From a virus: DNA of 60,075 bases. Shown here one piece after another: positions 1-60,075 of the stretch (positions are counted from its first letter, which is position 1; every line of letters begins with the position of its first letter). The notes below the pieces were generated by a model. That model had not been told where the DNA came from and ran no database searches. It was given only the letters and a program-made list of their open reading frames with translations. The position numbers were made by a program, and so were the translations under genes. Location of the stretch: the IMG/VR virus record IMGVR_UViG_3300025133_000112, positions 1 to 60,075 of that record; one strand, written 5' to 3'.

Positions 1-2
1 TA

Positions 3-149
3 TATGGATCCATTCATGGATCAACTGATGCAAATAAAACTATTTGTAATTTTGACATAGATCATAATTGGTATATAATAAATAATACATTTGATGGTGA
101 AATTACTTGTAAGAAATGTTTAAAAATTTTGAGGGATTCGTCTAGTTAG
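3..149 (+). CDS. C-terminal end of a small cysteine-containing phage protein (5' truncated by window edge)
   Basis: An open frame runs from the window edge to TAG at 147-149 (48 residues visible). It has a Trp followed by a CKKC pair near its end (...DGEITCKKCLKIL...) and an earlier single Cys, which looks like part of a zinc knuckle as in many short phage proteins. The last 19 bases overlap the 5' end of the tRNA-Glu gene, which is unusual but occurs in compact phage tRNA clusters. The start is not in the window, so neither length nor family can be settled. No function is assigned. Confidence 0.5.
   Translation, partial: YGSIHGSTDANKTICNFDIDHNWYIINNTFDGEITCKKCLKILRDSSS
52..79 (+). promoter_or_regulatory. 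Sigma70-like promoter ahead of the tRNA cluster
   Basis: TTGACA (52-57), 16-nt spacer, TATAAT (74-79): perfect hexamers at an acceptable spacing. It lies inside the end of the upstream partial gene and about 50 nt before tRNA-Glu, so it probably drives the tRNA operon with the host holoenzyme. Confidence 0.6.
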
Positions 150-208
150 GTCTAGGACACTAGCCTTTCACGCTAGTAACACGGGTTCAAATCCCGTATC
201 CCTTACCA
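131..208 (+). tRNA. tRNA-Glu (TTC)
   Basis: Full cloverleaf. The acceptor GAGGGAT (131-137) pairs with ATCCCTT (198-204) with one G-T pair. The anticodon loop CTTTCAC gives anticodon TTC. The T-arm is ACGGG-TTCAAAT-CCCGT and CCA is encoded (206-208). First gene of the cluster; overlaps the end of the upstream ORF. Confidence 0.95.
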
Positions 209-218
209 AAAGAATTTT

Positions 219-295
219 AGCGGGATAGAGCAGTTGGTTAGCTTACCGGCCTCATAAGCCGGATGTCGTCAGTTCAAATCTGACTCCCGCAACCA
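219..295 (+). tRNA. tRNA-Met (CAT), possibly initiator-like
   Basis: Anticodon stem CCGGC / GCCGG with loop CTCATAA gives anticodon CAT. T-arm GTCAG-TTCAAAT-CTGAC, CCA encoded at 293-295. With the conventional 7-bp acceptor the first position would be an A-A mismatch (A219 with A291), and a mismatch at 1-72 is a hallmark of initiator tRNAs. The anticodon stem lacks the three consecutive G-C pairs of bacterial initiators, however, so elongator Met (or Ile with a modified anticodon) remains possible. Confidence 0.9.
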
Positions 296-571
296 AATTT
301 CTGGTTTATTCCTGTACACTTGCTCTCATAACAGGGTAAGAAATTAATTAAGGAATTCTAGACTGTTAATTAATACAATTAGGGTAAACTGGACCGGTTT
401 TATAGATATTAATGATTAAGGAATTATATTAGGAGATCGATATCATGGTATAATTTATCGAGGTCATGAATTGCGATGAGATGAAATACAGCAATGTCTG
501 TAGCTCATGCGGTCCTTCAATATAGCCATGGATGAAAAAGGAAGAGCCACATTAATATCTATAATTTATTT
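296..571 (+). other. 276-nt stretch without a tRNA or convincing ORF
   Basis: Lies between tRNA-Met and tRNA-Thr. It holds repeated TTAATTAA palindromes near 343 and 365 and an RBS-like AGGAG at 431-435 followed only by ATG-GTA-TAA. A 19-codon frame (466-525, MNCDEMKYSNVCSSCGPSI) has a CxxC pair but a weak RBS. No cloverleaf, intron core or other recognised RNA is visible. It may be a decayed gene or an unrecognised structured RNA. Confidence 0.4.
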
Positions 572-647
572 GCCGATATAGCTCAGTTGGTAGAGTAGTT
601 GATTTGTAATCAACGGGTCGGGAGTTCAAATCTCTCTATCGGCTCCA
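572..647 (+). tRNA. tRNA-Thr (TGT)
   Basis: Acceptor GCCGATA (572-578) pairs with TATCGGC (637-643). D-arm GCTC...GAGT, anticodon loop TTTGTAA gives TGT, T-arm with TTCAAAT, CCA at 645-647. Canonical. Confidence 0.95.
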
Positions 648-648
648 T

Positions 649-725
649 GCGTTTATAGTGTTTAACGGATAGCACGACAGGCTTCCACCCTGTAAGTATG
701 GGTTCGAATCCCTTTAAACGCTCCA
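649..725 (+). tRNA. tRNA-Gly (TCC)
   Basis: Acceptor GCGTTTA (649-655) pairs perfectly with TAAACGC (715-721). Anticodon stem ACAGG / CCTGT with loop CTTCCAC gives TCC. T-loop TTCGAAT; CCA at 723-725. Separated by one base from tRNA-Thr and one base from tRNA-Pro, so processed from one transcript. Confidence 0.95.
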
Positions 726-726
726 T

Positions 727-825
727 AGCTCCTTAGTTCAGTTAGTGGAACAGTTAGTGGAACAGTTAGTGGAACACCTGGTTTGGGCCAGGTTGTCGGA
801 GGTTCGAATCCTCCAGGAGTTGCCA
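727..825 (+). tRNA. tRNA-Pro (TGG) with expanded D-arm
   Basis: Acceptor AGCTCCT (727-733) pairs with AGGAGTT (815-821). Anticodon stem CCTGG / CCAGG with loop TTTGGGC gives TGG; T-arm GGAGG-TTCGAAT-CCTCC; CCA encoded. All arms except the D-arm are normal. The D region holds three tandem copies of CAGTTAGTGGAA, so the 5' D-stem strand GTTC is followed by three possible GAAC partners. The gene is 24 nt longer than it would be with a single copy. Whether the RNA folds and is charged is unknown. Confidence 0.85.
739..774 (+). repeat. Triplicated 12-nt unit inside tRNA-Pro
   Basis: CAGTTAGTGGAA repeated three times without a mismatch (739-750, 751-762, 763-774). One copy would give an ordinary D-loop and 3' D-stem. 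Perfect identity implies recent slippage, or an assembly or sequencing artefact. Confidence 0.9.
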
Positions 826-834
826 TTTAAATAT

Positions 835-909
835 AGAGTCTTAGCTCAGTCTGGTTAGAGCATCGGATTCCAAATCCGAGTGTCGAGAGTTCAAATCTTT
901 CAGGCTCTG
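835..909 (+). tRNA. tRNA-Trp (CCA)
   Basis: Acceptor AGAGTCT (835-841) pairs with AGGCTCT (902-908) with one T-G pair. Anticodon stem TCGGA / TCCGA, loop TTCCAAA, anticodon CCA (Trp). T-arm GAGAG-TTCAAAT-CTTTC, discriminator G909. Unlike its neighbours the 3' CCA is not encoded (GCAC follows). Confidence 0.93.
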
Positions 910-932
910 CACTTATTAAAGGAGATATAATT

Positions 933-1070
933 ATGAAAACATATAAAGAAATTTGTAAAACATATATAGCTGATAAAAAGAATGCATGGCTTAAATATAG
1001 ATATGGTTCACAGGATAGAATATTACATGTATTGTCATGCTTGACTAAGAAACAAAATAATATGTTATAG
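933..1070 (+). CDS. Short phage protein, probably frameshifted
   Basis: 45 codons from ATG at 933 behind a good RBS (AAAGGAG, 920-926) to TAG at 1068-1070. The protein is unrecognised. The next ~35 codons in another frame (about 1061-1174, ending TAA) also read as ordinary phage protein (...DPITKSRRLPDDWTVELDE...) and have no start or RBS of their own. The simplest reading is one gene of roughly 80 codons that lost one base near the AAACAAAATAATATG stretch at 1051-1064. No standard slippery heptamer fits, so decay or a sequencing error is more likely than programmed shifting. Sits between tRNA-Trp and the EF-hand gene. Confidence 0.45.
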   Translation: MKTYKEICKTYIADKKNAWLKYRYGSQDRILHVLSCLTKKQNNML

Positions 1071-1186
1071 ATCCAATTACTAAATCAAGAAGATTACCAG
1101 ATGATTGGACAGTTGAATTAGATGAAAATATAAATATATCAGGTTTAGATTTAAATGATGAAATCATAACTTAATAGGAGTCTTAT

Positions 1187-1498
1187 ATGAAAAAATTATT
1201 ATTTTTATTATTACTACTACTACCAGCAATTTGTTTTGCAGAAGATCAAAGATTTACCAAATTAGATGAAAATCTTGATGGTAAATTATCTAAAGATGAA
1301 TATGTTGAATCATTTTATACTAAGGATAAAAATGATGATGGATATATTTCTGAAGATGAAACAAATGGAAATATATCAAAATTAGATTTAGATAGTGATA
1401 GTAGATTATCAATGCCTGAATTTATAAATTCATTTAGTAAAAAAGATTTAGATAATGATGGATTCTTAATTGAATCTGAGCTTATAACAGTAAAGTAA
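1187..1498 (+). CDS. Exported EF-hand calcium-binding protein
   Basis: 103 residues. Residues 1-18 form a classical signal peptide (MKK followed by a Leu-rich core, ending in Cys-Phe-Ala), with likely signal peptidase I cleavage after CFA. The mature part holds four EF-hand-like loops: DENLDGKLSKDE, DKNDDGYISEDE, DLDSDSRLSMPE and DLDNDGFLIESE. Each has acidic or Asn residues at loop positions 1, 3 and 5 and Glu at 12, and three have the central Gly (the third has Ser). It should bind Ca2+ in the periplasm or outside the cell. The gene stands inside the tRNA cluster, 9 nt before tRNA-Asn, with a plain RBS (TAGGAG). Bacterial EF-hand proteins exist, but a phage role is unknown; a host-derived cargo gene is a fair inference. 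Confidence 0.8.
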   Translation: MKKLLFLLLLLLPAICFAEDQRFTKLDENLDGKLSKDEYVESFYTKDKNDDGYISEDETNGNISKLDLDSDSRLSMPEFINSFSKKDLDNDGFLIESELITVK

Positions 1499-1507
1499 AT
1501 AAAATGT

Positions 1508-1583
1508 TCGGGAGTAGCTCAGTTGGTAGAGCGTCGGTCTGTTAAACCGAATGTCGGGAGTTCAAGTCTCCCCTTCCGAGCCA
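1508..1583 (+). tRNA. tRNA-Asn (GTT)
   Basis: Acceptor TCGGGAG (1508-1514) pairs with CTTCCGA (1573-1579) with one G-T pair. Anticodon stem TCGGT / ACCGA, loop CTGTTAA, anticodon GTT. T-arm GGGAG-TTCAAGT-CTCCC; CCA at 1581-1583. Confidence 0.95.
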
Positions 1584-1602
1584 AATTATTTTTTAAAAAA
1601 TT

Positions 1603-1630
1603 ATGACAAACTATGTAAATAATATATAAT
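1603..1630 (+). promoter_or_regulatory. Sigma70-like promoter
   Basis: ATGACA (1603-1608), 16-nt spacer, TATAAT (1625-1630), about 38 nt before the ATG at 1668. The spacer contains GTAAATAAT, the core of the proposed late element, so this site could serve both programmes. Confidence 0.5.
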
Positions 1631-1667
1631 AGATCTAAACATTAATTATTTAAGGAGAAATTTAATC

Positions 1668-1877
1668 ATGAAGAATGGACTTTGGCAAAGAGTATGTAGC
1701 CTTGATGCAGATCCTTTTAATAGGGATAGAGCAAAAGCAAATCAAGCAACAAAGATTAATCCTGTATTTATAGATGCTTGTAGCAAAGCAGGAATTGATC
1801 CAACAACTCGTCAAGCAAGTAAGTGGAACCATAAGAAGGGTGCTGCTTTTAAAACTAAGAATCACATAAGATTTTAA
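1668..1877 (+). CDS. Small basic phage protein of unknown function
   Basis: 69 residues, Lys/Arg-rich, preceded by its own promoter and a strong RBS (AAGGAG at 1652-1657). The middle (INPVFIDACSKAGIDPTTRQAS) may be helical, and the C-terminal third (SKWNHKKGAAFKTKNHIRF) is strongly basic, which suggests nucleic-acid or ribosome contact. No family is recognised. A frame on the opposite strand over the same bases is only a shadow: it lacks an RBS and is Cys/Ile-rich in a random-looking way. Confidence 0.7.
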   Translation: MKNGLWQRVCSLDADPFNRDRAKANQATKINPVFIDACSKAGIDPTTRQASKWNHKKGAAFKTKNHIRF

Positions 1878-1892
1878 TCTTATCAACCTTTA

Positions 1893-1965
1893 ATGCAAAT
1901 AGGAGAAAACAGTATGAATTATTATTTATCCAACAATCTATATTATTTAAGTCCCCTATTTGCAT
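1893..1965 (+). other. Inverted repeat spanning an RBS and a 24-codon frame
   Basis: ATGCAAATAGG (1893-1903) and CCTATTTGCAT (1955-1965) are perfect 11-nt inverted arms. Between them lie the RBS-like AGGAG (1901-1905) and an ATG at 1914 that opens a 24-codon frame ending at 1988 (MNYYLSNNLYYLSP...). Part of the RBS lies in the left arm, so folding would hide it. This may be a leader RNA, a regulated micropeptide or a decayed gene. Confidence 0.4.
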
Positions 1966-2005
1966 CTTATCTCTGTAGTTTATATTAAAAGATACAAATA
2001 ATTCT

Positions 2006-2087
2006 GGAAGATTCGTTCATGGGGACAAACAGTGTTGAATACTGTGGGGCTTCGGCCTAGAGGGTTCGATTCCCTTGTCTTCCTCCA
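2006..2087 (+). tRNA. tRNA-Ser (TGA)
   Basis: Acceptor GGAAGAT (2006-2012) pairs with GTCTTCC (2077-2083). Anticodon stem ACAGT / ACTGT, loop GTTGAAT, anticodon TGA. The long variable arm GGGGCTTCGGCCT is the class II type expected of Ser. T-loop TTCGATT, CCA encoded. The D-arm is short and slightly irregular. Confidence 0.9.
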
Positions 2088-2094
2088 AATAATT

Positions 2095-2123
2095 TTGACA
2101 ATTTTAGTTTAAAATTATATAGT
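2095..2123 (+). promoter_or_regulatory. Sigma70-like promoter
   Basis: TTGACA (2095-2100), 17-nt spacer, TATAGT (2118-2123), 30 nt upstream of the ATG at 2153. Confidence 0.55.
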
Positions 2124-2152
2124 TAGTTATATAAAATTTAAGGAGAAATAAA

Positions 2153-2641
2153 ATGTTAAAGAATGGTGATGAATTTTTAATTATTAGAAAAGCAATTGTA
2201 TCTTTTATTCATGAAGATAAAAGTATTTGTTTTAATTGGAAAGATGAAGAAAAAATTGAAGATAATTATTATTATTATATTGATCTAAAACATGCAATTC
2301 CTTTAGACTCTATTGAATATAAAGCTGAAATTAATATTGGTGATAAAATTTTTGATGATGAAAAAAATGAGTTTGTTGAAATAGAATTGAATAATTTAAA
2401 TGATTATATTGATGGAGATTATTTAGTAATTAAATCATCAAAAGTTAAATTAAAAAAATGTCCTATTTGCAAAAAAATAAAATCACTTAAAATTCTTAGA
2501 GGTGATGATATAGGTTTAATGTATAACGGTCTTCCAAAAGATTTTGTTATAATATGTGATGGAAATAAAGGTGGTTGTGGTTTATCAAGTGGTGCATCAA
2601 AATCAAAAGAAGATGTTGTAAATAGATGGAATAAAAGATAA
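2153..2641 (+). CDS. Lar-like zinc-ribbon protein with an N-terminal extension
   Basis: 162 residues. The C-terminal ~55 match the Lar (restriction alleviation) zinc-ribbon pattern: LKKCPICKK (first CxxC, about residues 102-105), a second pair with Cys before DGNKGGCG, then Gly-Ala-Ser spacing and the closing WNKR. The N-terminal ~100 residues are acidic and unrecognised, whereas classical Lar proteins of Rac prophage and phages are short. In phages such ribbons are common; restriction alleviation is shown for few, so the function is inferred. Clear RBS (AAGGAG) and a dedicated promoter; tRNA-Leu follows 8 nt downstream. Confidence 0.65.
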   Translation: MLKNGDEFLIIRKAIVSFIHEDKSICFNWKDEEKIEDNYYYYIDLKHAIPLDSIEYKAEINIGDKIFDDEKNEFVEIELNNLNDYIDGDYLVIKSSKVKLKKCPICKKIKSLKILRGDDIGLMYNGLPKDFVIICDGNKGGCGLSSGASKSKEDVVNRWNKR

Positions 2642-2649
2642 CTTAATAT

Positions 2650-2733
2650 GGGACTATAGAGGAACTGGTCTACTCATGGGACTCAAAATCCCTGGCTTCG
2701 GCCGTCCGGGTTCGAATCCCGGTAGTCCTACCA
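2650..2733 (+). tRNA. tRNA-Leu (CAA)
   Basis: Acceptor GGGACTA (2650-2656) pairs with TAGTCCT (2723-2729) with one terminal G-T. Anticodon loop CTCAAAA gives CAA. Long variable arm (GGCTTCGGCC), T-arm CCGGG-TTCGAAT-CCCGG, CCA at 2731-2733. Confidence 0.94.
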
Positions 2734-2752
2734 TTTAAAAGGAAAATTAGAA

Positions 2753-3010
2753 ATGATAACACATGTTGCAATAAAATATGATAATCTATCTTATATATTA
2801 GTAAAGCCGAATAGACATGGTGATTTAATAAAAATGATGGCTCAAGAATTTAGTATGAAAAAGGAAACTATGGGTGAACAAGGATTTTATTCACCCGATA
2901 CTGGTTTTTTAAATAGAAAGGATGCATTAAAGCATGTTGAAGAATGTGGACAAGAGTTAATTAGAAAAACACACCCAAAAGATGAACTATTTAGCGAGGA
3001 TCTATGGTAA
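2753..3010 (+). CDS. Conserved short phage protein ending in the SEDLW motif
   Basis: 85 residues. The pattern ITHVAIKYD...KPNRHGDLI... QGF ...FLNRKDALKH...GQ...KTHP..ELFSEDLW is a widespread phage family that I recognise by its ends but whose function I do not know. RBS AAAAGGAAAA at 2737-2746. The stop overlaps the next start as TAATG at 3008-3012, so the two genes are translationally coupled. Confidence 0.75.
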   Translation: MITHVAIKYDNLSYILVKPNRHGDLIKMMAQEFSMKKETMGEQGFYSPDTGFLNRKDALKHVEECGQELIRKTHPKDELFSEDLW

Positions 3011-3369
3011 TGGAAAAAATATTAATAAAGGAAGTATTTATATCTATAATAAGAAAAATAAAAAATATTATTTATGATTTTTCTTATTATGCTGATAGTT
3101 CAGTACCTATTAAAAATGTTTATCCTGTTTATTCTGATCATGATTATCTAAATTTTAATCCATTTGATGCTGATTTTGAAGAGGGGATTAGATGTAGAAC
3201 TATTAAGATGGTTAAAACAAGAAAAGATCATCAATGTGCTTTAAATGACCATATTATTCCAAAGGGAAGTACTGTTAGATTTGAAAAGGCAATTGTTGAA
3301 GGTAAATGGGGTTCATATTATGTTTGTAAACCATGTATGATTAATTGGTTTAGGGAAATAGGAGTTTAA
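3010..3369 (+). CDS. Small protein with a zinc-knuckle-like C-terminal domain
   Basis: 119 residues from ATG at 3010. The alternative ATG at 3004 is only 3 nt from the RBS GAGGA, while 3010 has proper spacing and a TAATG overlap. The C-terminal half reads RKDHQCALNDHIIPKGS...EKAIVEGKWGSYYVCKPCMINW. It resembles phage treble-clef/HNH-like zinc knuckles in which RK.H.C..C precedes a pair CxxC, but one cysteine of the first pair is replaced (CALNDH), so metal binding may be altered. Acts downstream of the SEDLW protein in one operon. Function unknown. Confidence 0.65.
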   Translation: MEKILIKEVFISIIRKIKNIIYDFSYYADSSVPIKNVYPVYSDHDYLNFNPFDADFEEGIRCRTIKMVKTRKDHQCALNDHIIPKGSTVRFEKAIVEGKWGSYYVCKPCMINWFREIGV

Positions 3370-3370
3370 A

Positions 3371-3520
3371 ATGAACGATGAAATGATTGAAATTACAAGA
3401 GAAAGATTTGAAGAACTTAATGATTGTGAAGATAAACTATTAGCATTTGAAGCAGCTGGAGTTGATAATTGGAGTGGTTATGATTTTGCAATGGAAATAT
3501 TAAACGGAGAGCATGATTAG
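3371..3520 (+). CDS. 49-residue acidic phage protein
   Basis: ATG at 3371 directly follows the TAA of the previous gene and the frame ends TAG at 3518-3520. The sequence ITRERFEELNDCEDKLLAF...AAGVDNWSGYDFAMEI resembles a common family of short phage proteins built on ...AGVDNWEGYD.... Helical and acidic, no known function. Its stop region contains the RBS (AGGAG, 3519-3523) of the next gene. Confidence 0.65.
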   Translation: MNDEMIEITRERFEELNDCEDKLLAFEAAGVDNWSGYDFAMEILNGEHD

Positions 3521-3530
3521 GAGAAATAAA

Positions 3531-3710
3531 ATGTCATATAAAGTAGTACATATTATTAAAGGTTTTGATAATGGTAAATATAGTCATTTAGAAAAATATA
3601 TTGATGATAATGATAGTATTTTTATTATTGAAGATAAAACAGAAAATTTTTGGCATGCAGAAGATTTTTTCTATAGAAATGATATAGGATCTTTTATTGT
3701 AATAGATTAA
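3531..3710 (+). CDS. Small phage protein of unknown function
   Basis: 59 residues from ATG at 3531, which sits 7 nt after AGGAGA. An in-frame ATG at 3513 lies inside the previous gene and has no RBS. Content alternates beta-like stretches (VVHIIKGF, SIFIIEDK, SFIVID) with an acidic loop. No motif recognised. Last gene before the tRNA-Leu fragment. Confidence 0.6.
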   Translation: MSYKVVHIIKGFDNGKYSHLEKYIDDNDSIFIIEDKTENFWHAEDFFYRNDIGSFIVID

Positions 3711-3714
3711 AAAT

Positions 3715-3755
3715 ACCCGGGTAGGCGAATTGGTATAGCCAACAGGTTTAGGCCC
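3715..3755 (+). pseudogene. 5' half of a tRNA-Leu (TAG), truncated next to a homing endonuclease gene
   Basis: ACCCGGG (3715-3721) as 5' acceptor strand, T8-A9, D-arm GGC...GCC, then ACAGG TTTAGGC CC, which is the anticodon arm of a Leu tRNA with anticodon TAG cut off in the 3' strand of the stem. No T-arm or 3' acceptor follows, either immediately or after the GIY-YIG gene. The sequence after the break contains two 11-nt repeats (ACCTAAACTAG, ACCTAAACTAA) and can pair with the anticodon strand. The break next to a GIY-YIG gene suggests loss of the 3' half during endonuclease-associated recombination. Confidence 0.7.
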
Positions 3756-3781
3756 AAAATAAACCTAAACTAGACCTAAAC

Positions 3782-3799
3782 TAAGTAAATAATTATACT
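3782..3799 (+). promoter_or_regulatory. Late-promoter-like element (variant)
   Basis: TAAGTAAATAATTATACT matches AAAGTAAATAATTAAAAT at 15 of 18 positions, with the core AAGTAAATAATTA intact. 24 nt upstream of the GIY-YIG start and correctly oriented. Confidence 0.5.
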
Positions 3800-3822
3800 A
3801 AACTCAAAGGAGAAGTATAATT

Positions 3823-4494
3823 ATGCGATACTTAGTATATAAAATAACGAATTTAATAAATAATAGAATTTATATAGGAATTCATAGAACAAAAGATATA
3901 AATGATGATTATATGGGTTCTGGTAAAATTTTAAATCTAGCTAAAGAAAAATATGGACTAGATAAATTTAAAAAAGAAATTCTTTATGATTTTGATACAG
4001 AAGAAGAAATGCTTCTTATGGAAGAAAAGATAGTTAATGAAGAATTTCTTTTGAGACCAGATACTTATAATTTAATTAAAGGTGGAATTGGTGGATGGCC
4101 ATATAATAAAGTTATTATAAAAGATAAAGATGATAATAAATTTATGGTGTCAATTGATGATCCAAGATATTTATCTGGTGAATTTGTATCTTTAGTTAAA
4201 AATACATTAAATGTTAAAGATAAAAATGGAAATATTTTTAGAATTTATATTGATGATCCAAGATATTTATCTGGTGAATTAATACCTATTTGGTGTAATA
4301 GAAGTCATAGTGATGAAACTAAAAAGAAAATAAGTAAATCTGTTTCTAAAAGTATATCTGGTAAAAATCATCCACAATATGGTAAATGTTGGATTTATAA
4401 TTTAGAATTAAAGAAAAGCAAATCTATACCTAAAGATGAATTAGAAAATTGGATTAAAGATGGATGGGTTAAAGGACGTAAATTAAATTTTTAA
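3823..4494 (+). CDS. GIY-YIG homing endonuclease with NUMOD3-type DNA-binding segment
   Basis: 223 residues. Residues 1-90 form the GIY-YIG nuclease core: YLVYKITNLINNRIYIGIHRT (the two Tyr motifs appear as LVY and YIG), a DDYMGSGK loop, and Glu in MEEKIV. Residues ~105-165 contain an internal duplication in which DDPRYLSGE occurs twice, 37 residues apart, each copy preceded by a DK.(D/G)N stretch. Residues ~167-190 (RSHSDETKKKISKSVSKSISGKNHPQYGK) are a NUMOD3 module that contacts DNA. Such free-standing Seg-like enzymes cleave intronless relatives and drive their own spread. The gene directly follows a truncated tRNA-Leu, which suggests that tRNA genes are or were its target. RBS AAAGGAGAAG. 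Confidence 0.9.
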   Translation: MRYLVYKITNLINNRIYIGIHRTKDINDDYMGSGKILNLAKEKYGLDKFKKEILYDFDTEEEMLLMEEKIVNEEFLLRPDTYNLIKGGIGGWPYNKVIIKDKDDNKFMVSIDDPRYLSGEFVSLVKNTLNVKDKNGNIFRIYIDDPRYLSGELIPIWCNRSHSDETKKKISKSVSKSISGKNHPQYGKCWIYNLELKKSKSIPKDELENWIKDGWVKGRKLNF

Positions 4495-4504
4495 AGGAAT
4501 GATC

Positions 4505-4696
4505 ATGACAAATAATAAAATTAGAGATAGAATAAGAACATTATTTTATAGTCCATTAGATTATGAAAATAGTATAAATGCTAGTAAAAATAGAATTATA
4601 AGAGAACATGAGAATAAATTAAAAGATAGTAAAATAGAATTTTTTAATTCACCACAAACTCAAAAAGAATGGTCTAATAAGGAGGTAAAAAAGTAA
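4505..4696 (+). CDS. Small basic protein upstream of gp32
   Basis: 63 residues from ATG at 4505, 7 nt after AAAGGA. The in-frame ATG at 4499 touches the RBS. Lys/Arg/Asn-rich, mostly helical, with no recognised motif. In T4 the genes next to 32 are 33 and 59, but the match to either is not convincing, so no name is given. Its 3' end overlaps the late-type element that probably drives gp32. Confidence 0.55.
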   Translation: MTNNKIRDRIRTLFYSPLDYENSINASKNRIIREHENKLKDSKIEFFNSPQTQKEWSNKEVKK

Positions 4697-4707
4697 ATAA
4701 TATTATA
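4690..4707 (+). promoter_or_regulatory. Late-promoter-like element ahead of gp32
   Basis: AAAGTAAATAATATTATA keeps the first 12 bases of the 18-nt consensus. 60 nt upstream of the gp32 ATG. T4 gene 32 is also transcribed from middle and late promoters. Confidence 0.5.
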
Positions 4708-4766
4708 GAACAAATACAACAAAACGAAATTAACAACAAACAACAAAACGAAAGGAAAACAACAAC
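4708..4766 (+). promoter_or_regulatory. Unstructured CAA-rich leader, candidate gp32 autoregulatory operator
   Basis: The leader is almost only A and C with a 14-nt direct repeat ACAACAAAACGAAA (4716-4729 and 4740-4753). It should remain single-stranded. T4 gp32 represses its own mRNA by binding cooperatively to an unstructured leader once single-stranded DNA is saturated; the same logic is inferred here. The RBS is AAAGGA at 4751-4756. Confidence 0.5.
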
Positions 4767-5702
4767 ATGGATTTTAAGAATTTTAAGAAGAACCGTAAAA
4801 ACCTAAGTAAAAGCGTAGATAAACTAAAAGCCCAAAAGCCATCATATATTGATGATAGATTTTGGACTCTCACCAAAGATGCAGCCTTTGTTGGCGAAGC
4901 AATTATCAGATTTCTTCCTCAGAAAGATATTGATCTTTCACCTGTAGCACTTTATTACAAGCATGGATTTCAAGAAAATGGAAAATGGTTTTGGGAAAAT
5001 TGTCCATTCACCCTTGGAAAGGATTGTCCAGTTTGTGATTATGTTCAGCCATTTTGGGATGAAGGTTCAGAACCTTCAAAGAAGAAAGCTGGAAAGTATA
5101 GTAGAAAGAAGAATCATGTAGCAAATATTCTTGTAGTAAAAGATCCTGCTAAACCAGAAAATAATGGAAAGCAATTTCTATTTAATTTTGGCGTAAGTAT
5201 CTTTGATAAGCTAATGGAAAAACTTGCTCCTGAATCTGAATTATCTGAAGTTTCTATGGTACATGATCTTTGGGATGGACAGAATTTTCACCTTAAATCA
5301 AAGAAGAAAGATAAGTATCCAAATTATGATACATCTGAATTTCTTCCTGCAAAAACCCCTATAGCTAAGACTGATAAAGAAATTGAGACATTCTATAATG
5401 CAATTATAGATCTTAATGAATTTATTGATCCAAATAAGTTTAGAGATTATAAGCTTATTGAAGAGAAATTCAATACTATCATGAAGATAAAATCTACAAA
5501 TAAAGTTGAAGTATCTGATAATACACCAGAAGCAACTGAGGAAATTTCTGAAGAATCTAATGTAGATTCTATTATCACTGAGTCTAATGATACTGAGGAA
5601 GCTTCTGTGACACTTGAGGATGATTCAAATGTTAAAGCAACAGATGAAGAGGATGATGATTTTAACTTTGATGATGATGATTTTAACTTTGATGACGAGT
5701 AG
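4767..5702 (+). CDS. 32: Single-stranded DNA-binding protein gp32
   Basis: 311 residues, close to the 301 of T4 gp32. Coats ssDNA cooperatively during replication, recombination and repair. The basic N-terminus (MDFKNFKKNRKNLSK) fits the cooperativity domain. The OB-type core contains the zinc site His66, Cys79, Cys87, Cys90 (KHGF, ENCP, KDCPVC), in the same spacing class as T4 H64-C77-C87-C90. Residues ~255-311 form a low-complexity acidic tail ending with repeated DDDFNFDD, the part that recruits partner proteins. Preceded by a repeat-bearing unstructured leader and followed by a strong bidirectional terminator, so it is probably an independently controlled unit. Confidence 0.95.
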   Translation: MDFKNFKKNRKNLSKSVDKLKAQKPSYIDDRFWTLTKDAAFVGEAIIRFLPQKDIDLSPVALYYKHGFQENGKWFWENCPFTLGKDCPVCDYVQPFWDEGSEPSKKKAGKYSRKKNHVANILVVKDPAKPENNGKQFLFNFGVSIFDKLMEKLAPESELSEVSMVHDLWDGQNFHLKSKKKDKYPNYDTSEFLPAKTPIAKTDKEIETFYNAIIDLNEFIDPNKFRDYKLIEEKFNTIMKIKSTNKVEVSDNTPEATEEISEESNVDSIITESNDTEEASVTLEDDSNVKATDEEDDDFNFDDDDFNFDDE

Positions 5703-5734
5703 AAATTAAACTAATTACTTTTGTTCTATAATAG

Positions 5735-5768
5735 AAAATGGCCTACTAAATATTTAGTAGGCCATTTT
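5735..5768. terminator. Bidirectional intrinsic terminator
   Basis: Perfect 16-bp inverted repeat AAAATGGCCTACTAAA / TTTAGTAGGCCATTTT with a 2-nt centre, flanked by T-runs on both strands. Lies between the convergent gp32 and the membrane-protein gene. Confidence 0.9.
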
Positions 5769-5772
5769 TATT

Positions 5773-6249
5773 TTAAGGTGTTACTGGTACTGATGTAACT
5801 GTATATCCATTCATTTGTATAAAAAATCCAATAGCATATATAATTAATGTTATAAATCCTATAATAAATGGTAACTTTATTTTTGCCCATGTACTTAAGG
5901 TATTTAAAGTTGTTTTTATTTTTATAACATTTGCATAAATTAATTTTATATATTTATCAATATTTTCTGTATGTTCTTGAATATCGTCAATAGCTTTGCC
6001 AAGAAGCGGTATTTTATCTATTTTTTTATCATTTGAATTAATTATTTGTGCATTAGTTTTAAACATTATTAATAAATCACTAAAGCACTCTTTGATGTAA
6101 TTTAAGTCTTCATGATGTTTTGTATAATCCTTATTATTAGGTAAATCGTCAACGAGGATCTCGATTCTTTTAACGAGGCTAGTGAACTCAGATAGAATTT
6201 CAGTATTTCGGATTACAATATCAATATACTTAGCATCATCATCGCCCAT
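5773..6249 (-). CDS. Predicted membrane-anchored coiled-coil protein
   Basis: 158 residues. Residues 1-115 are charged and helical (probable coiled coil, many Ile/Lys/Asp). Residues ~122-145 (LPFIIGFITLIIYAIGFFIQ) form a single transmembrane helix, followed by a short polar end (TSVPVTP). An N-in, single-span topology is likely. No family is recognised; it is last in the terminase operon, where some phages place lysis-control or membrane-associated assembly proteins, but nothing specific supports either. RBS AAAGGAAAAA, overlapping the stop region of the preceding 37-residue gene. Confidence 0.65.
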   Translation of the reverse strand: MGDDDAKYIDIVIRNTEILSEFTSLVKRIEILVDDLPNNKDYTKHHEDLNYIKECFSDLLIMFKTNAQIINSNDKKIDKIPLLGKAIDDIQEHTENIDKYIKLIYANVIKIKTTLNTLSTWAKIKLPFIIGFITLIIYAIGFFIQMNGYTVTSVPVTP

Positions 6250-6251
6250 TT

Positions 6252-6365
6252 TTATTTTTCCTTTATTTTATTATTTATTTTATTCTTAACCTTTTTTATA
6301 GATTCTAATATTTTCTCTTGTTCTTCTTTAAGTTTATTGTTGAAAAATAATTCCCTATTAGTCAT
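6252..6365 (-). CDS. 37-residue helical Lys-rich protein
   Basis: ATG at 6365 with RBS AAAGGA 10 nt upstream; ends TAA at 6254-6252, just before the next gene. The sequence (MTNRELFFNNKLKEEQEKI...) is one continuous amphipathic helix. The same frame is open back to an ATG at 6422 but without an RBS. Coupled to the membrane-protein gene by close spacing. Unknown function. Confidence 0.5.
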   Translation of the reverse strand: MTNRELFFNNKLKEEQEKILESIKKVKNKINNKIKEK

Positions 6366-6437
6366 TATATTTTTTTCCTTTATAGTCAATTTATGGTATC
6401 CAATTGAATCTAGTATAAGCATAACATTTTTCTTTTA

Positions 6438-6872
6438 TTATTTTTCTATTTCGTTTATTTCTTCGATTATCTCATTTAATGTTTTTTCACCAACTCCACC
6501 TTTATCATCATCAGCATCTCCATTCGCTGGGATTTTACTAGATTCTTGTTTCTTGTTAATTTTTAATTGTTTATCATGCATCTCTTGTAATTCTTTAGAT
6601 GCATTTATCATCATTTTTATAACACTTGCACAAGCATCAATAGCTTTTGGGCTTTTATCTATTGCTATTGATTTTAAAGATTCTCCGACGACGGTCTCAC
6701 AAATAGCTATTGACTTTCTTAATTTTGTGCGTACAAATTCATAGTCACAACTTATATCTAATTTATAGTCATCATTGAATTCAAATTTTTCTTCTTTAAT
6801 TTCTAATTCTTTAATTTCAAGATCATCATCAATATCTAATATGTCTGCTATTCCTGCTATATTTGGTTTCAT
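6438..6872 (-). CDS. 16: Terminase small subunit (gp16-like)
   Basis: 144 residues (T4 gp16 is 164). The central segment, about residues 42-105 (CDYEFVRTKLRKSI... SPKAIDACASVIKMMINASKELQEMHDKQLKI), follows the pattern of T4-type small terminases: DYEY.R.. helix, then (P/S)RA.E(V)...(L/I)IK...N..L..L...+. These assemble into rings that recognise DNA and stimulate the gp17 packaging ATPase; gp17 is not in this window. The C-terminus is acidic. Start ATG at 6872 overlaps the stop of the ART-like gene (ATGA). Its first codons are partly duplicated at 7458-7500. Confidence 0.7.
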   Translation of the reverse strand: MKPNIAGIADILDIDDDLEIKELEIKEEKFEFNDDYKLDISCDYEFVRTKLRKSIAICETVVGESLKSIAIDKSPKAIDACASVIKMMINASKELQEMHDKQLKINKKQESSKIPANGDADDDKGGVGEKTLNEIIEEINEIEK

Positions 6873-7417
6873 TTTATCATATATCCTTTAATAAATTTTG
6901 GATCTATTTTCTTAGGCATCCTTATTTCTGTTAACATATAATAGTCTAAATCTGAACCGCCATTTTCTATATGTTTTTCATATAAATCTTTATCAATTAA
7001 CTTTTTTCTTTGAGTATCCATATTACCACGAGCAGCACCCATTTTCTTTAAAAAATCCTTTTGCTTCATTTGAATGACAAATACAAGTCTTTCATTCATT
7101 GGAGTATTTTTAGATTTTTTACCAGCACTTCTAAATGAAGATTTTGTTTTTTCTAAAGTCTTTGATTCTCCGCCCATAACACTCATTGAAGCATATGCTC
7201 TAGAAGTCATTGGATCTAATGCTAAAGATACCCATCCAGCAGTAGGTCCTTCGGTTGGTGCAACTATTCCATTCTTTTGAATAAATTCCAAATTATTTAT
7301 ATGAGTACCATGATAAAATGTAACAGGATCACTATCTAACCACCATCCAATTTTTGGATTAAAGTTAGATGGTATTTTCTTTATAGCTTCACTTAAATAT
7401 TCAATAAATGATATCAT
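6869..7417 (-). CDS. ADP-ribosyltransferase-like protein with capsid-targeting-type leader
   Basis: 182 residues. Leader MISFIEYLSEA is identical over ten residues to the next gene's leader and resembles the T4 internal-protein capsid-targeting sequence (basic/aromatic start, ending LxE, the gp21 cleavage consensus). The body looks like a minimal ART fold: FYHGTHINNLEFIQKNGI (residues ~33-50, first motif with YHGT), GWVSLALDPMTSRAYAS (~61-77, second motif), and a late TEIRMP...I segment (~164-170) carrying the expected Glu. By analogy with T4 Alt it could be packaged and injected to modify host proteins. Fold assignment by pattern only; target unknown. RBS is in the duplicated region (GGAGAGATAG ahead of ATG). 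Confidence 0.5.
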   Translation of the reverse strand: MISFIEYLSEAIKKIPSNFNPKIGWWLDSDPVTFYHGTHINNLEFIQKNGIVAPTEGPTAGWVSLALDPMTSRAYASMSVMGGESKTLEKTKSSFRSAGKKSKNTPMNERLVFVIQMKQKDFLKKMGAARGNMDTQRKKLIDKDLYEKHIENGGSDLDYYMLTEIRMPKKIDPKFIKGYMIK

Positions 7418-7460
7418 CTATCTCTCCAAATCAGTTTCAATATCTAAATCTTCTACTGCT
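7387..7460 (-). repeat. Duplicated junction, copy 1
   Basis: 74 nt covering the ART-like gene start (MISFIEYLSE) and a copy of the end of gp15 (AVEDLDIET..DLER). Identical to 7794-7882 except for one 15-nt in-frame deletion. Confidence 0.9.
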
Positions 7461-7483
7461 ATTCCCATTATATTTGTATTCAT
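7418..7483 (-). pseudogene. Chimeric 21-codon ORF: start of gp16 joined to end of gp15
   Basis: Reads MNTNIMGIA then VEDLDIETDLER and TAG, with TAG directly followed by the ATG of the ART-like gene. The first part copies the terminase small subunit start (MKPNIAGIAD) and the second copies the gp15 C-terminus (AVEDLDIETNLDTNDLER). The join falls on CTGCT (+ strand), a 5-nt microhomology present at both sources. It is the expected junction of a tandem duplication running from gp15's end to gp16's start. It may serve only to couple translation. Confidence 0.65.
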
Positions 7484-7497
7484 TTTATCATGTATCC

Positions 7498-7824
7498 TTA
7501 TTTACGATTATATAAAATATCTTTTAATTTGGATGCTATTCCACTTTTTCTATATTTATATTTAACAAAAATATTCTGGACTCCATTAGTACTAGATATC
7601 CACCCTATAGGCTCATTACTTATATATGCTATAACTATTTTAGATGGATTTTCATTTGGATAATTCAATACTGCACCAAATCCTCCAGATATTCCTTTAT
7701 GATCCAATAAAGATAATTTTTTAGTTAATTTTTTATCTTTAATTATATCTTTATTATTTAATATTTTAGAATATGATACTTTATATTCAACATCTTCACT
7801 TAAATATTCAATAAATGATATCAT
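7498..7824 (-). CDS. GNAT-like acetyltransferase with capsid-targeting-type leader
   Basis: 108 residues. Leader MISFIEYLSE is identical to that of the ART-like protein. The rest ends with a GNAT core: IAYISNEPIGWISSTNGVQNIFVKYKYRKSGIASKL, where ISNEPIGWI is the beta-4 strand and YRKSGIASKLKDIL the acetyl-CoA loop (R-x-x-G-x-A/G) and helix. At 108 residues it is shorter than typical ~150-residue GNATs and ends soon after motif A, so it may lack motif B. The bases after its stop (GGATACATGATAAAATGA) copy the last codons of the ART-like gene (...GYMIK), showing replacement of an ART-type body by a GNAT body. Substrate unknown. Confidence 0.6.
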   Translation of the reverse strand: MISFIEYLSEDVEYKVSYSKILNNKDIIKDKKLTKKLSLLDHKGISGGFGAVLNYPNENPSKIVIAYISNEPIGWISSTNGVQNIFVKYKYRKSGIASKLKDILYNRK

Positions 7825-7882
7825 CTATCTCTCCAAATCATTTGTATCTAAATTAGTTTCAATATCTAAATCTTCTACTGCT
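7794..7882 (-). repeat. Duplicated junction, copy 2
   Basis: Covers the GNAT-like gene start and the true gp15 3' end; counterpart of 7387-7460 with 15 extra bases (7841-7855). Confidence 0.9.
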
Positions 7883-8631
7883 AACCAATCAGGCCATTCA
7901 GCATCTTGACCTTCAGTTTTTGTTTCATCAATTTCTTGTGTTATTTCATTCCATTCTAAATTAATATTTGATATCGCATCTGCTTCCTCATTTACAAACT
8001 TAATATTCATAAAATCAATCACCGTTGAATTTGTAATTGGTGGGTATAGGAAACCTTTTAAAGTAAAATTCATGTTAGCCATGAGTGTTCTGGAGTTTTC
8101 CTCATCCAAATCTGTTTCCATATCTAAAGTAACGCCATTAAAATTTACTGGAACATTACGTTGTATGCCTAAAGAATCTATTTCTTTAACTGTAATAGTA
8201 TAATGAGGATTAAAAAATGTTACAGCTTGTTCAATAATTTGTAATAAATCATCCATGTATTTAGACCAAATAACCATATCAATTGTAAAATTATATGGAA
8301 TTGGATTATACATAAAATCTTCTGATTTGCTATCAATATTTATTGAGATAGTATCAAGAGGACTTAATTTTCTTTCATCATCTGGTTCTAAATCAGTTAT
8401 AAGAAATGATATTCTAGGTAAAAGAGTAGAAATTTTATTACCTACAGCAGGATTTCTTTGTAATAGCGTAAATATTTTACGTTTACCAGCATATGTAATA
8501 GGAACAGTGATATCTTTTAAAACATTACCACTTTCGCTTGTTCTTAATATATGAATATCATTAAAAATATGTGCAAAAGCAATTATATATTTTTTAGTCA
8601 TATCCCAGAAAAAATGATTTTTTGAAAGCAT
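7825..8631 (-). CDS. 15: Tail sheath stabiliser / tail terminator gp15
   Basis: 268 residues, T4 gp15 is 272. Joins the completed tail to the neck and caps the last sheath ring. The N-terminus FFWDMTKKYIIAFAHIFNDIHILR matches the T4 pattern of an aromatic start, then L..F.NI.I.R. Further matches are VPITYAGK, LLPRI, the MYNPIPYNFTIDM..WSKYMDDLLQIIEQ...FFNPHYT block, and the GFLYPP near residue 205, all in T4 order. The C-terminal ~50 residues are acidic and variable. TAG is immediately followed by the ATG of the GNAT-like gene. Confidence 0.88.
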   Translation of the reverse strand: MLSKNHFFWDMTKKYIIAFAHIFNDIHILRTSESGNVLKDITVPITYAGKRKIFTLLQRNPAVGNKISTLLPRISFLITDLEPDDERKLSPLDTISINIDSKSEDFMYNPIPYNFTIDMVIWSKYMDDLLQIIEQAVTFFNPHYTITVKEIDSLGIQRNVPVNFNGVTLDMETDLDEENSRTLMANMNFTLKGFLYPPITNSTVIDFMNIKFVNEEADAISNINLEWNEITQEIDETKTEGQDAEWPDWLAVEDLDIETNLDTNDLER

Positions 8632-8642
8632 TTATCTATTCC

Positions 8643-10658
8643 TTAATATTTGTATAAATTAAAAGTAGAATCATCAGTATTTGTAGACATATCATTACTA
8701 ACAACAGAATAATTGCTACTATTTGAAACAACTGAATTATTTTCAGTTTTAACAGGTTCTTTAATTATTTTCTCTTTAACTTCATTTTTCTTATTTTCTA
8801 TTTGTACTGCTTCTAAAGCATTTAAATTTGTATTTAATTCAATTTGATCAAATAAATCTTTATTAATATTAGCTGATTCAATCATATCAGCATCAACATT
8901 ACTATCAATATTACTACTATCAACAATTGAATAATCTACCATTAAATCTGGTTGTTCAATATTAACAGGAGGTGCTGTTACTTCAACATTCCATACTTTA
9001 GATAATTCTTCTTCTGATAATTCTTTACGATCTGATCCCATTTCATTTAAAAAATCTTGAAATGCATCTTCTCTAGCAATACCATATGATTCTATATCAC
9101 CAGTCCATTCTACATTTTTTGCTTCAGTTTCTATAAATCTTTTTCTATATGATCTTAATTCATCATCAGAAAATTTTAAATATAAGTCTGCATTTTCTTG
9201 CATTTGTTTAGATTGACTTTCTCTTAATTGTTGTAAGTCTTCTTGTTCTAATTTTAAATCTAAAGCCCAATCTCTTTCAATTATAAGTTCTTCACCTTGT
9301 ATAACCATTAATGCAGCTTTTTGTTTTATTAATAATGCAGCAGTTGCTTTATCAACAATTGTTTCTGCATTTTTAAAGGTATCAGCTAACATACCTAATC
9401 TTTCAGATTCTAATTTCCATCTTGCTTCTTGTTCAGCATCTAATTTGTCATAAATCTTATTCATTAATGGAGAAATAACTTTTTTGTTTAATAAAGTACC
9501 AATACCAAAACCAATTGCACCAGCAACAGCAACTCCTAATGCAGGTAATGCTAATGAAACAGCACCAGATAAAGCAGTTCCTAATCCACCAACTACAGTA
9601 GTAATAACACCACCTAATTTAGTACCAAGACCAGCAAGAATAGAACTAATTTTTACACCTAAAATACCCTTTAATGAATCAAAAAATCCACCTGTTTCTT
9701 CTTGTGTTTCTGATTGATCTCCTTTAATATCTAAAAGATCTTTAAGGAGATCATTTCTTTCATCGTCTCTATTTATATTTTCATCTTGTTGCTGTTCTAT
9801 TAAAAAGGAATCTTCATTTTGTTTAGTATATTGGTCTTCACCATTCTTAACTAGTAAATTAAAATTAGATATTAAATCTTTAAATCCTTCAGTATTTACA
9901 GTTAATATTTTATCAAATAAATTAAAATCATTTTCAAAATATTCTTTATCTGATTCTTCTGACTCAATTGATATATCATTTGTTGCAGGTTCAATTGATA
10001 TATCATTTGTTGCAGGTTCAAGTTTATCAGATATATTATCATTTGATTCTAAAATAGGTTCAATTGATATATCATCTACTATAACATTAATATCATCAGG
10101 ATCACTTTCAGTATCTTCTTTTGACTCAATTGGTATATTATCTGTTGTAGGTTCAATTTTATCAGGTGGTTGTTCTACATCACCTAATGTAGATTCTTCC
10201 TTAATATTTCTAATTTCATCTAAAGTATTAGAAATAGTATCACTCATCATACTTATAATAGGAGAACCAGTTAATACACTTATATTTTTTATAATATTTT
10301 TTGGTTTAAAGGAATCTTTAATATCACCAATAACTTCAGATGTTTTCTTTGATGCTTTCTCTTTTGTTTTCCCTACTGCTGTACCAACAAATCCTTTCTT
10401 ATCTTCTTTTCTTTGTTTCTTTTCTTTTTTCTCTTTTTTCTTATCACTCTTTTCTTCTCTTTCAGATTCATTATTAAAATCTTCATTTTGTTTCTTAAGA
10501 GTATTAGAAATTTTAGACATCATAGAACTAAATAATTTAGAAGATTTCTTCATATTATCATTTAGCTGACTTGTATTTTCAATAATTTGTTCTAAATCCC
10601 TTTTTTCATTATTTATGGATTCATTAATTGTTTCTAATTTATCATTATTATCTGCCAT
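8643..10658 (-). CDS. Tail tape measure protein
   Basis: 671 residues. Evidence is architecture and position rather than sequence identity. Long charged coiled-coil N-terminus (Lys/Glu-rich, residues ~50-110). Disordered acidic middle with a repeated IEPATNDISIEPATNDIS. Glycine/alanine-rich hydrophobic stretch at ~332-395 (ILAGLGTKLGGVITTVVGGL and onward) typical of tape measures that cross the host membrane. A helical, Gln/Glu-rich C-terminus follows. It sits directly after the gp26-like chaperone and its frameshift extension, the canonical place of a tape measure. At about 0.15 nm per residue it would set a tail of about 100 nm. Counterpart of T4 gp29. Confidence 0.7.
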   Translation of the reverse strand: MADNNDKLETINESINNEKRDLEQIIENTSQLNDNMKKSSKLFSSMMSKISNTLKKQNEDFNNESEREEKSDKKKEKKEKKQRKEDKKGFVGTAVGKTKEKASKKTSEVIGDIKDSFKPKNIIKNISVLTGSPIISMMSDTISNTLDEIRNIKEESTLGDVEQPPDKIEPTTDNIPIESKEDTESDPDDINVIVDDISIEPILESNDNISDKLEPATNDISIEPATNDISIESEESDKEYFENDFNLFDKILTVNTEGFKDLISNFNLLVKNGEDQYTKQNEDSFLIEQQQDENINRDDERNDLLKDLLDIKGDQSETQEETGGFFDSLKGILGVKISSILAGLGTKLGGVITTVVGGLGTALSGAVSLALPALGVAVAGAIGFGIGTLLNKKVISPLMNKIYDKLDAEQEARWKLESERLGMLADTFKNAETIVDKATAALLIKQKAALMVIQGEELIIERDWALDLKLEQEDLQQLRESQSKQMQENADLYLKFSDDELRSYRKRFIETEAKNVEWTGDIESYGIAREDAFQDFLNEMGSDRKELSEEELSKVWNVEVTAPPVNIEQPDLMVDYSIVDSSNIDSNVDADMIESANINKDLFDQIELNTNLNALEAVQIENKKNEVKEKIIKEPVKTENNSVVSNSSNYSVVSNDMSTNTDDSTFNLYKY

Positions 10659-10836
10659 GTTTTTTCATATTTCCTTCTTTCTTAAGAGCCTTAACTGTTA
10701 GAGCTGAATTAATTTCTAATTCATATGGATAAAGAGTCATAATAGAATGATAATCGAAATCGCTATATCTTTGAAATTTAAATACTTTTTCATAATATTT
10801 CATAATATTGCTATTTTCGATTATTTGATGTATCCT
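10648..10836 (-). CDS. -1 frameshift extension of the gp26-like chaperone
   Basis: 62 codons in the -1 frame downstream of T TTT TTA (10842-10836), ending TAA at 10650-10648 and overlapping the tape measure ATG (10658). It reads RIHQIIENSNI MKYYEKVFKF QRYSDFDYHS IMTLYPYELE and on. An internal ATG (10803) has no clear RBS. Fused product would be 232 + 62 = 294 residues. Long-tailed phages commonly make two tail-assembly chaperones from such an arrangement just upstream of the tape measure gene. The 0-frame stop comes only four codons after the slip site. Frameshifting itself is inferred. Confidence 0.65.
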   Translation of the reverse strand, partial: RIHQIIENSNIMKYYEKVFKFQRYSDFDYHSIMTLYPYELEINSALTVKALKKEGNMKKHGR

Positions 10837-11531
10837 AAAAAATCAATGACTTGGTCAAACTCCTCTTTGTTACAAAATGGACATTTTGTTTTTATTTCCA
10901 TACTCAAAGTAATAAGTTTATCTATTTCTGTAGTTAATATTTTAATTTGAGCAGCGCTTAGATTTTTTATAACATTTTTTATTAATTCTTGTGGATCTTC
11001 ATTTTTAATTATTTGTTTATTAAAAATTATTCTTTTAGTAGAAAAGGCAATTTTATTTAATTTCTTATCATATTTATCATCTTCATTTGAAATTGTCTTT
11101 GTTATTAAAAAATTAGTAGGACATAATTCAAATGATAATTCATCAGATATTTTAATAACTGATTTTATTTTATCTTCATCTTTATATACTAAAGATTTTT
11201 CAACATCTAATTTAAATTCATATGATTTTTCACATTCTGAACATTTATTTCTTTTTAGTGTTAAAATTTCATCAGTACTTTTAGATCTAAGAAAAACTAC
11301 AATTTTAACAAAATCAATTAATGATAATTCATCAATATCTATTTCTGTTATTAAACAATCTTTTAATACAAATAAATAATTAGTTATTAAATCATTTATA
11401 TTATCAGATTCTAAAGCAGTTAGAATTAGTTTTTCATGACCAATATTATATGGTCTATACTCAATTTCTTTATTTAAAACATGTAAAAAAACTCTATGTA
11501 CTGGAGCAACATTTATCTCTGGAATATTCAT
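10821..11531 (-). CDS. 26: Baseplate hub / tail-assembly chaperone (gp26-like, T4_baseplate family)
   Basis: 236 residues (T4 gp26 is 208). The N-terminal pattern VHRVFLHVLNKEIEYRPYNIGHEKLILTA fits the family in which a target peptide is followed by P....E..L..A. Two CxxC pairs, KCSECEK (~102) and KCPFCNK (~220), probably bind zinc. The C-terminal helix ends ...FDQVIDFLGYIK. In T4, gp26 is needed for hub assembly around the tape measure gp29. Here a -1 slippery site lies five codons from the stop and the tape measure follows, so this looks like the short chaperone of a frameshift pair. Confidence 0.75.
   Translation of the reverse strand: MNIPEINVAPVHRVFLHVLNKEIEYRPYNIGHEKLILTALESDNINDLITNYLFVLKDCLITEIDIDELSLIDFVKIVVFLRSKSTDEILTLKRNKCSECEKSYEFKLDVEKSLVYKDEDKIKSVIKISDELSFELCPTNFLITKTISNEDDKYDKKLNKIAFSTKRIIFNKQIIKNEDPQELIKNVIKNLSAAQIKILTTEIDKLITLSMEIKTKCPFCNKEEFDQVIDFLGYIK
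10836..10842 (-). promoter_or_regulatory. Candidate programmed -1 ribosomal frameshift site T TTT TTA
   Basis: On the - strand the 0-frame codons are GAT TTT TTA GGA TAC ATC AAA TAA. The heptamer TTTTTTA is in the exact phase needed for tandem P/A-site slippage, and the -1 frame is then open for 62 codons. Confidence 0.65.
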
Positions 11532-11554
11532 TAATTTTCCTCTTTTTAAAAATA

Positions 11555-12307
11555 TTATAGTGATCTATTTACTAATTTAAAATTCTTTTGAGCTTTTCTC
11601 GATAAAACATTTCCTGAATTTATTTTTGCTGCTGGGTCAAAACCTAATTTATTTTCAATTTTGTAAAGATTTTCTTGTCCTATTATTCCACCAATTTTAG
11701 AACGTAATGTGTCTAATGGAAAACCAATATTTCCAAGAAAAAAACTACTATATTGAGCTTGACGTTCTTGTTGGTGAATTTGATATTCTGGATTTATATG
11801 ATTATTTACAACCAAATAGGCAACTTCATCAAATGCAACACTAATAGATAATGTTGTGAGTGTATCATTTTGGTCATAACCTAATTGTATATCTTCAATA
11901 TTAACTAAAGTAGCATTTAAAAGAAATGCTGACATTTTTATATCACCACGATTATTATATAATTCTATACTAATTTGTACATTATATTCTGATCTATAAC
12001 CTAATTGACCGTTTTCTGTTCTAATTACAGATATCCATTTATTAATAAATTCAAATAATTTATTGTTTTGATCAACATAAAAAGTAAAATTAGCTGGATC
12101 ATAATCAAAGTCTTGAGCTATATTTTGTTTTTTATTATCAAGAATAAATTGCTTTGTATTTATAGTCAAAAATGGAAAAGACGCATCTTTACAAAGATAC
12201 GAAACACTTTCATCACCTGTTTCTATAAATGGTGATGAAAATTGAACTTTGTAAAGATTTGGCTTTAAAAATCCAGTAAAATTAGATTTTATATCATTAA
12301 TTAGCAT
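11555..12307 (-). CDS. Tail-tube-like baseplate protein (gp19 paralog, gp54-like role)
   Basis: 250 residues. N-terminus IKSNFTGFLKPNLYKVQFSSP parallels the next gene, gp19 (FKANFINGARPNLYKMEISG), followed by the tube-fold hallmarks YLCKDASFPFLTI and F.Y.....FTFYVDQNNKLFEFINKW. The extra ~90 C-terminal residues distinguish it from gp19. T4 gp54, which starts tube polymerisation, also has a tube-like domain, so a tube-initiator or hub-capping role is likely. The pairing with gp19 in one operon (2-nt gap) supports this. Exact T4 equivalence is uncertain. Confidence 0.65.
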   Translation of the reverse strand: MLINDIKSNFTGFLKPNLYKVQFSSPFIETGDESVSYLCKDASFPFLTINTKQFILDNKKQNIAQDFDYDPANFTFYVDQNNKLFEFINKWISVIRTENGQLGYRSEYNVQISIELYNNRGDIKMSAFLLNATLVNIEDIQLGYDQNDTLTTLSISVAFDEVAYLVVNNHINPEYQIHQQERQAQYSSFFLGNIGFPLDTLRSKIGGIIGQENLYKIENKLGFDPAAKINSGNVLSRKAQKNFKLVNRSL

Positions 12308-12309
12308 TA

Positions 12310-12795
12310 TTATACTTTATTCCAATTTGTATATCTTAATTCTACAGTATATTCTGCTATTGTATCTGTGCTTTCAAATGATAGTTCAACAGGTGAAATA
12401 TTAATAGGCCATAATCCAACAAGTTCATAATTAGTCAAATCATCACCTTGTTGATCAAGAAGTATAATATTTCCTGTTCTTTCATACTCTGCTGGAGTAG
12501 CACCAAACATAGCATCATTGTTTTTAATTTCTTCCATCCATGATTCCATAGCTGTTCTAATAACCAGATCTGTATCCATAAGAACTGTTATAGAAATTGG
12601 CTCAAAAACAACATCACCAGCAACGTGATGCTTCATGTTAAGAAATGGAACTTCAATTTCACCGATAGTTTTACCAGGAAGTTGAGTGGCTTTACACATA
12701 AAACGAAGTTTATCTGCTATGCCTGATATTTCCATCTTATATAGATTAGGACGTGCACCATTAATAAAGTTTGCTTTAAACTCTGATATTCTCAA
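12310..12795 (-). CDS. 19: Tail tube protein gp19
   Basis: 161 residues; T4 gp19 is 163. Polymerises into hexamer rings that form the inner tail tube. The diagnostic series is present in order: ARPNLYKMEISG, FMCKATQLPG (T4 FQCKATALPA), NMKHHVAGDVVF (T4 NRKINVAGDRTF), ATPAEYERTG, LVGLWPINISPVELSF (T4 LWPTNVGELQLDW) and the closing TVELRYTNW. RBS AAGGAGACA. A perfect late element lies 38 nt upstream, fitting a major virion protein. Confidence 0.95.
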   Translation of the reverse strand: MRISEFKANFINGARPNLYKMEISGIADKLRFMCKATQLPGKTIGEIEVPFLNMKHHVAGDVVFEPISITVLMDTDLVIRTAMESWMEEIKNNDAMFGATPAEYERTGNIILLDQQGDDLTNYELVGLWPINISPVELSFESTDTIAEYTVELRYTNWNKV

Positions 12796-12832
12796 TTTTT
12801 TGTCTCCTTGTATAAAATAATTGTATTTTTTT

Positions 12833-12850
12833 ATTTTAATTATTTACTTT
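12833..12850 (-). promoter_or_regulatory. Late-promoter element (exact copy)
   Basis: On the - strand AAAGTAAATAATTAAAAT, identical to the 18-nt consensus; upstream of gp19. Confidence 0.75.
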
Positions 12851-12952
12851 TTAATATATAGTTATGTTTAAAGTATTGAATTAATAGAAAATTCAATAAA
12901 ATCAATATCTTGTATATTTGTCAAAATAAATGTATTATTTATCACTTTTTTG

Positions 12953-12981
12953 TTTACAATTACTAGTATGTATATTATATT
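12953..12981 (+). promoter_or_regulatory. Early promoter with conserved downstream box
   Basis: TTTACA (12953-12958), 17-nt spacer, TATATT (12976-12981), then AGATCTAGAAGTT. The 19 bases TATATTAGATCTAGAAGTT are repeated exactly at the - strand promoter at 55441-55436. Drives the 13.0-14.8 kb operon. Confidence 0.65.
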
Positions 12982-13027
12982 AGATCTAGAAGTTAACATA
13001 AACAATATAACTTAAGGAGAACTAAAC

Positions 13028-13315
13028 ATGGAAAGAATAAACATAACAAATCAGGAAAGAACAGATCAGATAAATTTCCTTACAGATGCAATCAGAAATA
13101 ATGATGTTGTTGAGGTAGAAAAAGCAAAATGTAGAGTTAATCATCTTGCTGGATTAGAGATATACAAAGTATCTGCATATGATGAAGCAAAATATAATAT
13201 TGAGATTGCAACAACACAAGAAGATAGAGAGCATTGGATAGTTATGGCTGAAATAGAATGCCGAGCAATACATGCAAGAGAATATGAAAAGAGAAGAGAT
13301 GAAAGAAGAAAATAA
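13028..13315 (+). CDS. Early helical phage protein
   Basis: 95 residues, first gene of the operon behind a strong RBS (TTAAGGAGAACTAAAC). Highly charged and helical (Glu/Arg/Ala-rich), ending in the basic stretch RAIHAREYEKRRDERRK. No known family. The combination of an early promoter, strong RBS and an all-helical fold is typical of small host-takeover proteins, but no target can be named. A UUCG hairpin follows the stop. Confidence 0.65.
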   Translation: MERINITNQERTDQINFLTDAIRNNDVVEVEKAKCRVNHLAGLEIYKVSAYDEAKYNIEIATTQEDREHWIVMAEIECRAIHAREYEKRRDERRK

Positions 13316-13322
13316 TTTAAAT

Positions 13323-13340
13323 AGCCCTCTTCGGAGGGCT
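13323..13340 (+). terminator. UUCG-capped hairpin between early genes
   Basis: AGCCCTC-TTCG-GAGGGCT, 7 bp with a very stable tetraloop. No T-run follows (TAAGGAGAAC, which is the next RBS), so partial attenuation or RNA processing and stabilisation is more likely than full termination. Confidence 0.55.
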
Positions 13341-13355
13341 TAAGGAGAACTAAAC

Positions 13356-13565
13356 ATGGCTATAATAAATCTAAAATCTATTAATAATGGACCAATTAGA
13401 GAAGTTAAGCGTTTTGATAATGATACAATAATTTTAAGTTGGGATGAATTTGAAACATACTTTGCTTCAGAAAATCCGCATTATAAAAATATTGGGATAA
13501 TTGTTGATCTAAAAGAAGCTTTTGAAATTTATGATGCTTATGATATAATACCTTTAGAAGAATAA
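13356..13565 (+). CDS. Small acidic early protein
   Basis: 69 residues with RBS AAGGAGAACT. Sequence MAIINLKSINNGPIREVKRF...IILSWDEFETYF...IIVDLKEAFEIYDAYDIIPLEE suggests a compact alpha/beta fold rich in Asp/Glu. Not recognised. Same RBS context as its neighbours, so part of the same early transcript. Confidence 0.6.
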   Translation: MAIINLKSINNGPIREVKRFDNDTIILSWDEFETYFASENPHYKNIGIIVDLKEAFEIYDAYDIIPLEE

Positions 13566-13578
13566 GGAGAACTAAAAA

Positions 13579-13764
13579 ATGCCTACTATTTTAAATCTTC
13601 ATCATTATGGAAATGCTCTTCATGTATATTGTAGATTAAGAGATTTAGGTATTCCTAGAAGTATTGCAAAGAAAATTGGATGGATTTATGAAAATATTCT
13701 TCATCCAGTATTGTATATATTTCCTAAATGGATTTATAGAAATATTATATATAGGGAGAACTAA
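13579..13764 (+). CDS. Small basic early protein
   Basis: 61 residues, RBS AAGGAGAACT. A Tyr/Ile/Trp-rich C-terminal half (IGWIYENILHPVLYIFPKWIYRNIIY) is hydrophobic enough for a peripheral or one-span membrane association, though Pro and Lys interrupt it. No family recognised. The last codons contain the RBS of the next gene (AGGGAGAACT). Confidence 0.5.
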   Translation: MPTILNLHHYGNALHVYCRLRDLGIPRSIAKKIGWIYENILHPVLYIFPKWIYRNIIYREN

Positions 13765-13766
13765 TT

Positions 13767-14366
13767 ATGACAAAATATGTATATAGAGTCCAAAATAAAG
13801 ATGGGCAAGGACCATATAATAGTAGTCATATATGGAGAAGTATACCACATATTAAAGAAAATAATAGACCCACACCATGTGAAGAGAATTTAGGTGATAT
13901 TCTTTTTATGATGAAAAAAGAATTTGGTGGTAAAAATGTATTATTTGGTTTTACTAAATTAACTAATTTAAGAAAATGGTTTACTAAAAAAGAATTAGAA
14001 AATTTAAAAGAAATAGGATATGTTATTTATAAATTTAAAGCTAAAGAAATTACTGAAGGTGAAAGACAATGTATTTTTGTTCCAAATGGAAAAGGTATAA
14101 AATATAACTTTAAAAAGGAGAATAAAATGCCAAGAGATATAAAAGATGTTATGATTAAAGTAATGGATCTAATTCCAATAGATTTTGAAGATAGGGAATA
14201 TCTTATTAGGGACATTAAAAGAATAGGAAAAGATAGTTTTTGGAAAGCACCAGAAGTTTTGTGTCAGTCTTGGGTTGATTTTGGTGATATATTAGAATGT
14301 TACTTAGAACCTAATAATGATGAAGATTGGATACTGAAAATAAAACAAATAATGGGAGATGTATAA
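13767..14366 (+). CDS. Phage hypothetical with GYVIY-type domain fused to a second small gene
   Basis: 199 residues. Residues 1-~115 resemble a common phage hypothetical family: KYVYRVQNKDGQGPYN..., then FGFTKLTNLRKWFTKKELENLKEIGYVIYKFKAKEI. At codon 121 (14127) there is an in-frame ATG preceded by AAAAAGGAGAATAAA, a perfect operon-style RBS, and the following 79 residues (MPRDIKDVMIKVMDLIP...) look like an independent small protein. So this is either an in-frame fusion created by loss of a stop codon or a gene with an internal start producing a second, shorter protein. Confidence 0.65.
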   Translation: MTKYVYRVQNKDGQGPYNSSHIWRSIPHIKENNRPTPCEENLGDILFMMKKEFGGKNVLFGFTKLTNLRKWFTKKELENLKEIGYVIYKFKAKEITEGERQCIFVPNGKGIKYNFKKENKMPRDIKDVMIKVMDLIPIDFEDREYLIRDIKRIGKDSFWKAPEVLCQSWVDFGDILECYLEPNNDEDWILKIKQIMGDV

Positions 14367-14378
14367 AGGAGAAATAAA

Positions 14379-14756
14379 ATGGATGTAGAACAAAATATTA
14401 TAGATCAAAAATATGTAAATAAAGTTAATAAAGGTAAAAAAATAACATCATGGTCTTGTACTAATTGTAATAAAATTATATCAAAATTATCATGGTCTAA
14501 ATTTTGTCCTGATTGTGGTAATAAATTTCCAACATTTATTGATTTAAATAAGAGTGTTGTAGAACAAAATAAGAATTATCAGATTGAATCAAAAAGACTA
14601 CATAATTTATTTAAATCAGATCTTGAAGAAGAGTTTGGTGTACAAAATCATATCAAAAAAGAAAAACTATTTATAATTGCCTATGAATATGGACATGCTA
14701 GAGGATTACATGATGTATTAGATTATTATAGTGACTTAGTAGAATTAATAAAATAA
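14379..14756 (+). CDS. Zinc-ribbon protein with phage C-terminal helical domain
   Basis: 125 residues. Residues ~25-50 form a zinc ribbon: SWSCTNCNK...KFCPDCGNKF (two CxxC pairs). The C-terminal ~55 residues, KKEKLFIIAYEYGHARGLHDVLDYYSDLVELI, match a small phage domain (GH..G...V..YY.DLV.L) found at the end of various early proteins. The ribbon suggests nucleic-acid or RNA polymerase contact, but nothing further is known. RBS AAAGGAGAAATAAA. Confidence 0.65.
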   Translation: MDVEQNIIDQKYVNKVNKGKKITSWSCTNCNKIISKLSWSKFCPDCGNKFPTFIDLNKSVVEQNKNYQIESKRLHNLFKSDLEEEFGVQNHIKKEKLFIIAYEYGHARGLHDVLDYYSDLVELIK

Positions 14757-14758
14757 TT

Positions 14759-14786
14759 CTGACAAGTATATTTTTTGATTTATAAT
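14759..14786 (+). promoter_or_regulatory. Early promoter with a conserved 22-nt downstream box
   Basis: CTGACA (14759-14764), 16-nt spacer, TATAAT (14781-14786). From the -10 onward, 22 bases (TATAATAGGTCTTGTGG + TTGGG, 14781-14802) are repeated exactly at the - strand promoter near 55573-55552. Confidence 0.65.
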
Positions 14787-14842
14787 AGGTCTTGTGGTTG
14801 GGTATATTTAGTGAATAATATTAAAACAAAAGGAGAAATAAA

Positions 14843-15241
14843 ATGACAGATACAACAGGAATGTACAAGAAAATCATAGATATTATGACTAAGGGTGGTT
14901 ATAAAACAGATGAGATGGTTATTTATATTGCTAAAAATAAGCCATCAGTATTTTTAGATGTATGGGAATCTTTATACAAACCATTTAGTGATAAAGAAAT
15001 TTTTGATTTTAAGATTATTGAAATTATGATGAAAAAAGAATCAAAAATTCCATGTATAAAAGAGATTAGAAGATTAGGAATAGAAAATGGTTTAAAAGAA
15101 GCAAAAGAACTTATTGAAAGAATTGAAAATGAATATGATATATTTCGAGATACATCTCTTCCAAATATTGATAGAAGATGTGATTATGTATTTCCAGCAA
15201 ATATTTATAATATGTATAATAAAATAAAAGAATATCTATAG
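14843..15241 (+). CDS. Protein with a short ribosomal L7/L12 C-terminal-like helix pair
   Basis: 132 residues. Residues ~73-98, KIPCIKEIRRLGIENGLKEAKELIER, match the part of the bL12 C-terminal domain that binds translation factors (V..IK.VR...GLGLKEAK.LVE). Phage-encoded bL12-like proteins are known from metagenomes. The flanking sequence is not ribosomal, so this may mimic L7/L12 to affect translation factors, or be a chance reuse of the fold. Has its own early promoter and RBS and is followed by a strong terminator. Confidence 0.6.
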   Translation: MTDTTGMYKKIIDIMTKGGYKTDEMVIYIAKNKPSVFLDVWESLYKPFSDKEIFDFKIIEIMMKKESKIPCIKEIRRLGIENGLKEAKELIERIENEYDIFRDTSLPNIDRRCDYVFPANIYNMYNKIKEYL

Positions 15242-15257
15242 AATAAGAATTTAAAAC

Positions 15258-15297
15258 AAAATGGGTCCAATAAAATTAATTTTATTGGACCCATTTT
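15258..15297. terminator. Bidirectional intrinsic terminator
   Basis: Two 20-nt perfect inverted arms (AAAATGGGTCCAATAAAATT and its complement, 15258-15277 / 15278-15297) between the convergent early operon and the sheath gene. A- and T-runs on both sides allow function on both strands. Confidence 0.9.
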
Positions 15298-15305
15298 CTA
15301 TTTTA

Positions 15306-17183
15306 TTAAGCTTTCTTTATTACTTCATCAAAGCTAACACCCTGTTTAACATTTACAAAATCAAGAATAATAAATTCAGCAGTCATAGTAGGCTTAACAT
15401 ATATAACTCCTCTAAATTCATTTCTTGAAATTACTTCAGGTGTATTTACTGTATCACTAACATCGACATAAAATTCAGTAATACCTTCTCTACCTTGAAC
15501 ATCTCGTAAATAAGGATCAACTAAACCTTTAAATTGACGTCTAGTGTATGGAGTATTTTTTTCACCCATAAAATATTTAGCTGCTAGAGCAATAGCCTTT
15601 TCAATTACAAGAAATAACCATCTGACGTCTAGTCTATTAAATGAACTTGGGGCTGCTAATAGAGTTTTTTGACCAAGAACAACATGACCATCACCAGGAC
15701 TTGTTATAATTGGATTAACATTAGCTTGATATAATTGATCTCTATAAGTTAATTTAGGATTAACTGCAAGCTTACTAGAATTCTTAACTAATCCTCTATT
15801 ATAAAATGCTGGAGCAAACCAAGGATCTCTTGTAAAGTGAGATTGAGCAGTAATACCAGCAACATCACCAGTCATAGGAACCCAACGATATTTATCTGCA
15901 TATGAATCATACTGATATTTCCAGTTACCATATAATGAAGCCCAGCTTGAACTTTTATTTAGAGTAGTAGTTGCATATGTTATCATATTAGATACTGCTG
16001 TAGCAACAGTTGAAACACCAACTACATCTGCTTTAGGCACATTTAATACGGCTATACAATCTTTTCTATCTTCAGTTAGATTATCTACAATATAAGCACC
16101 AGTAACAGCATCATTATTTGCACCATCTATAATCATTGATACATCAATCTCTTCTTTATTTTCGAAAAGATCATAACCAGTAGTTATATCACCAACAGCA
16201 GGATATCCATTTACTCCACCAGCAAGTACTGTTCCTATTTGAGAAGCAGGAGTATCAGTATTTGATGCTTTATCAAAAAGTAAAATATAATTTGAAGAAG
16301 TATTGATAAAATCTTCACAGTAATAATTTATATTATCAAGATTTTTTGCACCAGCAGTAAGAGAAACTGTCCATTTTTCTAGAATTGTATCAGAATCTGC
16401 ACCATCAATAACAGCAATTGCTACTTCACCAGCAAGAGGAGCATAATCAAATTCATCAACAAATGCAACTCCAGATATAATATCTTCTGTAGCAAAATCA
16501 TCTGCATTAGCAATAGCTACTTTTATATCAGATCCTCTTTCACCAGGATATTTAGCAAATATCTGCCATTTAGAATTATCAGCAGCAAATGTTGGTGTAT
16601 AATTTTCAACATCTTCATCATTACCAATATAATCACTAGCTGCAACTGGTGCACCATCAGCATCTACAATACCAGCCATTGTTGCTTCAGAGCTTGAAAA
16701 AGGATTAGCATTATCAACATCATTTGTATCAACAAATGTTCCTGTTGTGACTGATACTGTGACGTCATTTGTATCAATTGCAATTACTATACCTTCACCA
16801 TCATTACTATTAACACTATCACCTGTAATATCATCTCCAACTGAAAATGGAGCAGCATCATCAAGAGTTATAACAATATAATTTGCACTATCAATTTCTA
16901 AACCACCATTCTTTGCTGTAGCATCATCAACAGCTCTTACAACATATAAAGTACTAGCATATTGTAAAAAGTTCCATGCTGAATACCAATGTTCATATGT
17001 ATCATCATCTGGTTGATAAAATGTTGAAAGCAATTCGCTATCTTGTGTTATTAATGTTCTTTGAAAACAAGGACCCCATCTATATGCACCTACTACTCCT
17101 GTACTTGTAGTAGAAACCGCAGGTACAGATACAGAAAGGTCTTTTTCCTTTGTAACAACTTGTGGACTTAAATAAAAACCCAT
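15306..17183 (-). CDS. 18: Tail sheath protein gp18, with inserted virion domain
   Basis: 625 residues (T4 gp18 659). N-terminus MGFYLSPQVVTKEKDLS..VPAVSTTSTGVVGAYRWGPCF...I.....L...F fits the sheath pattern, and the conserved C-terminal domain is clear: TPYTRRQFKGLVDPYLRDVQ, then FYVDVSDTVNTPEVISRNE, FRGVIYVKPTMTAEFIILDF. Forms the contractile outer tail. Residues ~103-173 hold a copy of the ITGDS...GTFV domain also found in gp23, gp53 and the 130-residue protein at 59574. A late element lies 44 nt upstream; a bidirectional terminator follows. Confidence 0.95.
   Translation of the reverse strand: MGFYLSPQVVTKEKDLSVSVPAVSTTSTGVVGAYRWGPCFQRTLITQDSELLSTFYQPDDDTYEHWYSAWNFLQYASTLYVVRAVDDATAKNGGLEIDSANYIVITLDDAAPFSVGDDITGDSVNSNDGEGIVIAIDTNDVTVSVTTGTFVDTNDVDNANPFSSSEATMAGIVDADGAPVAASDYIGNDEDVENYTPTFAADNSKWQIFAKYPGERGSDIKVAIANADDFATEDIISGVAFVDEFDYAPLAGEVAIAVIDGADSDTILEKWTVSLTAGAKNLDNINYYCEDFINTSSNYILLFDKASNTDTPASQIGTVLAGGVNGYPAVGDITTGYDLFENKEEIDVSMIIDGANNDAVTGAYIVDNLTEDRKDCIAVLNVPKADVVGVSTVATAVSNMITYATTTLNKSSSWASLYGNWKYQYDSYADKYRWVPMTGDVAGITAQSHFTRDPWFAPAFYNRGLVKNSSKLAVNPKLTYRDQLYQANVNPIITSPGDGHVVLGQKTLLAAPSSFNRLDVRWLFLVIEKAIALAAKYFMGEKNTPYTRRQFKGLVDPYLRDVQGREGITEFYVDVSDTVNTPEVISRNEFRGVIYVKPTMTAEFIILDFVNVKQGVSFDEVIKKA
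16665..16877 (-). repeat. Shared virion domain, copy in sheath (most diverged)
   Basis: Encodes residues ~103-173 of gp18: FSVGDDITGDSVNSNDGEG, then V.V.VTTGTFVDTNDVDNANPF. Same order of motifs as the copies at 36276, 38380 and 59679. Confidence 0.8.
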
Positions 17184-17226
17184 ATGTTTATCTCCTTTAT
17201 GTTAAAATTTATTTTTTTATTCTTTT

Positions 17227-17244
17227 ATTTTAATTATTTACTTT
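17227..17244 (-). promoter_or_regulatory. Late-promoter element (exact copy)
   Basis: AAAGTAAATAATTAAAAT on the - strand, 44 nt before the sheath ATG. Confidence 0.75.
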
Positions 17245-17276
17245 ATTTATTGACAATTATTATAAAAATAAATAAA

Positions 17277-17312
17277 AATGGGTAGAAAGCGTTTCATAGC
17301 CACCTACCCATT
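17277..17312 (-). terminator. Intrinsic terminator after the 161-residue structural gene
   Basis: On the - strand AATGGGTAG (17312-17304) pairs with CTACCCATT (17285-17277), followed by TTTATTTATTT. Sits between the 17351 gene and the sheath promoter. Confidence 0.7.
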
Positions 17313-17350
17313 ATTAACTTAATCTCTAAATATTAAATATGTCTTAATTA

Positions 17351-17836
17351 TTAATCAGTATAATCTCCGGTAACAATTTCACCAACAGTCAATGCACCTG
17401 TCAATGGCTTTGTAACTGCAACAAATCCAGCACCTTGAGCAGCATCTGTAAGCTTTAGAACAGCAATACCAGAAGCGGCTGTTTGAATCATAAGATGAAG
17501 ATTAGCTGTGAGAGCTGTGAGAACTTCACCAGTAGAGGCTGTGATTGAATCAGGAGCAAGAGTACTTGCAAGACCTGCACCAGTTGAATCATCAGAAACT
17601 AGAAATTCAAGATTCCTGACACCTGTAAGGGTATTTCCATCAACATCCTGACATGTGATTGTGATTGTGATTGCATTTGTTGTACTAGCTGCAATTACAA
17701 TTGAAAACTGTGCTGGACCTTCTGTCATTGCCCTTACTGACTCAGTTACATTTACTAGTGCAGTAGAATTATCTATCTTGTTTGCACCAGATATATGAAG
17801 CTCCTGACATTTTATTACATCAAATAAATTTTCCAT
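17351..17836 (-). CDS. Ig-like virion surface protein (probable decoration protein)
   Basis: 161 residues, Thr/Ala/Val-rich all-beta protein. The block ITITITCQDVDGNTLTGVRNLEFLVSDDSTGAG...STGEVLTALTANLHLMIQTAASGIAVLKLTDA follows a pattern I recognise from many phage virion proteins (V..QC.DA.GN.L...R.V..WLSD...G..., then G..L......L.LTDA.G...L.V). In those phages the protein is a structural or head-decoration component. Codon use is regular. RBS AAGGAGAAA; ends in its own terminator, so it may be expressed at high level. Confidence 0.6.
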   Translation of the reverse strand: MENLFDVIKCQELHISGANKIDNSTALVNVTESVRAMTEGPAQFSIVIAASTTNAITITITCQDVDGNTLTGVRNLEFLVSDDSTGAGLASTLAPDSITASTGEVLTALTANLHLMIQTAASGIAVLKLTDAAQGAGFVAVTKPLTGALTVGEIVTGDYTD

Positions 17837-17862
17837 TTTTTTCTCCTTAAATTGTTTATTAT

Positions 17863-18135
17863 TTAAACTACATCTATTAAAGTTATTAAATCTTCAATAG
17901 TTTCTTCCTTTTCTACTTCTACTTCTACTTCTTCAACTTCTAATTTGTCTTCCTTTAAATCTTCTTCTAATTCTACTTCCATTTCATCTTCAACCTTTTC
18001 AAGAATAGATGAAAATTTCATTGCAATTTCATCATCATATTCAGAAATACCAGCTGGAACTTCTAAAAGTTCTCTTCCACCTGCATCCAATGTTAAATTT
18101 ATTCTTTTTCCTATTAAATTAAGATATTTTCCCAT
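17863..18135 (-). CDS. Small acidic protein, possibly virion-associated
   Basis: 90 residues. N-terminal ~45 form a small beta domain (YLNLIGKRINLTLDAGGRELLEVPAGIS...). The C-terminal half is an extreme Glu/Val repeat (VELEEDLKEDKLEVEEVEVE). Unrecognised; lies between neck and decoration-like genes, so a structural or chaperone role is plausible. Confidence 0.5.
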   Translation of the reverse strand: MGKYLNLIGKRINLTLDAGGRELLEVPAGISEYDDEIAMKFSSILEKVEDEMEVELEEDLKEDKLEVEEVEVEVEKEETIEDLITLIDVV

Positions 18136-18150
18136 ATTATACTATCCTTA

Positions 18151-18753
18151 TTATATATTACCAAAAACATCTGATTCTGAAAGATCTAAAATATCCGCTA
18201 TATTTGTTAATTGATCTTCTTCATCTGAATTTGTTATTGGTTCTTGATTAATAACATCTATCTCATCGATATTTACGTTTATGTCTTCATATGAATATTC
18301 AAATAATTTACATGTTAATTTATAAGAGTATTCTTTATGATTAAATTGATAAAAACCTTCTTTATCTTCTACATGAATAACTTCAAAAATTCTATCACTA
18401 ATAGGATGATATATTAAATCATCTTCTTTGGGTGGTTGACCAACTAAACCTTTAAAATTTTCGATTTCTACTGATAAAGTAATTTGATTATCAGGTGTAA
18501 AACCAAATTTACCAAATATATCACCTAATCCATCAAAATTTGAATAATTTTCAATATAAAATGTTACTGGTTTATTTTCTGTAAAACTTCCTAATGCATC
18601 TTCACCGAATATTTGATCTTCCTTAACATATTCTCTAGGTAAAAAATACATATCAATTCCTCTAATTTCTATAAGCTCATGTGTTGCATTAGCATATAAT
18701 TTAGCTTCATTGTTATCTGGAAAATATGTATTTTTAAAGTAAGGATTACTCAT
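18151..18753 (-). CDS. 14: Neck protein gp14
   Basis: 200 residues (T4 gp14 256). Connects head and tail together with gp13. Matches the neck-protein pattern in order: NPYFKNTYF, ATHELIEIRGIDMYFLPREYV, DQIFGEDALGSFTENKPVTFYIENY, FDGLGDIFGKFGF, then LSVEIENF and PKEDDLIYHPISDRIFEVIHV. The C-terminal 40 residues are acidic. Clustered with gp13 (23641) and small virion proteins. Confidence 0.88.
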   Translation of the reverse strand: MSNPYFKNTYFPDNNEAKLYANATHELIEIRGIDMYFLPREYVKEDQIFGEDALGSFTENKPVTFYIENYSNFDGLGDIFGKFGFTPDNQITLSVEIENFKGLVGQPPKEDDLIYHPISDRIFEVIHVEDKEGFYQFNHKEYSYKLTCKLFEYSYEDINVNIDEIDVINQEPITNSDEEDQLTNIADILDLSESDVFGNI

Positions 18754-19089
18754 CTATATGGCTCTAACTTTATTTATTTTAAATCTATAGTCCTCTACGA
18801 GTGGTAGATCACTCCCTAGATTTGAATCGTATGTTGCTTTAATGGTTACCATTCTAACCGTATCAGAATCATCAGTGATAGCAAGGTCATCACCAGAAAG
18901 CACTATATAAACAGTAGTTGCAGGTGTTTCTACAACATCTTCTCTACTATTAATTATAACTCCTGATATGTTACTTAAAGACCAAGTTATAGTTTTTGGC
19001 ATAACAGAATATTCATTTTCATCAAATCCTGAAACTGATAATATAAATGTAGATTCTTCAAATGCTTCTTCATTAATATATAATGGCAT
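18754..19089 (-). CDS. Probable Ig-like structural protein
   Basis: 111 residues, all-beta composition. TFILSVSGFDENEYSVMPKTITWSLSNISGVIIN, then VYIVLSGDDLAITDD, VRMVTIKATYDSNLGSDLPLVEDYRFKIN resembles the BIG/Ig-like modules used on phage tails and heads. Stop codon directly abuts the gp14 start (18754/18753). Small and without a unique motif, so only a structural role is inferred. Confidence 0.55.
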   Translation of the reverse strand: MPLYINEEAFEESTFILSVSGFDENEYSVMPKTITWSLSNISGVIINSREDVVETPATTVYIVLSGDDLAITDDSDTVRMVTIKATYDSNLGSDLPLVEDYRFKINKVRAI

Positions 19090-19102
19090 TGTTATTCCTA
19101 AA

Positions 19103-19129
19103 GGTGAGATACTAATTTAGTATCTCACC
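19103..19129 (-). terminator. Hairpin after the 19137 gene
   Basis: GGTGAGATACTA / TAGTATCTCACC, 12 bp with a 3-nt loop, then TTTAGG on the - strand. The short T-run suggests weak termination or mRNA 3' protection. Confidence 0.6.
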
Positions 19130-19136
19130 AATAAAA

Positions 19137-19505
19137 TTAGGTTGGATCAGTAAATTCACAATCAAATGCAGGAACAGTAACAGTATTTGTTGCTGTTAGA
19201 GCTTGTGAAGTACAAGTTGTAGTTAACTTAATTACAGATGATAATGAAAGTACAATATGAAGAGCTGTGCCAGTATCTGTAATTGTAATATCTGATTGTT
19301 GAGCAACAGTAAGTTTTCTACCACTAACATCACCAGCAGCTATAGTATAATCACCATTACCATCACCAGCAGTTAATGTTATATTTGCTAGACTGTTTGT
19401 TAGGTTTGCTGGTGTACCTGCATCACTAGTTACATCCAATTGTGTACATGTTGCAATTTCGTCTAAGGCTGCGTCTAAAACAGCATCACTTACGCTTTTT
19501 CCCAT
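19137..19505 (-). CDS. Small virion-type beta protein
   Basis: 122 residues. The start MGKSVSDAVLDAALDEIATCTQLDVTS...GTPANLTNSLA and the later AAGDVSGRKLTVAQQSDITITDTGTALHIVL...SVIKLTTTCTSQALT match a widespread short phage protein family found among structural genes. Function is not known to me; a tail- or head-associated beta protein is likely. Start overlaps the stop of the preceding 39-residue gene (TAATG). Confidence 0.6.
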   Translation of the reverse strand: MGKSVSDAVLDAALDEIATCTQLDVTSDAGTPANLTNSLANITLTAGDGNGDYTIAAGDVSGRKLTVAQQSDITITDTGTALHIVLSLSSVIKLTTTCTSQALTATNTVTVPAFDCEFTDPT

Positions 19506-19624
19506 TATTTTTCTCCTTTATTTTTACTCTTTTTAAATTTATTACCCATAGGTATTGAAGCATTTTGAACTTCTAAAACAATGCTTTTACTTTTCTTTTC
19601 ATTTTTCTCATTTTTATCGGTCAT
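19505..19624 (-). CDS. 39-residue Lys-rich protein
   Basis: ATG at 19624 with RBS AGGAGAATATTAAAT, stop at 19507-19505 overlapping the next start. Extremely Lys/Asn/Glu-rich (MTDKNEKNEKKSKSIVLEVQ...). A perfect late element 29 nt upstream makes this the first gene of a late transcript, which supports its reality. Unknown function. Confidence 0.55.
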   Translation of the reverse strand: MTDKNEKNEKKSKSIVLEVQNASIPMGNKFKKSKNKGEK

Positions 19625-19652
19625 ATTTAATATTCTCCTATATTAAGTTTTA

Positions 19653-19670
19653 ATTTTAATTATTTACTTT
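19653..19670 (-). promoter_or_regulatory. Late-promoter element (exact copy)
   Basis: AAAGTAAATAATTAAAAT on the - strand; its first base coincides with the last base of the fibre gene stop, so it starts a new transcript at the fibre's 3' end. Confidence 0.75.
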
Positions 19671-22600
19671 TATATAACCTTAAGTTCGAAAAAAGGTTTT
19701 ATTGCTTCTGTTTTAAAGAAAGGTTTTAAAGTCTCAACTTTAAATCTTAATTTATTATGAATAGCTAATAGATCAACATTATCAATACTTGATGCAAATC
19801 TCATACTATCTGGAACTACATCTCCGCCAAAATCAAGTGTGATATTATCAATATTAGAATCATTAATAAGATCATTAATATCTAATATATGTTTCTGAGT
19901 TAATATAGTATTATCAATAGTACTTGATATATCTAAATCTTCAACTGATAATAAAGCAGCTGAACTTAATTCAGTATTATCAATATTAGAATCTACATCT
20001 AAATCATTTGAAACTAATGTATGCTTCTGAGTTACTGAAACATTATCAATATTAGAAGCATTAGTAAGATCTTGAGGAGCTAATGTATGTTTCTGGGTTA
20101 AATCGTTATTGTCTATATTAGAAGCAATATCTAAATCATTTACAGAAAGAGATATTGATGTTGTAATAATAACATTATCAATATTAGAATCTACATTTAA
20201 ATCATTTGCATCTAAGGTAAAATGCTCAACTAAATCTGTATTATCAATATTAGAATCTATATCTAAATCTTGAGCAACTAATGTATGCTTCTGAGTTATT
20301 GATACATTATCTATGTTAGATAAAATATCTAAATCATTTATATCTAATATTGTTGCAGCACTAAGTTCAATATTATCAATATTAGAATCTACATCTAAAT
20401 CATTTGAAACTAATGTATGCTTCTGAGTTAAATCAATATTGTCTATATTAGAAGCAATATCTAAACTATTAGAAACTAATGTATGCTTCTGAGTTACTGA
20501 AACATTATCAATATTGCTTGATATATCAAGATCATTTACATCTAAAATAGTTGCAGCAGTAAGTTCAACATTATCAATATTGGAAGCAATGTCTAAATCA
20601 TTTGAAACTAGTGTATGCTTCTGAGTTAAATCTGTATTATCAATATTGGAAGCAATGTCTAAACTATCAGAAACTAGTGTAAAATGTTGAACTAAATCAG
20701 TATTATCGATATTAGAAGCAATGTCTAAATCATTTACATCTAAAATAGTTGCAGCAGTAAGTTCAACATTATCAATATTGGAAGCAATGTCTAAATCATT
20801 TGAAACTAGTGTAAAATGCTCAACTAAATCAGTATTATCGATATTACTTGATATATCTAAATCATTTGAAACTAATGTATGTTTCTGAGTTACTGAAACA
20901 TTATCAATATTAGAATCTACATCTAAATCTTCAACAATTAATAAAGTTGCAGAACTAAGTTCAACATTATCAATATTAGAAGCAATATCTAAACTATTAG
21001 AAACTAATGTATGCTTCTGAGTTACTGAAACATTATCAATATTGCTTGATATATCTAAATCATTTGAAACTAGTGTATGCTTCTGAGTTAAATCTGTATT
21101 ATCAATATTAGAAGCATTAGTAAGATCATTTACAGATAATGTAAAATGCTCAACCAAATCAATATTATCAATATTGGAATCTACATCTAAATCATTTGAA
21201 ACTAATGTATGCTTCTGAGTTAAATCAATATTGTCTATATTTGAATTTACATCTAAATCATTTACAGATAATGTAAAATGCTCAACCAAATCAATATTAT
21301 CAATATTGGAATCTACATCTAAATCATTTGAAACTAATGTATGTTTCTGGGTTAAATCTGTATTATCAATATTGGAAGCAATGTCTAAATCTTGAACAAC
21401 TAATGTAACTGATGAACTAAGTTCAATATTATCAATATTAGAAGCACCAGTAAGATCTTGAGCAACTAATGTATGTTTCTGGGTTAAATTAGTATTATCA
21501 ATATTGCTTGATATATCTAAATCATTTGAAACTAATGTATGCTTCTGGGTTAAATCTGTATTATCAATATTAGAAGCAATATCTAAATCATTTGAAACTA
21601 ATGTATGCTTTTGAATTAAATTAGTATTGTCTATATTTGAAGCAATGTCTAAATCTTCAATAACTAGTGTATGCTTCTGAGTTAAATCAATATTATCAAT
21701 ATTTGAATTTACATCTAAATCATTTGAAACTAGTGTATTTTTCTGAGTTAAATCAATATTGTCTATATTTGAATTTACATCTAAATCTTGAACAACTAAT
21801 GTAACTGATGAACTTACTTCAACATTATCAATGTTGGATGCAATGTCTAAACTATTAGAAACTAGAGTATGTTTCTGGGTTAATAATAATTCATCCCATG
21901 TAATCTCTTTTATACTAGCATTAGAAATAGTACAGGATTCTGAATCACCTAAATGTATTTTATTTGAAACTGTTGCTGTAGCATCAGCAATAAAATATTG
22001 ATTATATGTACCAGATGATGTTATTGCATTTATAAATTGGGAATTTGCACCAGCAGTACCAGCAACTTCCCAATCAAGTGACCCAGTTACAGCTTCAAAT
22101 GTAACACTAGCAAGGTATACTTTAGCTGTTGTTATACTAACAGAATAATTATATATTACTCCTGTTGGTACACCTGAACTTGATAAAACTTGATAATCAC
22201 TACCATTTTTTGATGCTGTAACAGTACAATCTGTTGGAGCAAAAACAGTCCAATTATCTGCTATATCTCCAGTAACTGTACCTGTTCCACCAGATGTTCC
22301 AGAAGTACCAGATAAATCATTATTTGTTTGTAATTCTGTACCAAGATTAGGATCTCCTAAATGACTTGCTACATCTAAACTATCAGAAACTAATGTATGT
22401 TTCTGAGTTAATGTAGTATTATCAATATTAGAAGCACCAGTAAGATCTTGAACAACTAATAACGTACTTGTTACATCTTCAAAATCCCAATATCCACATT
22501 GGTGAGTAACTCTGATTGTTTCACCAGCTCCAGTTATAGCACGATTACCAATATTATCATATGGATTAGTACCAGTACCTTTTGCATCATCAATTTCCCA

Positions 22601-22969
22601 ATCTAATGATGTATCTGGATTTGTTGTGAAAATATCAAGATAATCCTGATATGATGATCCTGGGGTTCTTGTAGCTCCATTATATCTAGTCCCATTAACA
22701 TAAATTAAAGCTCTAGATTTACCACCAGCTCCAACATCTCTTGATCTATGACAAAGAGTAAAACTATTTATGCTTGTTGCACTAGTAAGAGATGGGAAAG
22801 GTGTTCCAAAATCATTATTTGCATTACCACCATCGTCATTCTGAATATACGTGGTATCATCATCAGGGGCACCATGAATATCATCTATTTCTGTATAGTG
22901 GAATGTACCAGTAGTTACATTCCACTGTATAGAATCATCAGAATTCGGATATATATATTCAATAGTCAT
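19670..22969 (-). CDS. Giant fibre protein built from ~30 tandem 22-residue repeats
   Basis: 1099 residues. Residues ~1-170 are a globular beta domain (Trp/Asp/Gly-rich). Residues ~165-200 hold the first diverged repeats. Residues ~205-355 are a second beta domain. Residues ~360-1060 are repeats of the form LTQKHTLVSNDLDIASNIDN + 2, with about 30 copies of SNIDN. The first half of the unit alternates among four types (LTQKHTL, ELSSSVTL/ELTAATIL, LVEHFTL, VSVTQKHTL). The C-terminal ~45 residues are distinct. Similar HTL....D...ADN repeats occur in other phage fibres, so an extended tail or head fibre is inferred. Strong DNA identity between units permits recombinational length change. Confidence 0.75.
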   Translation of the reverse strand: MTIEYIYPNSDDSIQWNVTTGTFHYTEIDDIHGAPDDDTTYIQNDDGGNANNDFGTPFPSLTSATSINSFTLCHRSRDVGAGGKSRALIYVNGTRYNGATRTPGSSYQDYLDIFTTNPDTSLDWEIDDAKGTGTNPYDNIGNRAITGAGETIRVTHQCGYWDFEDVTSTLLVVQDLTGASNIDNTTLTQKHTLVSDSLDVASHLGDPNLGTELQTNNDLSGTSGTSGGTGTVTGDIADNWTVFAPTDCTVTASKNGSDYQVLSSSGVPTGVIYNYSVSITTAKVYLASVTFEAVTGSLDWEVAGTAGANSQFINAITSSGTYNQYFIADATATVSNKIHLGDSESCTISNASIKEITWDELLLTQKHTLVSNSLDIASNIDNVEVSSSVTLVVQDLDVNSNIDNIDLTQKNTLVSNDLDVNSNIDNIDLTQKHTLVIEDLDIASNIDNTNLIQKHTLVSNDLDIASNIDNTDLTQKHTLVSNDLDISSNIDNTNLTQKHTLVAQDLTGASNIDNIELSSSVTLVVQDLDIASNIDNTDLTQKHTLVSNDLDVDSNIDNIDLVEHFTLSVNDLDVNSNIDNIDLTQKHTLVSNDLDVDSNIDNIDLVEHFTLSVNDLTNASNIDNTDLTQKHTLVSNDLDISSNIDNVSVTQKHTLVSNSLDIASNIDNVELSSATLLIVEDLDVDSNIDNVSVTQKHTLVSNDLDISSNIDNTDLVEHFTLVSNDLDIASNIDNVELTAATILDVNDLDIASNIDNTDLVQHFTLVSDSLDIASNIDNTDLTQKHTLVSNDLDIASNIDNVELTAATILDVNDLDISSNIDNVSVTQKHTLVSNSLDIASNIDNIDLTQKHTLVSNDLDVDSNIDNIELSAATILDINDLDILSNIDNVSITQKHTLVAQDLDIDSNIDNTDLVEHFTLDANDLNVDSNIDNVIITTSISLSVNDLDIASNIDNNDLTQKHTLAPQDLTNASNIDNVSVTQKHTLVSNDLDVDSNIDNTELSSAALLSVEDLDISSTIDNTILTQKHILDINDLINDSNIDNITLDFGGDVVPDSMRFASSIDNVDLLAIHNKLRFKVETLKPFFKTEAIKPFFELKVI
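19776..21890 (-). repeat. 66-bp coding repeat array in the fibre gene
   Basis: About 30 imperfect 66-bp units with several near-identical higher-order blocks, for example 20737-20820 repeating much of 20530-20620. Confidence 0.85.
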
Positions 22970-23463
22970 TATTTACTCTTTAGTTTTACAACATCTACTT
23001 CTAAATAAGTATCATATTCATCAAGAATATCATCATCAATTAATATGTCTGCTCTAATACAAGCTCCACAATTATTTGCAATCATAAATTGTTCCAAACT
23101 AGCTGTATCATAAAATCCATGTTGCTCTTGCATACTTTTTGTGAATATCTTTTTTGTAAATTTATCAGCTATTTTTAAATTAATAGAATCTTTATCTTTA
23201 GTTTTTATTTTAATATCTAAAGAATCATCAAAATATCCTAATAAAAGCCATAAGTTTGTTCTTCTATCTTCGATTGGATCGTCATTGTCTCTTACAAATC
23301 TTGTTGCAATAACAGTACCTTCTGGAAATTCTGGACCATAACCCTCACCAGCAGCATATTCTGCTTCAGTAGGTATTTTCCATTCAAGTTCTTTTATAAC
23401 AGTAGAAAAACCAGTTCCAATTTCAATGTCAATTTCATCTTGGTCTGTAATATCTTTAGCCAT
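22969..23463 (-). CDS. Virion-cluster protein of unknown function
   Basis: 164 residues from ATG at 23463 (RBS GAAGGTGAAA). A longer frame to 23520 has no RBS and overlaps the upstream zinc-ribbon gene. Composition is mixed, with a GTGFSTVIKELEWKIPTEAEY start and an acidic C-terminus (ILIDDDILDEYDTYLEVDVV). Position directly upstream of the fibre gene (1-nt overlap region) suggests a fibre-attachment or assembly role, but no motif shows this. Confidence 0.6.
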   Translation of the reverse strand: MAKDITDQDEIDIEIGTGFSTVIKELEWKIPTEAEYAAGEGYGPEFPEGTVIATRFVRDNDDPIEDRRTNLWLLLGYFDDSLDIKIKTKDKDSINLKIADKFTKKIFTKSMQEQHGFYDTASLEQFMIANNCGACIRADILIDDDILDEYDTYLEVDVVKLKSK

Positions 23464-23626
23464 TTTCACCTTCTTTATTTTTTCCACATTGTTTACATTT
23501 ATCAATAGTAATACTCCCACATTGTCTGCAAAAAGTTAGTTTTCTTTTTCTTTGTAATACTATTGGCTTTGAATAATCGCCGGTTCCACTACTTGTGTTT
23601 GTTTGTTCTTCTATACAATTTTTCAA
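23456..23626 (-). CDS. 56-residue zinc-ribbon protein with TTG start
   Basis: No ATG is available; TTG at 23626 follows AGGAGAATTAAAAA with proper spacing. The C-terminus reads LTFCRQCGSITIDKCKQCGKN, two CxxC pairs forming a compact ribbon as in rubredoxin-like or Com-type phage ribbons. The stop (23458-23456) overlaps the next ATG by a few bases, indicating coupling. The first half is polar and disordered. Small ribbons like this are common beside T4-type neck genes; role unknown. Confidence 0.65.
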   Translation of the reverse strand: MKNCIEEQTNTSSGTGDYSKPIVLQRKRKLTFCRQCGSITIDKCKQCGKNKEGENG

Positions 23627-23640
23627 TTTTTAATTCTCCT

Positions 23641-24357
23641 TTATGCCACTTCCATATCTGGTGGCTCAGAATACTTATCTTCTAATTCTTCCTCTAATTT
23701 TTCTATTTCTGCTTCTGCTTGTGACATTATATCACCATAATTAAATTCGGCTCCACCAGGCATTTGTGCTCCAGCATATTTTTGAAGATTTGTTGCCCAT
23801 TGCTTTTTAGTTAATGCTACAGCATATTTTTTTAACCATCTATCGCCGTAAATATCTTCTAAATCTAATTCTGATTGATATACTTTTAGCATAAAAATAG
23901 TATCTTTTGTTGGTTCTATATGTAAAATTAATTGTTTTGATATAGAATTAAAATCAAATAATATATCATTATTATAAGATTCAATAAGATTTTTATAATT
24001 TGATCTCCATACAGTAATATCAACTAAACTATATCTATATCCATTACATCCTGATCCATCAACATTATATAAATTATTATAAAATCTATTTACAAGTAAA
24101 GGATCATCAAATGATAAACTATTTGTTCCTAATACTTCTAAAACATCATGAACATTTGAATCAAGAGTATAACTTGATGTACCAGCAGTTATATCTACAG
24201 GAATGTAACCTAAATTAACTCCGTCATAATGATTTTCATAAAATAATTGAACTGCATCATCTATTCTATAATCAAGTTGATCATTAGTTACTTCTACATT
24301 TATAATAGGTTCACCTAAACTACTTTTAATATATGTTCTAAAGTCCTTTATATCCAT
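23641..24357 (-). CDS. 13: Neck / head-completion protein gp13
   Basis: 238 residues (T4 gp13 309). N-terminus DFRTYIKSSLGEPIINVEVTNDQLDYRIDDAVQLFYENHYDGV matches the T4-type opening (IK..LG.P..NVE.T..QLD..IDDA...FYE.H.DG). The second diagnostic block is residues ~180-235, KYAVALTKKQWATNLQKYAG..MPGGAEFNYGDI...A..EIEKLEEEL.DKY..PPD. Closes the filled head and binds gp14. A late element lies 19 nt upstream of the ATG. Confidence 0.92.
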   Translation of the reverse strand: MDIKDFRTYIKSSLGEPIINVEVTNDQLDYRIDDAVQLFYENHYDGVNLGYIPVDITAGTSSYTLDSNVHDVLEVLGTNSLSFDDPLLVNRFYNNLYNVDGSGCNGYRYSLVDITVWRSNYKNLIESYNNDILFDFNSISKQLILHIEPTKDTIFMLKVYQSELDLEDIYGDRWLKKYAVALTKKQWATNLQKYAGAQMPGGAEFNYGDIMSQAEAEIEKLEEELEDKYSEPPDMEVA

Positions 24358-24375
24358 TTTATACCTTAATATTTT

Positions 24376-24393
24376 ATTTTAATTATTTACTTT
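24376..24393 (-). promoter_or_regulatory. Late-promoter element (exact copy)
   Basis: AAAGTAAATAATTAAAAT on the - strand, 19 nt before gp13. The predicted leader is only about 10-15 nt, just enough for the RBS. Confidence 0.75.
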
Positions 24394-24401
24394 TAAACAA
24401 A

Positions 24402-24437
24402 AAAATGGGTTACCTAAATTAATAGGTAACCCATTTT
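24402..24437 (-). terminator. Intrinsic terminator after the lysis cassette
   Basis: 15-bp stem AAAATGGGTTACCTA / TAGGTAACCCATTTT with loop AATTAA; on the - strand it runs into TTTTTTTG. Ends the holin/endolysin transcript immediately before the gp13 promoter. Confidence 0.88.
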
Positions 24438-24466
24438 ATAATCTTATTAAATTTTTATTTTAAATT

Positions 24467-24916
24467 TTAAATTTTATCTGTACTTGTTCCTTTTGCTTTA
24501 TCATAACTTCTCATAACAGCAATACCAAGCATGCCTGTTAAAAGAGTCATAAGAGCAGATGTATCTAAAATTGGAGGAGTACTTAAATCATTTGGTATCC
24601 ATTCTTTTGCTTGACCTAAAAACCAAATCCAAACTAACATAGGATATAAAATAAATTGATATCCTAATGAAAATACACCAATCCAACCAATAGCAGGTCT
24701 CCAACCAGCAACAAATATTGATTTATGACTAGCTTCAATTTTATTAATTTCTAATTGACCTTTTATCAAATCAGCATCAATTTTCTTTTCTTCAATATCA
24801 AGTTTTCTATCTTCAATATCCATCTGAAGACGCTCTTCATCAGATGTAACTAAATCATCTATGATTTCTCCTCCAGCACTAAATATTGAACCTAAATCAA
24901 AATCTACAAATGACAT
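24467..24916 (-). CDS. Holin (3-TM, GTA-type)
   Basis: 149 residues. An N-terminal soluble part with a charged amphipathic helix (RLQMDIEDRKLDIEEKKIDADLIKGQ, the typical region of this holin family) is followed by HKSIFVAGWRPAIGWIGVFSLGYQFILYPMLVWIWF (two closely spaced membrane spans) and ALMTLLTGMLGIAVMRSYDKAKG (third span). The AGWRP..GW signature is characteristic of the 3-TM GTA holin family. Makes holes in the inner membrane that release the endolysin encoded immediately upstream (1-nt overlap). Confidence 0.88.
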   Translation of the reverse strand: MSFVDFDLGSIFSAGGEIIDDLVTSDEERLQMDIEDRKLDIEEKKIDADLIKGQLEINKIEASHKSIFVAGWRPAIGWIGVFSLGYQFILYPMLVWIWFLGQAKEWIPNDLSTPPILDTSALMTLLTGMLGIAVMRSYDKAKGTSTDKI

Positions 24917-25458
24917 TATAAAACTCCTTTTAAGCTTCTATTAATCCATCCTAAAAGAAATTTAGATTGACTTTTATTAGAATTACATATTGTAGCATAA
25001 CGAGCAATTTTAGCCACGCAATAGCCAGTGATAAAAGTATTTGAATCTATAGAATCTATAGCAAATATAGATTTAGGACCTATGTAACCATCTGGTGTAA
25101 CATGAGCAACTATTTGAGCTAATCTTGATGCTACTCTAATACCAGCATTAACACCAAAATCAAAAATAGCTTCTGCATTTTCTTGATTATTTAAATCTCC
25201 ACAATGCATTGAATCCCAATAATTTTCTTCATAAAACTCTTGAACCATTTTTTTTAATTCTAAAGTCTCTATAGAAAAATAATTTTCTGAAGATCCAGAC
25301 ATTGCATTATCAATTATTTGCCATCCAAGCCAATTTGGATGAAATTTTCTTGATATACCGGCATATGTCATACCACCAGAATCACCTTCGATAGTATGAA
25401 CAATATACCCACCTTCATTTGACATCATCTTTTCAAATGCTGGTTTAAAATCTACCAT
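24916..25458 (-). CDS. Endolysin, glycoside hydrolase family 108
   Basis: 180 residues. Starts FKPAFEKMMSNEGGYI with catalytic Glu15 in the EGGY motif, followed by GDSGGMTYAGISRKFHPNW (substrate loop of GH108 N-acetylmuramidases) and YWDSMHCGDL...A.AIFDFGVNAG. The C-terminal VTPDGYIGPKSIFAID... LLGWINR region matches the PG_binding_3-like domain that usually follows GH108. No signal peptide, so export depends on the holin. First cleavage enzyme of the lysis operon; coupled to the holin gene by a 1-nt overlap. Confidence 0.9.
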   Translation of the reverse strand: MVDFKPAFEKMMSNEGGYIVHTIEGDSGGMTYAGISRKFHPNWLGWQIIDNAMSGSSENYFSIETLELKKMVQEFYEENYWDSMHCGDLNNQENAEAIFDFGVNAGIRVASRLAQIVAHVTPDGYIGPKSIFAIDSIDSNTFITGYCVAKIARYATICNSNKSQSKFLLGWINRSLKGVL

Positions 25459-25462
25459 AATA

Positions 25463-25717
25463 TTATTTTACTTCCTGTAAATCTTCCTTTAGCATGATTA
25501 AATTTGACATAACTAAATTTAGAGTTTTAATATTATTATTAGTATTTTCAACTTGTTCATCTACCATTTCAATTGAAAGACCATTAACAATATCATCAAG
25601 CTTCTCGCCAGTTAAACTATCAAATTGCTTAACTGTATATTCAAATGTTCCGTCCTCATTTTTCTTAAAAGAAACAGCTCCCTTTTCCTTTAAAATGTGA
25701 TAAATTGATGCATCCAT
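25463..25717 (-). CDS. Small acidic helical protein upstream of the endolysin
   Basis: 84 residues, first gene of the lysis operon, with promoter and RBS AAGGAGAATA. N-terminal beta hairpin (GAVSFKKNEDGTFEYTVKQFDSLTGEKL) and a C-terminal coiled coil (VDEQVENTNNNIKTLNLVMSNL...). Similar short proteins stand between fibre and lysis genes in other phages, but the function is not established. Confidence 0.55.
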   Translation of the reverse strand: MDASIYHILKEKGAVSFKKNEDGTFEYTVKQFDSLTGEKLDDIVNGLSIEMVDEQVENTNNNIKTLNLVMSNLIMLKEDLQEVK

Positions 25718-25762
25718 AAAAATATTCTCCTTGTTAAATGTTAAATGTTAATTTATTTATAC

Positions 25763-25791
25763 AGTATATACTATTTCAAAAATTTTGTCAC
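25763..25791 (-). promoter_or_regulatory. Sigma70-like promoter of the lysis operon
   Basis: On the - strand GTGACA (25791-25786), 17-nt spacer, TATACT (25768-25763). Followed by a short TTAACATTTAACATTTAAC repeat and the RBS of the 84-residue gene. Confidence 0.55.
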
Positions 25792-25889
25792 AAATATTTT
25801 ACTCTATTTCATATATATTATCATAGGCATCCATAATGTGCCTAATGATCCTAGATTTTATAGATGTGATATCTTTTCTTCTAATGGTT

Positions 25890-28800
25890 CTAATTAACTT
25901 TCCATATTTTAAGATCAATATAAATTTCCTTGATTCCCCTAGATGCTGCTTTGCCTCTTTCAGTACCAACAGAGTCAACAGCAACATTAGTTTGAAGCTC
26001 TATTGTGGCAGGAGCTGTCAGTGTAAACCGACCTGATAATGGTATAGGTGTATTTTCATCTGCCCCAGTAGACTGATTGATGCTAATACTTGGAACATAA
26101 AAGAGTCCATCTCCTGTGTTTAAAGCAAGAGGGTTAAAAGCTAAAATACCTGTTGACCCGTCTGCAACAAACAGTCTTGTTCCATCTCCCCAGACAGCAA
26201 CAGCAGTGTCTGTATCGTAAGAATCTATAGTACCAGAAGCTAGATCATTAGGATCAAAAGCAAGGATGCCATTGGTTCCATCTGCAACATAAAGGGTTGT
26301 TCCATCTCCCCAGACACCTTGAGCAGAACCGTCTGTATTGTAAGAATCAATAATACCAGAAGCTAGATCATTAGGATCAAAAGCAAGGATACCATTGGTG
26401 GTCCAATCTGTAACAAACAGTCTTGTTCCATCTCCCCAGACATCAAAACTGGTGCCTGTTGTATTGTAAGAATCAATAATACCAGAAGCTAGATCATTGG
26501 GATCAAAAGCAAGGATGCCACTGGCTCTGTTGGTAACAAACAGTCTTGTTCCATCTCCCCAGACATTTTCAGCAGTATCTGATGTATTGTAAGAATCTAT
26601 AATACCAGAAGCTAGATCATTAGGATCAAAAGCTAAAATACCTGTGGACGAGTTTGCAACATAAAGGGTTGTTCCATCTCCCCAGACACCTTGAGCAGAA
26701 TCTAATGTATCGTAAGAATCTATAGTACCAGAAGCTAGATCATTGGGATCAAAAGCAAGGATACCATTGGTTCCATCTGCAACAAACAGTCTTGTTCCAT
26801 CTCCCCAGACACCTTTAGCGTTGCCTGTTGTATTATAAGAATCTATATCACCAGAAGCTAGATCATTGGGATCAAAAGCTAAAATACCTGTTGACCCGTC
26901 TGCAACAAACAGTCTTGTTCCATCTCCCCAGACACGTACAACACCACCTGATGTATTGTAAGAATCTATCAAGTCAAAAAGTGGTTGTATTCGACTCTGA
27001 CTTGACCCAGACTCATTAACAACATTTGTACTATCAATATGATATTCACCGGCTGGCAAAATCATCTGATTACTTGATAAAGATGCATCTGTAATTTCAT
27101 TTGTAATCTCTGTATTTAGAGTTGCGGTATTCCATGTGTCCGCAGTATAGGCACCACCATTAACCCCGCTATTCTGTTGGTGTTGAATGTGTAGCAGTGA
27201 CCCAAAACTAAGATTACCATCAATAGTACCAATCGCTCCGGCACTACTTATTGACATTATTTTGCCATCGGAAATTATATTTCCAGATACGGCTGGATTG
27301 AAGTTGATCTCACCAGATGAGAAATCACCCTCTATTAATCTTCCACCAGATCCAGCAACATCTGATTCGAGAATGAATTTATGATCGTCGGTAACTGTGT
27401 CGAGGTCTGCTTTGTAGCCAATTACTACATTAAATTCTGCGCTTGTAGCATATGCTCCTGAGTAGTCTCCAAGAAAGGTATTACCTGCACCAGTACATTT
27501 CCACCCAGACACTCCACCAATCATAACATTTCCAATTTGATCAGTAAGTTCAAGCCCTGTTGATGCACCAATTAAAATATTGCGATCACCTGTATTAATA
27601 TTAGATCCGGATAAATATCCAATAGATATATTATGGTCACCACCAGTCATATCATATCCAGCCCTATAGCCCATGGAGATATTGAAACCGCCAGTAAGTA
27701 TTCCAAGACCGTTTGCTTCGTAACCTATGGCGATATTATCAGATCCTGTAGTTGTATAATATAGACTTAAAGCTCCTACTCCTACGTTGCGAGATCCAGA
27801 GAGGGCAATACCCCCATCTGAAGATCCGGAATTGTCTCCCAATAAAGTATTAGAATCACCAGTAACGCGATATGCGGCATTATAACCCAATGCAGAATTC
27901 CTTGATCCTGTCAGGAGGTAACCACTGCCCTTTCCAATAACGGAATTATATTCACCAGTTTTATTTGTATATAATGTTTGATACCCAACTGATGTATTGC
28001 CGTCCCCTTCAATATCTGCGGATGACTCTCCTTGGGATTCATACCCTATCGCCGTACAGAAATCAGCGAGTGTGTATGCCGCACCTGCTTTATACCCAAC
28101 ACAGGTAATACCTTCTCCTGTCATACCCTCCGATTGTGACGATCCCGCCGATTGATGCCCTATTCCTACAGCACCATCAGACTCGCAATAGTTTCCAGCC
28201 TCCGCACCCATCATAACTGAGTAATTGCCTGTACCTTCTCCATAGGCTTCCCTTCCAATAATACAACAATGGCTCAATCCTGTAGCTGTGGAGTCTGCTG
28301 CTACATACTGACCTATCAAAACGTTACTTGTCCCTGAAGTTATATTTACACCGCACTCTGAGCCGATCATTACATTTTTAATACCTGCTGCAACAGAAGA
28401 CCCCGTACTATATCCTAAAAATGTATTACCCAATCCAGTAGCAAGGGTACCAGCTTTATATCCAATAAAAGTATTTTCATGACCTGTTGAATTTGTTTTA
28501 CCCGCTTGCCATCCCAAATACGTGCAGCATTGTCCAGATGTGTGTAGTAATCCAGATTGATGCCCAACTGCTACAAGCCCCGTAGAGATTGTAGAAACAG
28601 CACCAGCAGAATTACCAATACAGACTTGTTGACCACCAGTATTATTAAGTCCTGCACCTCTTCCGATTATAACATTTTCGCCACTACTACTTGAATTTTC
28701 TCCAGCCCTATGGCCTATTATTGTACTTTCAAAATCACTACCACTATTCTGCCCAGCATTATATCCAACATATACATTGAAATCACCAATTGTATTTTCT

Positions 28801-30362
28801 CCTGCTCCAGATCCAATATATGTCACTTCATCCTGGGATACTGTAGTAACACCTACTGCACCAGCTCTATATCCAACAAGAGTACAATTATCTGCTGAAA
28901 TATTAGCTGCACCAGTATTTGACCCCATAAATGTATTATTAACACCACTTGTATTTAATAAAGCTGCATTAATACCCATAAATGTATTATTAGTTCCTAT
29001 GGTATTAGCTTTACCAGCATTAGTTCCAATTGCTGTTATTGTTGCAGATGTTGAATATCCAGCATTAAAACCCATTATTGTTGAACTTGAACATGATGCA
29101 TTTACAGCGGCAAAGGGACCAAATATTGAATTTTGAGTACCTGAATTAGATATACCTGAAAATATTTCTGAACCATAAAGAGCATTACTTGATCCTGTTG
29201 CTTGATTTCCACACCATTCACCAACATATGTATTATATCCAGCCCCTACATTACTAGCACCAGCACTATCACCAATAAAAGTGTTATATTCACCAGTACT
29301 AATTAAACCAGCTAAACTACCCATAAAGGTATTTCCATCTGAACTAATATTAGCTTTTCCAGTATTATATCCAATAAATGTATTACTAGCACCATCTACA
29401 TTTACTAATCCTGTTTCATATCCTAAGAATGTATTTTTAGTCCCTGAAGTATTAGCTTTTCCTGAAGTATATCCAATAAAGACAGATCCATTCGCAATAT
29501 TATTATACCCAGCCTGGAACCCAATAAGAATAGATGTTCCACAATTGGCATTATATCCAGCAGAATATCCAAGCACACAGTTATATCCACCACCAGTAGT
29601 AGTATTAAAGGTTTCACCACCGACTATAGTATTTTGACCTCCAGTACATCCATATCCTGCCCACTCTCCGATGTAGGTATTATATGAACCACTTACATTT
29701 GAACGACCAGCAGAATTACCAATATTAGTGTTATACTCACCACTTCCTTGTAATAATCCTGCATTATTACCAACAAAGGTATGACCAACATTTGTATTGC
29801 TTAATCCTGAATTAAGTCCAATTATTACATTATCTGAATCAGAAAAATTATTATCATCATTAATATCTAAGAATATAATATCATCATATAAATATATTCC
29901 TATCTTTGTATTTGTTCTTGTTAAAGTAGTTGCTCCTGCAGTGGATGCATCTAAATATAATGTATCTCCTATAACAGCAGTTGCAACTGCTTTTGTTACT
30001 AATCCACTACAAAAAACTGTTGATTTGGTAACATCTGCTATTCCAATAAATCTTTGAGCTGATGTACCATTAGCAATAGCCTTTTCATATTCACTACTTG
30101 TTGTATTATAATAAACTAAATCTCCATCAGAAACTGTACCTTCAAATGTAACATCTAATATAAGATTTTGTCCCATAAAAGTATGAGTTCCGTCTATAAA
30201 AATACCATTACTTTCAAGTTCATCTCTTAACTTTGCTGTTCTATTAACTAATTCTTGTGCTTGTTGATTAGCTTGACCACCAGCTCCACCAACTACATAA
30301 TCAGCTAATTCTAACTGATATATTCCTGTTTCCCATACACTTGATTCTGTTAAATCTGTCAT
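25890..30362 (-). CDS. Giant tail fibre: beta-helix repeat shaft plus seven-bladed propeller-like tip
   Basis: 1490 residues. Residues 1-~180 are an attachment domain (TGIYQLELADYVVGGAGGQANQQ...). Residues ~185-980 consist of dozens of 16-24-residue repeats of the type NTFIGYNTGKANISSDGNTF.G..AG, expected to stack as a beta-helix shaft. Residues ~1130-1420 carry seven tandem ~41-residue repeats (VWGDGTRLFVADG..GILAFDPNDLASG.IDSYNT), the number needed for a closed seven-bladed propeller. The end (IKEIYIDLKIWKVN) is typical of fibre C-termini. Probably the main host-recognition fibre; next to lysis genes and downstream of baseplate genes. Confidence 0.8.
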   Translation of the reverse strand: MTDLTESSVWETGIYQLELADYVVGGAGGQANQQAQELVNRTAKLRDELESNGIFIDGTHTFMGQNLILDVTFEGTVSDGDLVYYNTTSSEYEKAIANGTSAQRFIGIADVTKSTVFCSGLVTKAVATAVIGDTLYLDASTAGATTLTRTNTKIGIYLYDDIIFLDINDDNNFSDSDNVIIGLNSGLSNTNVGHTFVGNNAGLLQGSGEYNTNIGNSAGRSNVSGSYNTYIGEWAGYGCTGGQNTIVGGETFNTTTGGGYNCVLGYSAGYNANCGTSILIGFQAGYNNIANGSVFIGYTSGKANTSGTKNTFLGYETGLVNVDGASNTFIGYNTGKANISSDGNTFMGSLAGLISTGEYNTFIGDSAGASNVGAGYNTYVGEWCGNQATGSSNALYGSEIFSGISNSGTQNSIFGPFAAVNASCSSSTIMGFNAGYSTSATITAIGTNAGKANTIGTNNTFMGINAALLNTSGVNNTFMGSNTGAANISADNCTLVGYRAGAVGVTTVSQDEVTYIGSGAGENTIGDFNVYVGYNAGQNSGSDFESTIIGHRAGENSSSSGENVIIGRGAGLNNTGGQQVCIGNSAGAVSTISTGLVAVGHQSGLLHTSGQCCTYLGWQAGKTNSTGHENTFIGYKAGTLATGLGNTFLGYSTGSSVAAGIKNVMIGSECGVNITSGTSNVLIGQYVAADSTATGLSHCCIIGREAYGEGTGNYSVMMGAEAGNYCESDGAVGIGHQSAGSSQSEGMTGEGITCVGYKAGAAYTLADFCTAIGYESQGESSADIEGDGNTSVGYQTLYTNKTGEYNSVIGKGSGYLLTGSRNSALGYNAAYRVTGDSNTLLGDNSGSSDGGIALSGSRNVGVGALSLYYTTTGSDNIAIGYEANGLGILTGGFNISMGYRAGYDMTGGDHNISIGYLSGSNINTGDRNILIGASTGLELTDQIGNVMIGGVSGWKCTGAGNTFLGDYSGAYATSAEFNVVIGYKADLDTVTDDHKFILESDVAGSGGRLIEGDFSSGEINFNPAVSGNIISDGKIMSISSAGAIGTIDGNLSFGSLLHIQHQQNSGVNGGAYTADTWNTATLNTEITNEITDASLSSNQMILPAGEYHIDSTNVVNESGSSQSRIQPLFDLIDSYNTSGGVVRVWGDGTRLFVADGSTGILAFDPNDLASGDIDSYNTTGNAKGVWGDGTRLFVADGTNGILAFDPNDLASGTIDSYDTLDSAQGVWGDGTTLYVANSSTGILAFDPNDLASGIIDSYNTSDTAENVWGDGTRLFVTNRASGILAFDPNDLASGIIDSYNTTGTSFDVWGDGTRLFVTDWTTNGILAFDPNDLASGIIDSYNTDGSAQGVWGDGTTLYVADGTNGILAFDPNDLASGTIDSYDTDTAVAVWGDGTRLFVADGSTGILAFNPLALNTGDGLFYVPSISINQSTGADENTPIPLSGRFTLTAPATIELQTNVAVDSVGTERGKAASRGIKEIYIDLKIWKVN
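26110..26985 (-). repeat. Seven ~123-bp propeller repeats in the fibre gene
   Basis: Seven copies with long identical DNA stretches (for example ACAAACAGTCTTGTTCCATC recurs). High identity implies recent expansion or gene conversion. Confidence 0.85.
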
Positions 30363-30389
30363 TTATTTTATCCTCTTAATCCATTATTA

Positions 30390-30851
30390 TTATGCAGAAT
30401 ATGATACTGTTATAGTCCATGTTCCACTAATGTAAATTGTATCTTCTTTTGATATTGCGCTTTTAACTTTTCTTGAAAATAAAGTTGAATCAGCAGTAAA
30501 TAAACCATATTCAGTAACTACATTTCCATTATATTCAAGCAAATCTAAATCAAATTCTACTTCAAGTGAATTTGTTGTTGGATATGTAATACCTTCTACT
30601 GCTTTAAGAAATTGATTAGTTAATCCTGTATCTGATGCATCTTCTGCTGCTGTGCCAGTACCAAATCCAATTTGACTAATATAATTTGATGCTCCACTAT
30701 TACCCAAAAGTAAACAAACTTTTTCTAAACCATCATCAACAACTTCATTTTTACCTCTAAAATGATTATTTAAAACTATAAAACCATTTCTTATTGTGAA
30801 TGAATTTATTTCTAATTCACAATTAATTTTTAATTTATCAATATTCTTCAT
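30390..30851 (-). CDS. Fibre- or baseplate-associated virion protein
   Basis: 153 residues, between the baseplate and the giant fibre. The pattern VCLLLGNSGASNYISQIGFGTGTAAEDASDTGLTNQFLKAV... EYGLFTADSTLFSRKVKSAISKEDTIYISGTWTITV is shared with many small phage tail proteins (I..I.FGTGT..A...DT.L ... E.GLF...g.LfSR......K.....l...WTI.f). It probably links the fibre to the baseplate or forms a small fibre tip. Precise role unknown. Confidence 0.65.
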   Translation of the reverse strand: MKNIDKLKINCELEINSFTIRNGFIVLNNHFRGKNEVVDDGLEKVCLLLGNSGASNYISQIGFGTGTAAEDASDTGLTNQFLKAVEGITYPTTNSLEVEFDLDLLEYNGNVVTEYGLFTADSTLFSRKVKSAISKEDTIYISGTWTITVSYSA

Positions 30852-30861
30852 TTACTTCTCC

Positions 30862-31533
30862 TTAAGCGTCTGGTATTTCTAGTACAGAATTTGCACTATA
30901 TTGTATTGCACCATTATATTGATGATCTCCATTATATTGAGAGAATGAAGAAACTTCTGCATAAAATTCATCAGATATTGTAATGCCTTCTGGTATATCA
31001 AATGGTGCAATATTAAAAATAGTTCTAAACCCAGCAGGGTGAACTTGCTCAATTAAATCTGATACTTTATCAAAATCAATATCTACTTCAAATTCATATG
31101 TATATAAATTGCCTGGTGAATCTGAATAAACTATATTAAATTCATCAACTTCAGTATTTTCATCTGGATCATGAATAACTATATCTGTTAAAGATTTAAA
31201 TAATGCTTCAAATGATTTTTTATTTCCTTTACTATTCATTATTAGTTTACTTAATTCTAATAATCTTCTTTTATTCTGAGATGTTAATTCATATCTATCT
31301 AAATTCACAACATCTTTAAAATAATTATTTAAATAATCATCTAAAAGTTCATCATAAACAGTATTAGTATTACAATTATCTGTTATTTTTAAAATTTTAT
31401 CTGAATATGTTTGATCTAAAAATCTTAAATAAACTCTTATGAAATCAACATATTTTGGATATTGATCTATAAGATGTTTAGGTAAAAGAGTTTCTGTTAT
31501 ATATTCTAATTTTTTATTATAATCAGTAGCCAA
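30862..31533 (-). CDS. Baseplate wedge-associated protein (gp7 N-terminal-like)
   Basis: 223 residues. Opening PKHLIDQYPKYVDFIRVYLRFLDQ and the following helices (..LDDYLNNYFKDVVN..., LLELSKLIMNSKGNKKSFEALFKSLTDI) match a domain used in T4-type phages outside T4 itself, at the start of gp7-like wedge proteins and some fibres (D.YP.FV.F...Y...L......F..YK..G...s..fLF). Ends with a Tyr/Asn-rich QYNGDHQYNGAIQYSA segment. Follows gp6 in the same operon, as gp7 does in T4. Length far below T4 gp7 (1032), so only a domain-level equivalence is claimed. Confidence 0.6.
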   Translation of the reverse strand: MATDYNKKLEYITETLLPKHLIDQYPKYVDFIRVYLRFLDQTYSDKILKITDNCNTNTVYDELLDDYLNNYFKDVVNLDRYELTSQNKRRLLELSKLIMNSKGNKKSFEALFKSLTDIVIHDPDENTEVDEFNIVYSDSPGNLYTYEFEVDIDFDKVSDLIEQVHPAGFRTIFNIAPFDIPEGITISDEFYAEVSSFSQYNGDHQYNGAIQYSANSVLEIPDA

Positions 31534-31544
31534 ATTAAATTACC

Positions 31545-33221
31545 TTATACAAGATTTAATGTGATATCATTAAATTTTAAATATGTTTCTTTTTCTAATG
31601 TTAAATTTGTTGTATCTGTAAGAGTAAATCCTATATCATAAGTATCACCTTCAGATAGTCCACCAAATGTTGTATCTAAAACAATAAAACCTGTTGTATA
31701 ATTAATACTTCCAACTGTTCCAGAATTCCATTCTATATTTCCAGCACCATCATCACTTATAGCAAAACCATTTATTGTTCCTGATATACTACTAGTATTA
31801 ACTGCATTATTTAATCTAATTACATTATAATCATCTGCTGAATGCCTAACAGTTACATTTGTTGTGTAAGTAATATAAGTATAAATAACTGTTTGTAGAT
31901 CATCTACAAACCCAATTAAATCAGATAAATAAAATGATTTTTTATATCCTTCTGATAAATCTAAATAAGCATTTGTTAGTGCTTCTATATCTTCAGAAAT
32001 TCCAACTAATGATTGATAACTAACATTTACTGTAGGACTAACATTAAAAAACATTGGATGTAGAAATTTAAAAAATAAATTTATATATTTATATATTGAA
32101 AGAAAATCTTCAATATCTGACCATTCTCCACTAGTTATATAATCTAAATCTGTTTTAAGCATAGAGAAATAAACATATCCTAAATCTCTTGTTGATCCAG
32201 TTTCTATAATATGATCATCATCTCCAGTATCTATATATTCTTTTTCACCACCCCAAGCGATTGCACTATCAAGAGTATCATAATCAGACCATCTTTTTAT
32301 TAGATTATTATAATCTCCTTCTGTAACTGCTCTTCCTTGAGTAGTATAAAATAATGGAGCTCTTGATTGAATACCTTCATTTACTTCTTCATCTACACCA
32401 TTAGCTAATGAATCAGATGTTGAAATATCTAAATATTCAATATTTGTTGCATCAGGATCAGTATTTGTGATTGTTCCAGTAGTTCCATTATATGTAATAC
32501 CATTTGTATAAATATATTCTATTCTTATTCTATCTCCATCAGGAGGTATTGTGAATAATTGACCGTCATCAAATTTAATAATAAAATTTTCAAAATATTC
32601 AATATAATAAACTTCTTCATCAAATTCAAAGTCATCACTATTTACAGACTTCCATGGAGTAGTACTTTCTATCCATCCACCTACACCATCAGACGCATCT
32701 ACATATACATCAAAATAATCATTATCTACATTTGTTGTATTACTTAATGTGAATCTTTGAAATGCCGTACCATCTGATGTAAATGTTTCTGTTGTAGGTA
32801 TTCCTTCATATAAATCAACAACATAAACACTACCATCATTAATAGTAATATCTTCAACATTTGTTAATAATAATGATCCCATATTCCATGTAGAATATTT
32901 AGGTATGATTATTGTATATGTGTCATTTCTTTGTAAAGATACAGAAATATAAGGAGCAGATTTTCTTGCTGGAAGATAATTTAGCATATGAGAAAGTTTC
33001 TTAATATTAGAATCAATCTCTGCATTTTTAAGGGTTAAATCATTCACTGTCTGATTAAGATAAAATGCCGGTGTTTGTGTAGCAAATGCAAGTACATCTA
33101 ATAGGCTAGAAGCCGCTGAGCCTTCAAAATTATAATCAGTGAATTCTGTTGAAGACTCAAAAAATTCTTGTAAATTAACTTTAATCTCTTCTAAGTCTAA
33201 ATCGTAATATTCATTAGCCAT
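31545..33221 (-). CDS. 6: Baseplate wedge protein gp6 (baseplate J family)
   Basis: 558 residues (T4 gp6 660). N-terminus DLDLEEIKVNLQEFFESSTEFTDYNFEGSAASSLLDVLAFATQTPAFYLNQTVNDLTLKNAEI is the typical gp6/gpJ start. RAVTEGDYNNLIKRW (residues ~299-313) is the conserved core motif. The last ~100 residues add a beta domain. gp6 dimers make the iris-like inner ring of the baseplate that opens during contraction. Downstream of gp25, in the conserved gp25-gp6 order. Confidence 0.92.
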   Translation of the reverse strand: MANEYYDLDLEEIKVNLQEFFESSTEFTDYNFEGSAASSLLDVLAFATQTPAFYLNQTVNDLTLKNAEIDSNIKKLSHMLNYLPARKSAPYISVSLQRNDTYTIIIPKYSTWNMGSLLLTNVEDITINDGSVYVVDLYEGIPTTETFTSDGTAFQRFTLSNTTNVDNDYFDVYVDASDGVGGWIESTTPWKSVNSDDFEFDEEVYYIEYFENFIIKFDDGQLFTIPPDGDRIRIEYIYTNGITYNGTTGTITNTDPDATNIEYLDISTSDSLANGVDEEVNEGIQSRAPLFYTTQGRAVTEGDYNNLIKRWSDYDTLDSAIAWGGEKEYIDTGDDDHIIETGSTRDLGYVYFSMLKTDLDYITSGEWSDIEDFLSIYKYINLFFKFLHPMFFNVSPTVNVSYQSLVGISEDIEALTNAYLDLSEGYKKSFYLSDLIGFVDDLQTVIYTYITYTTNVTVRHSADDYNVIRLNNAVNTSSISGTINGFAISDDGAGNIEWNSGTVGSINYTTGFIVLDTTFGGLSEGDTYDIGFTLTDTTNLTLEKETYLKFNDITLNLV

Positions 33222-33229
33222 ATTTTATC

Positions 33230-33622
33230 CTACTTAATAATTCCTAGATTAATTAAAATACTATCTTCAGTATTTAGATTTTTAATTTTATATTTAATTA
33301 AAACATCAAAAGATTGTCTTGATATATTTGGTTCAGCAGTGATTTCAATAATATCAACTCGTTTTTCCCAATTTAAAAGTGCTATTTCAATTTCATCACC
33401 TATTTGTAAGGCAGTTAATCCATTGATTTTTTCACCTAAAAGTTTTCTTATTCTGCTACCAAATTTAGGATTTTGATATCTAACCTTTTCTAAAATATTT
33501 GTTAAAATTACATTTTTAATAGATTGTTTAATGGAATCTTCATTAGTTAAAACACCTAATTCTCCATTTTCATCCATTTCAAAATTAAAATCAAAATCTT
33601 TGTATGTTATATTTTCAGCCAT
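33230..33622 (-). CDS. 25: Baseplate wedge protein gp25
   Basis: 130 residues (T4 gp25 132). DFDFNFEMDENGELGVLTNEDSIKQSIKNVILTNILEKVRYQNPKFGSRIRKLLGE fits the gp25/W-lysozyme-like family: F......G......... AI..SI.N+L.T..GE+...P.FGS.+...LFE. The final VLIKYKIKNLNTEDSILINL is the family's closing strand. Initiates sheath polymerisation at the baseplate. Directly upstream of gp6. Confidence 0.93.
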   Translation of the reverse strand: MAENITYKDFDFNFEMDENGELGVLTNEDSIKQSIKNVILTNILEKVRYQNPKFGSRIRKLLGEKINGLTALQIGDEIEIALLNWEKRVDIIEITAEPNISRQSFDVLIKYKIKNLNTEDSILINLGIIK

Positions 33623-33645
33623 TATATTTATTTACTCTTATGTGT

Positions 33646-33867
33646 TTATGAAACTGTACTATCACCAGTAATTAATGTAACGGGTGCACCTAAATTGCCT
33701 GTTGCACTCAATGTTGTAAGTGTTACTGTCTGGGATAGTATTGCGTCATAAATTATTGTTGCTAAAGCATCAGCATATACACTCTTTACACTCCCTTCTG
33801 CTGTTGCATTCATGGTATCAATCATATCCTCTAAATCACCTTTTATGTCTGCTTGTACAACTGTCAT
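33646..33867 (-). CDS. Small baseplate-cluster protein
   Basis: 73 residues between gp5 and gp25. Helical first half (VQADIKGDLEDMIDTMNATAEGSVKSVYADALATIIYDAIL) then a short Thr/Leu/Gly beta tail. Similar small proteins follow gp5 genes in related phages; a PAAR-like or tip role was considered but the expected pattern is not visible. RBS AAGGAGAAA. Confidence 0.5.
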   Translation of the reverse strand: MTVVQADIKGDLEDMIDTMNATAEGSVKSVYADALATIIYDAILSQTVTLTTLSATGNLGAPVTLITGDSTVS

Positions 33868-33877
33868 AAATTTCTCC

Positions 33878-34945
33878 TTATTCTAAAAGACTATCAAGTC
33901 TTGTTTGAACTCCTGCTAATGCAGTTTGACTAGCTCCATCTACAGCTTGATTTGTTGGTCCTCCAAAAGTCATTATTGCTTTTGTTTTTGTAATTAAATC
34001 AGTTATTACATCATAAAGATTATCTGATCCATTATAAATAGTTATTTTTGCTCCTGTAGAATTAATATCTACTTTTCCACTTGCTGTTAAAGTAAAGGTT
34101 CCACCTGTAACATTTACTGCTAAATTTCCTGCAGTATTTTCAGTATTAGTTCCTGTAATATCTTTAATAACATTTCCTTCAACTCTTTCTAATTGATTTC
34201 CAACAATTTCTACATTTTCTCCACCTTCAATTCTAACATTTTTAATACCTTTAACATATAAATTATCGTCACTAGTTATTATAGCATATTTCTTTGCTTT
34301 AATATTTTCAACTTTATCACCGTTTGTGTGATATTCATCAAAGGTACCTGATTTATGAAATAAATGAATTCTTTCTGCATCTGTAGTATCATCTAATTCA
34401 AAAAAATGACCACTAGCAGTTTCAATAACTCTATTTTGTGGATAAACTGTAGCATAATCTGTTACAGGTTCACTAAATTCTGTTCCATTACAATCAACAT
34501 TTTCTTCAACATTATCAGTTTTATCTTGAATTATTGTTTGATCTATATTCTCATTTCTTGCTAATCTTGATATTTGTGATTCTCCAACAAGATCACTTAT
34601 TGGATTAGTTCCAGATGGATCTGAGAAACCCTGGTTAAAATCAGGTAGTTCTACAAGTATTTTAGGTATAGTACCTATTAATATTGGAAATTGTTCATCC
34701 ACGTCCATATATGAACATATTCCAACAGAACCTATTGCAGGCACAGCAATATCACATTGACCAGAAATATTTGAAGATGTTGTTGGTGATAGAAGATTAG
34801 CCCAAGGTAAATCTTCTACAGGAAGATAATTATTTTGAGTATCATCATCTCTATTTTCTGTATGTTTTCCAATAACTCTTAATTGTATTTTTCCTGCTTT
34901 ATCAGGATCAATGTTATTTTCTACTATACAATAATATAATTTCAT
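33878..34945 (-). CDS. 5: Baseplate spike protein gp5, without lysozyme domain
   Basis: 355 residues (T4 gp5 575). OB-fold at residues ~1-95 (YYCIVENNIDPDKAGKIQLRVIGKHTE..., PWANLLSPTTSSNISG, VPAIGSVGICSYMDVDEQFPILIGTI), then a flexible link. The C-terminal part is a beta-helix needle built on repeated V.....NV.I.G...V.G (residues ~215-310). The lysozyme domain that T4 gp5 carries between these two is absent: there is no ELR.DEG-type catalytic segment and too little sequence to hold it. Cell-wall opening must come from elsewhere. Next to gp27, its trimeric partner. Confidence 0.85.
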   Translation of the reverse strand: MKLYYCIVENNIDPDKAGKIQLRVIGKHTENRDDDTQNNYLPVEDLPWANLLSPTTSSNISGQCDIAVPAIGSVGICSYMDVDEQFPILIGTIPKILVELPDFNQGFSDPSGTNPISDLVGESQISRLARNENIDQTIIQDKTDNVEENVDCNGTEFSEPVTDYATVYPQNRVIETASGHFFELDDTTDAERIHLFHKSGTFDEYHTNGDKVENIKAKKYAIITSDDNLYVKGIKNVRIEGGENVEIVGNQLERVEGNVIKDITGTNTENTAGNLAVNVTGGTFTLTASGKVDINSTGAKITIYNGSDNLYDVITDLITKTKAIMTFGGPTNQAVDGASQTALAGVQTRLDSLLE

Positions 34946-34951
34946 ATTTAC

Positions 34952-36145
34952 CTATATATTAATTAAAGATGTTATTTGATCTAATGAATCATTTGAAAAT
35001 GCTGCATTTTTTGATAATAAAACCATTTGCTCATATCTATTACTTTGTAAAAAAGTATGTTTAATATTATTAATAAACCATTTTCCATCAAATGATTCAT
35101 TAACACTATTTTCATTATCTAAATTTGGAAAAGAAAATTCTAATACTTTTCCACATTTTCTTATAAAATCTCCATTAACTCTAATTACTAAATTATACTG
35201 ATTAAGAAGTTTTAATTGGGCTAATCTAGTATTTATTAAATCATGTTCTAAATAATTATCAGAAACATTATTTAAAGCATTTGATAAATCTGAATTAAAA
35301 AAACTATATTTTCCTAAAGATGTTATTTCATTTTCTAATTCAGAAAATGTATTTTCAGTTTTTGTATAATCATAATTAATTTCATTAAAATTAAACATTG
35401 TAGAACCAAAAAAACCAGTTTTAAATAATGTTAAAAGATCAAAATAAGCATTAAATTTATATTCTATAATATTATTTAATCTAACAAAGGCGTCTGTTGT
35501 TCTCTCATATGTTAATTGTTGAATTTCTGATTCAGACATTAATTCTGATATTGGCTTAAAATTAAAACCATCAAAATCTTCAAAAAATATATAATCAGAA
35601 TAATCTGATGTTTTTGAATTATTACAAATAAAATCTATTATTTTTTGTATTGTCCAATAATTTGAATTAAAAGAAAATGATTCTAAATTAGAAGTAGATG
35701 ATAGTGTTTTAGTTGAATCTAAAACATTGTCTAATAACCATTGGATAGTATTTTCATTAGAATCATCAAATTTTCTACTTAAAGAATTACTATTAGCTAA
35801 TAGCATCTCATTAGAACAAATATAAAGAATAAACATTTTATTTTTTTGTAAATTACTTTGAACTTCTACGTCTTTATCTAATTTATATACTTTAAAATTT
35901 AATGTTATTGCATCATCAAATTGATTAGTTATAATATCAATTTGAATATCTTCATTACCTGTTATAGGAATATTGCTTATTAAATCTAATGTATCTAATA
36001 TTGTTATTTTTCCATTTAGGAAATTATTAAATATAGATTCATAAATATTAATTTCTAAAAATAATTTAGTTAGATCAATAGTTTTTCCAGTATTACTAGT
36101 CATAATAATCGAAAGATTTTCAACTGTTGAAAGTATTTCAGCCAT
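34952..36145 (-). CDS. 27: Baseplate hub protein gp27
   Basis: 397 residues (T4 gp27 391). Start ILSTVENLSIIMTSNTGKTIDLTKLFLEINIYESIFNNFLNGKITILDTLDLISNIPITGNEDIQIDI follows the gp27 pattern (..DLT.....I.IYESI..P...G.I.I.D....I..LPI.G.E.I.I). Middle and end also fit (WTIQKIIDFICNNS...YIFFEDFDGFNFKPISEL; GKWFINNIKHTFLQSNRYEQMVLLSKNAAF). Forms the trimeric torus around gp5 at the end of the tube. Directly upstream of gp5. Confidence 0.9.
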   Translation of the reverse strand: MAEILSTVENLSIIMTSNTGKTIDLTKLFLEINIYESIFNNFLNGKITILDTLDLISNIPITGNEDIQIDIITNQFDDAITLNFKVYKLDKDVEVQSNLQKNKMFILYICSNEMLLANSNSLSRKFDDSNENTIQWLLDNVLDSTKTLSSTSNLESFSFNSNYWTIQKIIDFICNNSKTSDYSDYIFFEDFDGFNFKPISELMSESEIQQLTYERTTDAFVRLNNIIEYKFNAYFDLLTLFKTGFFGSTMFNFNEINYDYTKTENTFSELENEITSLGKYSFFNSDLSNALNNVSDNYLEHDLINTRLAQLKLLNQYNLVIRVNGDFIRKCGKVLEFSFPNLDNENSVNESFDGKWFINNIKHTFLQSNRYEQMVLLSKNAAFSNDSLDQITSLINI

Positions 36146-36146
36146 A

Positions 36147-36776
36147 TTATGATTGTCTCACTATATCTTTAAGTATTTTTTGTATAAATTCTGGTTTTAT
36201 TATTCTTATTACTCGTTTTTCATCATTATCATCAGTTAATAAATCATAATTTGTTATATATGATGCTTCACTTAATACTTGAGTTAAAGATGAAATTGTT
36301 GTTTTATCAGAAGCATATGTTGAAGCATTATCTACTCCATTTGAAGCAACAAATTCTCCAACAGAAATATTGACTACTACATCATTTCCTGATATACTAA
36401 CTATTGTACCTCTACCTGAATTTCCATTATCACCATCACCGCTTATATATCCATTAACTGAAAAATCATCAACACTAGATAAAGTTAAAGTTGTTGTAGT
36501 ACTTAGATCTTGTGCAAATTTTTGTACCATATCTTCACTTAACGGCATATCAAATAAAACATCTCTAAATCCATTTAAAATTGCTATTAACCACCATATA
36601 GATGCATCATTATATAAATAATCACATATTGATTCTAGAGATTCACCTTCTTGAATTCTATATGTTGATATATAGGATGTATCTATATCAGTAGCAAAAT
36701 AATATTTCCAATTTAAATTTCGCCCTATTGTTCCATCTTCAAATGTGTATAGTGGTAATAAATTAAAATATTTCAT
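36147..36776 (-). CDS. 53: Baseplate wedge protein gp53, with inserted virion domain
   Basis: 209 residues (T4 gp53 196). The N-terminal half, including TYRIQEGESLESICDYLYNDASIWWLIAILNGFRDVLFDMPLS, is the LysM-like gp53 pattern (Y.V..Gd..e.IA...Yg.....W.I...N...dP...wPl). Residues ~94-167 then carry the mobile virion domain (FSVNGYISGDGDNGNSGRG... FVASNGVDNASTYASDKTTI), and gp53 resumes to the end. Without the insert the protein would be only ~135 residues. In T4 gp53 clamps adjacent wedges. Confidence 0.85.
   Translation of the reverse strand: MKYFNLLPLYTFEDGTIGRNLNWKYYFATDIDTSYISTYRIQEGESLESICDYLYNDASIWWLIAILNGFRDVLFDMPLSEDMVQKFAQDLSTTTTLTLSSVDDFSVNGYISGDGDNGNSGRGTIVSISGNDVVVNISVGEFVASNGVDNASTYASDKTTISSLTQVLSEASYITNYDLLTDDNDEKRVIRIIKPEFIQKILKDIVRQS
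36276..36497 (-). repeat. Shared virion domain, copy in gp53
   Basis: Encodes residues ~94-167. Motif order SVNGYISGDGDNGNS, NDVVVNISVGEF, SNGVDNASTYASDKTTI matches the other copies. Confidence 0.85.
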
Positions 36777-36779
36777 AGT

Positions 36780-37454
36780 TTATAAATAATCATTTTTAGA
36801 TATATGATCTAATTCTTTAAATGTTAGTTCTAAATCGATTTTTGGAGGTGCACCATCATGAAAAGGTATTTTTGTATCAGTAAAATAATTATCATTTATA
36901 CTTGTTAATACGCAATCTTTTATTTTGATAACACTTTTATCTTGAGGAAATACTATTAGTACATTCCAAAAATTTGGATATGATACTTTCCATCCTTCAT
37001 ATACTGGTAGTGAATTTCTTTTAAATGCTTTAATTATATTTGCTAATGAAGCTGATTCTTCTGGACTTGATGGTATTAATTCATATGAAAATGAAAATTG
37101 TCTAAAATTAACTCCATCATATATTAAACTGGCAGCATCGTTTTGAGCTACACCTGCTAAAAAAGCAGCTCTTGTTGCAAATGTTCCGCCTAATGATTTT
37201 ACCTTTTGTGCTAATGCAGCTTTTGCTCCTTCAACAAGACTTTCTGTAACATTTTCAGTTTCATTCCATCTATTTGAAATTAAACTACTAATTCCATTTG
37301 CAGATAAAGGTAATCGTATACTTTCAGTATTTGTTTTTGCTGTTTCTAAAGATTGACTTTTTTTACCTTTAGTAGACCAATCAAATGCTGAAAATAATAT
37401 ATATGGTTGGATATCTTCATTTAAGTTTTTTGGAAATTCAAAATCTGCTGACAT
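36780..37454 (-). CDS. 48: Baseplate-tail tube junction protein gp48
   Basis: 224 residues (T4 gp48 364). The C-terminal half carries the tube-like fold seen in T4 gp48: FRQFSFSYELIPSSPEESASLANIIKAFKRNSLP (T4 FTWDLTPRSTEDLMAII.IY..F), then YPNFWNVLIVF (T4 NPTVWMVKNF) and DCVLTSINDNYF...HDGAPPKIDLELTFKELDHI. Caps the baseplate so that the tube can start. Next to gp53 and gp27, as expected for a baseplate operon; a late element sits 17 nt before the ATG. Confidence 0.8.
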   Translation of the reverse strand: MSADFEFPKNLNEDIQPYILFSAFDWSTKGKKSQSLETAKTNTESIRLPLSANGISSLISNRWNETENVTESLVEGAKAALAQKVKSLGGTFATRAAFLAGVAQNDAASLIYDGVNFRQFSFSYELIPSSPEESASLANIIKAFKRNSLPVYEGWKVSYPNFWNVLIVFPQDKSVIKIKDCVLTSINDNYFTDTKIPFHDGAPPKIDLELTFKELDHISKNDYL

Positions 37455-37470
37455 ATTTTACCTTTATATT

Positions 37471-37488
37471 ATTTTAATTATTTACTTT
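37471..37488 (-). promoter_or_regulatory. Late-promoter element (exact copy)
   Basis: AAAGTAAATAATTAAAAT on the - strand; starts the baseplate transcript at gp48. Confidence 0.75.
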
Positions 37489-37521
37489 TTTAAAAAATTT
37501 GACAAGTTTATAATACAGAAA

Positions 37522-37551
37522 TGGGTCATATTTTATAAAAAATATGACCCA
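37522..37551 (-). terminator. Hairpin downstream of the major capsid gene (distal)
   Basis: TGGGTCATATTTT / AAAATATGACCCA, 13 bp with a 4-nt loop; TTTCTG follows on the - strand. Probable terminator between gp23 and the gp48 promoter. Confidence 0.7.
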
Positions 37552-37561
37552 ATATTAATGA

Positions 37562-37585
37562 CTTCTGGATCGTATGATCCAGAAG
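37562..37585 (-). terminator. Hairpin downstream of the major capsid gene (proximal)
   Basis: Perfect 10-bp stem CTTCTGGATC / GATCCAGAAG with a 4-nt loop and no T-run. More likely an mRNA-stabilising 3' hairpin for the abundant capsid message than a terminator by itself. Confidence 0.6.
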
Positions 37586-37608
37586 AATAGTAAGGTTATT
37601 AAATACTA

Positions 37609-38961
37609 TTAGGCAGGAAGATTTGCTACTGAGATTGCCTTGTAGTAATTTTCTGCGCCATAAACATTATCAGTAAGAGCATAGCGAGTACTGAAGAATG
37701 TTCTTGGTTGATTATCCTCTTCACCGTAACCCTTACGAACTTGAAGTGGAATATATGGAGAGTAGAAAACACCAGCATCTATCTCTGTCGGACCTTTATA
37801 GCCAAGATAAATTGTATCATCAGTAGCATAGAGGTCAACAAAAACTTTCATACCCATTGCAGTACCAGCATAAACAGTCTGAACAGGATCAACTCCATTT
37901 GTATCAAGCTTACCTGAAGATTCAAATACTGAAAGAACAGCAGGAGAAACAATCATAAATGTTGCTTGACCACGCTTATTAGCAACAGCAACTTGACGTT
38001 TTACTCTTGAAGTCATAGTCATAAGATTTTGATACTTCTCAAGTTCCCAACGACCATCAGCAGATGTATAATCAAAAGCTGTAGTAGAACCGATATTAGC
38101 GATTAGATAATTAATCATTTCACGATTCATTTCCATTATAACTTCATCAGAAGCAACTGTACTTAGAAGAGCTTCAGCATTCATATTATGAATTGCTTGT
38201 AAATCTTCTTCAAGTTCATTAGTCCATTTTGCTTTTAACTTTCTAGTCTTAGCAGTTGCAGTAGCAGTTTCAATCTCAAAACCAACTTCCTTCATGTTAG
38301 TTGAAAGGGCCTCACCAGTAGCAGTAGCATAAGATCCACTATAATTACTGAAAATCACGTTAAATAGTGCTTCATTCTCATATACGGCAGAAATTGTGGT
38401 ATCATCTGCATTATATGGATTAGCATTATCAACACCATTTGCAACAACAAATGTTCCAGAAACAACTTCTACAAGAAGATTATTACCTTCTTTGTGGCGA
38501 ACAACACCAACACCATCATTACCATTATCACTATCACCAGTGATATCACCACCAACTGTATAATTGGTTCCAGATGCAACAGTAAGAATAACTGAAGTTG
38601 CTCTTGTGAGAGAGTTTACAGAATCATTCTGGAATGTTGCTCTAAGTGCAAAAATCAGACCAGATGGTCCGCTTAGAGGCTGAGTACCAAAAATCTGAGG
38701 ACCAATCATTGCAGGCATAACACGTCTTAACATTGGAATTAGAATTGGGCTATAATTACCAATTGCAGAAGCCATAGTTGATTCATCAAGACTTTCATCT
38801 TTAGTACCAGCATATTTTTCAATGTTCTCAAAAAGTTGAGCATTCATTGCATAATCTTTTTCTTCTATCTTAGGACAAGCAGAGACATAATCACTCCATT
38901 TTCCTTTACCTTCCATAAGCGGTATCCACTTATCGATTATTGCTTTTTCTACCTTAATCAT
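37609..38961 (-). CDS. 23: Major capsid protein gp23, with inserted virion domain
   Basis: 450 residues (T4 gp23 521). Recognisable T4 blocks: MASAIGNYSPILIPMLRRVMPAMIGPQIFGTQPLSGPSGLIFALRA, GEALSTNMKEVGFEIE, AKWTNELEEDLQAIHNMNAEA, and the end TFFSTRYALTDNVYGAENYYKAI. The propeptide of ~60 residues ends DESLDE|S, compatible with the LxE consensus of gp21. Residues ~122-194 hold the mobile domain (YTVGGDITGDSDNGNDGVG ... SGTFVVANGVDNANPYNADDTTI), near where T4 gp23 has its own surface insertion. Five hexameric copies would therefore display it over the head. Confidence 0.95.
   Translation of the reverse strand: MIKVEKAIIDKWIPLMEGKGKWSDYVSACPKIEEKDYAMNAQLFENIEKYAGTKDESLDESTMASAIGNYSPILIPMLRRVMPAMIGPQIFGTQPLSGPSGLIFALRATFQNDSVNSLTRATSVILTVASGTNYTVGGDITGDSDNGNDGVGVVRHKEGNNLLVEVVSGTFVVANGVDNANPYNADDTTISAVYENEALFNVIFSNYSGSYATATGEALSTNMKEVGFEIETATATAKTRKLKAKWTNELEEDLQAIHNMNAEALLSTVASDEVIMEMNREMINYLIANIGSTTAFDYTSADGRWELEKYQNLMTMTSRVKRQVAVANKRGQATFMIVSPAVLSVFESSGKLDTNGVDPVQTVYAGTAMGMKVFVDLYATDDTIYLGYKGPTEIDAGVFYSPYIPLQVRKGYGEEDNQPRTFFSTRYALTDNVYGAENYYKAISVANLPA
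38380..38598 (-). repeat. Shared virion domain, copy in major capsid protein
   Basis: Encodes residues ~122-194 of gp23. At the DNA level very close to the free copy at 59679-59894 (GGTGATAGTGATAATGG versus GGTGATAGCGATAATGG), so the two are recently related. Confidence 0.88.
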
Positions 38962-39026
38962 TTATTTTCTCCTTATTAGAGTTTTTAAGTTATTTTATTT
39001 TTATAAATTAGTATATATTTAGTTCA

Positions 39027-39764
39027 TTACATTAAAGAACTTGGAAAATATTTATCAATTTCATATTCTTCAAGATCTTGATCTTCTTCTAAAGCATCAC
39101 CAGTAAGATCTGATTCATTTGAATTAAGATCTTCTTCTAAAATATCTTTAGATTTAACACCAATATTTTCTGCTAAAATAGTAACCTTTGTTCCAAAATC
39201 TTCAATAGTTTGAAATTTGTCATTTTTAATAAGTTTCATAACTTTTTCTGAATCACTATCAGTAAGAGCTTCAGTTAATTCTGTAAACTTAAATGCTTTT
39301 TCATATTCAAATGTTTGCTTATCTGATTCAAGATTTGCATTTAAAGATTCATTAAGCTCAGTCTTAAGAGTACTTATTTGGCCAGTAAGATCTTTCATTA
39401 CATCTATTTCAGACTCAGGTATATCAATATGACATTCTGTTAAAAGCTTAGTTACTCCAGTCATAATCTTATCAGCAGTTTTTGCTTTAAGATTTTCTGT
39501 TATAATACCTTCATTTTCTATTAGAAAATCAGTTACAGTAAGACCAACATAATCATTTAGTTTTTCAACTAATTCTTCTTTAAATTCTGTTAAATCTGAT
39601 TGACATTTTTCTTCTAGTTCTGCATTCTTAGCTTCAGTAAGAGCTTCAACCTTTTCGGTAGCTTTAGCCTCAACTAAAGTTTCAAACATTACTTCAATTT
39701 CATTTCCAACATCTTCTGTTAGAACTTCACTAAAGTGTTTTTCTAAAATATCTTTTATCTTCAT
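39027..39764 (-). CDS. 22: Prohead core scaffold gp22
   Basis: 245 residues (T4 gp22 269). Almost all-helical, Glu/Lys-rich, with an early VLTE|D and further LTE sites (KLLTE, ALTE) that match the gp21 cleavage consensus, as expected of a scaffold degraded to peptides during maturation. The acidic C-terminal stretch ends EEYEIDKYFPSSLM. Located between gp21 and gp23, as in T4. A late element is 37 nt upstream. Confidence 0.85.
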   Translation of the reverse strand: MKIKDILEKHFSEVLTEDVGNEIEVMFETLVEAKATEKVEALTEAKNAELEEKCQSDLTEFKEELVEKLNDYVGLTVTDFLIENEGIITENLKAKTADKIMTGVTKLLTECHIDIPESEIDVMKDLTGQISTLKTELNESLNANLESDKQTFEYEKAFKFTELTEALTDSDSEKVMKLIKNDKFQTIEDFGTKVTILAENIGVKSKDILEEDLNSNESDLTGDALEEDQDLEEYEIDKYFPSSLM

Positions 39765-39800
39765 GATAAATTTACTCCTATTTTTAATGGTTTATTATAT

Positions 39801-39818
39801 ATTTTAATTATTTACTTT
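39801..39818 (-). promoter_or_regulatory. Late-promoter element (exact copy)
   Basis: AAAGTAAATAATTAAAAT on the - strand, ahead of the scaffold gene and just 3' of the protease stop. Confidence 0.75.
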
Positions 39819-39821
39819 ATT

Positions 39822-40490
39822 TTATTTTAATTTGTTAAAATAATCTTTAAAAATGTCTATATACGCATTATTTAATTGACTTTTTGGTGTTTTATTGATA
39901 ATATTATGATATTCGTCAAGAGTTTCATTTAAATCTTTTCCGATTAAAACACCGTTTTCATACACCCATTCATGATTTTCCATAATAGCAGTCATAAATG
40001 CATCAGGTGCAGAAGGTTCATGTTCAATATCACCAAGAGAAACAATTCGTAATCCTTGCACAACTCTAACACCATTAGAAACTTTAGTTGCACCAAATGC
40101 CCTAGATGATATTCCAAATCCTATTTTTGCATCAATTAAATTTTTAAGAATTTTACCCTTTGGAAATTCTGTTAATACTTCTGCCTTTGTTATAAAAGCA
40201 TCATTATCTTGAGTTACCTTTACAAATTTATGACATGCATTTTCATAATTAATTTTATGTTTATTTTTTTCAGGATGACCTAATTCACCTAAAGCTCTAT
40301 CAACATGTAAATATTTATCAGTATGAGCATTAATTGCTTCTGTTAAAATTTGTGTAGGGTAAATTCGACCATTACCATTTGGGGTGTTACCTTGTAAAGT
40401 AATACCTTCTATATAGTATTTTCTTTGATGTTCTTTACCTTCTGTAAGAATATTCATTTCTTGATATTCTTCAGTTAAAAACTCTTCCAT
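39822..40490 (-). CDS. 21: Prohead maturation protease gp21
   Basis: 222 residues (T4 gp21 212). Herpesvirus-assemblin-like serine protease fold: YYIEGITLQGNTPNGNGRIYP start, His72 in LGELGHP, nucleophile Ser128/129 in GFGISSRAFG, and later GLRIVSLGDIEHEPSAPDAFM. Cleaves scaffold, core proteins and capsid propeptides after LxE/IxE. It has its own N-terminal sites (FLTE|E, NILTE|G), so self-processing is likely. Between gp67-like and gp22 genes, as in T4. Confidence 0.93.
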   Translation of the reverse strand: MEEFLTEEYQEMNILTEGKEHQRKYYIEGITLQGNTPNGNGRIYPTQILTEAINAHTDKYLHVDRALGELGHPEKNKHKINYENACHKFVKVTQDNDAFITKAEVLTEFPKGKILKNLIDAKIGFGISSRAFGATKVSNGVRVVQGLRIVSLGDIEHEPSAPDAFMTAIMENHEWVYENGVLIGKDLNETLDEYHNIINKTPKSQLNNAYIDIFKDYFNKLK

Positions 40491-40514
40491 TGTTTTATTC
40501 CTTATAGAATAAGA

Positions 40515-40748
40515 TTAATCTTCATCAGAATCTTTTTTATCTTTATCATCCTCTGATTCTTCATCATCTTCTTTTTCTTCTTCAAGTTTATCTTTATCAG
40601 TGCAGCCTTCAGTTAAAGACTCTTTATACATTTCCTTTTCTATTTTATCAATTTTTTCATCAAAATTGGTTTGAATCATTTCCTTTAACTCTTCTTTAAA
40701 ACCTATTACATCATTCTCAACACATTTCTTTAATAGACTATCTGTCAT
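40515..40748 (-). CDS. 67: Prohead core protein gp67-like
   Basis: 77 residues (T4 gp67 80). Short helical N-terminal half with the LxE site KESLTE|G, followed by a purely acidic/lysine tail (EEEKEDDEESEDDKDKKDSDED). Small size, composition, protease site and location between portal and protease all fit T4 gp67, which sits in the prohead core and is cut to peptides. Sequence identity cannot be judged for such a low-complexity protein. Confidence 0.7.
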   Translation of the reverse strand: MTDSLLKKCVENDVIGFKEELKEMIQTNFDEKIDKIEKEMYKESLTEGCTDKDKLEEEKEDDEESEDDKDKKDSDED

Positions 40749-40763
40749 TTTATATTCTCCTAT

Positions 40764-40781
40764 ATTTTAATTATTTACTTT
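40764..40781 (-). promoter_or_regulatory. Late-promoter element (exact copy)
   Basis: AAAGTAAATAATTAAAAT on the - strand; the base next to it is the last base of the portal stop codon, and the gp67-like ATG is 16 nt away. Confidence 0.75.
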
Positions 40782-42272
40782 TTATTCTTCATCTTCATCT
40801 TTATATTTTGGATCAGTCTTTTCTTTCTCTATTAATTCATTTTGATGTTCAATATCTTCATCTGTCATTTTAAAAATTTGTTTCTGTACATACTCATGAG
40901 AGAAATATTTACCAATATATTCGTTTAAAGAATCAGCTATTTCTATTCTACCATTTAATATTTCTTCATCTTTTAATGAATCAAAATAAGAATCGGTTTC
41001 CCAATTTAATATTATTTTTTGATAATTATCATTCCATTCATTAATATTTATAATTTTCTTTAAGATTAATTGTTTCTTTAAACAATCTAAAAATACATAT
41101 CCAAATTTAGATTGTAATTTTTTTACAAATTTAGAAAATTTAAGTTCTTCTCTTGTTATTTCTCCACTATTACCTAAATTAACAACAGCCTTTTCATCTT
41201 GATCAATTCTTGCTGTAGGTACATTCAATGATTTATAAAGTTTCTTTTTGAAATATAAAATATCTTCTATTTTATCAACCAATGCTCCATTAGAAATAGT
41301 ATCAATTTCTGTACCTTTTTGAGTTGAAGTTCTAGGTATATAGAAATCTTCCAACATGGTCATTGTATTTTTAGATTGATTAGTTTTACCTGTTGTAGAA
41401 TCATATGATATTTTATTTTTAAACTTATTTATAAGTTTTTGAACATACGCTTCTGCCTTCTTTTTGGGTAATTTACCAACATCAATATAAAAAACTCTTC
41501 TTTCAGGAGCTCTTGTTAATCTATAAATAACAGCAGAATCTTCAATTAGTGTTAATTGATTTAATGGTTTAATAGATTTATGTAAATATGAAATAAAAAA
41601 CTCTTCATCTTCATTAGTTAATCCAGATGGAGCGTATGTTATTAATTGTTCAGGTACTTTAAAAATAACTTGATTATCTGTATTTTTTCCATAGTATCCA
41701 CCTAATCTATTTCTTTTACATGCATCAGAATCATCTAATTTCCAAATATAAAAACTCTTTTTTGATTTTACATCTTTATATCTAAAAATATCTAATGGAG
41801 ATAGTAAATTTATTTTTAATAATCCTTTACCTGGATTTTTTAAATCAACAACATTTTGAAAATAGATTCTACCATCAACATACCATTTTCTAAAATATTC
41901 ATCACCTATATTATTAAAATCTAATAAAGATACTACATATTCAAATTCATTTATGATTTTCTTTTTAATATTATCAGAAAATTCAGTTTTATCTAAATTG
42001 ACATTTATAACATCATTTTCATCATATACTACAGCTTCATTTATAATTTCATCTACTGCTAAGCTAACTTCAAAGGTTAATGATACTTCTCTATATGTTC
42101 TTATTAATTGTTTAATATTCTTAAAAACAACATCAAAACTATAATCCCAAGATATATTATTTTCATCAACTTCTATAGCTTCAGGCTTAGATAAATTTGG
42201 AAGCTCAATAATATTATCGTTTATCTTTTCAGCCCATTTTTTTATTGGTTCTTTTATTGTATCAATTAACAT
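40782..42272 (-). CDS. 20: Portal vertex protein gp20
   Basis: 496 residues (T4 gp20 524). T4-type portal blocks in order: LIRTYREVSLTFEVSLAVDEIINEAVVYDE, NIGDEYFRKWYVDGRIYFQ, GLLKINLLSPLDI, LTRAPERRVFYIDVGKLPKKKAEAYVQKLINKFKNKISYD, MTMLEDFYIPRTSTQKGTEIDTI, KLYKSLNVPTARI. Forms the dodecameric ring where DNA enters and head assembly starts. Together with gp67, gp21, gp22 and gp23 it gives the T4 head order 20-67-(68)-21-22-23. Confidence 0.95.
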   Translation of the reverse strand: MLIDTIKEPIKKWAEKINDNIIELPNLSKPEAIEVDENNISWDYSFDVVFKNIKQLIRTYREVSLTFEVSLAVDEIINEAVVYDENDVINVNLDKTEFSDNIKKKIINEFEYVVSLLDFNNIGDEYFRKWYVDGRIYFQNVVDLKNPGKGLLKINLLSPLDIFRYKDVKSKKSFYIWKLDDSDACKRNRLGGYYGKNTDNQVIFKVPEQLITYAPSGLTNEDEEFFISYLHKSIKPLNQLTLIEDSAVIYRLTRAPERRVFYIDVGKLPKKKAEAYVQKLINKFKNKISYDSTTGKTNQSKNTMTMLEDFYIPRTSTQKGTEIDTISNGALVDKIEDILYFKKKLYKSLNVPTARIDQDEKAVVNLGNSGEITREELKFSKFVKKLQSKFGYVFLDCLKKQLILKKIININEWNDNYQKIILNWETDSYFDSLKDEEILNGRIEIADSLNEYIGKYFSHEYVQKQIFKMTDEDIEHQNELIEKEKTDPKYKDEDEE

Positions 42273-42284
42273 TAATTTCTATCC

Positions 42285-43919
42285 TTATAAAAAAGCTAAA
42301 ATCTTATATTTAACATCAGTTGTGCATGTAACATATACATTTGTTGAATCATGGGTACCTTCTGTAATTACAAATCCACCACCTGAATTGTCATCAGTAA
42401 CAGATACTAAAACCCCTGTTGGTGTACCTGATAGCCCATGAGCTATTGTTTGTTGAGATGCAGTTCCAGTTTGTTCAGTTGAAACAAATCTATCAGAAAC
42501 TAAAGCATATTGTGGATGATCATCATCATCTAATCCTGATAATGAACCATGATCATTTACAGATCCAGCAGTTCCACCACCAAATGAATATCTGAAATCA
42601 ATATAATCATCACCAGTATCAGTAGTTCTAATTCTTGATTTTACATCATTTGTATATCCATTAGATGTTTGGTATATAACTGATGCTATAGCTAAAAATT
42701 CTTGAAATGGCATTCCGGTGGTAATAAGATTATTAATTTCTGTTGCTGCTGCCTCTCTAGCTTGATTTAGTCTTGTAAAATCACCTTGACCTTGAATAGA
42801 TATAATTGGTTGATTTGAATCATTAGTTGCAAATAAATGACATAAACCAAAATCATTATTAGTTATTTCTGTTTGTTGCCAAGTTGTCCCTGTCCATTCA
42901 TTATATGCTAATCTAGAACCACCGCCAACAAAATTTTTAACTGGGAAATTTGTTGCAGTATCTTTTCTCCAATACCCAAATGTACCAGTTTTATAAAATA
43001 CTGGAATTTGTGCTGGAGATGCTACCCCAGAAAAATCAAATTTGATATCTTCATCCCATATAATACCCGTACCATATCCAAATTGAGCAGAAGCATCAAG
43101 ATTTCCATCACCATCAGAAACAATACTGACTAGACCTAAACCTTCTTGAAATCTTGTTCCTACAGTCTCATGAAGATATTGATGAGTCATAGGGTCCATT
43201 GTTAGCCCATGTCTCTCATCTGCTACCAATATTAAAGTATTAGCATCTGCATCCCAATAACCATTAGATATATATGCATATTTTAATATTATTGATTCTA
43301 CAAATGTTTGTGTTGATTGTAAAACACCATCTGCATCAAAATAGAAATGCCACATTCCTTCAGTGTCAGTTATTGTTGCTGTTTGTGCTTCATCAAATGT
43401 ATATAAAATTCTATCACTATATACATCAAAATCAGCTCCAGAAGGTGTAATACTAAAGGTTAGTGTTCCATCATCAAAGCTAATAACAGAATCATCTCTG
43501 TTTGGAAAACCTGAAGGAACACTTACATTATCATCTTGAGCCAAAAATATATCAATTTCAGTTAGAGTATAGTATCTATAATCGTGATCATGGCCATATG
43601 AATTATCAATTTTATCCCATGTAGAACCATTATAAACTAGCCAATCAGCAACAAGATAATCAACTGCTCCTATTGTACCTTCAACAGAACAGATATAATA
43701 ATCACCTTGATTAGGTCCAACAGGGTATGAACCTGTGGAACAATCCCAAACACCTTTATAGTATACTGCACCTGTTACTGCATCAGGAAGTTGAGCTATT
43801 GGTACCTGTGCATTTTCATCTAATCCACAAAGACCATTAGCAATATTTTTAAGAGAATTTATTTGACCTAAAGTTAAACCATCTCTAAATATATCATACC
43901 TATTTTTGCTTTTAATCAT
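42285..43919 (-). CDS. Fibre-like virion protein upstream of the portal
   Basis: 544 residues. N-terminus with LTLGQINSLKNIANGLCGLDENAQVPIAQLPDAV and VYYKGVWDCSTGSYPVGPNQGDYYICS is the typical start of phage side-fibre/receptor-binding shafts. Residues ~460-475 contain GSLSGLDDDDHPQYALVS, a linker common in fibre proteins. The last ~60 residues form an Ig/knob-like beta domain (QQTIAHGLSGTPTGVLVSV...). No catalytic motif. Placement between a 120-residue beta protein and the portal suggests a head or collar fibre, but a tail fibre is equally possible. Confidence 0.6.
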   Translation of the reverse strand: MIKSKNRYDIFRDGLTLGQINSLKNIANGLCGLDENAQVPIAQLPDAVTGAVYYKGVWDCSTGSYPVGPNQGDYYICSVEGTIGAVDYLVADWLVYNGSTWDKIDNSYGHDHDYRYYTLTEIDIFLAQDDNVSVPSGFPNRDDSVISFDDGTLTFSITPSGADFDVYSDRILYTFDEAQTATITDTEGMWHFYFDADGVLQSTQTFVESIILKYAYISNGYWDADANTLILVADERHGLTMDPMTHQYLHETVGTRFQEGLGLVSIVSDGDGNLDASAQFGYGTGIIWDEDIKFDFSGVASPAQIPVFYKTGTFGYWRKDTATNFPVKNFVGGGSRLAYNEWTGTTWQQTEITNNDFGLCHLFATNDSNQPIISIQGQGDFTRLNQAREAAATEINNLITTGMPFQEFLAIASVIYQTSNGYTNDVKSRIRTTDTGDDYIDFRYSFGGGTAGSVNDHGSLSGLDDDDHPQYALVSDRFVSTEQTGTASQQTIAHGLSGTPTGVLVSVTDDNSGGGFVITEGTHDSTNVYVTCTTDVKYKILAFL

Positions 43920-43921
43920 TT

Positions 43922-44284
43922 TTATACATATCCATTATCAACAGAAAATTCAACATTAATTACACCAGTATCTAAACCAGCAAATGTTAATTTTACAGTT
44001 TCTTCGTTTAATGCTGTAGGTATAGGTAATCTAAATAATCCAGTTGCTACCATATTAATTGATGCTGGAGTAATAGCACCAGTATCAACAAGTATCTGAC
44101 TAAAAAAGTCATCAGTATTAATTATAGTATTCTGAAATGATATCGTTATAAAAACATCATCAGCACCAGCTTTAGTGTAATCAATATATGCAATTACACC
44201 TTCACCTCTAGCTGAACCTTTTCCAGGAATATCATAAGTGACATCATTACCATCTACAGTACCTGTTTCAGAACTTATAGACAT
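43922..44284 (-). CDS. Small beta virion protein
   Basis: 120 residues, all-beta, Thr/Asp/Val-rich (VTYDIPGKGSARGEGVIAYIDYTKAGADDVFITISFQN...). Ends next to the fibre-like gene (2-nt gap), so co-translated. A capping, hoc/soc-like or collar protein is plausible; no family is recognised. Confidence 0.5.
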   Translation of the reverse strand: MSISSETGTVDGNDVTYDIPGKGSARGEGVIAYIDYTKAGADDVFITISFQNTIINTDDFFSQILVDTGAITPASINMVATGLFRLPIPTALNEETVKLTFAGLDTGVINVEFSVDNGYV

Positions 44285-44298
44285 AATTCAATCTCCTA

Positions 44299-44562
44299 TT
44301 ATGGATTAGCATCACCATCTGCATTACCATAAGCATATGCATTTCCATTTTTAACTTTAATTTCTTGACCATTATCAAGCTTTAATATATAATCCATACC
44401 AGACTTAGCAACAACCATACCATATCCAAAACTAACATCTTTACCAGGATTATCATTGGCTGCAGATTCAAGATCGTATTTTATAGAATCACCTACATTG
44501 TAATATGATGTATCTTCAGTTAGTATATCTGTGAATATACTATTTAGATTTTCTTTGTTCAT
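44299..44562 (-). CDS. Small SH3-like protein with LTE protease site
   Basis: 87 residues from ATG at 44562, which has the RBS GGAGAATAAA; the in-frame ATG at 44574 forms part of that RBS. N-terminus NSIFTDILTE|D carries the LxE consensus of the gp21-type protease. The body YNVGDSIKYDLE...GYGMVVAKSGMDYILKLDNGQEIKVKNGNAYAY resembles a KOW/SH3-type barrel. Preceded by a perfect late element. Likely packaged in, or processed during, head maturation; function unknown. Confidence 0.55.
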   Translation of the reverse strand: MNKENLNSIFTDILTEDTSYYNVGDSIKYDLESAANDNPGKDVSFGYGMVVAKSGMDYILKLDNGQEIKVKNGNAYAYGNADGDANP

Positions 44563-44593
44563 TTTATTCTCCATTAGAATTATTTTATGTTTA

Positions 44594-44611
44594 ATTTTAA
44601 TTATTTACTTT
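44594..44611 (-). promoter_or_regulatory. Late-promoter element (exact copy)
   Basis: AAAGTAAATAATTAAAAT on the - strand, 32 nt before the 87-residue gene; drives the fibre-portal transcript. Confidence 0.75.
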
Positions 44612-44618
44612 TTATTAA

Positions 44619-45857
44619 TTAGATTTTTTTAGGTTCTATCCAAGAAATTTTATCATATGATTTAGCTGTATATGCTATAATATCTTCATCTATATTATAG
44701 CCTTGAATGTTCTCTGTATCTTGGAGGTCTATTTTGAATGAATGTATATCTTTATTTGTAAATACATGTATATTTTGACTTGCCTTTGAAGAAAATTGCA
44801 AATCGTTATCTGAATATGCATTAGATCCGCATAAACTAGATGATCTAGCATAATAATCAGTTATTAGAGCAGAATGTAAATGTCCATATATAGCAAAATC
44901 AATTTTAATACCTCTATCTGAATATTTACCTCTAATTGATTGCATAGATTTTGCATGGTCGGCTTTCACTTGATGACCATGAAGTAATAATAAATTTTTA
45001 TCATTAATATTTACTACTAATTCTGCTGATGACCCTTCAATAAATTTAATTTTTTTATTATTTCTAAACATTAATTTTAAAATTTGATTAATTGTATAAT
45101 CATAATTATCACTCATCATTATTTCTGATATACCATACTCATCTTTAACTCTACCCTCATTTCCTGATACTGATGCTATACTTACATTAAAATTCTTGTT
45201 GAGATCTAATATAACTTGTTCAAATAAAATGGCACTAAGCGCACATGCTTTAGCTCTATTTGTAGCCATATTAAGTAATTCATCTAATCTTCTATCAGAA
45301 TTTATTAAATCTCCAGTAAATGAAATTAATACATTTTTAACATTATAAGAATTAAAAATAATAGTTGATTCAGCAACCATTTTTTGTAATCTTTTAGCAG
45401 CTATTTTAAAATCAAATTGATTACTGGGTATATTGATTAGTTCATTAAGATGAGTATCAGTTAGATGAAAAACTCCATAATTATCATTATTAATTGAATT
45501 ATGACTTATAACCTTATTTTTAGGTCTTTTTTTGAATATACTGATTAATTCATTTGTTAATTCAGAAACAGCATTATCATACCGATATTGTTCTCGAATC
45601 TTTCTTTCTATTCTTTGTTGATCTTGTAATTTTTGAATCTTTTTTGATGATTTAAGTGATTCAATTAAAACTTTACCATCATCGTCATTATCATCATATT
45701 CTTCTTCATTTTTCCAAAAATGTCTAAGAACTTCTCGAACATAACTACTACTGCACTTTAAAATTTTTGATATATCACTAGATATCATATTTGAATTTTT
45801 TTCTTTTAAGTCTAAAATGTCACGTTGTAGATCTGTTACAAGTTTACTCTTATCCAT
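44619..45857 (-). CDS. Metallophosphoesterase with N-terminal HTH-like domain
   Basis: 412 residues. Residues ~15-48 (ISSDISKILKCSSSYVREVLRHFW) look like a helix-turn-helix. From ~125 on a calcineurin-type metallophosphoesterase: FHLTDTHLNE (D.H), SFTGDLINS (GD), SVSGNEGRV (GNE in place of GNH), LLLHGHQVKAD (HGH) and FAIYGHLHSAL (GHLH). Metal ligands are conserved except that the GNHD/E motif has Glu instead of His. Could act on DNA or nucleotides; a family of such HTH-MPE proteins occurs in large phages. Sits between head genes and replication genes. Confidence 0.8.
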   Translation of the reverse strand: MDKSKLVTDLQRDILDLKEKNSNMISSDISKILKCSSSYVREVLRHFWKNEEEYDDNDDDGKVLIESLKSSKKIQKLQDQQRIERKIREQYRYDNAVSELTNELISIFKKRPKNKVISHNSINNDNYGVFHLTDTHLNELINIPSNQFDFKIAAKRLQKMVAESTIIFNSYNVKNVLISFTGDLINSDRRLDELLNMATNRAKACALSAILFEQVILDLNKNFNVSIASVSGNEGRVKDEYGISEIMMSDNYDYTINQILKLMFRNNKKIKFIEGSSAELVVNINDKNLLLLHGHQVKADHAKSMQSIRGKYSDRGIKIDFAIYGHLHSALITDYYARSSSLCGSNAYSDNDLQFSSKASQNIHVFTNKDIHSFKIDLQDTENIQGYNIDEDIIAYTAKSYDKISWIEPKKI

Positions 45858-45866
45858 ATTAATCCT

Positions 45867-46016
45867 TTATTTAAATTTATAATTGCATATATCTAATGCT
45901 TGCTTTTTATCCTCTTTATTTTTTAGATCAAAATTGGTTTCTTTCTCAAAGAATTCCATACATCTTTTTATATAATCAGCCTTCTTCTCGTCTTTATTTG
46001 GACCAGGTATTAACAT
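45867..46016 (-). CDS. 49-residue conserved phage protein
   Basis: ATG at 46016 with RBS AAAGGAATAAG, stop 10 nt before the metallophosphoesterase start. MLIPGPNKDEKKADYIKRCMEFF... DKKQALDICNYKF fits the small pattern (P.P...E....FI.RCM........Q..AIC...W) that many phages encode near portal/protease genes. Probably a structural accessory peptide; function not established. Confidence 0.6.
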   Translation of the reverse strand: MLIPGPNKDEKKADYIKRCMEFFEKETNFDLKNKEDKKQALDICNYKFK

Positions 46017-46027
46017 AACTTATTCCT

Positions 46028-46390
46028 TTAATGAATAATTGGTTCAGAAATTAAATTAAATATAATCATATGCTCTTCTTCTGTTAAAACTTTATCTAAT
46101 TCGATCTTTATTGTACTTTCTTTTTCATCTAAATTTTCTTTTAATAAATATGCAGCAAGTATAAATTGTAAATATTTCTCACTTGGTATAAATTTTAATA
46201 AAGTTACCTTTATTTTTCTTATCATATTCTTAAAAAGATCAATAGAATCTTTTTCTTCTTTTGATTTAGGTTCGTTTATTTTAACTCCATTTTTATCTAT
46301 TATACCTAATTCAAAAGCTTTCCATTTTCGAAATGGTTTTGTTAATAAAGCAACAAAAGTTATAGCTTGTAATTTACTAAATGCTCCCAT
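46028..46390 (-). CDS. Conserved T4-family protein (GAFSKLQAI... type)
   Basis: 120 residues. MGAFSKLQAITFVALLTKPFRKWKAFELGIIDKNGVKINEPKSKEEKDSIDLFKNMIRKIKVTLLKF is a pattern I recognise from many T4-type phages outside the T4 subgroup, always near head or helicase genes (KPF..WKA...GIID..G......T.EEK......L...+K+ML.K). T4 gp68 is a possible analogue by size and place but similarity is not evident. Overlaps the preceding gene by 1 nt. Confidence 0.65.
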   Translation of the reverse strand: MGAFSKLQAITFVALLTKPFRKWKAFELGIIDKNGVKINEPKSKEEKDSIDLFKNMIRKIKVTLLKFIPSEKYLQFILAAYLLKENLDEKESTIKIELDKVLTEEEHMIIFNLISEPIIH

Positions 46391-46725
46391 TATAGCTCCA
46401 CAAATGCACTTGCTATATCATCATAGTCAATTTTATGTTTTTTGGATATCTTTTCAAGATCTTTCTCATACATAAAATATATATGATCAAGATAGTCATT
46501 TACCTTATCTTTATTTTTAACTGCGTCTTTTTTAAGCTTTTCTGCTTGTTTATCACCATCAATAAGATTTTTAAGCTCTTTCTTAAGCTTATCTGATGAC
46601 TCAAATAATACAAAATCATAGTCTATTTTAACTATATCTTTAAATTCTGTCTTTTTACTCTCTTCTAATTCATCAGTGTTTATTGTCTTGGCACATGATT
46701 TAATAAATAACTTATTAAAATCCAT
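46390..46725 (-). CDS. Small charged helical protein
   Basis: 111 residues, Lys/Asp-rich coiled-coil composition (KLKKELKNLIDGDKQAEKLKKDAVKNKDKV...), ending DYDDIASAFVEL. First gene of a late transcript (exact late element 23 nt upstream) and coupled to the conserved T4-family gene by overlap. No family recognised; a prohead core or scaffold accessory is possible. Confidence 0.5.
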   Translation of the reverse strand: MDFNKLFIKSCAKTINTDELEESKKTEFKDIVKIDYDFVLFESSDKLKKELKNLIDGDKQAEKLKKDAVKNKDKVNDYLDHIYFMYEKDLEKISKKHKIDYDDIASAFVEL

Positions 46726-46747
46726 CAGTAAATCTCCTATTTGTTTT

Positions 46748-46765
46748 ATTTTAATTATTTACTTT
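46748..46765 (-). promoter_or_regulatory. Late-promoter element (exact copy)
   Basis: AAAGTAAATAATTAAAAT on the - strand, between the helicase stop and the 111-residue gene. Marks the boundary between replication and virion gene blocks. Confidence 0.75.
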
Positions 46766-46770
46766 ATTTA

Positions 46771-48201
46771 TTAGTCTAAAAATGTATCAAATAATTCATT
46801 TATATCAGATTTAGTTGTATTATCTATTTTCTTTACTGATTGTCTATTTACCATTTTAGCCATCAATGCAGTAGTTTTTGGAGAATTACTAATATACGGC
46901 ACTGGATCATCATCTTTTTTATGATTACATAACATAGCATATTCAAATTTAGTGTTTATAACTAATCTATGATTAATAATACCACCAAATCTATTCTTTA
47001 ATGACTTCCAAAGTATAATATTTTTTGATGAAAGTTCCTCATTTCCATACATTGCAATTATAAGGTCACATGTAGCTGGTAAACCATAAGATTCCGCTGT
47101 ATCTGTCATTGATGGATCACTACTTCCTGCACCTCCTCTATTAAACTGAGTTGCACTTATTCCAGCAAATTCTTTTTCAACCATCAGGCCTCTAAGTTCT
47201 TCGGCTATAGCTTTAATTATAGTATAGGAGTCACCAGATGAATACCGATCACTTCTCATTAAATTTATGTAATCTACTATAACTATTTTTGGCTTAAACC
47301 CTGATTTAAGTTTTAAATCATTAATATGATTTCTGATACTCATTGTTGAAGCACCAGCAGTTGGGAATTCTTGTATAAATAATCTACCATAAGAATCTTT
47401 TTTAGTTTCTAATATTGAATCTCTAAATTCATCAAATTCTAATGAAGGTAAATCATTTATCTCCATATCAAGATAATTAGCATCAAATAATTGTGCTATC
47501 TTTTCTCGTGACATTTCAAGCGTAACATAAAGAACATCATATCCATTTCTAACATATGATGCTCCTAATGATACCATAGACATTGTTTTACCACTATGCG
47601 TGTCTCCCATAAATACTGATAGGGCCTTTGGCTCAATGCCTCCACCACATAATGTATTAAATTCATCAAGATGACAAGGATATTTTCTTTTTTCTGTAGT
47701 CATTGATTCATGACGTTTTTTAATATCTTTTGGATCCCAAAAATCGATACCTAAATCATTTTTGAATGAAACTGATAATGCTTCTCTTACAATAGATTCT
47801 ATTTTTGAATTTGGCTCATTTTTATCTTCATAAATATTAACAGCGCTAAATATAGCATTTTCCATTGCTTTATCTTTGCAATAGTCTTCAGTCTCATCAA
47901 TTAGCCAATCAAAATCATGATCTTCATTATAATTATCTTGAACATCTTGGAGTAAATCTGTTACTTTTTCATATGAATCTTCATTTATATTATCTTTCTT
48001 TTGTAATGCACTTATAATAGCAGTATATGTTGGTTTTCTATTATATTTATTTATAAATGATCTTATTACAGAATATACTAATTTAGTTTCATATGAATCA
48101 AAAAAGTCTTTCTTTAAAAAAGGAAAGACCTTTATGATATAATCATTATCTTCTATAAGTTTTTTGAGTATTATTTTTTCCAATATATGCCCTTTAATCA
48201 A
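46771..48201 (-). CDS. 41: Replicative DNA helicase gp41 (DnaB family)
   Basis: 476 residues (T4 gp41 475). N-terminal helical primase-interaction domain; RecA-type core with Walker A GDTHSGKT (residues 199-206), Walker B IVIVDYINLM, a DnaB-type H3/H4 region with SATQFNRGG and arginine-finger segment ILWKSLKNRFGG. Unwinds DNA 5'-3' on the lagging strand as a hexamer and recruits primase gp61 (not in window). ATG overlaps the end of the polymerase fragment by 8 nt. Confidence 0.95.
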   Translation of the reverse strand: MIKGHILEKIILKKLIEDNDYIIKVFPFLKKDFFDSYETKLVYSVIRSFINKYNRKPTYTAIISALQKKDNINEDSYEKVTDLLQDVQDNYNEDHDFDWLIDETEDYCKDKAMENAIFSAVNIYEDKNEPNSKIESIVREALSVSFKNDLGIDFWDPKDIKKRHESMTTEKRKYPCHLDEFNTLCGGGIEPKALSVFMGDTHSGKTMSMVSLGASYVRNGYDVLYVTLEMSREKIAQLFDANYLDMEINDLPSLEFDEFRDSILETKKDSYGRLFIQEFPTAGASTMSIRNHINDLKLKSGFKPKIVIVDYINLMRSDRYSSGDSYTIIKAIAEELRGLMVEKEFAGISATQFNRGGAGSSDPSMTDTAESYGLPATCDLIIAMYGNEELSSKNIILWKSLKNRFGGIINHRLVINTKFEYAMLCNHKKDDDPVPYISNSPKTTALMAKMVNRQSVKKIDNTTKSDINELFDTFLD

Positions 48202-49273
48202 ATAATGAATTTAAATCTATTTCTCTTTCGAGTGGAATGAATGTTGAAACACAAACTTTTTTAATATTCTCTAAAACCTTTAAATAAGTTTTAAAATACA
48301 TAGTTTTATAATCTACATATTCTCTAAACTCATCTGGAAATTTATTTACAAATGAAATTACATTTGAATATAAGGGATTTGGTTCTTTAAGATAGACAAA
48401 TTTGATTTTTTCGCCTTCTCTTATTAAATCAAAATTATGTTGGATATTATTTGTTTCAACCCAATTATTATATGCTATTGCTCCTCTAACATGAATAGGA
48501 GTTCCTTTTATATGAAATCCTTTACCGTCACTATATTTTTTAATATTATTTGCTGATCTCGGGAATGCTATCTCTTCGCAGGTATATTTGTAGAATTCTT
48601 GTTTTGTAGTTCTAATATAATCTATAAGTTTATCTTTGTCAAGTAATAGAAGTCTTATAGATTCTTTTAGTTTATTTCTAACTAATTTTGGAGTTGAAGA
48701 TTGAACAATTGGTAATCCTTTAACTTTTAGTTTAGGTTCTGAATATCTAACTCCTTCATCATCCCAAACAGTCATAGCATATTTCTTTTTTGCTGTCCAT
48801 AAACATTTAGAAATTACCTTTTCACGTTTCATTACCATATCATTTTCAGATCCAAGATATTCTGCTAAATCATCATACCCTTTATCTATAATTGGCTGAA
48901 TAATTTTATCTGTAAACTTATCTATTTTATCTAAAAGTTCATTTGTTGTTAAATCAGGAAATTTCTTTTGAATTCCTTTTACTGCAGTTTCAATTGAAAT
49001 ATATGCTGAATCAGTATCACAATATACTACTTCCCATTTCCACTTCTTTTGGAGTGGGTGATTCATTAAATATTCTTCTATCCATCTAATTATTAACTGA
49101 CCTGATAGAGTAATTGCTGAAGCAAGTCTCATATCATAATATCTAAAATATTTATTAGCTAGTGCCCCATATTCACTATTCATTAAAATTTTAAGTGTCA
49201 TCTGCTTATTATTTAATGCAGATATTTCAGACTCTAATCTGTTTTTTTCTTTAAGTAATTCCTCTTTATTCAT
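48194..49273 (-). CDS. 43: C-terminal part of family B DNA polymerase gp43 (split gene)
   Basis: 359 residues; T4 gp43 has 898. Begins just before motif B (NNKQMTLKILMNSEYGALANK, residues ~21-41), continues with RYYDMRLASAITLSGQLIIRW and motif C YCDTDS (84-89), then the thumb (AKKKYAM, KVKGLPIVQSS). Motif A (DFxSLYPS) and the whole 3'-5' exonuclease are missing. The ORF has its own ATG (MNKEELLKEK) but upstream lies a RuvC-like gene, not the N-terminal half. The rest must be encoded outside this window, so activity requires association of separate subunits, as in the split gp43 of some Aeromonas T4-type phages. Confidence 0.88.
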   Translation of the reverse strand: MNKEELLKEKNRLESEISALNNKQMTLKILMNSEYGALANKYFRYYDMRLASAITLSGQLIIRWIEEYLMNHPLQKKWKWEVVYCDTDSAYISIETAVKGIQKKFPDLTTNELLDKIDKFTDKIIQPIIDKGYDDLAEYLGSENDMVMKREKVISKCLWTAKKKYAMTVWDDEGVRYSEPKLKVKGLPIVQSSTPKLVRNKLKESIRLLLLDKDKLIDYIRTTKQEFYKYTCEEIAFPRSANNIKKYSDGKGFHIKGTPIHVRGAIAYNNWVETNNIQHNFDLIREGEKIKFVYLKEPNPLYSNVISFVNKFPDEFREYVDYKTMYFKTYLKVLENIKKVCVSTFIPLEREIDLNSLFD

Positions 49274-49322
49274 ATTTATCCTATTTCTAAATTAAATTAC
49301 ATAATAACCTTTTTAACTATTA

Positions 49323-49901
49323 CTATTTCTCCTTATTTAGTAATAGTCTATATATACCAAGAAAATATGCATCTGTCAAATCATATAATGATTCTTTATT
49401 ATAATCACATTCTTGAATATATTTCATAAAATCATTACATATAGGTCCAGGTAATTTAGCAACCATCATTTGTTTTAATGGATCTTTATCAAATAATTCT
49501 TTAGCAACTTTTCTATTTTCTTTACTTGATTGATTATTTCTCCATTCTGTTGGTGCAATAACACCAATTAAATTATTTGGTAAATATTGTCTAAAATGAG
49601 TTCTAATTCCCCAATGCATTCCATCAATTAAGTCTTTCATTGTTGACTTAGAACCCAATGAAAGACCTTCAATTACCATATCAAGTGAATCATAGCGTCC
49701 ATAATCAGAATATTTAGCATATATTTTTTCAAGCTCTTCTTTAATATATAATAGTAAATCTTCTTGATATGTTTCATCAATAATATCTTTAGTTTTAATT
49801 ATACCAAAATCTTCTAATTCATTTGTATATTGATTAAATACACACCAACCAGTTGATCTTAGAGATGCATCTAAAGATATTAAATATTCTGTATTAATCA
49901 T
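49323..49901 (-). CDS. RuvC-like nuclease
   Basis: 192 residues. RNase H/RuvC fold with the acidic residues in order: YLISLDASLRSTGW (Asp11), DMVIEGLSLGSKS (Glu ~77) and a C-terminal DLTDAYFLGIYRLL (Asp pair). In between, IGVIAPTEWRNN and KENRKVAKELF match phage RuvC-like resolvases. Could resolve Holliday junctions or trim branched DNA before packaging, replacing T4 gp49, which is unrelated in fold. Located between the polymerase fragment and gp46/47. A poxvirus A22-type assignment cannot be separated from bacterial RuvC by eye. Confidence 0.75.
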   Translation of the reverse strand: MINTEYLISLDASLRSTGWCVFNQYTNELEDFGIIKTKDIIDETYQEDLLLYIKEELEKIYAKYSDYGRYDSLDMVIEGLSLGSKSTMKDLIDGMHWGIRTHFRQYLPNNLIGVIAPTEWRNNQSSKENRKVAKELFDKDPLKQMMVAKLPGPICNDFMKYIQECDYNKESLYDLTDAYFLGIYRLLLNKEK

Positions 49902-49913
49902 TTATTTTCCTTA

Positions 49914-50207
49914 TTAACTTATATTCTTTAAATTATCTTTTATGAAAAAGTTCATACCTTCCATAATACTATCAAATTCATATATGTCTATTTCATTTGA
50001 AATAGCCTGTTTTATAATATCTTTTAATTTGCTAGGATTACAAAAATGATTCATTTGATTGGTTAAACATATTGATTGGTGTTCTTTCATATTAAGCATC
50101 ATAATACACCAAACCTGATTTTCTATTATAAACATATAATATTTATTAAAATCTAAATTTTCTATAGATACTACATTATTATCATTTACTATTACCTTCT
50201 TAATCAT
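49914..50207 (-). CDS. Unknown protein between gp46 and RuvC-like gene
   Basis: 97 residues, RBS AGGAGAAATAAA. Mixed alpha/beta: KKVIVNDNNVVSIENLDFNKYYMFIIENQVWCIMMLN is a beta-rich start, followed by helices. No motif recognised. Belongs to the gp47-46 operon by spacing (10 nt). Confidence 0.5.
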   Translation of the reverse strand: MIKKVIVNDNNVVSIENLDFNKYYMFIIENQVWCIMMLNMKEHQSICLTNQMNHFCNPSKLKDIIKQAISNEIDIYEFDSIMEGMNFFIKDNLKNIS

Positions 50208-50217
50208 TTTATTTCTC

Positions 50218-52050
50218 CTATTTTTCTATTAATTTTGAAAATCTTGTTTTTTCTGCAATATATGATTTTTCAAATTTATCTTCTAATTCTTTCCTATGAG
50301 ATATTGTAAATGTTGTATATCCCATTTCCTTTAGTTTATTAAGAATCTCAATTAATCCATCAAGTCCATCTTTATCAAGATTTGCATCAGCAACTTCATC
50401 AAGAATCAAAATATTTGATGAGACATAATTTCTGCTTTTAGCAATATTTAGAAATGCAAATAATATGCTTAGATCAGCTCTAGCCTTTTCTCCAGCAGAT
50501 AATGAATAATATGAACATTTAGTATATCCCTTTATTATTGTTTCTTTTAATTCATCATCAAATTTGATTCTATAATCTGCTTGAAATATCTCAAGAAATA
50601 GATTTATAAACTTATTCAATAAAGGTATATATTTCTTTATTATATATTGTTTTATGCCTTTGTCACTTAATAGTTTAAATGCTAAGTCATAAGCCTTCAT
50701 CGTATTTTGATATTTAGTCAATGATTTCTTTTCCTTTTTAATCCTTTTATTAATATCTTTTCTATCATCATTAACTTCTACCTTTTTAGGATTTTTAAGC
50801 TCTTCTATTTCTTCTTTAATTCTTTTTGCTCTATTCTTATTTGTTTTAATATGACTATCTTTATTATTAATATCTCTATTAGCCATATTAATTTTATTAT
50901 TATTTTGGGTTATACTAGAATCAATGTTCATAACTTTATCTGATAAATTTTGAATTTTATCATAAAGTTTATCTAACTTTTTAGATTTTAAATCTAATTT
51001 TGTTAATTTGTCCTTAATAGAATTTTCTTTATCTTTTAGTTCATCTATACTATTTTTTAGTTTTGTTGATATTTCTTCTGAATATTCTGAATCAATATCT
51101 TGCTGACATGTTGGACAAACATCATTATTATCAAAGAAATCAAATCGTTCTTGTTTACCTTCTAATTTTGTGATAACTCTAACTTTTGAATTAACACCCT
51201 TTTCTTTAAAATCTCTTATTTTTGTTTGCTGTTTGGTATATTTTTCTTGAAGCTCTTCTTTCTCTTCTATTTTTATTTTTCTTTCTTCTGTTAATTCTTC
51301 TATTTCTTTATTTGTATTTTCAATTACAATCTCTAATTCTTTTTGTTCAGTCTTATAATTCTTACAACTATCTTTAAGATCTTGTAGTTCTTTCTTCAAT
51401 TCCTTAATTTTATCAGCATTACTCTCATTAAGGCTCTTTAACATATTAACAATAACTTCAATATTTGACTCAAACTTTTCTATCTTAGTCTCACAATCTT
51501 TAATAGACTCTTTAATTATGCTAACCTTGGCCTTCAGGTTCTTCAGGATGTTACCAAATATCTCTATGTTTAGTAAATCTTCAATAAATAATCTTTTTTC
51601 CGACAGTGTCATCTGGAGAAATGGATTATAATTTGTAGATGATATAAATAATGTATGCCTTAGATTGGCAGTATTTATATTTAGAAACTGAGATAACCAT
51701 TTTTGCTGATCAATTGATTTTGAATCTTCATCTAATGATTTTCCATCAACAATTATATTAAAAATATCTGGTTTAATTCCACGTTCTATAATAACATCTT
51801 TACCATTATGTTCTAATATTAATTTACCATAACAGTCTTTTTTATTTAGTCTATTAATTAATTCTAGTTTCTTTAGTTTTTTTCTATATGGTTTACCAGT
51901 CAAAACAAAATGAAGGACATCTAATAATACAGATTTTCCATGTCCATTTATTCCAGTGATACCGATAGTTTGATTAGTATCAAGAGGTAATTTTGTTAAT
52001 TTATTTCCATATGAAAGAATATTTTTAAATTCTACACTTTTAAATTTCAT
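50218..52050 (-). CDS. 46: Recombination nuclease ATPase subunit gp46 (Rad50-like)
   Basis: 610 residues (T4 gp46 560). Walker A GINGHGKS (33-40), Q-loop region near SSTNYNPFLQM, long coiled coils on both sides of the zinc hook CPTC (312-315), ABC signature LSAGEK (517-522), Walker B ILILDE (547-552) and switch His (ISHR). With gp47 it resects DNA ends and supports recombination-dependent replication. Start codon 2 nt after the gp47 stop, so stoichiometry is coupled. Confidence 0.95.
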   Translation of the reverse strand: MKFKSVEFKNILSYGNKLTKLPLDTNQTIGITGINGHGKSVLLDVLHFVLTGKPYRKKLKKLELINRLNKKDCYGKLILEHNGKDVIIERGIKPDIFNIIVDGKSLDEDSKSIDQQKWLSQFLNINTANLRHTLFISSTNYNPFLQMTLSEKRLFIEDLLNIEIFGNILKNLKAKVSIIKESIKDCETKIEKFESNIEVIVNMLKSLNESNADKIKELKKELQDLKDSCKNYKTEQKELEIVIENTNKEIEELTEERKIKIEEKEELQEKYTKQQTKIRDFKEKGVNSKVRVITKLEGKQERFDFFDNNDVCPTCQQDIDSEYSEEISTKLKNSIDELKDKENSIKDKLTKLDLKSKKLDKLYDKIQNLSDKVMNIDSSITQNNNKINMANRDINNKDSHIKTNKNRAKRIKEEIEELKNPKKVEVNDDRKDINKRIKKEKKSLTKYQNTMKAYDLAFKLLSDKGIKQYIIKKYIPLLNKFINLFLEIFQADYRIKFDDELKETIIKGYTKCSYYSLSAGEKARADLSILFAFLNIAKSRNYVSSNILILDEVADANLDKDGLDGLIEILNKLKEMGYTTFTISHRKELEDKFEKSYIAEKTRFSKLIEK

Positions 52051-52052
52051 TA

Positions 52053-53066
52053 CTATTCCTCTGCTAATATATTATTATACTCACCAATTATCAATTCATA
52101 TGATTCTTTCTTTACACTTTCTTCTTCACCTTCATATGATTCTATACATTCTTTTACAATCTCAACAAATTCTTCATCTTCTTCAATAGTAATTGCTTCA
52201 TCAAGAATAATTGTATTATCAATAATTTCATGCTTTACACTATTCTCAATAATTTCAATAAGTTTAGTCTCATCTATTTTCTTTAATTTTCTATTAATAT
52301 AGATCCTTAAAAACTTATCTTTATATTGATCAAGATTCTCAAACTTATATTCATTATTTATATTAATCTTAACAAAAATTTCATCAACTAATGATTGGGA
52401 TATAAGATCATTTCTATCAATTATGATTATTCTTTTCTTATCACCATAATCATTCCAATCTAATTGACACATAGATCCAATATAGATAATATTTCCAATT
52501 TCTTGGGTTAGATGAAAATGACCAGAAAAGACTCTTTCGAATTTCTTGAAATAATCTGATCTTAAAGAACTACCACAAAGTATACCTTTTGTCATTTGTG
52601 CACCATTAATATCAAAATGACCAAAACAATATTTTGCATTAGAAGTTTTTATAGATTTCATGCATATTTCTGAATTTTCTTTATTCATCCAAGGTACAAA
52701 TAAACATTTATCCTTATCAATAATAATTTCTTTTGGTTCATTATCTATAATAGTAACATTTTCAAATTCTCCAAATAATTCTTTAGGAGCATTTAATTTA
52801 TTAGTATTTTTATAATAAGCATCATGATTACCAACAACTATTATATAATTTAATTCAGGATCTATTATGTGTTTTTTGATAATTTGTAATGTAGTATAAG
52901 TAATATACTTTCTATTATCACAAATATCTCCTGCTAATATAATAGTTTTTATGCCTTGTTTTTTAATAGATTCTATTACTTTTAAATAAGACTGGATCTG
53001 ATATTTAACAAAAATATCGTGATCCTCCTTTTTACCAAAATGTAGATCTCCTATTATAGCATACAT
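52053..53066 (-). CDS. 47: Recombination nuclease subunit gp47 (Mre11-like)
   Basis: 337 residues (T4 gp47 339). All five phosphoesterase motifs: IIGDLHFGKK (D7, H9), LAGDICDNR (GD), VVGNHDAYY (GNHD), FGHFDING, and SGHFHLTQ (GHxH). A helical, acidic C-terminal end mediates contact with gp46. Mn2+-dependent nuclease that works in complex with gp46. Directly upstream of gp46 in the operon. Confidence 0.95.
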   Translation of the reverse strand: MYAIIGDLHFGKKEDHDIFVKYQIQSYLKVIESIKKQGIKTIILAGDICDNRKYITYTTLQIIKKHIIDPELNYIIVVGNHDAYYKNTNKLNAPKELFGEFENVTIIDNEPKEIIIDKDKCLFVPWMNKENSEICMKSIKTSNAKYCFGHFDINGAQMTKGILCGSSLRSDYFKKFERVFSGHFHLTQEIGNIIYIGSMCQLDWNDYGDKKRIIIIDRNDLISQSLVDEIFVKININNEYKFENLDQYKDKFLRIYINRKLKKIDETKLIEIIENSVKHEIIDNTIILDEAITIEEDEEFVEIVKECIESYEGEEESVKKESYELIIGEYNNILAEE

Positions 53067-53068
53067 AT

Positions 53069-53461
53069 CTATCTACCAAATCTCTCTTTAACTATATCTA
53101 ATACTGCTGGTCCAACTATATACCAATTAACACAATCTTTATTAAACCCTGAGTATATTGTTAGGGGACACCCATAAGCAGCATCATCAACATATAAATT
53201 AGCAAAAATCTTTTTACTGTTATTCCAATTTTTTTGTTCAGGATTATTATTTATACCATACAGAGGTATATTATTATCATTCATATAATTTACTGCATCT
53301 TGAAGTTCTTTTCCATCTCTAATAGTATAGAGAATAATTTTTGCTCCTGCATCAATCCATTTTTTCATATATTTAAAGGCTTCTGGATTGCTTTGTCCAA
53401 GTTTTGGATAAGCAAAATCTACAATTGTGCCATCAAAATCTACTGCTATAACTGTTTCCAT
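53069..53461 (-). CDS. HAD-family phosphatase-like protein
   Basis: 130 residues. Motif I VDFDGTIV (Asp8, Asp10), motif II IILYTIRDG (Thr), then KKIFANLYVDDAAYGCP carrying the Lys and the double Asp of motifs III/IV. This matches the small BT0820-like HAD hydrolases encoded by many phages. No cap domain. Substrate unknown (nucleotide or DNA-end phosphate are possible). Stop is 2 nt from the gp47 start. Confidence 0.85.
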   Translation of the reverse strand: METVIAVDFDGTIVDFAYPKLGQSNPEAFKYMKKWIDAGAKIILYTIRDGKELQDAVNYMNDNNIPLYGINNNPEQKNWNNSKKIFANLYVDDAAYGCPLTIYSGFNKDCVNWYIVGPAVLDIVKERFGR

Positions 53462-53462
53462 T

Positions 53463-53801
53463 TTATGTTATCCCCTTTATTATGTTTTTATAAAAATATT
53501 CATATCTATCATACTGCATTTGTAAAACTACCGAATCTGATGCATCATGACTACAATCAATAGAATCACCAAAAAGTATATTACCACAACCAGTAGTTAA
53601 ATCTGTACCACTATAATCACCCATTATAAAATTATTTTTACCTGTCGTTAACAGATATCCAGCATATCTACCACAAATCCAATTATTTGATGGTGTTATT
53701 TTTGCCCATTCATAAAGTTGATTATTTAATTCTAAAAATGACTGATTTTTAGGTACAGGAATTTTCAAATACCAGTTTTTCATTTTTTCAACATAATCCA
53801 T
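53463..53801 (-). CDS. Early protein with fibre-type beta-helix repeats
   Basis: 112 residues. Residues ~38-85 consist of NNWICGRYAGYLLTTGKNNFIMGDYSGTDLTTG and NILFGDSI, the same N..(I/F).G..(A/S)G...(T)TG pattern that builds the shaft of the giant fibre at 25890. It is unusual to see it in a small protein among recombination genes. The N- and C-terminal helices are unrelated. It may be a small solenoid protein or a captured piece of the fibre gene. Confidence 0.5.
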   Translation of the reverse strand: MDYVEKMKNWYLKIPVPKNQSFLELNNQLYEWAKITPSNNWICGRYAGYLLTTGKNNFIMGDYSGTDLTTGCGNILFGDSIDCSHDASDSVVLQMQYDRYEYFYKNIIKGIT

Positions 53802-53807
53802 ATTTTA

Positions 53808-54032
53808 TTACATTCCCCTTATATATTGTCCTTTTTTATAGGAATCCCAGAATAGTGTTCCTTTTAGCTTAAACTTTGTAATAATATTATTAACATGTCT
53901 TCTCTTTTTATAATCCTCAAATTTCTCATCTGGCATTCGACATAAGGTATTAGCAGTCATTGTTTTTAGCATTTCATCAGTTGTATCTGGTAGAATTTCT
54001 TCTACTTCTTCAAGTTTCATATTTGAATCCAT
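53808..54032 (-). CDS. Small acidic-then-basic protein
   Basis: 74 residues from ATG at 54032, with the RBS GAGGGGGAAT inside the preceding gene. Residues 1-25 acidic (MKLEEVEEILPDTTDEML), then basic (KFEDYKKRRHVNNIITKFKLKGT) with FWDSYKKGQYIRGM at the end. Not recognised. Part of the tightly overlapping early operon. Confidence 0.5.
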   Translation of the reverse strand: MDSNMKLEEVEEILPDTTDEMLKTMTANTLCRMPDEKFEDYKKRRHVNNIITKFKLKGTLFWDSYKKGQYIRGM

Positions 54033-54237
54033 AAATTCCCCCTCTTTCTAAGTTTAAAATTGCATTATCAAAATTATTATTTTTTAATATATCATTTTCC
54101 ATTCTTTTTGTCAATTCTTTATTAGAAACAATTTCAACATTATAATGATTCTTTTGTGCCAGTGAGGCTATTTCTAATGCTCTTGCTGCTGATCCTAATC
54201 CAGGGTCACCAACTACTAATACTTTTGGCTCATCCAT
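54010..54237 (-). CDS. Small Rossmann-like protein
   Basis: 75 residues from ATG at 54237, which overlaps the preceding stop (ATGGATGA); a longer frame to 54270 lies inside the previous gene. Start EPKVLVVGDPGLGSAARALEIASLAQKNHYNVEIVSNKEL is a beta-alpha-beta unit with a GxxGxG-like turn; the second half is polar. Too short for a full nucleotide-binding domain, so the role is unclear. Overlaps the next gene by 23 nt. Confidence 0.5.
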   Translation of the reverse strand: MDEPKVLVVGDPGLGSAARALEIASLAQKNHYNVEIVSNKELTKRMENDILKNNNFDNAILNLERGGIYGFKYET

Positions 54238-54607
54238 TTTCATGTACGGGATAAAAGGATTCAGTTTCAAAGACTCGTAAAAATGTCTCTAATTCGACTT
54301 CATCTGATATATCTAAATCAACTTTAGATGCAACATATTCCATTGTTCTATGAATTTTATTTAAGAAACTAGTCCTTTTTAATGGTTGATTATCAATAAA
54401 TCCAATAACATTTGCGCTTCCAACACAAAAATTTGATTCTGCAGAACGAAGATATTTCTTTATTTCTTTAACAGTGATTCCATAATACTCACCTAGAACC
54501 TGAAACAATTTATCAGTCATAATTTCTGTTTCAACTGCTATTTCATATAATATCTCATGTAATACAAATCCTATCTCACTATTTGTAAGTCCTTTAAATT
54601 GTTCCAT
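54230..54607 (-). CDS. Helical early protein of unknown function
   Basis: 125 residues, mostly helical with alternating acidic and aromatic residues (NSEIGFVLHEILYEIAVETEIMTDKLFQVLGEYYGITVKEIKKYL). A helix-turn-helix could be hidden in EYYGITVKEIKKYLRSAE, but the spacing is not convincing. RBS AAGGAGAATAAA. Overlaps the following gene, so translationally coupled. Confidence 0.5.
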   Translation of the reverse strand: MEQFKGLTNSEIGFVLHEILYEIAVETEIMTDKLFQVLGEYYGITVKEIKKYLRSAESNFCVGSANVIGFIDNQPLKRTSFLNKIHRTMEYVASKVDLDISDEVELETFLRVFETESFYPVHENG

Positions 54608-54616
54608 TTATTCTCC

Positions 54617-54868
54617 TTAAAATATACTTTCCATATTTGTATGATGAATACTTTTTGTAAAACATTTTGGACATTCATATGCTAATCCAATATTGGTATT
54701 TGGTTTCATGCTATTTCTGAAACCTCCTATAGGGTATTCTCCATATCCTATAACACAACTTTTACCATCATTATCAAAGAACATATCAAAATCACACAAT
54801 GGACATTTGCCTGACATCTCTTGTTCTTCAAATCCTTCTGTATTAATTTTCTCTGTTATTTTTGGCAT
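54617..54868 (-). CDS. Zinc-ribbon early protein
   Basis: 83 residues. Two CxxC pairs frame a long loop: GKCPLCDFDM (~20-23) and AYECPKCFTKS (~69-72), with GYGEYPIGGFRNSM between. A zinc ribbon with an enlarged loop; such small phage proteins often bind host RNA polymerase or nucleic acid, but no target is shown. RBS AAGGAGGAAT is very strong. Confidence 0.6.
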   Translation of the reverse strand: MPKITEKINTEGFEEQEMSGKCPLCDFDMFFDNDGKSCVIGYGEYPIGGFRNSMKPNTNIGLAYECPKCFTKSIHHTNMESIF

Positions 54869-54878
54869 TTATTCCTCC

Positions 54879-55091
54879 TTATATTAATGATATTAACTGT
54901 TTTACAAGACTTAATTGAGTTTCAATACTATAACCGTTTTCAACCCATTGTTCAAACATGATATCAAGATCCTCCATAGTTGTATTCATTTCTTTTAGAA
55001 TATCTTTATTGAAATTTTCCTTATCATTTTCATCCATCCATGATTCATGACAATACGAAAACATTTCATCTAGTTCTTTTTGATATTTCAT
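54879..55091 (-). CDS. Acidic helical early protein
   Basis: 70 residues from ATG at 55091, 7 nt after AAAAGGAGAAA; a longer frame to 55139 overlaps the upstream gene without an RBS. Acidic, with Trp/Met-rich helices (MFSYCHESWMDENDKENF, LDIMFEQWVENGYSIETQ). Possible DNA mimic or regulator by composition only. Confidence 0.5.
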   Translation of the reverse strand: MKYQKELDEMFSYCHESWMDENDKENFNKDILKEMNTTMEDLDIMFEQWVENGYSIETQLSLVKQLISLI

Positions 55092-55104
55092 TTTATTTCT
55101 CCTT

Positions 55105-55383
55105 TTATTTTGGTAATCTAACTCTAGGGATTTCATCAAGTTCAGTCATTTTCTGAAATCCCCAACAAGGAACAGGAGTTTCATAAGTATCTTTATCTCC
55201 TGTAATTTGGTTGATATAAGTTGACTGAAATTCTGGCTCAGTCTTAAACCATTTTAACCAAGCCTTTCCATATCCATTAAATCCAAAAGATCTTCCAAAC
55301 CAAGTACCAGATTCTGACTGAGCCATCTGAACTCTTCTTCCATATGTATCATTTCCAGTAAAAAATCTAGTAGCCTTTGCCAT
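55105..55383 (-). CDS. First early gene of the left-going operon
   Basis: 92 residues from ATG at 55383 with AGGAGAAATAATT; the frame extends back to 55467 across the promoter, which is not translated. FFTGNDTYGRRVQMAQSESGTWFGRSFGFNGYGKAWLKWF is a pattern shared by small early proteins of several large phages, basic and aromatic-rich. Two stacked promoters upstream. Function unknown. Confidence 0.6.
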   Translation of the reverse strand: MAKATRFFTGNDTYGRRVQMAQSESGTWFGRSFGFNGYGKAWLKWFKTEPEFQSTYINQITGDKDTYETPVPCWGFQKMTELDEIPRVRLPK

Positions 55384-55435
55384 AATTATTTCTCCTGAAT
55401 TTAAGTTTTTATGTATGTTGCCAACTTCTAGATCT

Positions 55436-55464
55436 AATATAACACATCTGTCAGAAAAAGTAAA
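55436..55464 (-). promoter_or_regulatory. Early promoter with conserved downstream box
   Basis: On the - strand TTTACT (55464-55459), 17-nt spacer, TATATT (55441-55436), followed by AGATCTAGAAGTT. The same 19-nt TATATTAGATCTAGAAGTT follows the promoter at 12976. Confidence 0.65.
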
Positions 55465-55567
55465 CAAAATATTAATTATTTCCGGGCTTTATTAAGGAGG
55501 GAGAGAGGAGAAATACTAATTATTTTCCCTATTACTATCCAATCAATTTACCCCAACCACAAGACCT

Positions 55568-55595
55568 ATTATAAACTAAAAAAGGTGCTTGTCAA
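55568..55595 (-). promoter_or_regulatory. Early promoter with conserved 22-nt downstream box
   Basis: On the - strand TTGACA (55595-55590), 16-nt spacer, TATAAT (55573-55568), then AGGTCTTGTGGTTGGG, identical to the promoter at 14781. Perfect consensus hexamers. Confidence 0.75.
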
Positions 55596-55652
55596 AAAGA
55601 ATTCAATTAATTTTCCATTATATACATATTTTAAGTAAATGTATATAATTTT

Positions 55653-55679
55653 TTGACAATTATAATAAATTAATATAAT
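55653..55679 (+). promoter_or_regulatory. Early promoter for the gp55-like sigma gene
   Basis: TTGACA (55653-55658), 15-nt spacer, TATAAT (55674-55679); 34 nt before ATG. The spacing is short but both hexamers are perfect. Confidence 0.55.
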
Positions 55680-55713
55680 ATTAAAGTAACCTAAACCTAA
55701 AATAAGGATATTT

Positions 55714-56109
55714 ATGCCTAAAGATAATTATATAGATAAGGAATTAATGCAAGATGAAATAGTTAAATTTAAAGAAACAAATATAATTTCAGAAGAATTA
55801 CATATGATGTTTTTTGAAATGTGTAATAGAATAGGAAATAAACCAAATTTTGTAAATTATACATATAAAGATGATTTTATCTATGAAGCATATGATAGAT
55901 GCCTATATGCAGTAGATAAATACAATATTGATAAAAGGAATCCATATGGTTATTTCACAACTGTAATTTATAATAGAATTTTATGGGTTTTACATAAAGA
56001 AAGACAAGAGAAAGAGAAAAAGGATAATTTAAGAGAGATTCTATTTAATAATATAGTAGATAGATATCCTAATATAGATCAACGTCTATTATTTGAAGAC
56101 GAAGAATAA
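55714..56109 (+). CDS. 55: Late-gene sigma factor gp55-like
   Basis: 131 residues (T4 gp55 185). DDFIYEAYDRCLYAVDKYNIDKRNPYGYFTTVIYNRILWVLHKERQEKEKK corresponds to the sigma region 2-like core of T4 gp55 (EM+ADGIE..IK....FD...YKNPHAYIT...FNAFVQRIKKERK). The C-terminus is acidic (DQRLLFEDEE), where T4 gp55 contacts the clamp gp45 and coactivator. It would direct host RNA polymerase to the GTAAATAATT-type late promoters seen throughout this window. Transcribed from an early promoter, as expected of a regulator that must precede late expression. Confidence 0.85.
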   Translation: MPKDNYIDKELMQDEIVKFKETNIISEELHMMFFEMCNRIGNKPNFVNYTYKDDFIYEAYDRCLYAVDKYNIDKRNPYGYFTTVIYNRILWVLHKERQEKEKKDNLREILFNNIVDRYPNIDQRLLFEDEE

Positions 56110-56126
56110 AAGTAAATAATTAAAAT
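56109..56126 (+). promoter_or_regulatory. Late-promoter element (exact copy)
   Basis: AAAGTAAATAATTAAAAT on the + strand, starting on the last base of the gp55 stop codon and 19 nt before the tube-like gene. The only exact copy on the + strand. Confidence 0.75.
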
Positions 56127-56144
56127 AAAAAGGATTATTTACTT

Positions 56145-56609
56145 ATGCCACAAGAATATGCTTATGAAAATTCGTTTAAAGTTGAGATATTATCAGAAAA
56201 ATATAAATATCTTAATAATTCCATAGTTGATACTTCAATTCCTGGATTAACTATTGGTACATCTGAATACCCAACTGCAAAAAGACCATTAACAGTGCCA
56301 GGTACAGGTACAATTATTGATCAATTAGCATTAACATTTATTTTAGATGAAAGTTATACTAATTGGAGACTTGTTTATTCTTGGTTAAATTCATTATCTA
56401 GTTTTTCAGAAACAGATGATAATCCTGATGATATAAGTGATATTGGAATTCATATATTAAACAATAAATTAAATCATGAATTTGTTATTCAACTTCAAGA
56501 TTGTTTTCCAATATCATTATCTGAAATTCCTTTAAATAGCCAAATAAATTCAGCAACTTCTATTAAATTTGATGTGACATTTGTCATAAATGGTATTATA
56601 ATAGATTAA
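56145..56609 (+). CDS. Tail-tube-fold virion protein
   Basis: 154 residues. FKVEILSEKYKYLNNSIVDTSIPGLTIGTSEYPTAKRPLTVPGTGTIIDQLALTFILDESYTNWRLVYSWLNSL follows the tube-fold pattern (F.v.I........v...iPGi..g..........+PG....yd.L.v.F.vDE...Ny..i..Wl..L), and the end SLSEIPLNSQINSATSIKFDVTFVI gives the return strands. A third tube-like paralog besides gp19 (12310) and 11555. It may be a tail completion or tube-cap protein; in several T4-type cyanophages such a protein is in virions. Late element directly upstream. Confidence 0.7.
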   Translation: MPQEYAYENSFKVEILSEKYKYLNNSIVDTSIPGLTIGTSEYPTAKRPLTVPGTGTIIDQLALTFILDESYTNWRLVYSWLNSLSSFSETDDNPDDISDIGIHILNNKLNHEFVIQLQDCFPISLSEIPLNSQINSATSIKFDVTFVINGIIID

Positions 56610-56633
56610 TAAATAAAATTGCTGGAGAATGAA

Positions 56634-57033
56634 ATGGACTTTAATGAATTAACAGAAATGGTTAAATCTGATTTTGAGTTAAATGAACAACATTTACAAA
56701 CAAAAATCAGAGAAATACCAAATTTGCATAATAAATATTTTAAGATATTTTTTTAAAGAAAAAACAAAATTAATAACATTAGAAAATAGTCTTAATTTGT
56801 TATTTAGAGAAAAATGGTATTATTATATGAATGATTTCGACTATAAGGTCGAAAAGAAACATTTAACTTGGCATGTAGAATCAGATCCAGATTATAGTAA
56901 ATTATTAGTTCAATTTAATAAACAGAAGCATTTAGTTGATTTTTTCGAACAAACACTTAAGAAGTGTAATACTCTTAGTTTTGATATTAAAAATTTAATA
57001 GATTATAAAAAATTCATGGTAGGCGAAAATTAG
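56634..57033 (+). pseudogene. uvsY: uvsY recombination mediator, frameshifted at a T7 run
   Basis: The 5' part reads MDFNELTEMVKSDFELNEQHLQTKIREIPNLHNKYFKIFF then TAA at 56754-56756. The 3' part, read after a +1 shift, is KEKTKLITLENSLNLLFREKWYYYM... HLVDFFEQTLKKCNTLSFDIKNLIDYKKFMVG. Together they give 132 residues, very near the 137 of T4 UvsY, with the same end (..DFLE......R.F.I...I...+F..G). The break lies at ATATTTTTTTAAAG (seven T at 56748-56754). Six T would restore the frame. A sequencing or assembly error, or transcriptional slippage, is possible. UvsY loads UvsX onto gp32-coated ssDNA. Confidence 0.75.
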
Positions 57034-58502
57034 TGGTTAAAGTACATTATCATAATGAGTCATTTGTTTTTTTAGAATGTGATTTAGATCAAGCTGTAGA
57101 TATAAATAATCGATTTGCATTTTTTGCAGATAATTATTTCTATTCACCAAAATATAAATCGGGCATCTGGGATGGGAAAATAAAGCTTTTTAGAATTAAA
57201 ACAGGTCTCTTTCCAATTGGATTATTATCTGATCTTTTCAAATATTTTAAATTACATTCTATAAAATACCAAATTGTTGATAAGAATATAGTTTCTAAAG
57301 CTAGAAAATATTCTAAGAAAAAAATATGTGATTTTAACTCAAAGGTAATGAAAAATGAACTCACACCTAGAGATTATCAATTACAATCAGTTCAATTATC
57401 TCTTTATCATAAAAAAAGAGTAATATTATCTCCAACAGCATCAGGTAAATCATTTATTATATTTTTACTATTTAATATGCTAAAATATTTAAATGATGAT
57501 TTTAATTTTCTATTATTGGTTCCTACAACTTCTTTAGTTGAACAAATGGCATCTGATTTTCAAGAATATGCTGAAAATTTATGTGACTTTGATGAATATA
57601 CACATAAGATTTATTCAGGTAAGGATAAAAATACAACAAAGCCAATCACAATATCAACTTGGCAAAGTATGCAGAATATGCCTACAAAATATTTTGAGAA
57701 ATTTGATGCTGTTGTTTGTGATGAGGTTCATACAGCAAAGGGCGCAGAATTAGCAAATATTATTCAAAATTGTGTAAATGCTGAATATAAAATAGGATTA
57801 TCTGGAACATTACAGGATTCAAGTATAGATAAATTACAATTAAAATCTTTATTTGGTCAAATCAATAGAGTTACTGATTCAAAGACTTTAATGAAAAGAG
57901 GTCTTTTATCTAAACTTAGAATAAAAGGAATAATTTTAAATCATAATAATGCAGATAGAAATCTTTGTAAAAAGATGGTTTGGCAAGATGAAGTTGCATT
58001 TATAAATAGTAAAAAAGATAAAATAAGACTATTATCAAAATTAATCGAAAAAGAAGATAATAGTCTTATTTTATTCAAAACAATAGAATATGGAAAAACT
58101 TTATATGAATGTCTAAAAAAGAAATATCCTAATAAACAATTTTTTTATGTTGATGGCTCAGTATCAACAGATTATAGAGAAAATATTAGAAAAGTTTCAG
58201 AAGTTAATGATAATGTAGTTATTGTTGCATCTTATGGTACATTCAGTACTGGAATTAATATTAAAAATCTACATAAGATTATGTTTGCTGAGTCAATGAA
58301 AAGTTCTATAAAAATAATCCAATCTATTGGTAGAGTATTAAGATTACATAAAAATAAGAAATTTGCTACTCTTTATGATATCTGTGATAATTTATCTTGG
58401 AAAAAACGATATAATTATACTTTAAATCATTTCCTACATCGTATTGAAATATATGAAAAGGAAGGATTTAATTATAGCATAAAAGAAATTGATTTAAAGT
58501 AA
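57033..58502 (+). CDS. uvsW: Recombination/repair helicase UvsW (SF2)
   Basis: 489 residues, GTG start at 57033 overlapping the uvsY stop TAG. N-terminal ~100 residues match the UvsW accessory domain that precedes the helicase (FAFFADNYFYSPKYKSGIWDGKIKLF... FPIGLL). Helicase motifs: Q-like RDYQLQSVQLSL, Walker A SPTASGKS, LLLVPTTSLVEQM, DEVH box (CDEVHTAKG), SGTL, and the second domain VDGSVSTDYRENIRK... VASYGTFSTGINIKNL...ESMKSSIKIIQSIGRVLR. Remodels forks and branched DNA, replacing RecG. Terminal part lacks the UvsW.1 extension. Confidence 0.93.
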   Translation: MVKVHYHNESFVFLECDLDQAVDINNRFAFFADNYFYSPKYKSGIWDGKIKLFRIKTGLFPIGLLSDLFKYFKLHSIKYQIVDKNIVSKARKYSKKKICDFNSKVMKNELTPRDYQLQSVQLSLYHKKRVILSPTASGKSFIIFLLFNMLKYLNDDFNFLLLVPTTSLVEQMASDFQEYAENLCDFDEYTHKIYSGKDKNTTKPITISTWQSMQNMPTKYFEKFDAVVCDEVHTAKGAELANIIQNCVNAEYKIGLSGTLQDSSIDKLQLKSLFGQINRVTDSKTLMKRGLLSKLRIKGIILNHNNADRNLCKKMVWQDEVAFINSKKDKIRLLSKLIEKEDNSLILFKTIEYGKTLYECLKKKYPNKQFFYVDGSVSTDYRENIRKVSEVNDNVVIVASYGTFSTGINIKNLHKIMFAESMKSSIKIIQSIGRVLRLHKNKKFATLYDICDNLSWKKRYNYTLNHFLHRIEIYEKEGFNYSIKEIDLK

Positions 58503-58513
58503 ATAATTATAAT
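58496..58513 (+). promoter_or_regulatory. Late-promoter-like element (one mismatch)
   Basis: AAAGTAAATAATTATAAT, 17 of 18 identical to the consensus, spanning the uvsW stop; 12 nt before the next gene. Confidence 0.65.
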
Positions 58514-58524
58514 AAGATTATAAT

Positions 58525-58890
58525 ATGACAGATGAAGCAATAAAAAAGATATTATTTAATAATATCAATAAGATAGATGATATTTTTAGTTTTATTAAAA
58601 AATTTAATGGAATTATTTTATATAATGACCATAAAATAATATTTAGAGCTAGTAGATATTATCTATTAATCAAAAAGTATAATAATCATTATTACTTAGA
58701 AAAAGGTAAAATTCAAATTAATTCAAAGGAAAAAATAGATGAAACTCATTTAGCTATATCAAAAGAAGTACTAAAAATGGCTAATGATCAATTAAATCAT
58801 ATATTTAGAAAAATTATTAGTAACAATAAAGTTATATTAGATGATATAACTAAATATTATATGATTCAAATAAATAATAAAAAGAGGTAA
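58525..58890 (+). CDS. Unknown protein between uvsW and gp4
   Basis: 121 residues. Ile/Lys/Asn-rich, with a beta part in the middle (IILYNDHKIIFRASRYYLLIKKY.NHYYLEKGKI) between helical ends. Starts about 12 nt after a late element with no clear RBS, so the leader may be nearly absent. No family recognised; T4 uvsW.1 was considered but does not match. Confidence 0.5.
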   Translation: MTDEAIKKILFNNINKIDDIFSFIKKFNGIILYNDHKIIFRASRYYLLIKKYNNHYYLEKGKIQINSKEKIDETHLAISKEVLKMANDQLNHIFRKIISNNKVILDDITKYYMIQINNKKR

Positions 58891-58891
58891 T

Positions 58892-59335
58892 ATGAGCAGA
58901 AAGAAGCCTCAATATAGTCAAGGCTTATATAAACCAATAAATCCACATAAATATAATGGTAATGCAAATAATATCATATATAGAAGTGGATTAGAATTAA
59001 AGTATTTTAGATATGTTGATTTAAATTCAAGTATATTAAAATGGGGTTCAGAAACAGTAATTGTACCATATATTTCAATTGATGGTAGACCTCATAGATA
59101 TTTTCTTGATTTATGGCTTAAAACAAAATGCAAAAATGGAGCAATAAAAGAATATATATGTGAAATTAAGCCTAAATGTTTTGTTGAACAACCAAAACCT
59201 CAAAAAAGAAAAACAAAGAAATGGATGGGAAAATATAGAACTTGGTTAGTAAATCAAGCTAAATGGGATGCAGCAACAAAATTTGCTATACAAAAAGGTT
59301 GGGAGTTTAAAATCTTGACTGATCATGATATATAA
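58892..59335 (+). CDS. 4: Head completion protein gp4
   Basis: 147 residues (T4 gp4 150). Matches T4 pattern: KYNGNANNIIYRSGLELKYFRYVDLNSSILKWGSETVIVPYISIDGRPHRYFLDLWL, then YICEIKPKCFVEQP and a closing WLVNQAKWDAATKFAIQKGWEFKILTDHDI. The series E (SGLELK) - D (YFLDLWL) - E.K (CEIKPK) is the PD-(D/E)xK/TnsA-like active site of this family. gp4 acts with gp50 to finish DNA-filled heads. RBS AGAGG overlapping the previous stop. Confidence 0.9.
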   Translation: MSRKKPQYSQGLYKPINPHKYNGNANNIIYRSGLELKYFRYVDLNSSILKWGSETVIVPYISIDGRPHRYFLDLWLKTKCKNGAIKEYICEIKPKCFVEQPKPQKRKTKKWMGKYRTWLVNQAKWDAATKFAIQKGWEFKILTDHDI

Positions 59336-59344
59336 AGGTATAAA

Positions 59345-59560
59345 ATGAAATCTTTTAAAGAGTATTTAATAGAATTTTTTAATGAAGGTAATCAAATTCC
59401 TCTTTTGAGAAGAAAAGGAATTAATGGATCAAAAGTATTTTGCCCTAAATGTGGTAAAACATTTGTGTATTATAAACAAAAAACTCAATGTAGGCATTGT
59501 AAATCAAATATTGTTTCTACTATGCAAACTAACGATAAATTAGATAATGAATTAAATTAG
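59345..59560 (+). CDS. Small zinc-ribbon protein with capsid-targeting-type leader
   Basis: 71 residues. Leader MKSFKEYLIEFFNEG matches the T4 internal-protein type (MKxFxEFLxE) and the leaders at 6869 and 7498, with LIE as a possible gp21 site. The body carries KVFCPKCGKTFVYYKQKTQCRHCKSNI, two CxxC pairs. A packaged DNA- or RNA-polymerase-binding ribbon is inferred. Directly after gp4, in the late head-completion block. Confidence 0.55.
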   Translation: MKSFKEYLIEFFNEGNQIPLLRRKGINGSKVFCPKCGKTFVYYKQKTQCRHCKSNIVSTMQTNDKLDNELN

Positions 59561-59573
59561 GAGATAATATAAG

Positions 59574-59966
59574 ATGACAACAACACCAATAGCACAAATT
59601 TTACTAAGTGATGGTACTTTAGTAGATGCAATAGATATTGATACAGCAGGTTCACAGATTACAATAACCTATCTTGAATTGATCCTTACTGTTACAGCAA
59701 GCACAAATTTTTCAGTAGGTACATCTATAACAGGTGATAGCGATAATGGAAATGATGGTGTAGGTGAGGTAATGGCTAAAGATGGTAATGATTTGACAGT
59801 AAGGCTCATTTCAGGAACATTTGTTTCTGGTAATGGGGTTGATAATGTTAGTCCTTATAGTGCAGATGATACCACAATAACGGCTGTAGCTCAAAATGTT
59901 AAGGTTTATAGGACTAGTTTTAATATAAATGAAATCATAGGGACATATTACAATACTGGCGAATAA
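59574..59966 (+). CDS. Stand-alone carrier of the shared virion domain
   Basis: 130 residues. Residues ~36-107 are a copy of the domain present in gp18, gp53 and gp23 (NFSVGTSITGDSDNGNDGVG, DGNDLTVRLISGTFVSGNGVDNVSPYSADDTTI). N-terminal 35 residues (MTTTPIAQILLSDGTLVDAI...) and C-terminal ~23 residues are unrelated. Good RBS (AGGAGATAAT). It may be a free decoration protein, or a source or reservoir of the domain. Confidence 0.7.
   Translation: MTTTPIAQILLSDGTLVDAIDIDTAGSQITITYLELILTVTASTNFSVGTSITGDSDNGNDGVGEVMAKDGNDLTVRLISGTFVSGNGVDNVSPYSADDTTITAVAQNVKVYRTSFNINEIIGTYYNTGE
59679..59894 (+). repeat. Shared virion domain, free-standing copy
   Basis: Encodes residues ~36-107 of the protein at 59574. 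Nearly identical at DNA level to part of 38380-38598. Confidence 0.88.
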
Positions 59967-59969
59967 TGC

Positions 59970-59998
59970 TTGACAAACCAGTTTTTATCAAATACCAT
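59970..59998 (+). promoter_or_regulatory. Sigma70-like promoter
   Basis: TTGACA (59970-59975), 17-nt spacer, TACCAT (59993-59998), 34 nt upstream of the ATG at 60033. Confidence 0.5.
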
Positions 59999-60032
59999 AG
60001 CAGATATATAATAATATAAAGGAGATATAAAC

Positions 60033-60075
60033 ATGAAATCATTTACATCTATAATTGAGGAAGGAAAGGATATTA
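60033..60075 (+). CDS. Start of a gene with capsid-targeting-type leader (3' truncated by window edge)
   Basis: ATG at 60033 after AAAGGAGATATAAAC. Only MKSFTSIIEEGKDI is visible. It resembles the MxSFxEYLxE leaders at 59345, 6869 and 7498 and has IEE as a possible gp21-type site. Nothing more can be said. Confidence 0.5.
   Translation, partial: MKSFTSIIEEGKDI

Follow-up and report, generated by a model that had tools for sequence, protein, structure and literature searches.

How does a phage with a T4-type contractile tail make its tail-assembly chaperones: as separately encoded proteins, or as a short and a long form of one protein linked by a -1 frameshift? The question is raised by a locus in a 60,075-nt stretch of viral DNA from a distant relative of phage T4 (the whole stretch analysed here, hereafter the window), which carries a T4-type gene set (gp23 capsid, gp5 OB domain, gp53, gp15 and sheath genes) and in which the order of the locus is tail tube, tube paralogue, gp26-like gene, extension and tape measure. 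Its features are as follows.

12795-12310 and 12307-11555, minus strand: two gp19-like tail tube genes (phrog_45 tail tube, E 1.9e-50 and 5.6e-25)
11531..10821, minus strand: gp26-like gene, 236 aa, proposed short tail-assembly chaperone (TAC-N); PF12322, phrog_150
10860..10866, minus strand: Shine-Dalgarno (SD)-like AGAGGAG, 17 nt upstream of the heptamer, a possible 5' stimulator
10842-10836, minus strand: slippery heptamer T TTT TTA, in X XXY YYZ phase and at the same place in relatives
10823-10821, minus strand: frame-0 stop TAA, 12 nt 3' of the heptamer
10648..10836, minus strand: -1 frame extension, 62 codons plus stop, homologue of the T4 gp51 C-terminal part (TAC-NC C-domain)
10801..10803, minus strand: sole early ATG of the extension, with no SD and 3' of conserved residues
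8643..10658, minus strand: tape-measure gene, 671 aa, identified by position, length and a weak phrog_934 tape measure match (E 0.0013)

The tail tube genes (11555-12795, minus strand) lie in tandem upstream of the chaperone gene and are of unequal length. Elsewhere in the window, the neighbouring minus-strand proteins at 7417 and 7824, the second of which has a weak GNAT match, share the leader MISFIEYLSE within a repeat whose roughly 47 identical bases take in the SD, and a plus-strand protein at 59345 begins MKSFKEYLIEF; we take these leaders to resemble the capsid-targeting leaders of the injected internal proteins of T4. A GIY-YIG/NUMOD3 homing-endonuclease-like gene related to T4 SegE lies at 3823-4494 on the plus strand.

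The identity of the gp26-like protein was established by profile comparison. It matches PF12322 (T4_baseplate) at 69.7 bits, against a Pfam cut-off of 24.5 (E 3.8e-19), and phrog_150 (baseplate hub) at E 1.8e-16. An AF2 model of the protein (pLDDT 89) has as its best BFVD matches the gp26/baseplate hub proteins of T4-like phages. We used chain B of 2OB9, the HK97 gp13 tail-assembly chaperone, as a fold reference; Foldseek against the PDB placed it at rank 13 with a non-significant E of 2.0 (probability 0.47, TM 0.40 on target), and a sequence search of the PDB returned chance matches only.

The gene ends, on the minus strand, in ...GTC ATT GAT TTT TTA GGA TAC ATC AAA TAA. A sequence-only reading of this DNA had placed TTTTTTA in the exact phase for a -1 slip at this 3' end, and both the sequence and its coordinates are as it described. 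A TGA at 10845-10843 closes the -1 frame immediately 5' of the heptamer, after which the frame is open from AGG (10836) to the TAA at 10650-10648. The 62 open codons claimed for it, ending just inside the tape measure, are likewise borne out, the end overlapping the tape-measure ATG (10658) by 11 nt. A virtual -1 fusion of the gp26-like gene and the extension is 294 aa long, with the predicted junction peptide ...VIDFLRIHQIIENSNIMK....

Such an arrangement might arise by chance in AT-rich DNA, or a sequencing frameshift might have split one gene. TTTTTTA is indeed a frequent word in the window (81 counted, 89 expected), and 7 of 59 window genes have an in-phase X XXY YYZ heptamer within their last 30 nt. 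By comparison, only one gene of the 59, the gp26-like gene, has a slip frame that stays open for more than 10 codons beyond the stop (57 codons). The sole near-identical contig (L001/L090) shows no differences, leaving an artefact that much room, and is therefore unusable for substitution or coding tests. Against both chance and artefact stand the homology of the extension to gp51 and the recurrence of the junction in relatives, to which we now turn.

By tblastn the extension alone gave no significant match (best E about 2), and profile methods were required. Compared with phrog_634, the 'baseplate hub assembly catalyst' family of T4 gp51, it matches over residues 5-59 of 62 with E 2.3e-7. The homology thus begins nine residues 5' of the sole early ATG, which is residue 14, and the relatives aligned to the extension similarly begin about 10 residues upstream of the ATG at 10803. 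Joining the extension to the gp26-like protein raises the phrog_634 score from 32 to 38.3 bits, across the junction (fusion E 2.7e-9), and the phrog_150 score from 61 to 66 bits, with residues 10-284 of the fusion covering positions 13-281 of the 282 in the profile. When such fusions are made into a profile, its alignment with T4 gp51 runs unbroken through the junction, from residue 16 to 246 (51 bits, hhalign 97.8%), while with T4 gp26 only the N part of the same profile is aligned. By this profile comparison T4 gp51 consists of PF12322 followed by an extension-type C-terminal domain; T4 thus encodes, in frame and separately, what a frameshift would yield here. The claim that a frameshift gives a short gp26-like chaperone and an extended form gains support from this homology across the junction, as far as sequence comparison can carry it.

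Another way to obtain the gp51 domain would be to translate it on its own, as a separate 51-aa gp51-like protein made by reinitiation at the ATG at 10803, with the heptamer incidental. This ATG lies 17 nt past the gp26-like stop; TAATG or TGATG overlaps accompany the heptamer in L096, Cr30, phiM7 and Ps15; GenBank annotators list short gp51 genes in cyanophages; and in two relatives, L097 and L101, an ATG stands 1-3 nt after the gp26 stop and there is no heptamer. That the extension has no convincing start of its own, as the sequence-only reading had it, is correct in that the ATG at 10803 lacks an SD, its anti-SD duplex being +0.1 kcal/mol against -4 or lower in 74% of 57 window genes, but an ATG does exist.

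Further evidence against reinitiation comes from the stretch that such a start would leave untranslated. There are conserved residues 5' of the ATG at 10803, and in the cyanophages the -1 codons from the frame-0 stop to the first ATG show coding periodicity: codon 7 of the extension is His or Tyr with an invariant second base, and the second base of codon 5 is also invariant. Moreover, in seven informative heptamer loci (L003, L092, L111, L112, L114, L117 and L118) a scan beginning at the -1 stop 5' of the site and reaching about 14 codons past the heptamer shows no ATG, GTG or TTG; L098, whose sequence breaks off at the contig edge, is left out of this count. Since T4 gp51 carries the junction covalently, and since the synonymous sites of the heptamer are frozen in relatives, we consider reinitiation an unlikely source of the extension.

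The frozen sites emerged from a comparison of the junction across 121 loci, in 112 of which gp26 was found and its 3' end read mechanically. The closest relatives of the window were located via the tail sheath. Searches of viral contigs with the gp26 of the window and that of a Desulfovibrio phage gave no relatives beyond one identical contig, and a search with the tail sheath stabiliser recovered only that same contig. An alignment of six gp26 sequences contained no stretch sufficiently conserved to serve as a search profile. In 85 distinct cyanophage-type loci, gp26 ends in a T-ending codon followed by TTT TTC, one codon before the stop, each of the three positions holding in 85 of 85; the preceding codon is AGT in 42, TCT in 37, GGT in 3, GAT in 2 and AAT in 1. 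The second Phe codon of this site (L010-L089) is always TTC and never TTT (85/85). In the rest of the same gp26 genes TTT makes up 74.5% of Phe codons and T-ending codons 63% of serine codons, and the third base is invariant in only 6 of 241 codon columns, three of which are the slip-site columns. The cyanophage loci are related and we therefore attach no probability to this pattern; what carries the argument is how these columns differ from the rest of the same genes. The complete lack of synonymous variation at the slip site is a second line of support for the frameshift.

Outside the cyanophages, the in-phase heptamer is found in phages of Desulfovibrio, Caulobacter, Sinorhizobium, Stenotrophomonas and Methylophilales, in C48C1, and also in Cronobacter phage LPCS28 and Aeromonas phage 65. 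In the cyanophage-type loci and the Desulfovibrio, Caulobacter, Sinorhizobium, Cronobacter and Aeromonas phages, an in-phase T TTT TT(C/T) precedes a -1 extension. Nearer to the window, gp26 ends in T TTT TTA TAG in L092 and in T TTT TTC TAA in L096, L098 and L103, and in L099 T TTT TTC stands 12 nt before the stop, the spacing seen in the window. Comparison of the junction in related phages, which had been proposed as a check, thus finds the in-phase T TTT TTN and the extension conserved together even in distant relatives. The junction, with its frame-0 stop retained, recurs in more than 90 independent loci and finished genomes, and we regard this conservation, as read from the aligned sequences, as the main and decisive argument against a chance origin; that chance or a sequencing error produced the junction is hardly credible.

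The conservation also bears on a third possibility, that RNA polymerase slips on the T run and yields mRNAs one base longer or shorter, so that the fusion is made without any ribosomal slip. The site is a run of six T, and some relatives (Cr30, phiM7, Melnitz-3 and C48C1) have seven or more. Six T is short for slippage of this kind, however, and all 85 cyanophage sites end in C, so that the run is not lengthened. In every case the site is phased as X XXY YYZ, and the presence of an SD-like element 5' of it fits ribosomes. Polymerase slippage is therefore very improbable as the source of the fusion.

Not every relative conforms to the pattern. Relatives whose extension has its own start, named by the sequence-only reading as evidence against a frameshift, do occur: in L097 and L101 there is neither a heptamer nor a Phe-Phe end, and the extension forms an ORF of its own that begins with an ATG, 1 nt past the stop of gp26 and in the +1 frame in L097 (L097:5403-6334), 3 nt past it and in frame 0 in L101 (L101:7422-8346). 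Both are fragments from one metagenome and lie near the window by sheath, and they imply that the device is not universal in the clade. It is possible, though we hold this only tentatively and on the sequences of these two fragments, that phages of the window's clade can do without a covalent link between the two chaperone forms, and that L097 and L101 have lost the slippery site and make a free small gp51-domain protein from this ATG. If true, T4-type phages would use three interchangeable ways of providing the domain: frameshift, duplication with fusion, and split genes. L101 (L101:129-2955) also has a terminase-like gene that, compared with L097, appears to be interrupted by intein-like inserts.

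A second group of exceptions keeps the -1 phase and has no canonical heptamer. In the Ackermannviridae (Kuja, VAP7 and Vi01) and Vibrio phage K452, the slip region (L004, L110, L113 and L119 for Kuja, Vi01, VAP7 and K452) reads CTT TTT, GTT TTT or ATT TTC. The -1 frame of Vibrio phage Kuja is open, and VAP7 and K452 also have TAATG. These phages may use another slip site or reinitiation. The GTTTTT among them resembles a motif of the Vandenendeviridae (PMC12846349).

We also examined the junction for elements that might promote a slip. In the window the AGAGGAG region pairs with the anti-SD at -6.4 kcal/mol, which beats every control position in the gp26-like gene. In the cyanophages (L010-L089) an SD-like GAGGG precedes the heptamer by about 9 nt, and mean anti-SD pairing there is -7.2 kcal/mol against about -1 to -3 kcal/mol elsewhere; the element of the window, at 17 nt, is thus farther from its heptamer. 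An SD-like element in such a position resembles the 5' stimulator of E. coli dnaX. Structure downstream of the slip site averaged a z of -1.5 in 99 loci and was weak in the window (+0.7 for 60 nt, -2.1 for one 91-nt stretch), and no downstream stimulatory structure was found in L112 or L003. We dropped it as a part of the device, being inconsistent across loci and weak in the window.

In a census of PF12322 genes across 20 records, 19 have one such gene (the window and 18 others, the latter mostly whole genomes of 141-252 kb) and T4 has two, gp26 and gp51. In most of the census records phrog_634 lies directly 3' of gp26. The window, 60 kb that probably belong to a larger genome, has no second PF12322 gene fused in frame to a gp51 domain. 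The window thus resembles T4 in that its gp26-like protein belongs to PF12322 and its fusion aligns with gp51 across the junction; it differs in having one gene plus a -1 frame extension where T4 has two separate PF12322 genes on opposite strands. This one-gene versus two-gene pattern again favours the frameshift.

Taken on the sequence elements, their phase, the homology across the junction and the conservation described above, a -1 frameshift at T TTT TTA very probably yields both a short chaperone, the gp26-like protein, and a long one, the equivalent of gp51. In the mechanism that we infer, most ribosomes would end at 10821 and produce the 236-aa gp26-like protein (TAC-N). A minority would fall back by one base on T TTT TTA (10842-10836), possibly with help from the SD-like AGAGGAG 5' of it, and continue in the -1 frame to produce a 294-aa TAC-NC that ends in the gp51 domain. 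If phage λ is a guide, both forms would coat the tape-measure protein and the gp51 domain would recruit tube subunits. The locus would then encode tail-assembly chaperones in the manner of λ G/GT, in a phage with a T4-type contractile tail.

The slip site of λ, GGGAAAG, differs from that of the window, and that of P2, TTTTTTG, is close to it. Compared by layout, not by sequence similarity, λ G/GT and P2 E/E' share with the window a -1 slip near the 3' end of a gene before the tape measure, from which two forms result, one short and one long (PMC5009743). That 2016 review describes G-T frameshifting as widely conserved in long-tailed phages 'except T4'; the sequence-only reading had noted that T4 is usually described as an exception. 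The chaperones (TAC) of T4-like phages were identified by Vladimirov, Gautam and Davidson (2022, Virology 566:9-15, PMID 34826709). As summarised in the passage of PMC10885494 that cites this work, some T4-like phages carry a short gene and a separate fused long gene, and only some do without frameshifting; PMC12846349 cites the same work for poly-T slippery signals in T4-like TAC-N genes. Going by these citing statements, the principle of frameshifting in T4-like phages is very likely already described and thus not new.

PMC12846349 itself reports a -1 TAC frameshift in the Vandenendeviridae and Andersonviridae (phage Adele). Phage Adele is like the window in having a contractile tail, a poly-T site (GTTTTT) and a -1 frame open to the tape measure, and its downstream part was annotated as a separate hypothetical gene (PMC12846349); it differs in that these are other phage families and the motif is not a T TTT TTN heptamer. 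A further parallel is the cyanophage gp51 reported by Sullivan et al. (2010), which has about 20% of the normal length and misses the first ~200 residues (PMC3037559). It comprises the same C-terminal domain after gp26 but was treated as a short gene (PMC3037559); a frameshift from gp26, which would supply the missing N-terminal part, explains why it looks truncated. T4 requires gp51 to assemble, and the finished particle does not contain it (PMC3004832); by homology the same would hold for the long form of the window.

GenBank records GU075905, GU459069, KJ019040, FQ312032 and OM638103 either list the extension as a gene of 26-30 aa or leave it out, probably because it lacks a start codon. 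Many genomes thus mis-annotate or miss the extension gene. What the present analysis adds is a further member, the breadth of conservation, the upstream SD-like element and the two close relatives with a separate extension ORF. The slip becomes testable in cultured phages such as S-PM2 or P-HM2. The data point to frameshifting as the usual condition in the T4-like group at large, from the cyanophages to phages that infect several proteobacteria (two Straboviridae outside Tevenvirinae among them), with the two genes of T4 as an in-frame alternative to it.

Follow-up and report, generated by a model that had tools for sequence, protein, structure and literature searches.

The domain and its host genes

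The window, i.e. the whole stretch of 60,075 nucleotides of viral DNA analysed here, encodes four homologous domains of approximately 70-73 residues, three of them within virion proteins and one making up most of a small free protein. The tail sheath protein gp18 (625 aa; 15306..17183, minus strand; PHROG_23 tail sheath, E = 7e-100, and Pfam sheath domains) carries its copy at residues ~101-174 (16662..16883, minus strand), as located by tblastn, the profile and alignment with T4 gp18, at the position of T4 domain I. In the major capsid protein gp23 (450 aa; 37609..38961, minus strand; Pfam Gp23, E = 9e-84) the domain occupies residues ~122-195 (38377..38598, minus strand), between the FALRA and VGF motifs. 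The baseplate wedge protein gp53 (209 aa; 36147..36776, minus strand; Pfam Phage_gp53, E = 2e-6; PHROG_232, E = 2e-16) has it at residues ~93-166 (36279..36500, minus strand), again by tblastn and profile. The free protein (130 aa; 59574..59966, plus strand), preceded by an AGGAG ribosome-binding site, contains the domain at residues ~36-108 (59679..59897, plus strand), and its gene comes after a gp4 homologue (PHROG head closure, 1e-48) and a 71-aa zinc-ribbon ORF. A late-type promoter-like motif is present 5' of the virion genes and of the gene preceding gp4.

With the window gp23 as a tblastn query, the 60-kb record gives exactly three further matches (E = 1e-27, 2e-15 and 1e-14). The pairwise local scores of the copies are 154-263, and all six pairs score above every one of 300 shuffles (means 39-48, maxima 67-84). 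A profile of the four sequences, applied to all six frames of the window, yields these four copies and no fifth; the next match, a 91-aa ORF at 44299-44574 (E = 0.013), was not confirmed. The four places are those at which an earlier note on this DNA had put the domain. The gp23 and free copies are, as it had also claimed, close at the DNA level, no two copies being closer (65% aa, 71% nt). The sheath copy, on the other hand, is not clearly the most diverged one, as the gp53 copy is about as distant (38-46% for both).

Predicted fold and family

The domain family has no name in Pfam, PHROG or PDB. In the AlphaFold2 model of the free protein, the domain is predicted to form a small barrel of six beta strands (domain pLDDT 93-97), and the gp23 model shows the same barrel, with a domain pLDDT of ~82 in a model that is poor outside the domain (mean pLDDT 55.6). 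The family, described by profiles A3 and A4, has 23 members with almost invariant G/I/G/V columns and the core motif F.VG..I.G...G.G.V.......V.V..SGTF. The domain has two conserved signature loops rich in Asp, Asn and Gly, GDSDNGNDGxG and NGVDNAxPYxADDTTI. It is found in gp18, gp23, gp53, gp6, the free protein and a 1021-aa protein of an unrelated, non-T4 phage (L010). A broader sequence family also includes the gp23 inserts of Campylobacter phages IBB_35, F379 and NCTC12673, the last of which matches by fold as well, and domains of P-HM1 gp7, pf16 gp124 and Bas95_0019, these being mostly virion-type proteins.

None of the 23 members matches an Ig, Big, PKD or FN3 family in Pfam or PHROG, and the top 50 PDB fold matches of the modelled domain contain no Ig domain. 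Several other matches were discarded: TDP-glucose dehydratase (PDB sequence match, E = 3e-4) is aligned over a 44-residue stretch of a larger enzyme, which we regard as chance, the V-ATPase and pyruvate-kinase fold matches (E > 0.08) are generic barrels, and PF22764 E217_Gp32 (E = 0.02) and phrog_27395 (0.03) are below any cut-off. The free protein has no match among 50,697 named phages. In 84,980 genomes of bacteria and archaea, scanned with tight patterns only, no domain was confirmed, and a scan with a mixed alignment gave no new gene context.

Insertion history

All gp23 relatives found that cover the region carry the domain, and gp23 of Campylobacter phages has a diverged version at the equivalent site. 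To judge from these sequences, the domain is old in gp23 of this group, and the window gp23 is not peculiar in having the segment. A different situation is observed for the other genes. The domain is lacking in gp18 relatives L036-L043 and L046, one of which (L040) is 70% identical. The site in gp53 is empty in sister phage B (L065/L008) and filled in L063. In gp6 the site is empty in the window (32409..32417, minus strand, by alignment with domain-bearing sister phages) and in L013 and L014, and filled in L015, L033 and L011. No domain is present in gp53 and gp6 of any outgroup found. With these sites empty in close relatives, the insertions in gp18, gp53 and the sister-phage gp6 are separate and recent, and the presence of the domain in some close relatives and its absence from others shows that it is dispensable in all three. 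The filled and empty sites bear out the proposal of a module that moves across virion genes; ancestry in all homologues, which would have contradicted it, applies to gp23 and does not apply to gp18 and gp53.

One could still assume that the domain is ancestral to these virion proteins and was repeatedly lost, the likeness of the loops being convergence on one ligand. The old gp23 copies would agree with that, as would diverged barrel-like segments at the gp18 site in T4, Va1, CP30A and L045, and the T4-like domain I family weakly resembles the new one: the hhalign probability is 2% against A3 and 27% (P = 7e-4) against the broader A4, the maximum over 30 column-shuffled controls being 1.6%. 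However, outgroup gp53 and gp6 are devoid of the domain, the copies have recent codon usage in common, and a DNA-identical tract of 57 nt (see below) is incompatible with convergence, so that this assumption, already disfavoured, seems improbable to us.

Core and loops

In the copy tree the domains group by gene (gp23, 84/83; gp53, 97/94; free, 99/99), and hence homogenisation of the whole domain within the window genome is rejected. The core and the loops behave differently. The gp23 barrel core is 80% identical (137/171) to other gp23 and 30% (52/171) to copies in other genes. Vice versa, the two gp23 loops are 70% identical (209/297) to the copies in other genes and 43% (129/297) to other gp23, the direction being the same in 18 out of 18 comparisons.

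A loop tract of 57 nt is identical (57/57) in gp23 and gp6 of a sister phage, while its flanks inside the domain are ~55% identical (18/33 upstream, 72/129 downstream); the gp6 side is known from one contig. None of 20,000 codon-resampled controls reproduced the tract. At least one loop has been copied between genes through a short conversion tract, and clear conversion is limited to this gene pair. The window copies are 38-65% identical, with codon identity slightly above expectation (P = 0.01-0.03, uncorrected, among 90 pairs), so recent conversion within the window genome is weakly indicated. The idea that the domain spreads by gene conversion is supported by the gp23/gp6 tract and by the loop pattern, but the window genome itself adds little to it, and the phylogeny suggested as a check speaks against homogenisation of entire domains within that genome. 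Selection, instead of conversion, could also account for the common loops.

The domain might, in principle, be a selfish coding element, that is, an in-frame, nearly neutral insert that is tolerated, has no common function and undergoes conversion as a by-product of recombination. Each sister phage has a different set of filled genes, and the domain occurs in the unrelated phage L010, as such an element would. We nevertheless consider this very improbable, as every copy found belongs to a virion-type protein or to a small free one, and the loops are kept while the adjacent core diverges, unlike in neutral inserts. Neither splice signals nor target-site duplications are seen at the junctions, and no C-junction has a terminal HN-[CST]. 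Intein features are also absent in that the insert is ~70 aa long (a splicing domain takes ~130 or more) and exists as a free protein.

Exchange between phages

Comparison with sister phage B delineates a recombination block in gp23 (codons ~91-225; 38287..38691, minus strand), with nucleotide identity of 88-100%, and 95-100% over most of it, versus ~70-85% outside. The gp23 domain itself is 97% identical in nucleotides and 95% at third positions, compared to ~60% at third positions outside. Identity to sister phages is 96-97% for both the gp23 domain block and the free gene, against a background of ~73%, and the free gene is 97% (aa) and 96% (nt) identical to that of L006, the neighbouring genes having 58-73% (nt). 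The gp23 block and the free gene have been swapped recently between related phages, which adds exchange across phages to the mobility proposed earlier. Beyond the domain genes, exchange with phage B is observed only in a 544-aa tail or fibre-like protein (42285..43919, minus strand; 93% third-position identity over 368 aa) and in a 161-aa protein encoded upstream of gp18 (17351..17836, minus strand; 94% aa and 91% third-position identity).

Possible function

As the best explanation, the domain is probably a small autonomous beta-barrel, judging from the models, used as an exchangeable knob of the virion surface. Most likely, this knob would be exposed and serve in binding, with recombination homogenising its loop patch. 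The barrel core evolves with its host gene, and the two loops, common to copies in different genes, would lie at one end of the barrel and together form one binding patch for a common ligand; since the loops are homogenised and the scaffold is not, they may be regarded as the functional surface. The ligand could come from the host or environment, as a glycan or an envelope component, possibly with a bound metal ion, or it could be a phage fibre or decoration partner. From the T4 positions we infer that the domain is exposed on the head, tail and baseplate, and what the phages exchange suggests adhesion or glycan binding. The same patch on all three parts would then provide many weak contacts aiding adsorption, recombination would allow phages to renew it on several proteins, and the free protein could be a decoration or a donor copy. 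A stronger version, with a somewhat less than even chance of being right in our view, is that an adhesive coat of the whole virion evolves in concert, with loops converted between genes, blocks swapped between phages and the free gene in either of these two roles.

If the domain were instead a structural brace stabilising the capsid, sheath and baseplate, each copy would touch a neighbouring subunit, and the loops would be shared because the copies attach to one another or to the same cementing partner, e.g. the free protein. We consider this rather unlikely. The insertion domains of the T4 and phi29 capsids do bridge adjacent molecules (PMC3185693), T4 gp18 domain I binds the baseplate and retracted fibres (PMC3004832), a free copy of the domain exists, and the domain is constant in the gp23 relatives found. 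At the same time, its dispensability in gp18, gp53 and gp6 does not fit a brace, and domain I of T4 gp18 does not touch neighbouring subunits (PMC3004832). The gp23 block was swapped, as was the free gene, together with a tail or fibre-like protein, as expected of outward-facing parts. The gp23 copy at least may be structural, as the T4 gp23 insertion domain is a capsid stabiliser (PMC3185693).

With the same barrel in different gene sets of sister phages and matched empty sites, these phages are a natural domain-swap experiment, which opens the adhesion hypothesis to a direct test. The findings also suggest places in capsid, sheath and baseplate proteins at which modules can be inserted.

Comparison with known systems

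In the alignment with T4 gp18, the window domain is inserted in sheath domain II, between VRAVD..AKN and YPGE(L/R)G. T4 gp18 domain I (residues 98-188), an exposed beta-barrel (PMC3004832), occupies the same sheath site; its barrel has six strands and is accompanied by a helix, and the domain projects outward and is missing from many sheaths. It differs in having ~90 residues, and its profile resembles that of the new family only weakly; the new family's profile has no match in the whole T4 genome, and no T4 gp18 structure is present in the top 50 PDB fold matches. The T4 gp23 insertion domain (chitin-binding-like) and the phi29 BIG2-like domain are likewise extra domains on an HK97-fold capsid protein. 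The former occupies the same interval as the gp23 copy by alignment, with no recognisable sequence similarity. We know of no case where either is common to sheath or baseplate proteins.

The Campylobacter phage gp23 inserts and the domains of P-HM1 gp7, pf16 gp124 and Bas95_0019 differ from the window copies in lacking the two signature loops, and no sharing between head, sheath and baseplate within one phage was seen for them. The additional domains of sheath proteins (PMC9230969) are similarly modular, beta-rich and distant from the tube, and phage domain mosaicism (PMC10684548) likewise involves continuing domain shuffling in host-facing proteins. In the parts of these surveys accessible to us, one protein class or pairwise domain sharing is treated, unlike the present case of one domain in four components of one phage with loop-level exchange.

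Promiscuous domains of phage particles have been known since the work on Ig-like domains, and their function is still debated. The Ig-like domains recur with one fold in the heads, tails and baseplates of many phages (Fraser et al. 2006, via PMC9230969, PMC13370021), are exchanged horizontally, are not needed for assembly and have been proposed to be weak carbohydrate binders (PMC9230969, PMC13370021). In the literature searched, we found no description of homogenisation of loops only for these domains, and no account at all of loop-level conversion between virion genes of different roles, which the present case adds. The domain described here is predicted to be a small six-stranded barrel, has no Ig or Big family match and is placed internally at known surface sites. 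Like the Ig-like domains, it is promiscuous across several classes of virion proteins and unrelated phages, and it is a non-Ig analogue of them.

Four copies of the domain in the window

The window, a linear T4-like myovirus sequence of 60,075 bases (IMG/VR virus record; GC 28%), carries the domain, a predicted six-stranded beta barrel of about 73 residues, in gp18 (15306-17183), gp23 (37609-38961) and gp53 (36147-36776), all on the minus strand and identified by Pfam and PHROG, and in a free 130-aa ORF on the plus strand (59574-59966), preceded by a homologue of gp4 (head closure). The homology of the four segments, claimed in the earlier note, is real: the pairwise scores (154-263) exceed every shuffled control (maximum 84), and a domain profile run on the six frames of the window matched these copies and no others. 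Amino-acid identity among them is 38-65%. The gp23 and free copies form the closest pair, as had been noted (65% amino acid, 71% nucleotide identity); the sheath copy had been called the most diverged, whereas the gp18 and gp53 copies are about equally distant.

None of the families in Pfam, PHROG and PDB covers the domain, and single members match PHROG weakly, the families including baseplate, tail-fibre, virion-structural and head proteins. The AlphaFold2 model of the free protein, built with 23 members, has pLDDT of 93-97 across the domain and predicted strands at 28-40, 51-54, 63-70, 73-80, 88-90 and 100-117. The gp23 model repeats this strand pattern, with pLDDT about 82 in the domain and most of the remaining gp23 modelled poorly.

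Small ORFs near the free gene begin with MK(S/D/T)F(K/T)..L.E, seven in L006 (3590-9199), treated here as a separate phage "C", and one in the window (59345-59560). This start, which we take to resemble the leader that targets internal head proteins of T4 to the capsid, is absent from the free domain protein.

Filled and empty sites

The set of filled genes differs from lineage to lineage among the relatives, which were found by pattern-based scans reaching mainly close ones; as the contigs are fragments, absence applies to the gene seen and not to the whole genome. The gp53 domain is present in the window and L063/L064, and absent from the sister phage B (contigs L065/L008) and more distant gp53s. 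The gp6 domain is present in L015 (phage B), L033 and L011, and absent from the window, L013/L014 and distant phages. The window gp18 is filled, while that of L040, 70% identical, is empty (L040, L008 and L015 were assigned to phage B from common samples and similar background identity). Barrel-like segments occupy the same sheath place in L045, Va1 and CP30A; the L036-L043 and L046 sheaths have nothing there. An unrelated phage with its own phrog_371 head protein (L010) carries the domain twice within one protein of 1021 aa. Inspection of the domain junctions revealed no visible target duplication or splice signal.

Exchange between phages

At codons ~91-225, window gp23 is 88-100% identical to phage B in nucleotides, and mostly 70-85% elsewhere; within the domain, identity is 97% (95% at third positions). 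With L013, a closer relative, the reverse holds: most of the block is at 67-83%, and identity outside it is mostly 90-100%. The free gene is 96% identical in nucleotides to that of phage C, with neighbouring genes at 58-73%.

The ORFs compared with phages B and C share 42-66% of their third positions, with four exceptions. The free gene and a 161-aa ORF upstream of gp18 are each at 91%; a 544-aa tail/fibre-like protein, which matches PHROG minor tail at 2e-10, reaches 93% over 368 aa; and gp23 has 67% overall, raised by its block. Thus, exchange mainly concerns virion parts that are likely outward-facing. The 161-aa ORF (17351-17836), which belongs to no known family and shares 94% identity with L040 against a nucleotide background of ~73%, was, to judge by its sequence, swapped recently between phages.

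Conversion between genes

The earlier note proposed that the domain spreads between virion genes by gene conversion. In the tree the copies cluster by gene, hence wholesale homogenisation of whole domains is excluded. The core strands of window gp23 share 80% identity with other phages' gp23 and 30% with the copies that sit in other genes, whereas its loops are 43% and 70% identical, respectively; the contrast has the same sign in 18 of 18 comparisons (P 4e-4, indicative as the sequences are non-independent). In its sequence affinities, window gp23 is a chimera.

In phage B, gp23 and gp6 have in common an exact 57-nt tract over loop 1 (L015 10406-10462 and 16342-16398), within domain flanks of 55% and 56% identity. 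None of 20,000 codon-resampled controls reached it, and it survives Bonferroni correction for the 90 pairs screened. The gp6 of L033 and L011 departs from it at 7-8 positions. The phage B gp6 copy is known from one contig only; an assembly artefact is nevertheless unlikely, since short reads span 57 nt. The window's own signal is weak, with a same-codon excess for gp18/free, gp23/gp18 and gp23/free (uncorrected P 0.01-0.03).

Both homogenised loops are rich in Asp, Asn and Gly and flank one beta hairpin (strands 3-4), and hence by topology should lie at one barrel end. In the simplest reading, they would form one putative ligand-binding patch on the barrel as a scaffold, presumably displayed in several virion components. 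The ligand may be a glycan, from the host or the environment, a component of the envelope or a fibre of the phage, and a metal ion may participate. The same phenomenon was not reported in the open PMC papers searched.

Promoter-like motif and other repeats

The 16-nt motif AAGTAAATAATTAAAA, which contains TAAATA, has ten exact copies and 15 sites with at most two mismatches at 12834-58883 (1.6 expected; 0 of 100 shuffles). Virion genes with a copy upstream include gp18 and the gp54-gp53 group, and the motif also precedes the gene that lies ahead of gp4. It looks like a late promoter of this phage, and its placement is consistent with late expression of the downstream genes.

Approximately 30 tandem 66-nt (22-residue) repeats (19778-21871) lie within a 1099-aa ORF of no clear family (19670-22969). 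A 1490-aa virion/tail-spike-like ORF (25890-30362) contains 123-nt repeats and dispersed 51-nt repeats (26090-26951 and 27934-29769). A 50-nt direct repeat (7387-7436 and 7794-7843; 98% identity, 407 nt apart) falls where neighbouring small ORFs on the minus strand start or end.

Relation to known phage proteins

Foldseek gave no convincing match to the domain in PDB. Among predicted viral structures it retrieved gp53 from uncultured phages (7.6e-4 and 0.03), gp23 from Campylobacter phage (0.01), the sheath of a cyanophage (0.018) and, at 0.05-0.11, wedge initiators, the same virion protein classes that hold the domain in the window. The broader family profile, A4, matched gp23 from Campylobacter phages, several very long ORFs, among them gp7 of cyanophage P-HM1, as well as gp124 of pf16 and a tandem array of three copies in Bas95, partly by construction, as it was built from some of these sequences; it had no match in T4. 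In Escherichia phage Bas95 (L057, 2938-3861) the three barrel-like domains lie in a 759-aa hypothetical protein adjoining a tail gene, and this cultured phage could be used for testing the function of broader-family domains.

The gp18 copy occupies the position of domain I in T4 gp18, to which the family shows no more than a suggestive sequence likeness (hhalign probability 27%, P 7e-4; highest shuffled control 1.6%). Every related gp23 found covering the region carries the domain, down to 44% identity, and Campylobacter phage gp23 has a diverged version in the corresponding position; thus, the gp23 copy is old. It lies in the interval that holds the T4 insertion domain, bounded by the FALRA and VGF motifs.
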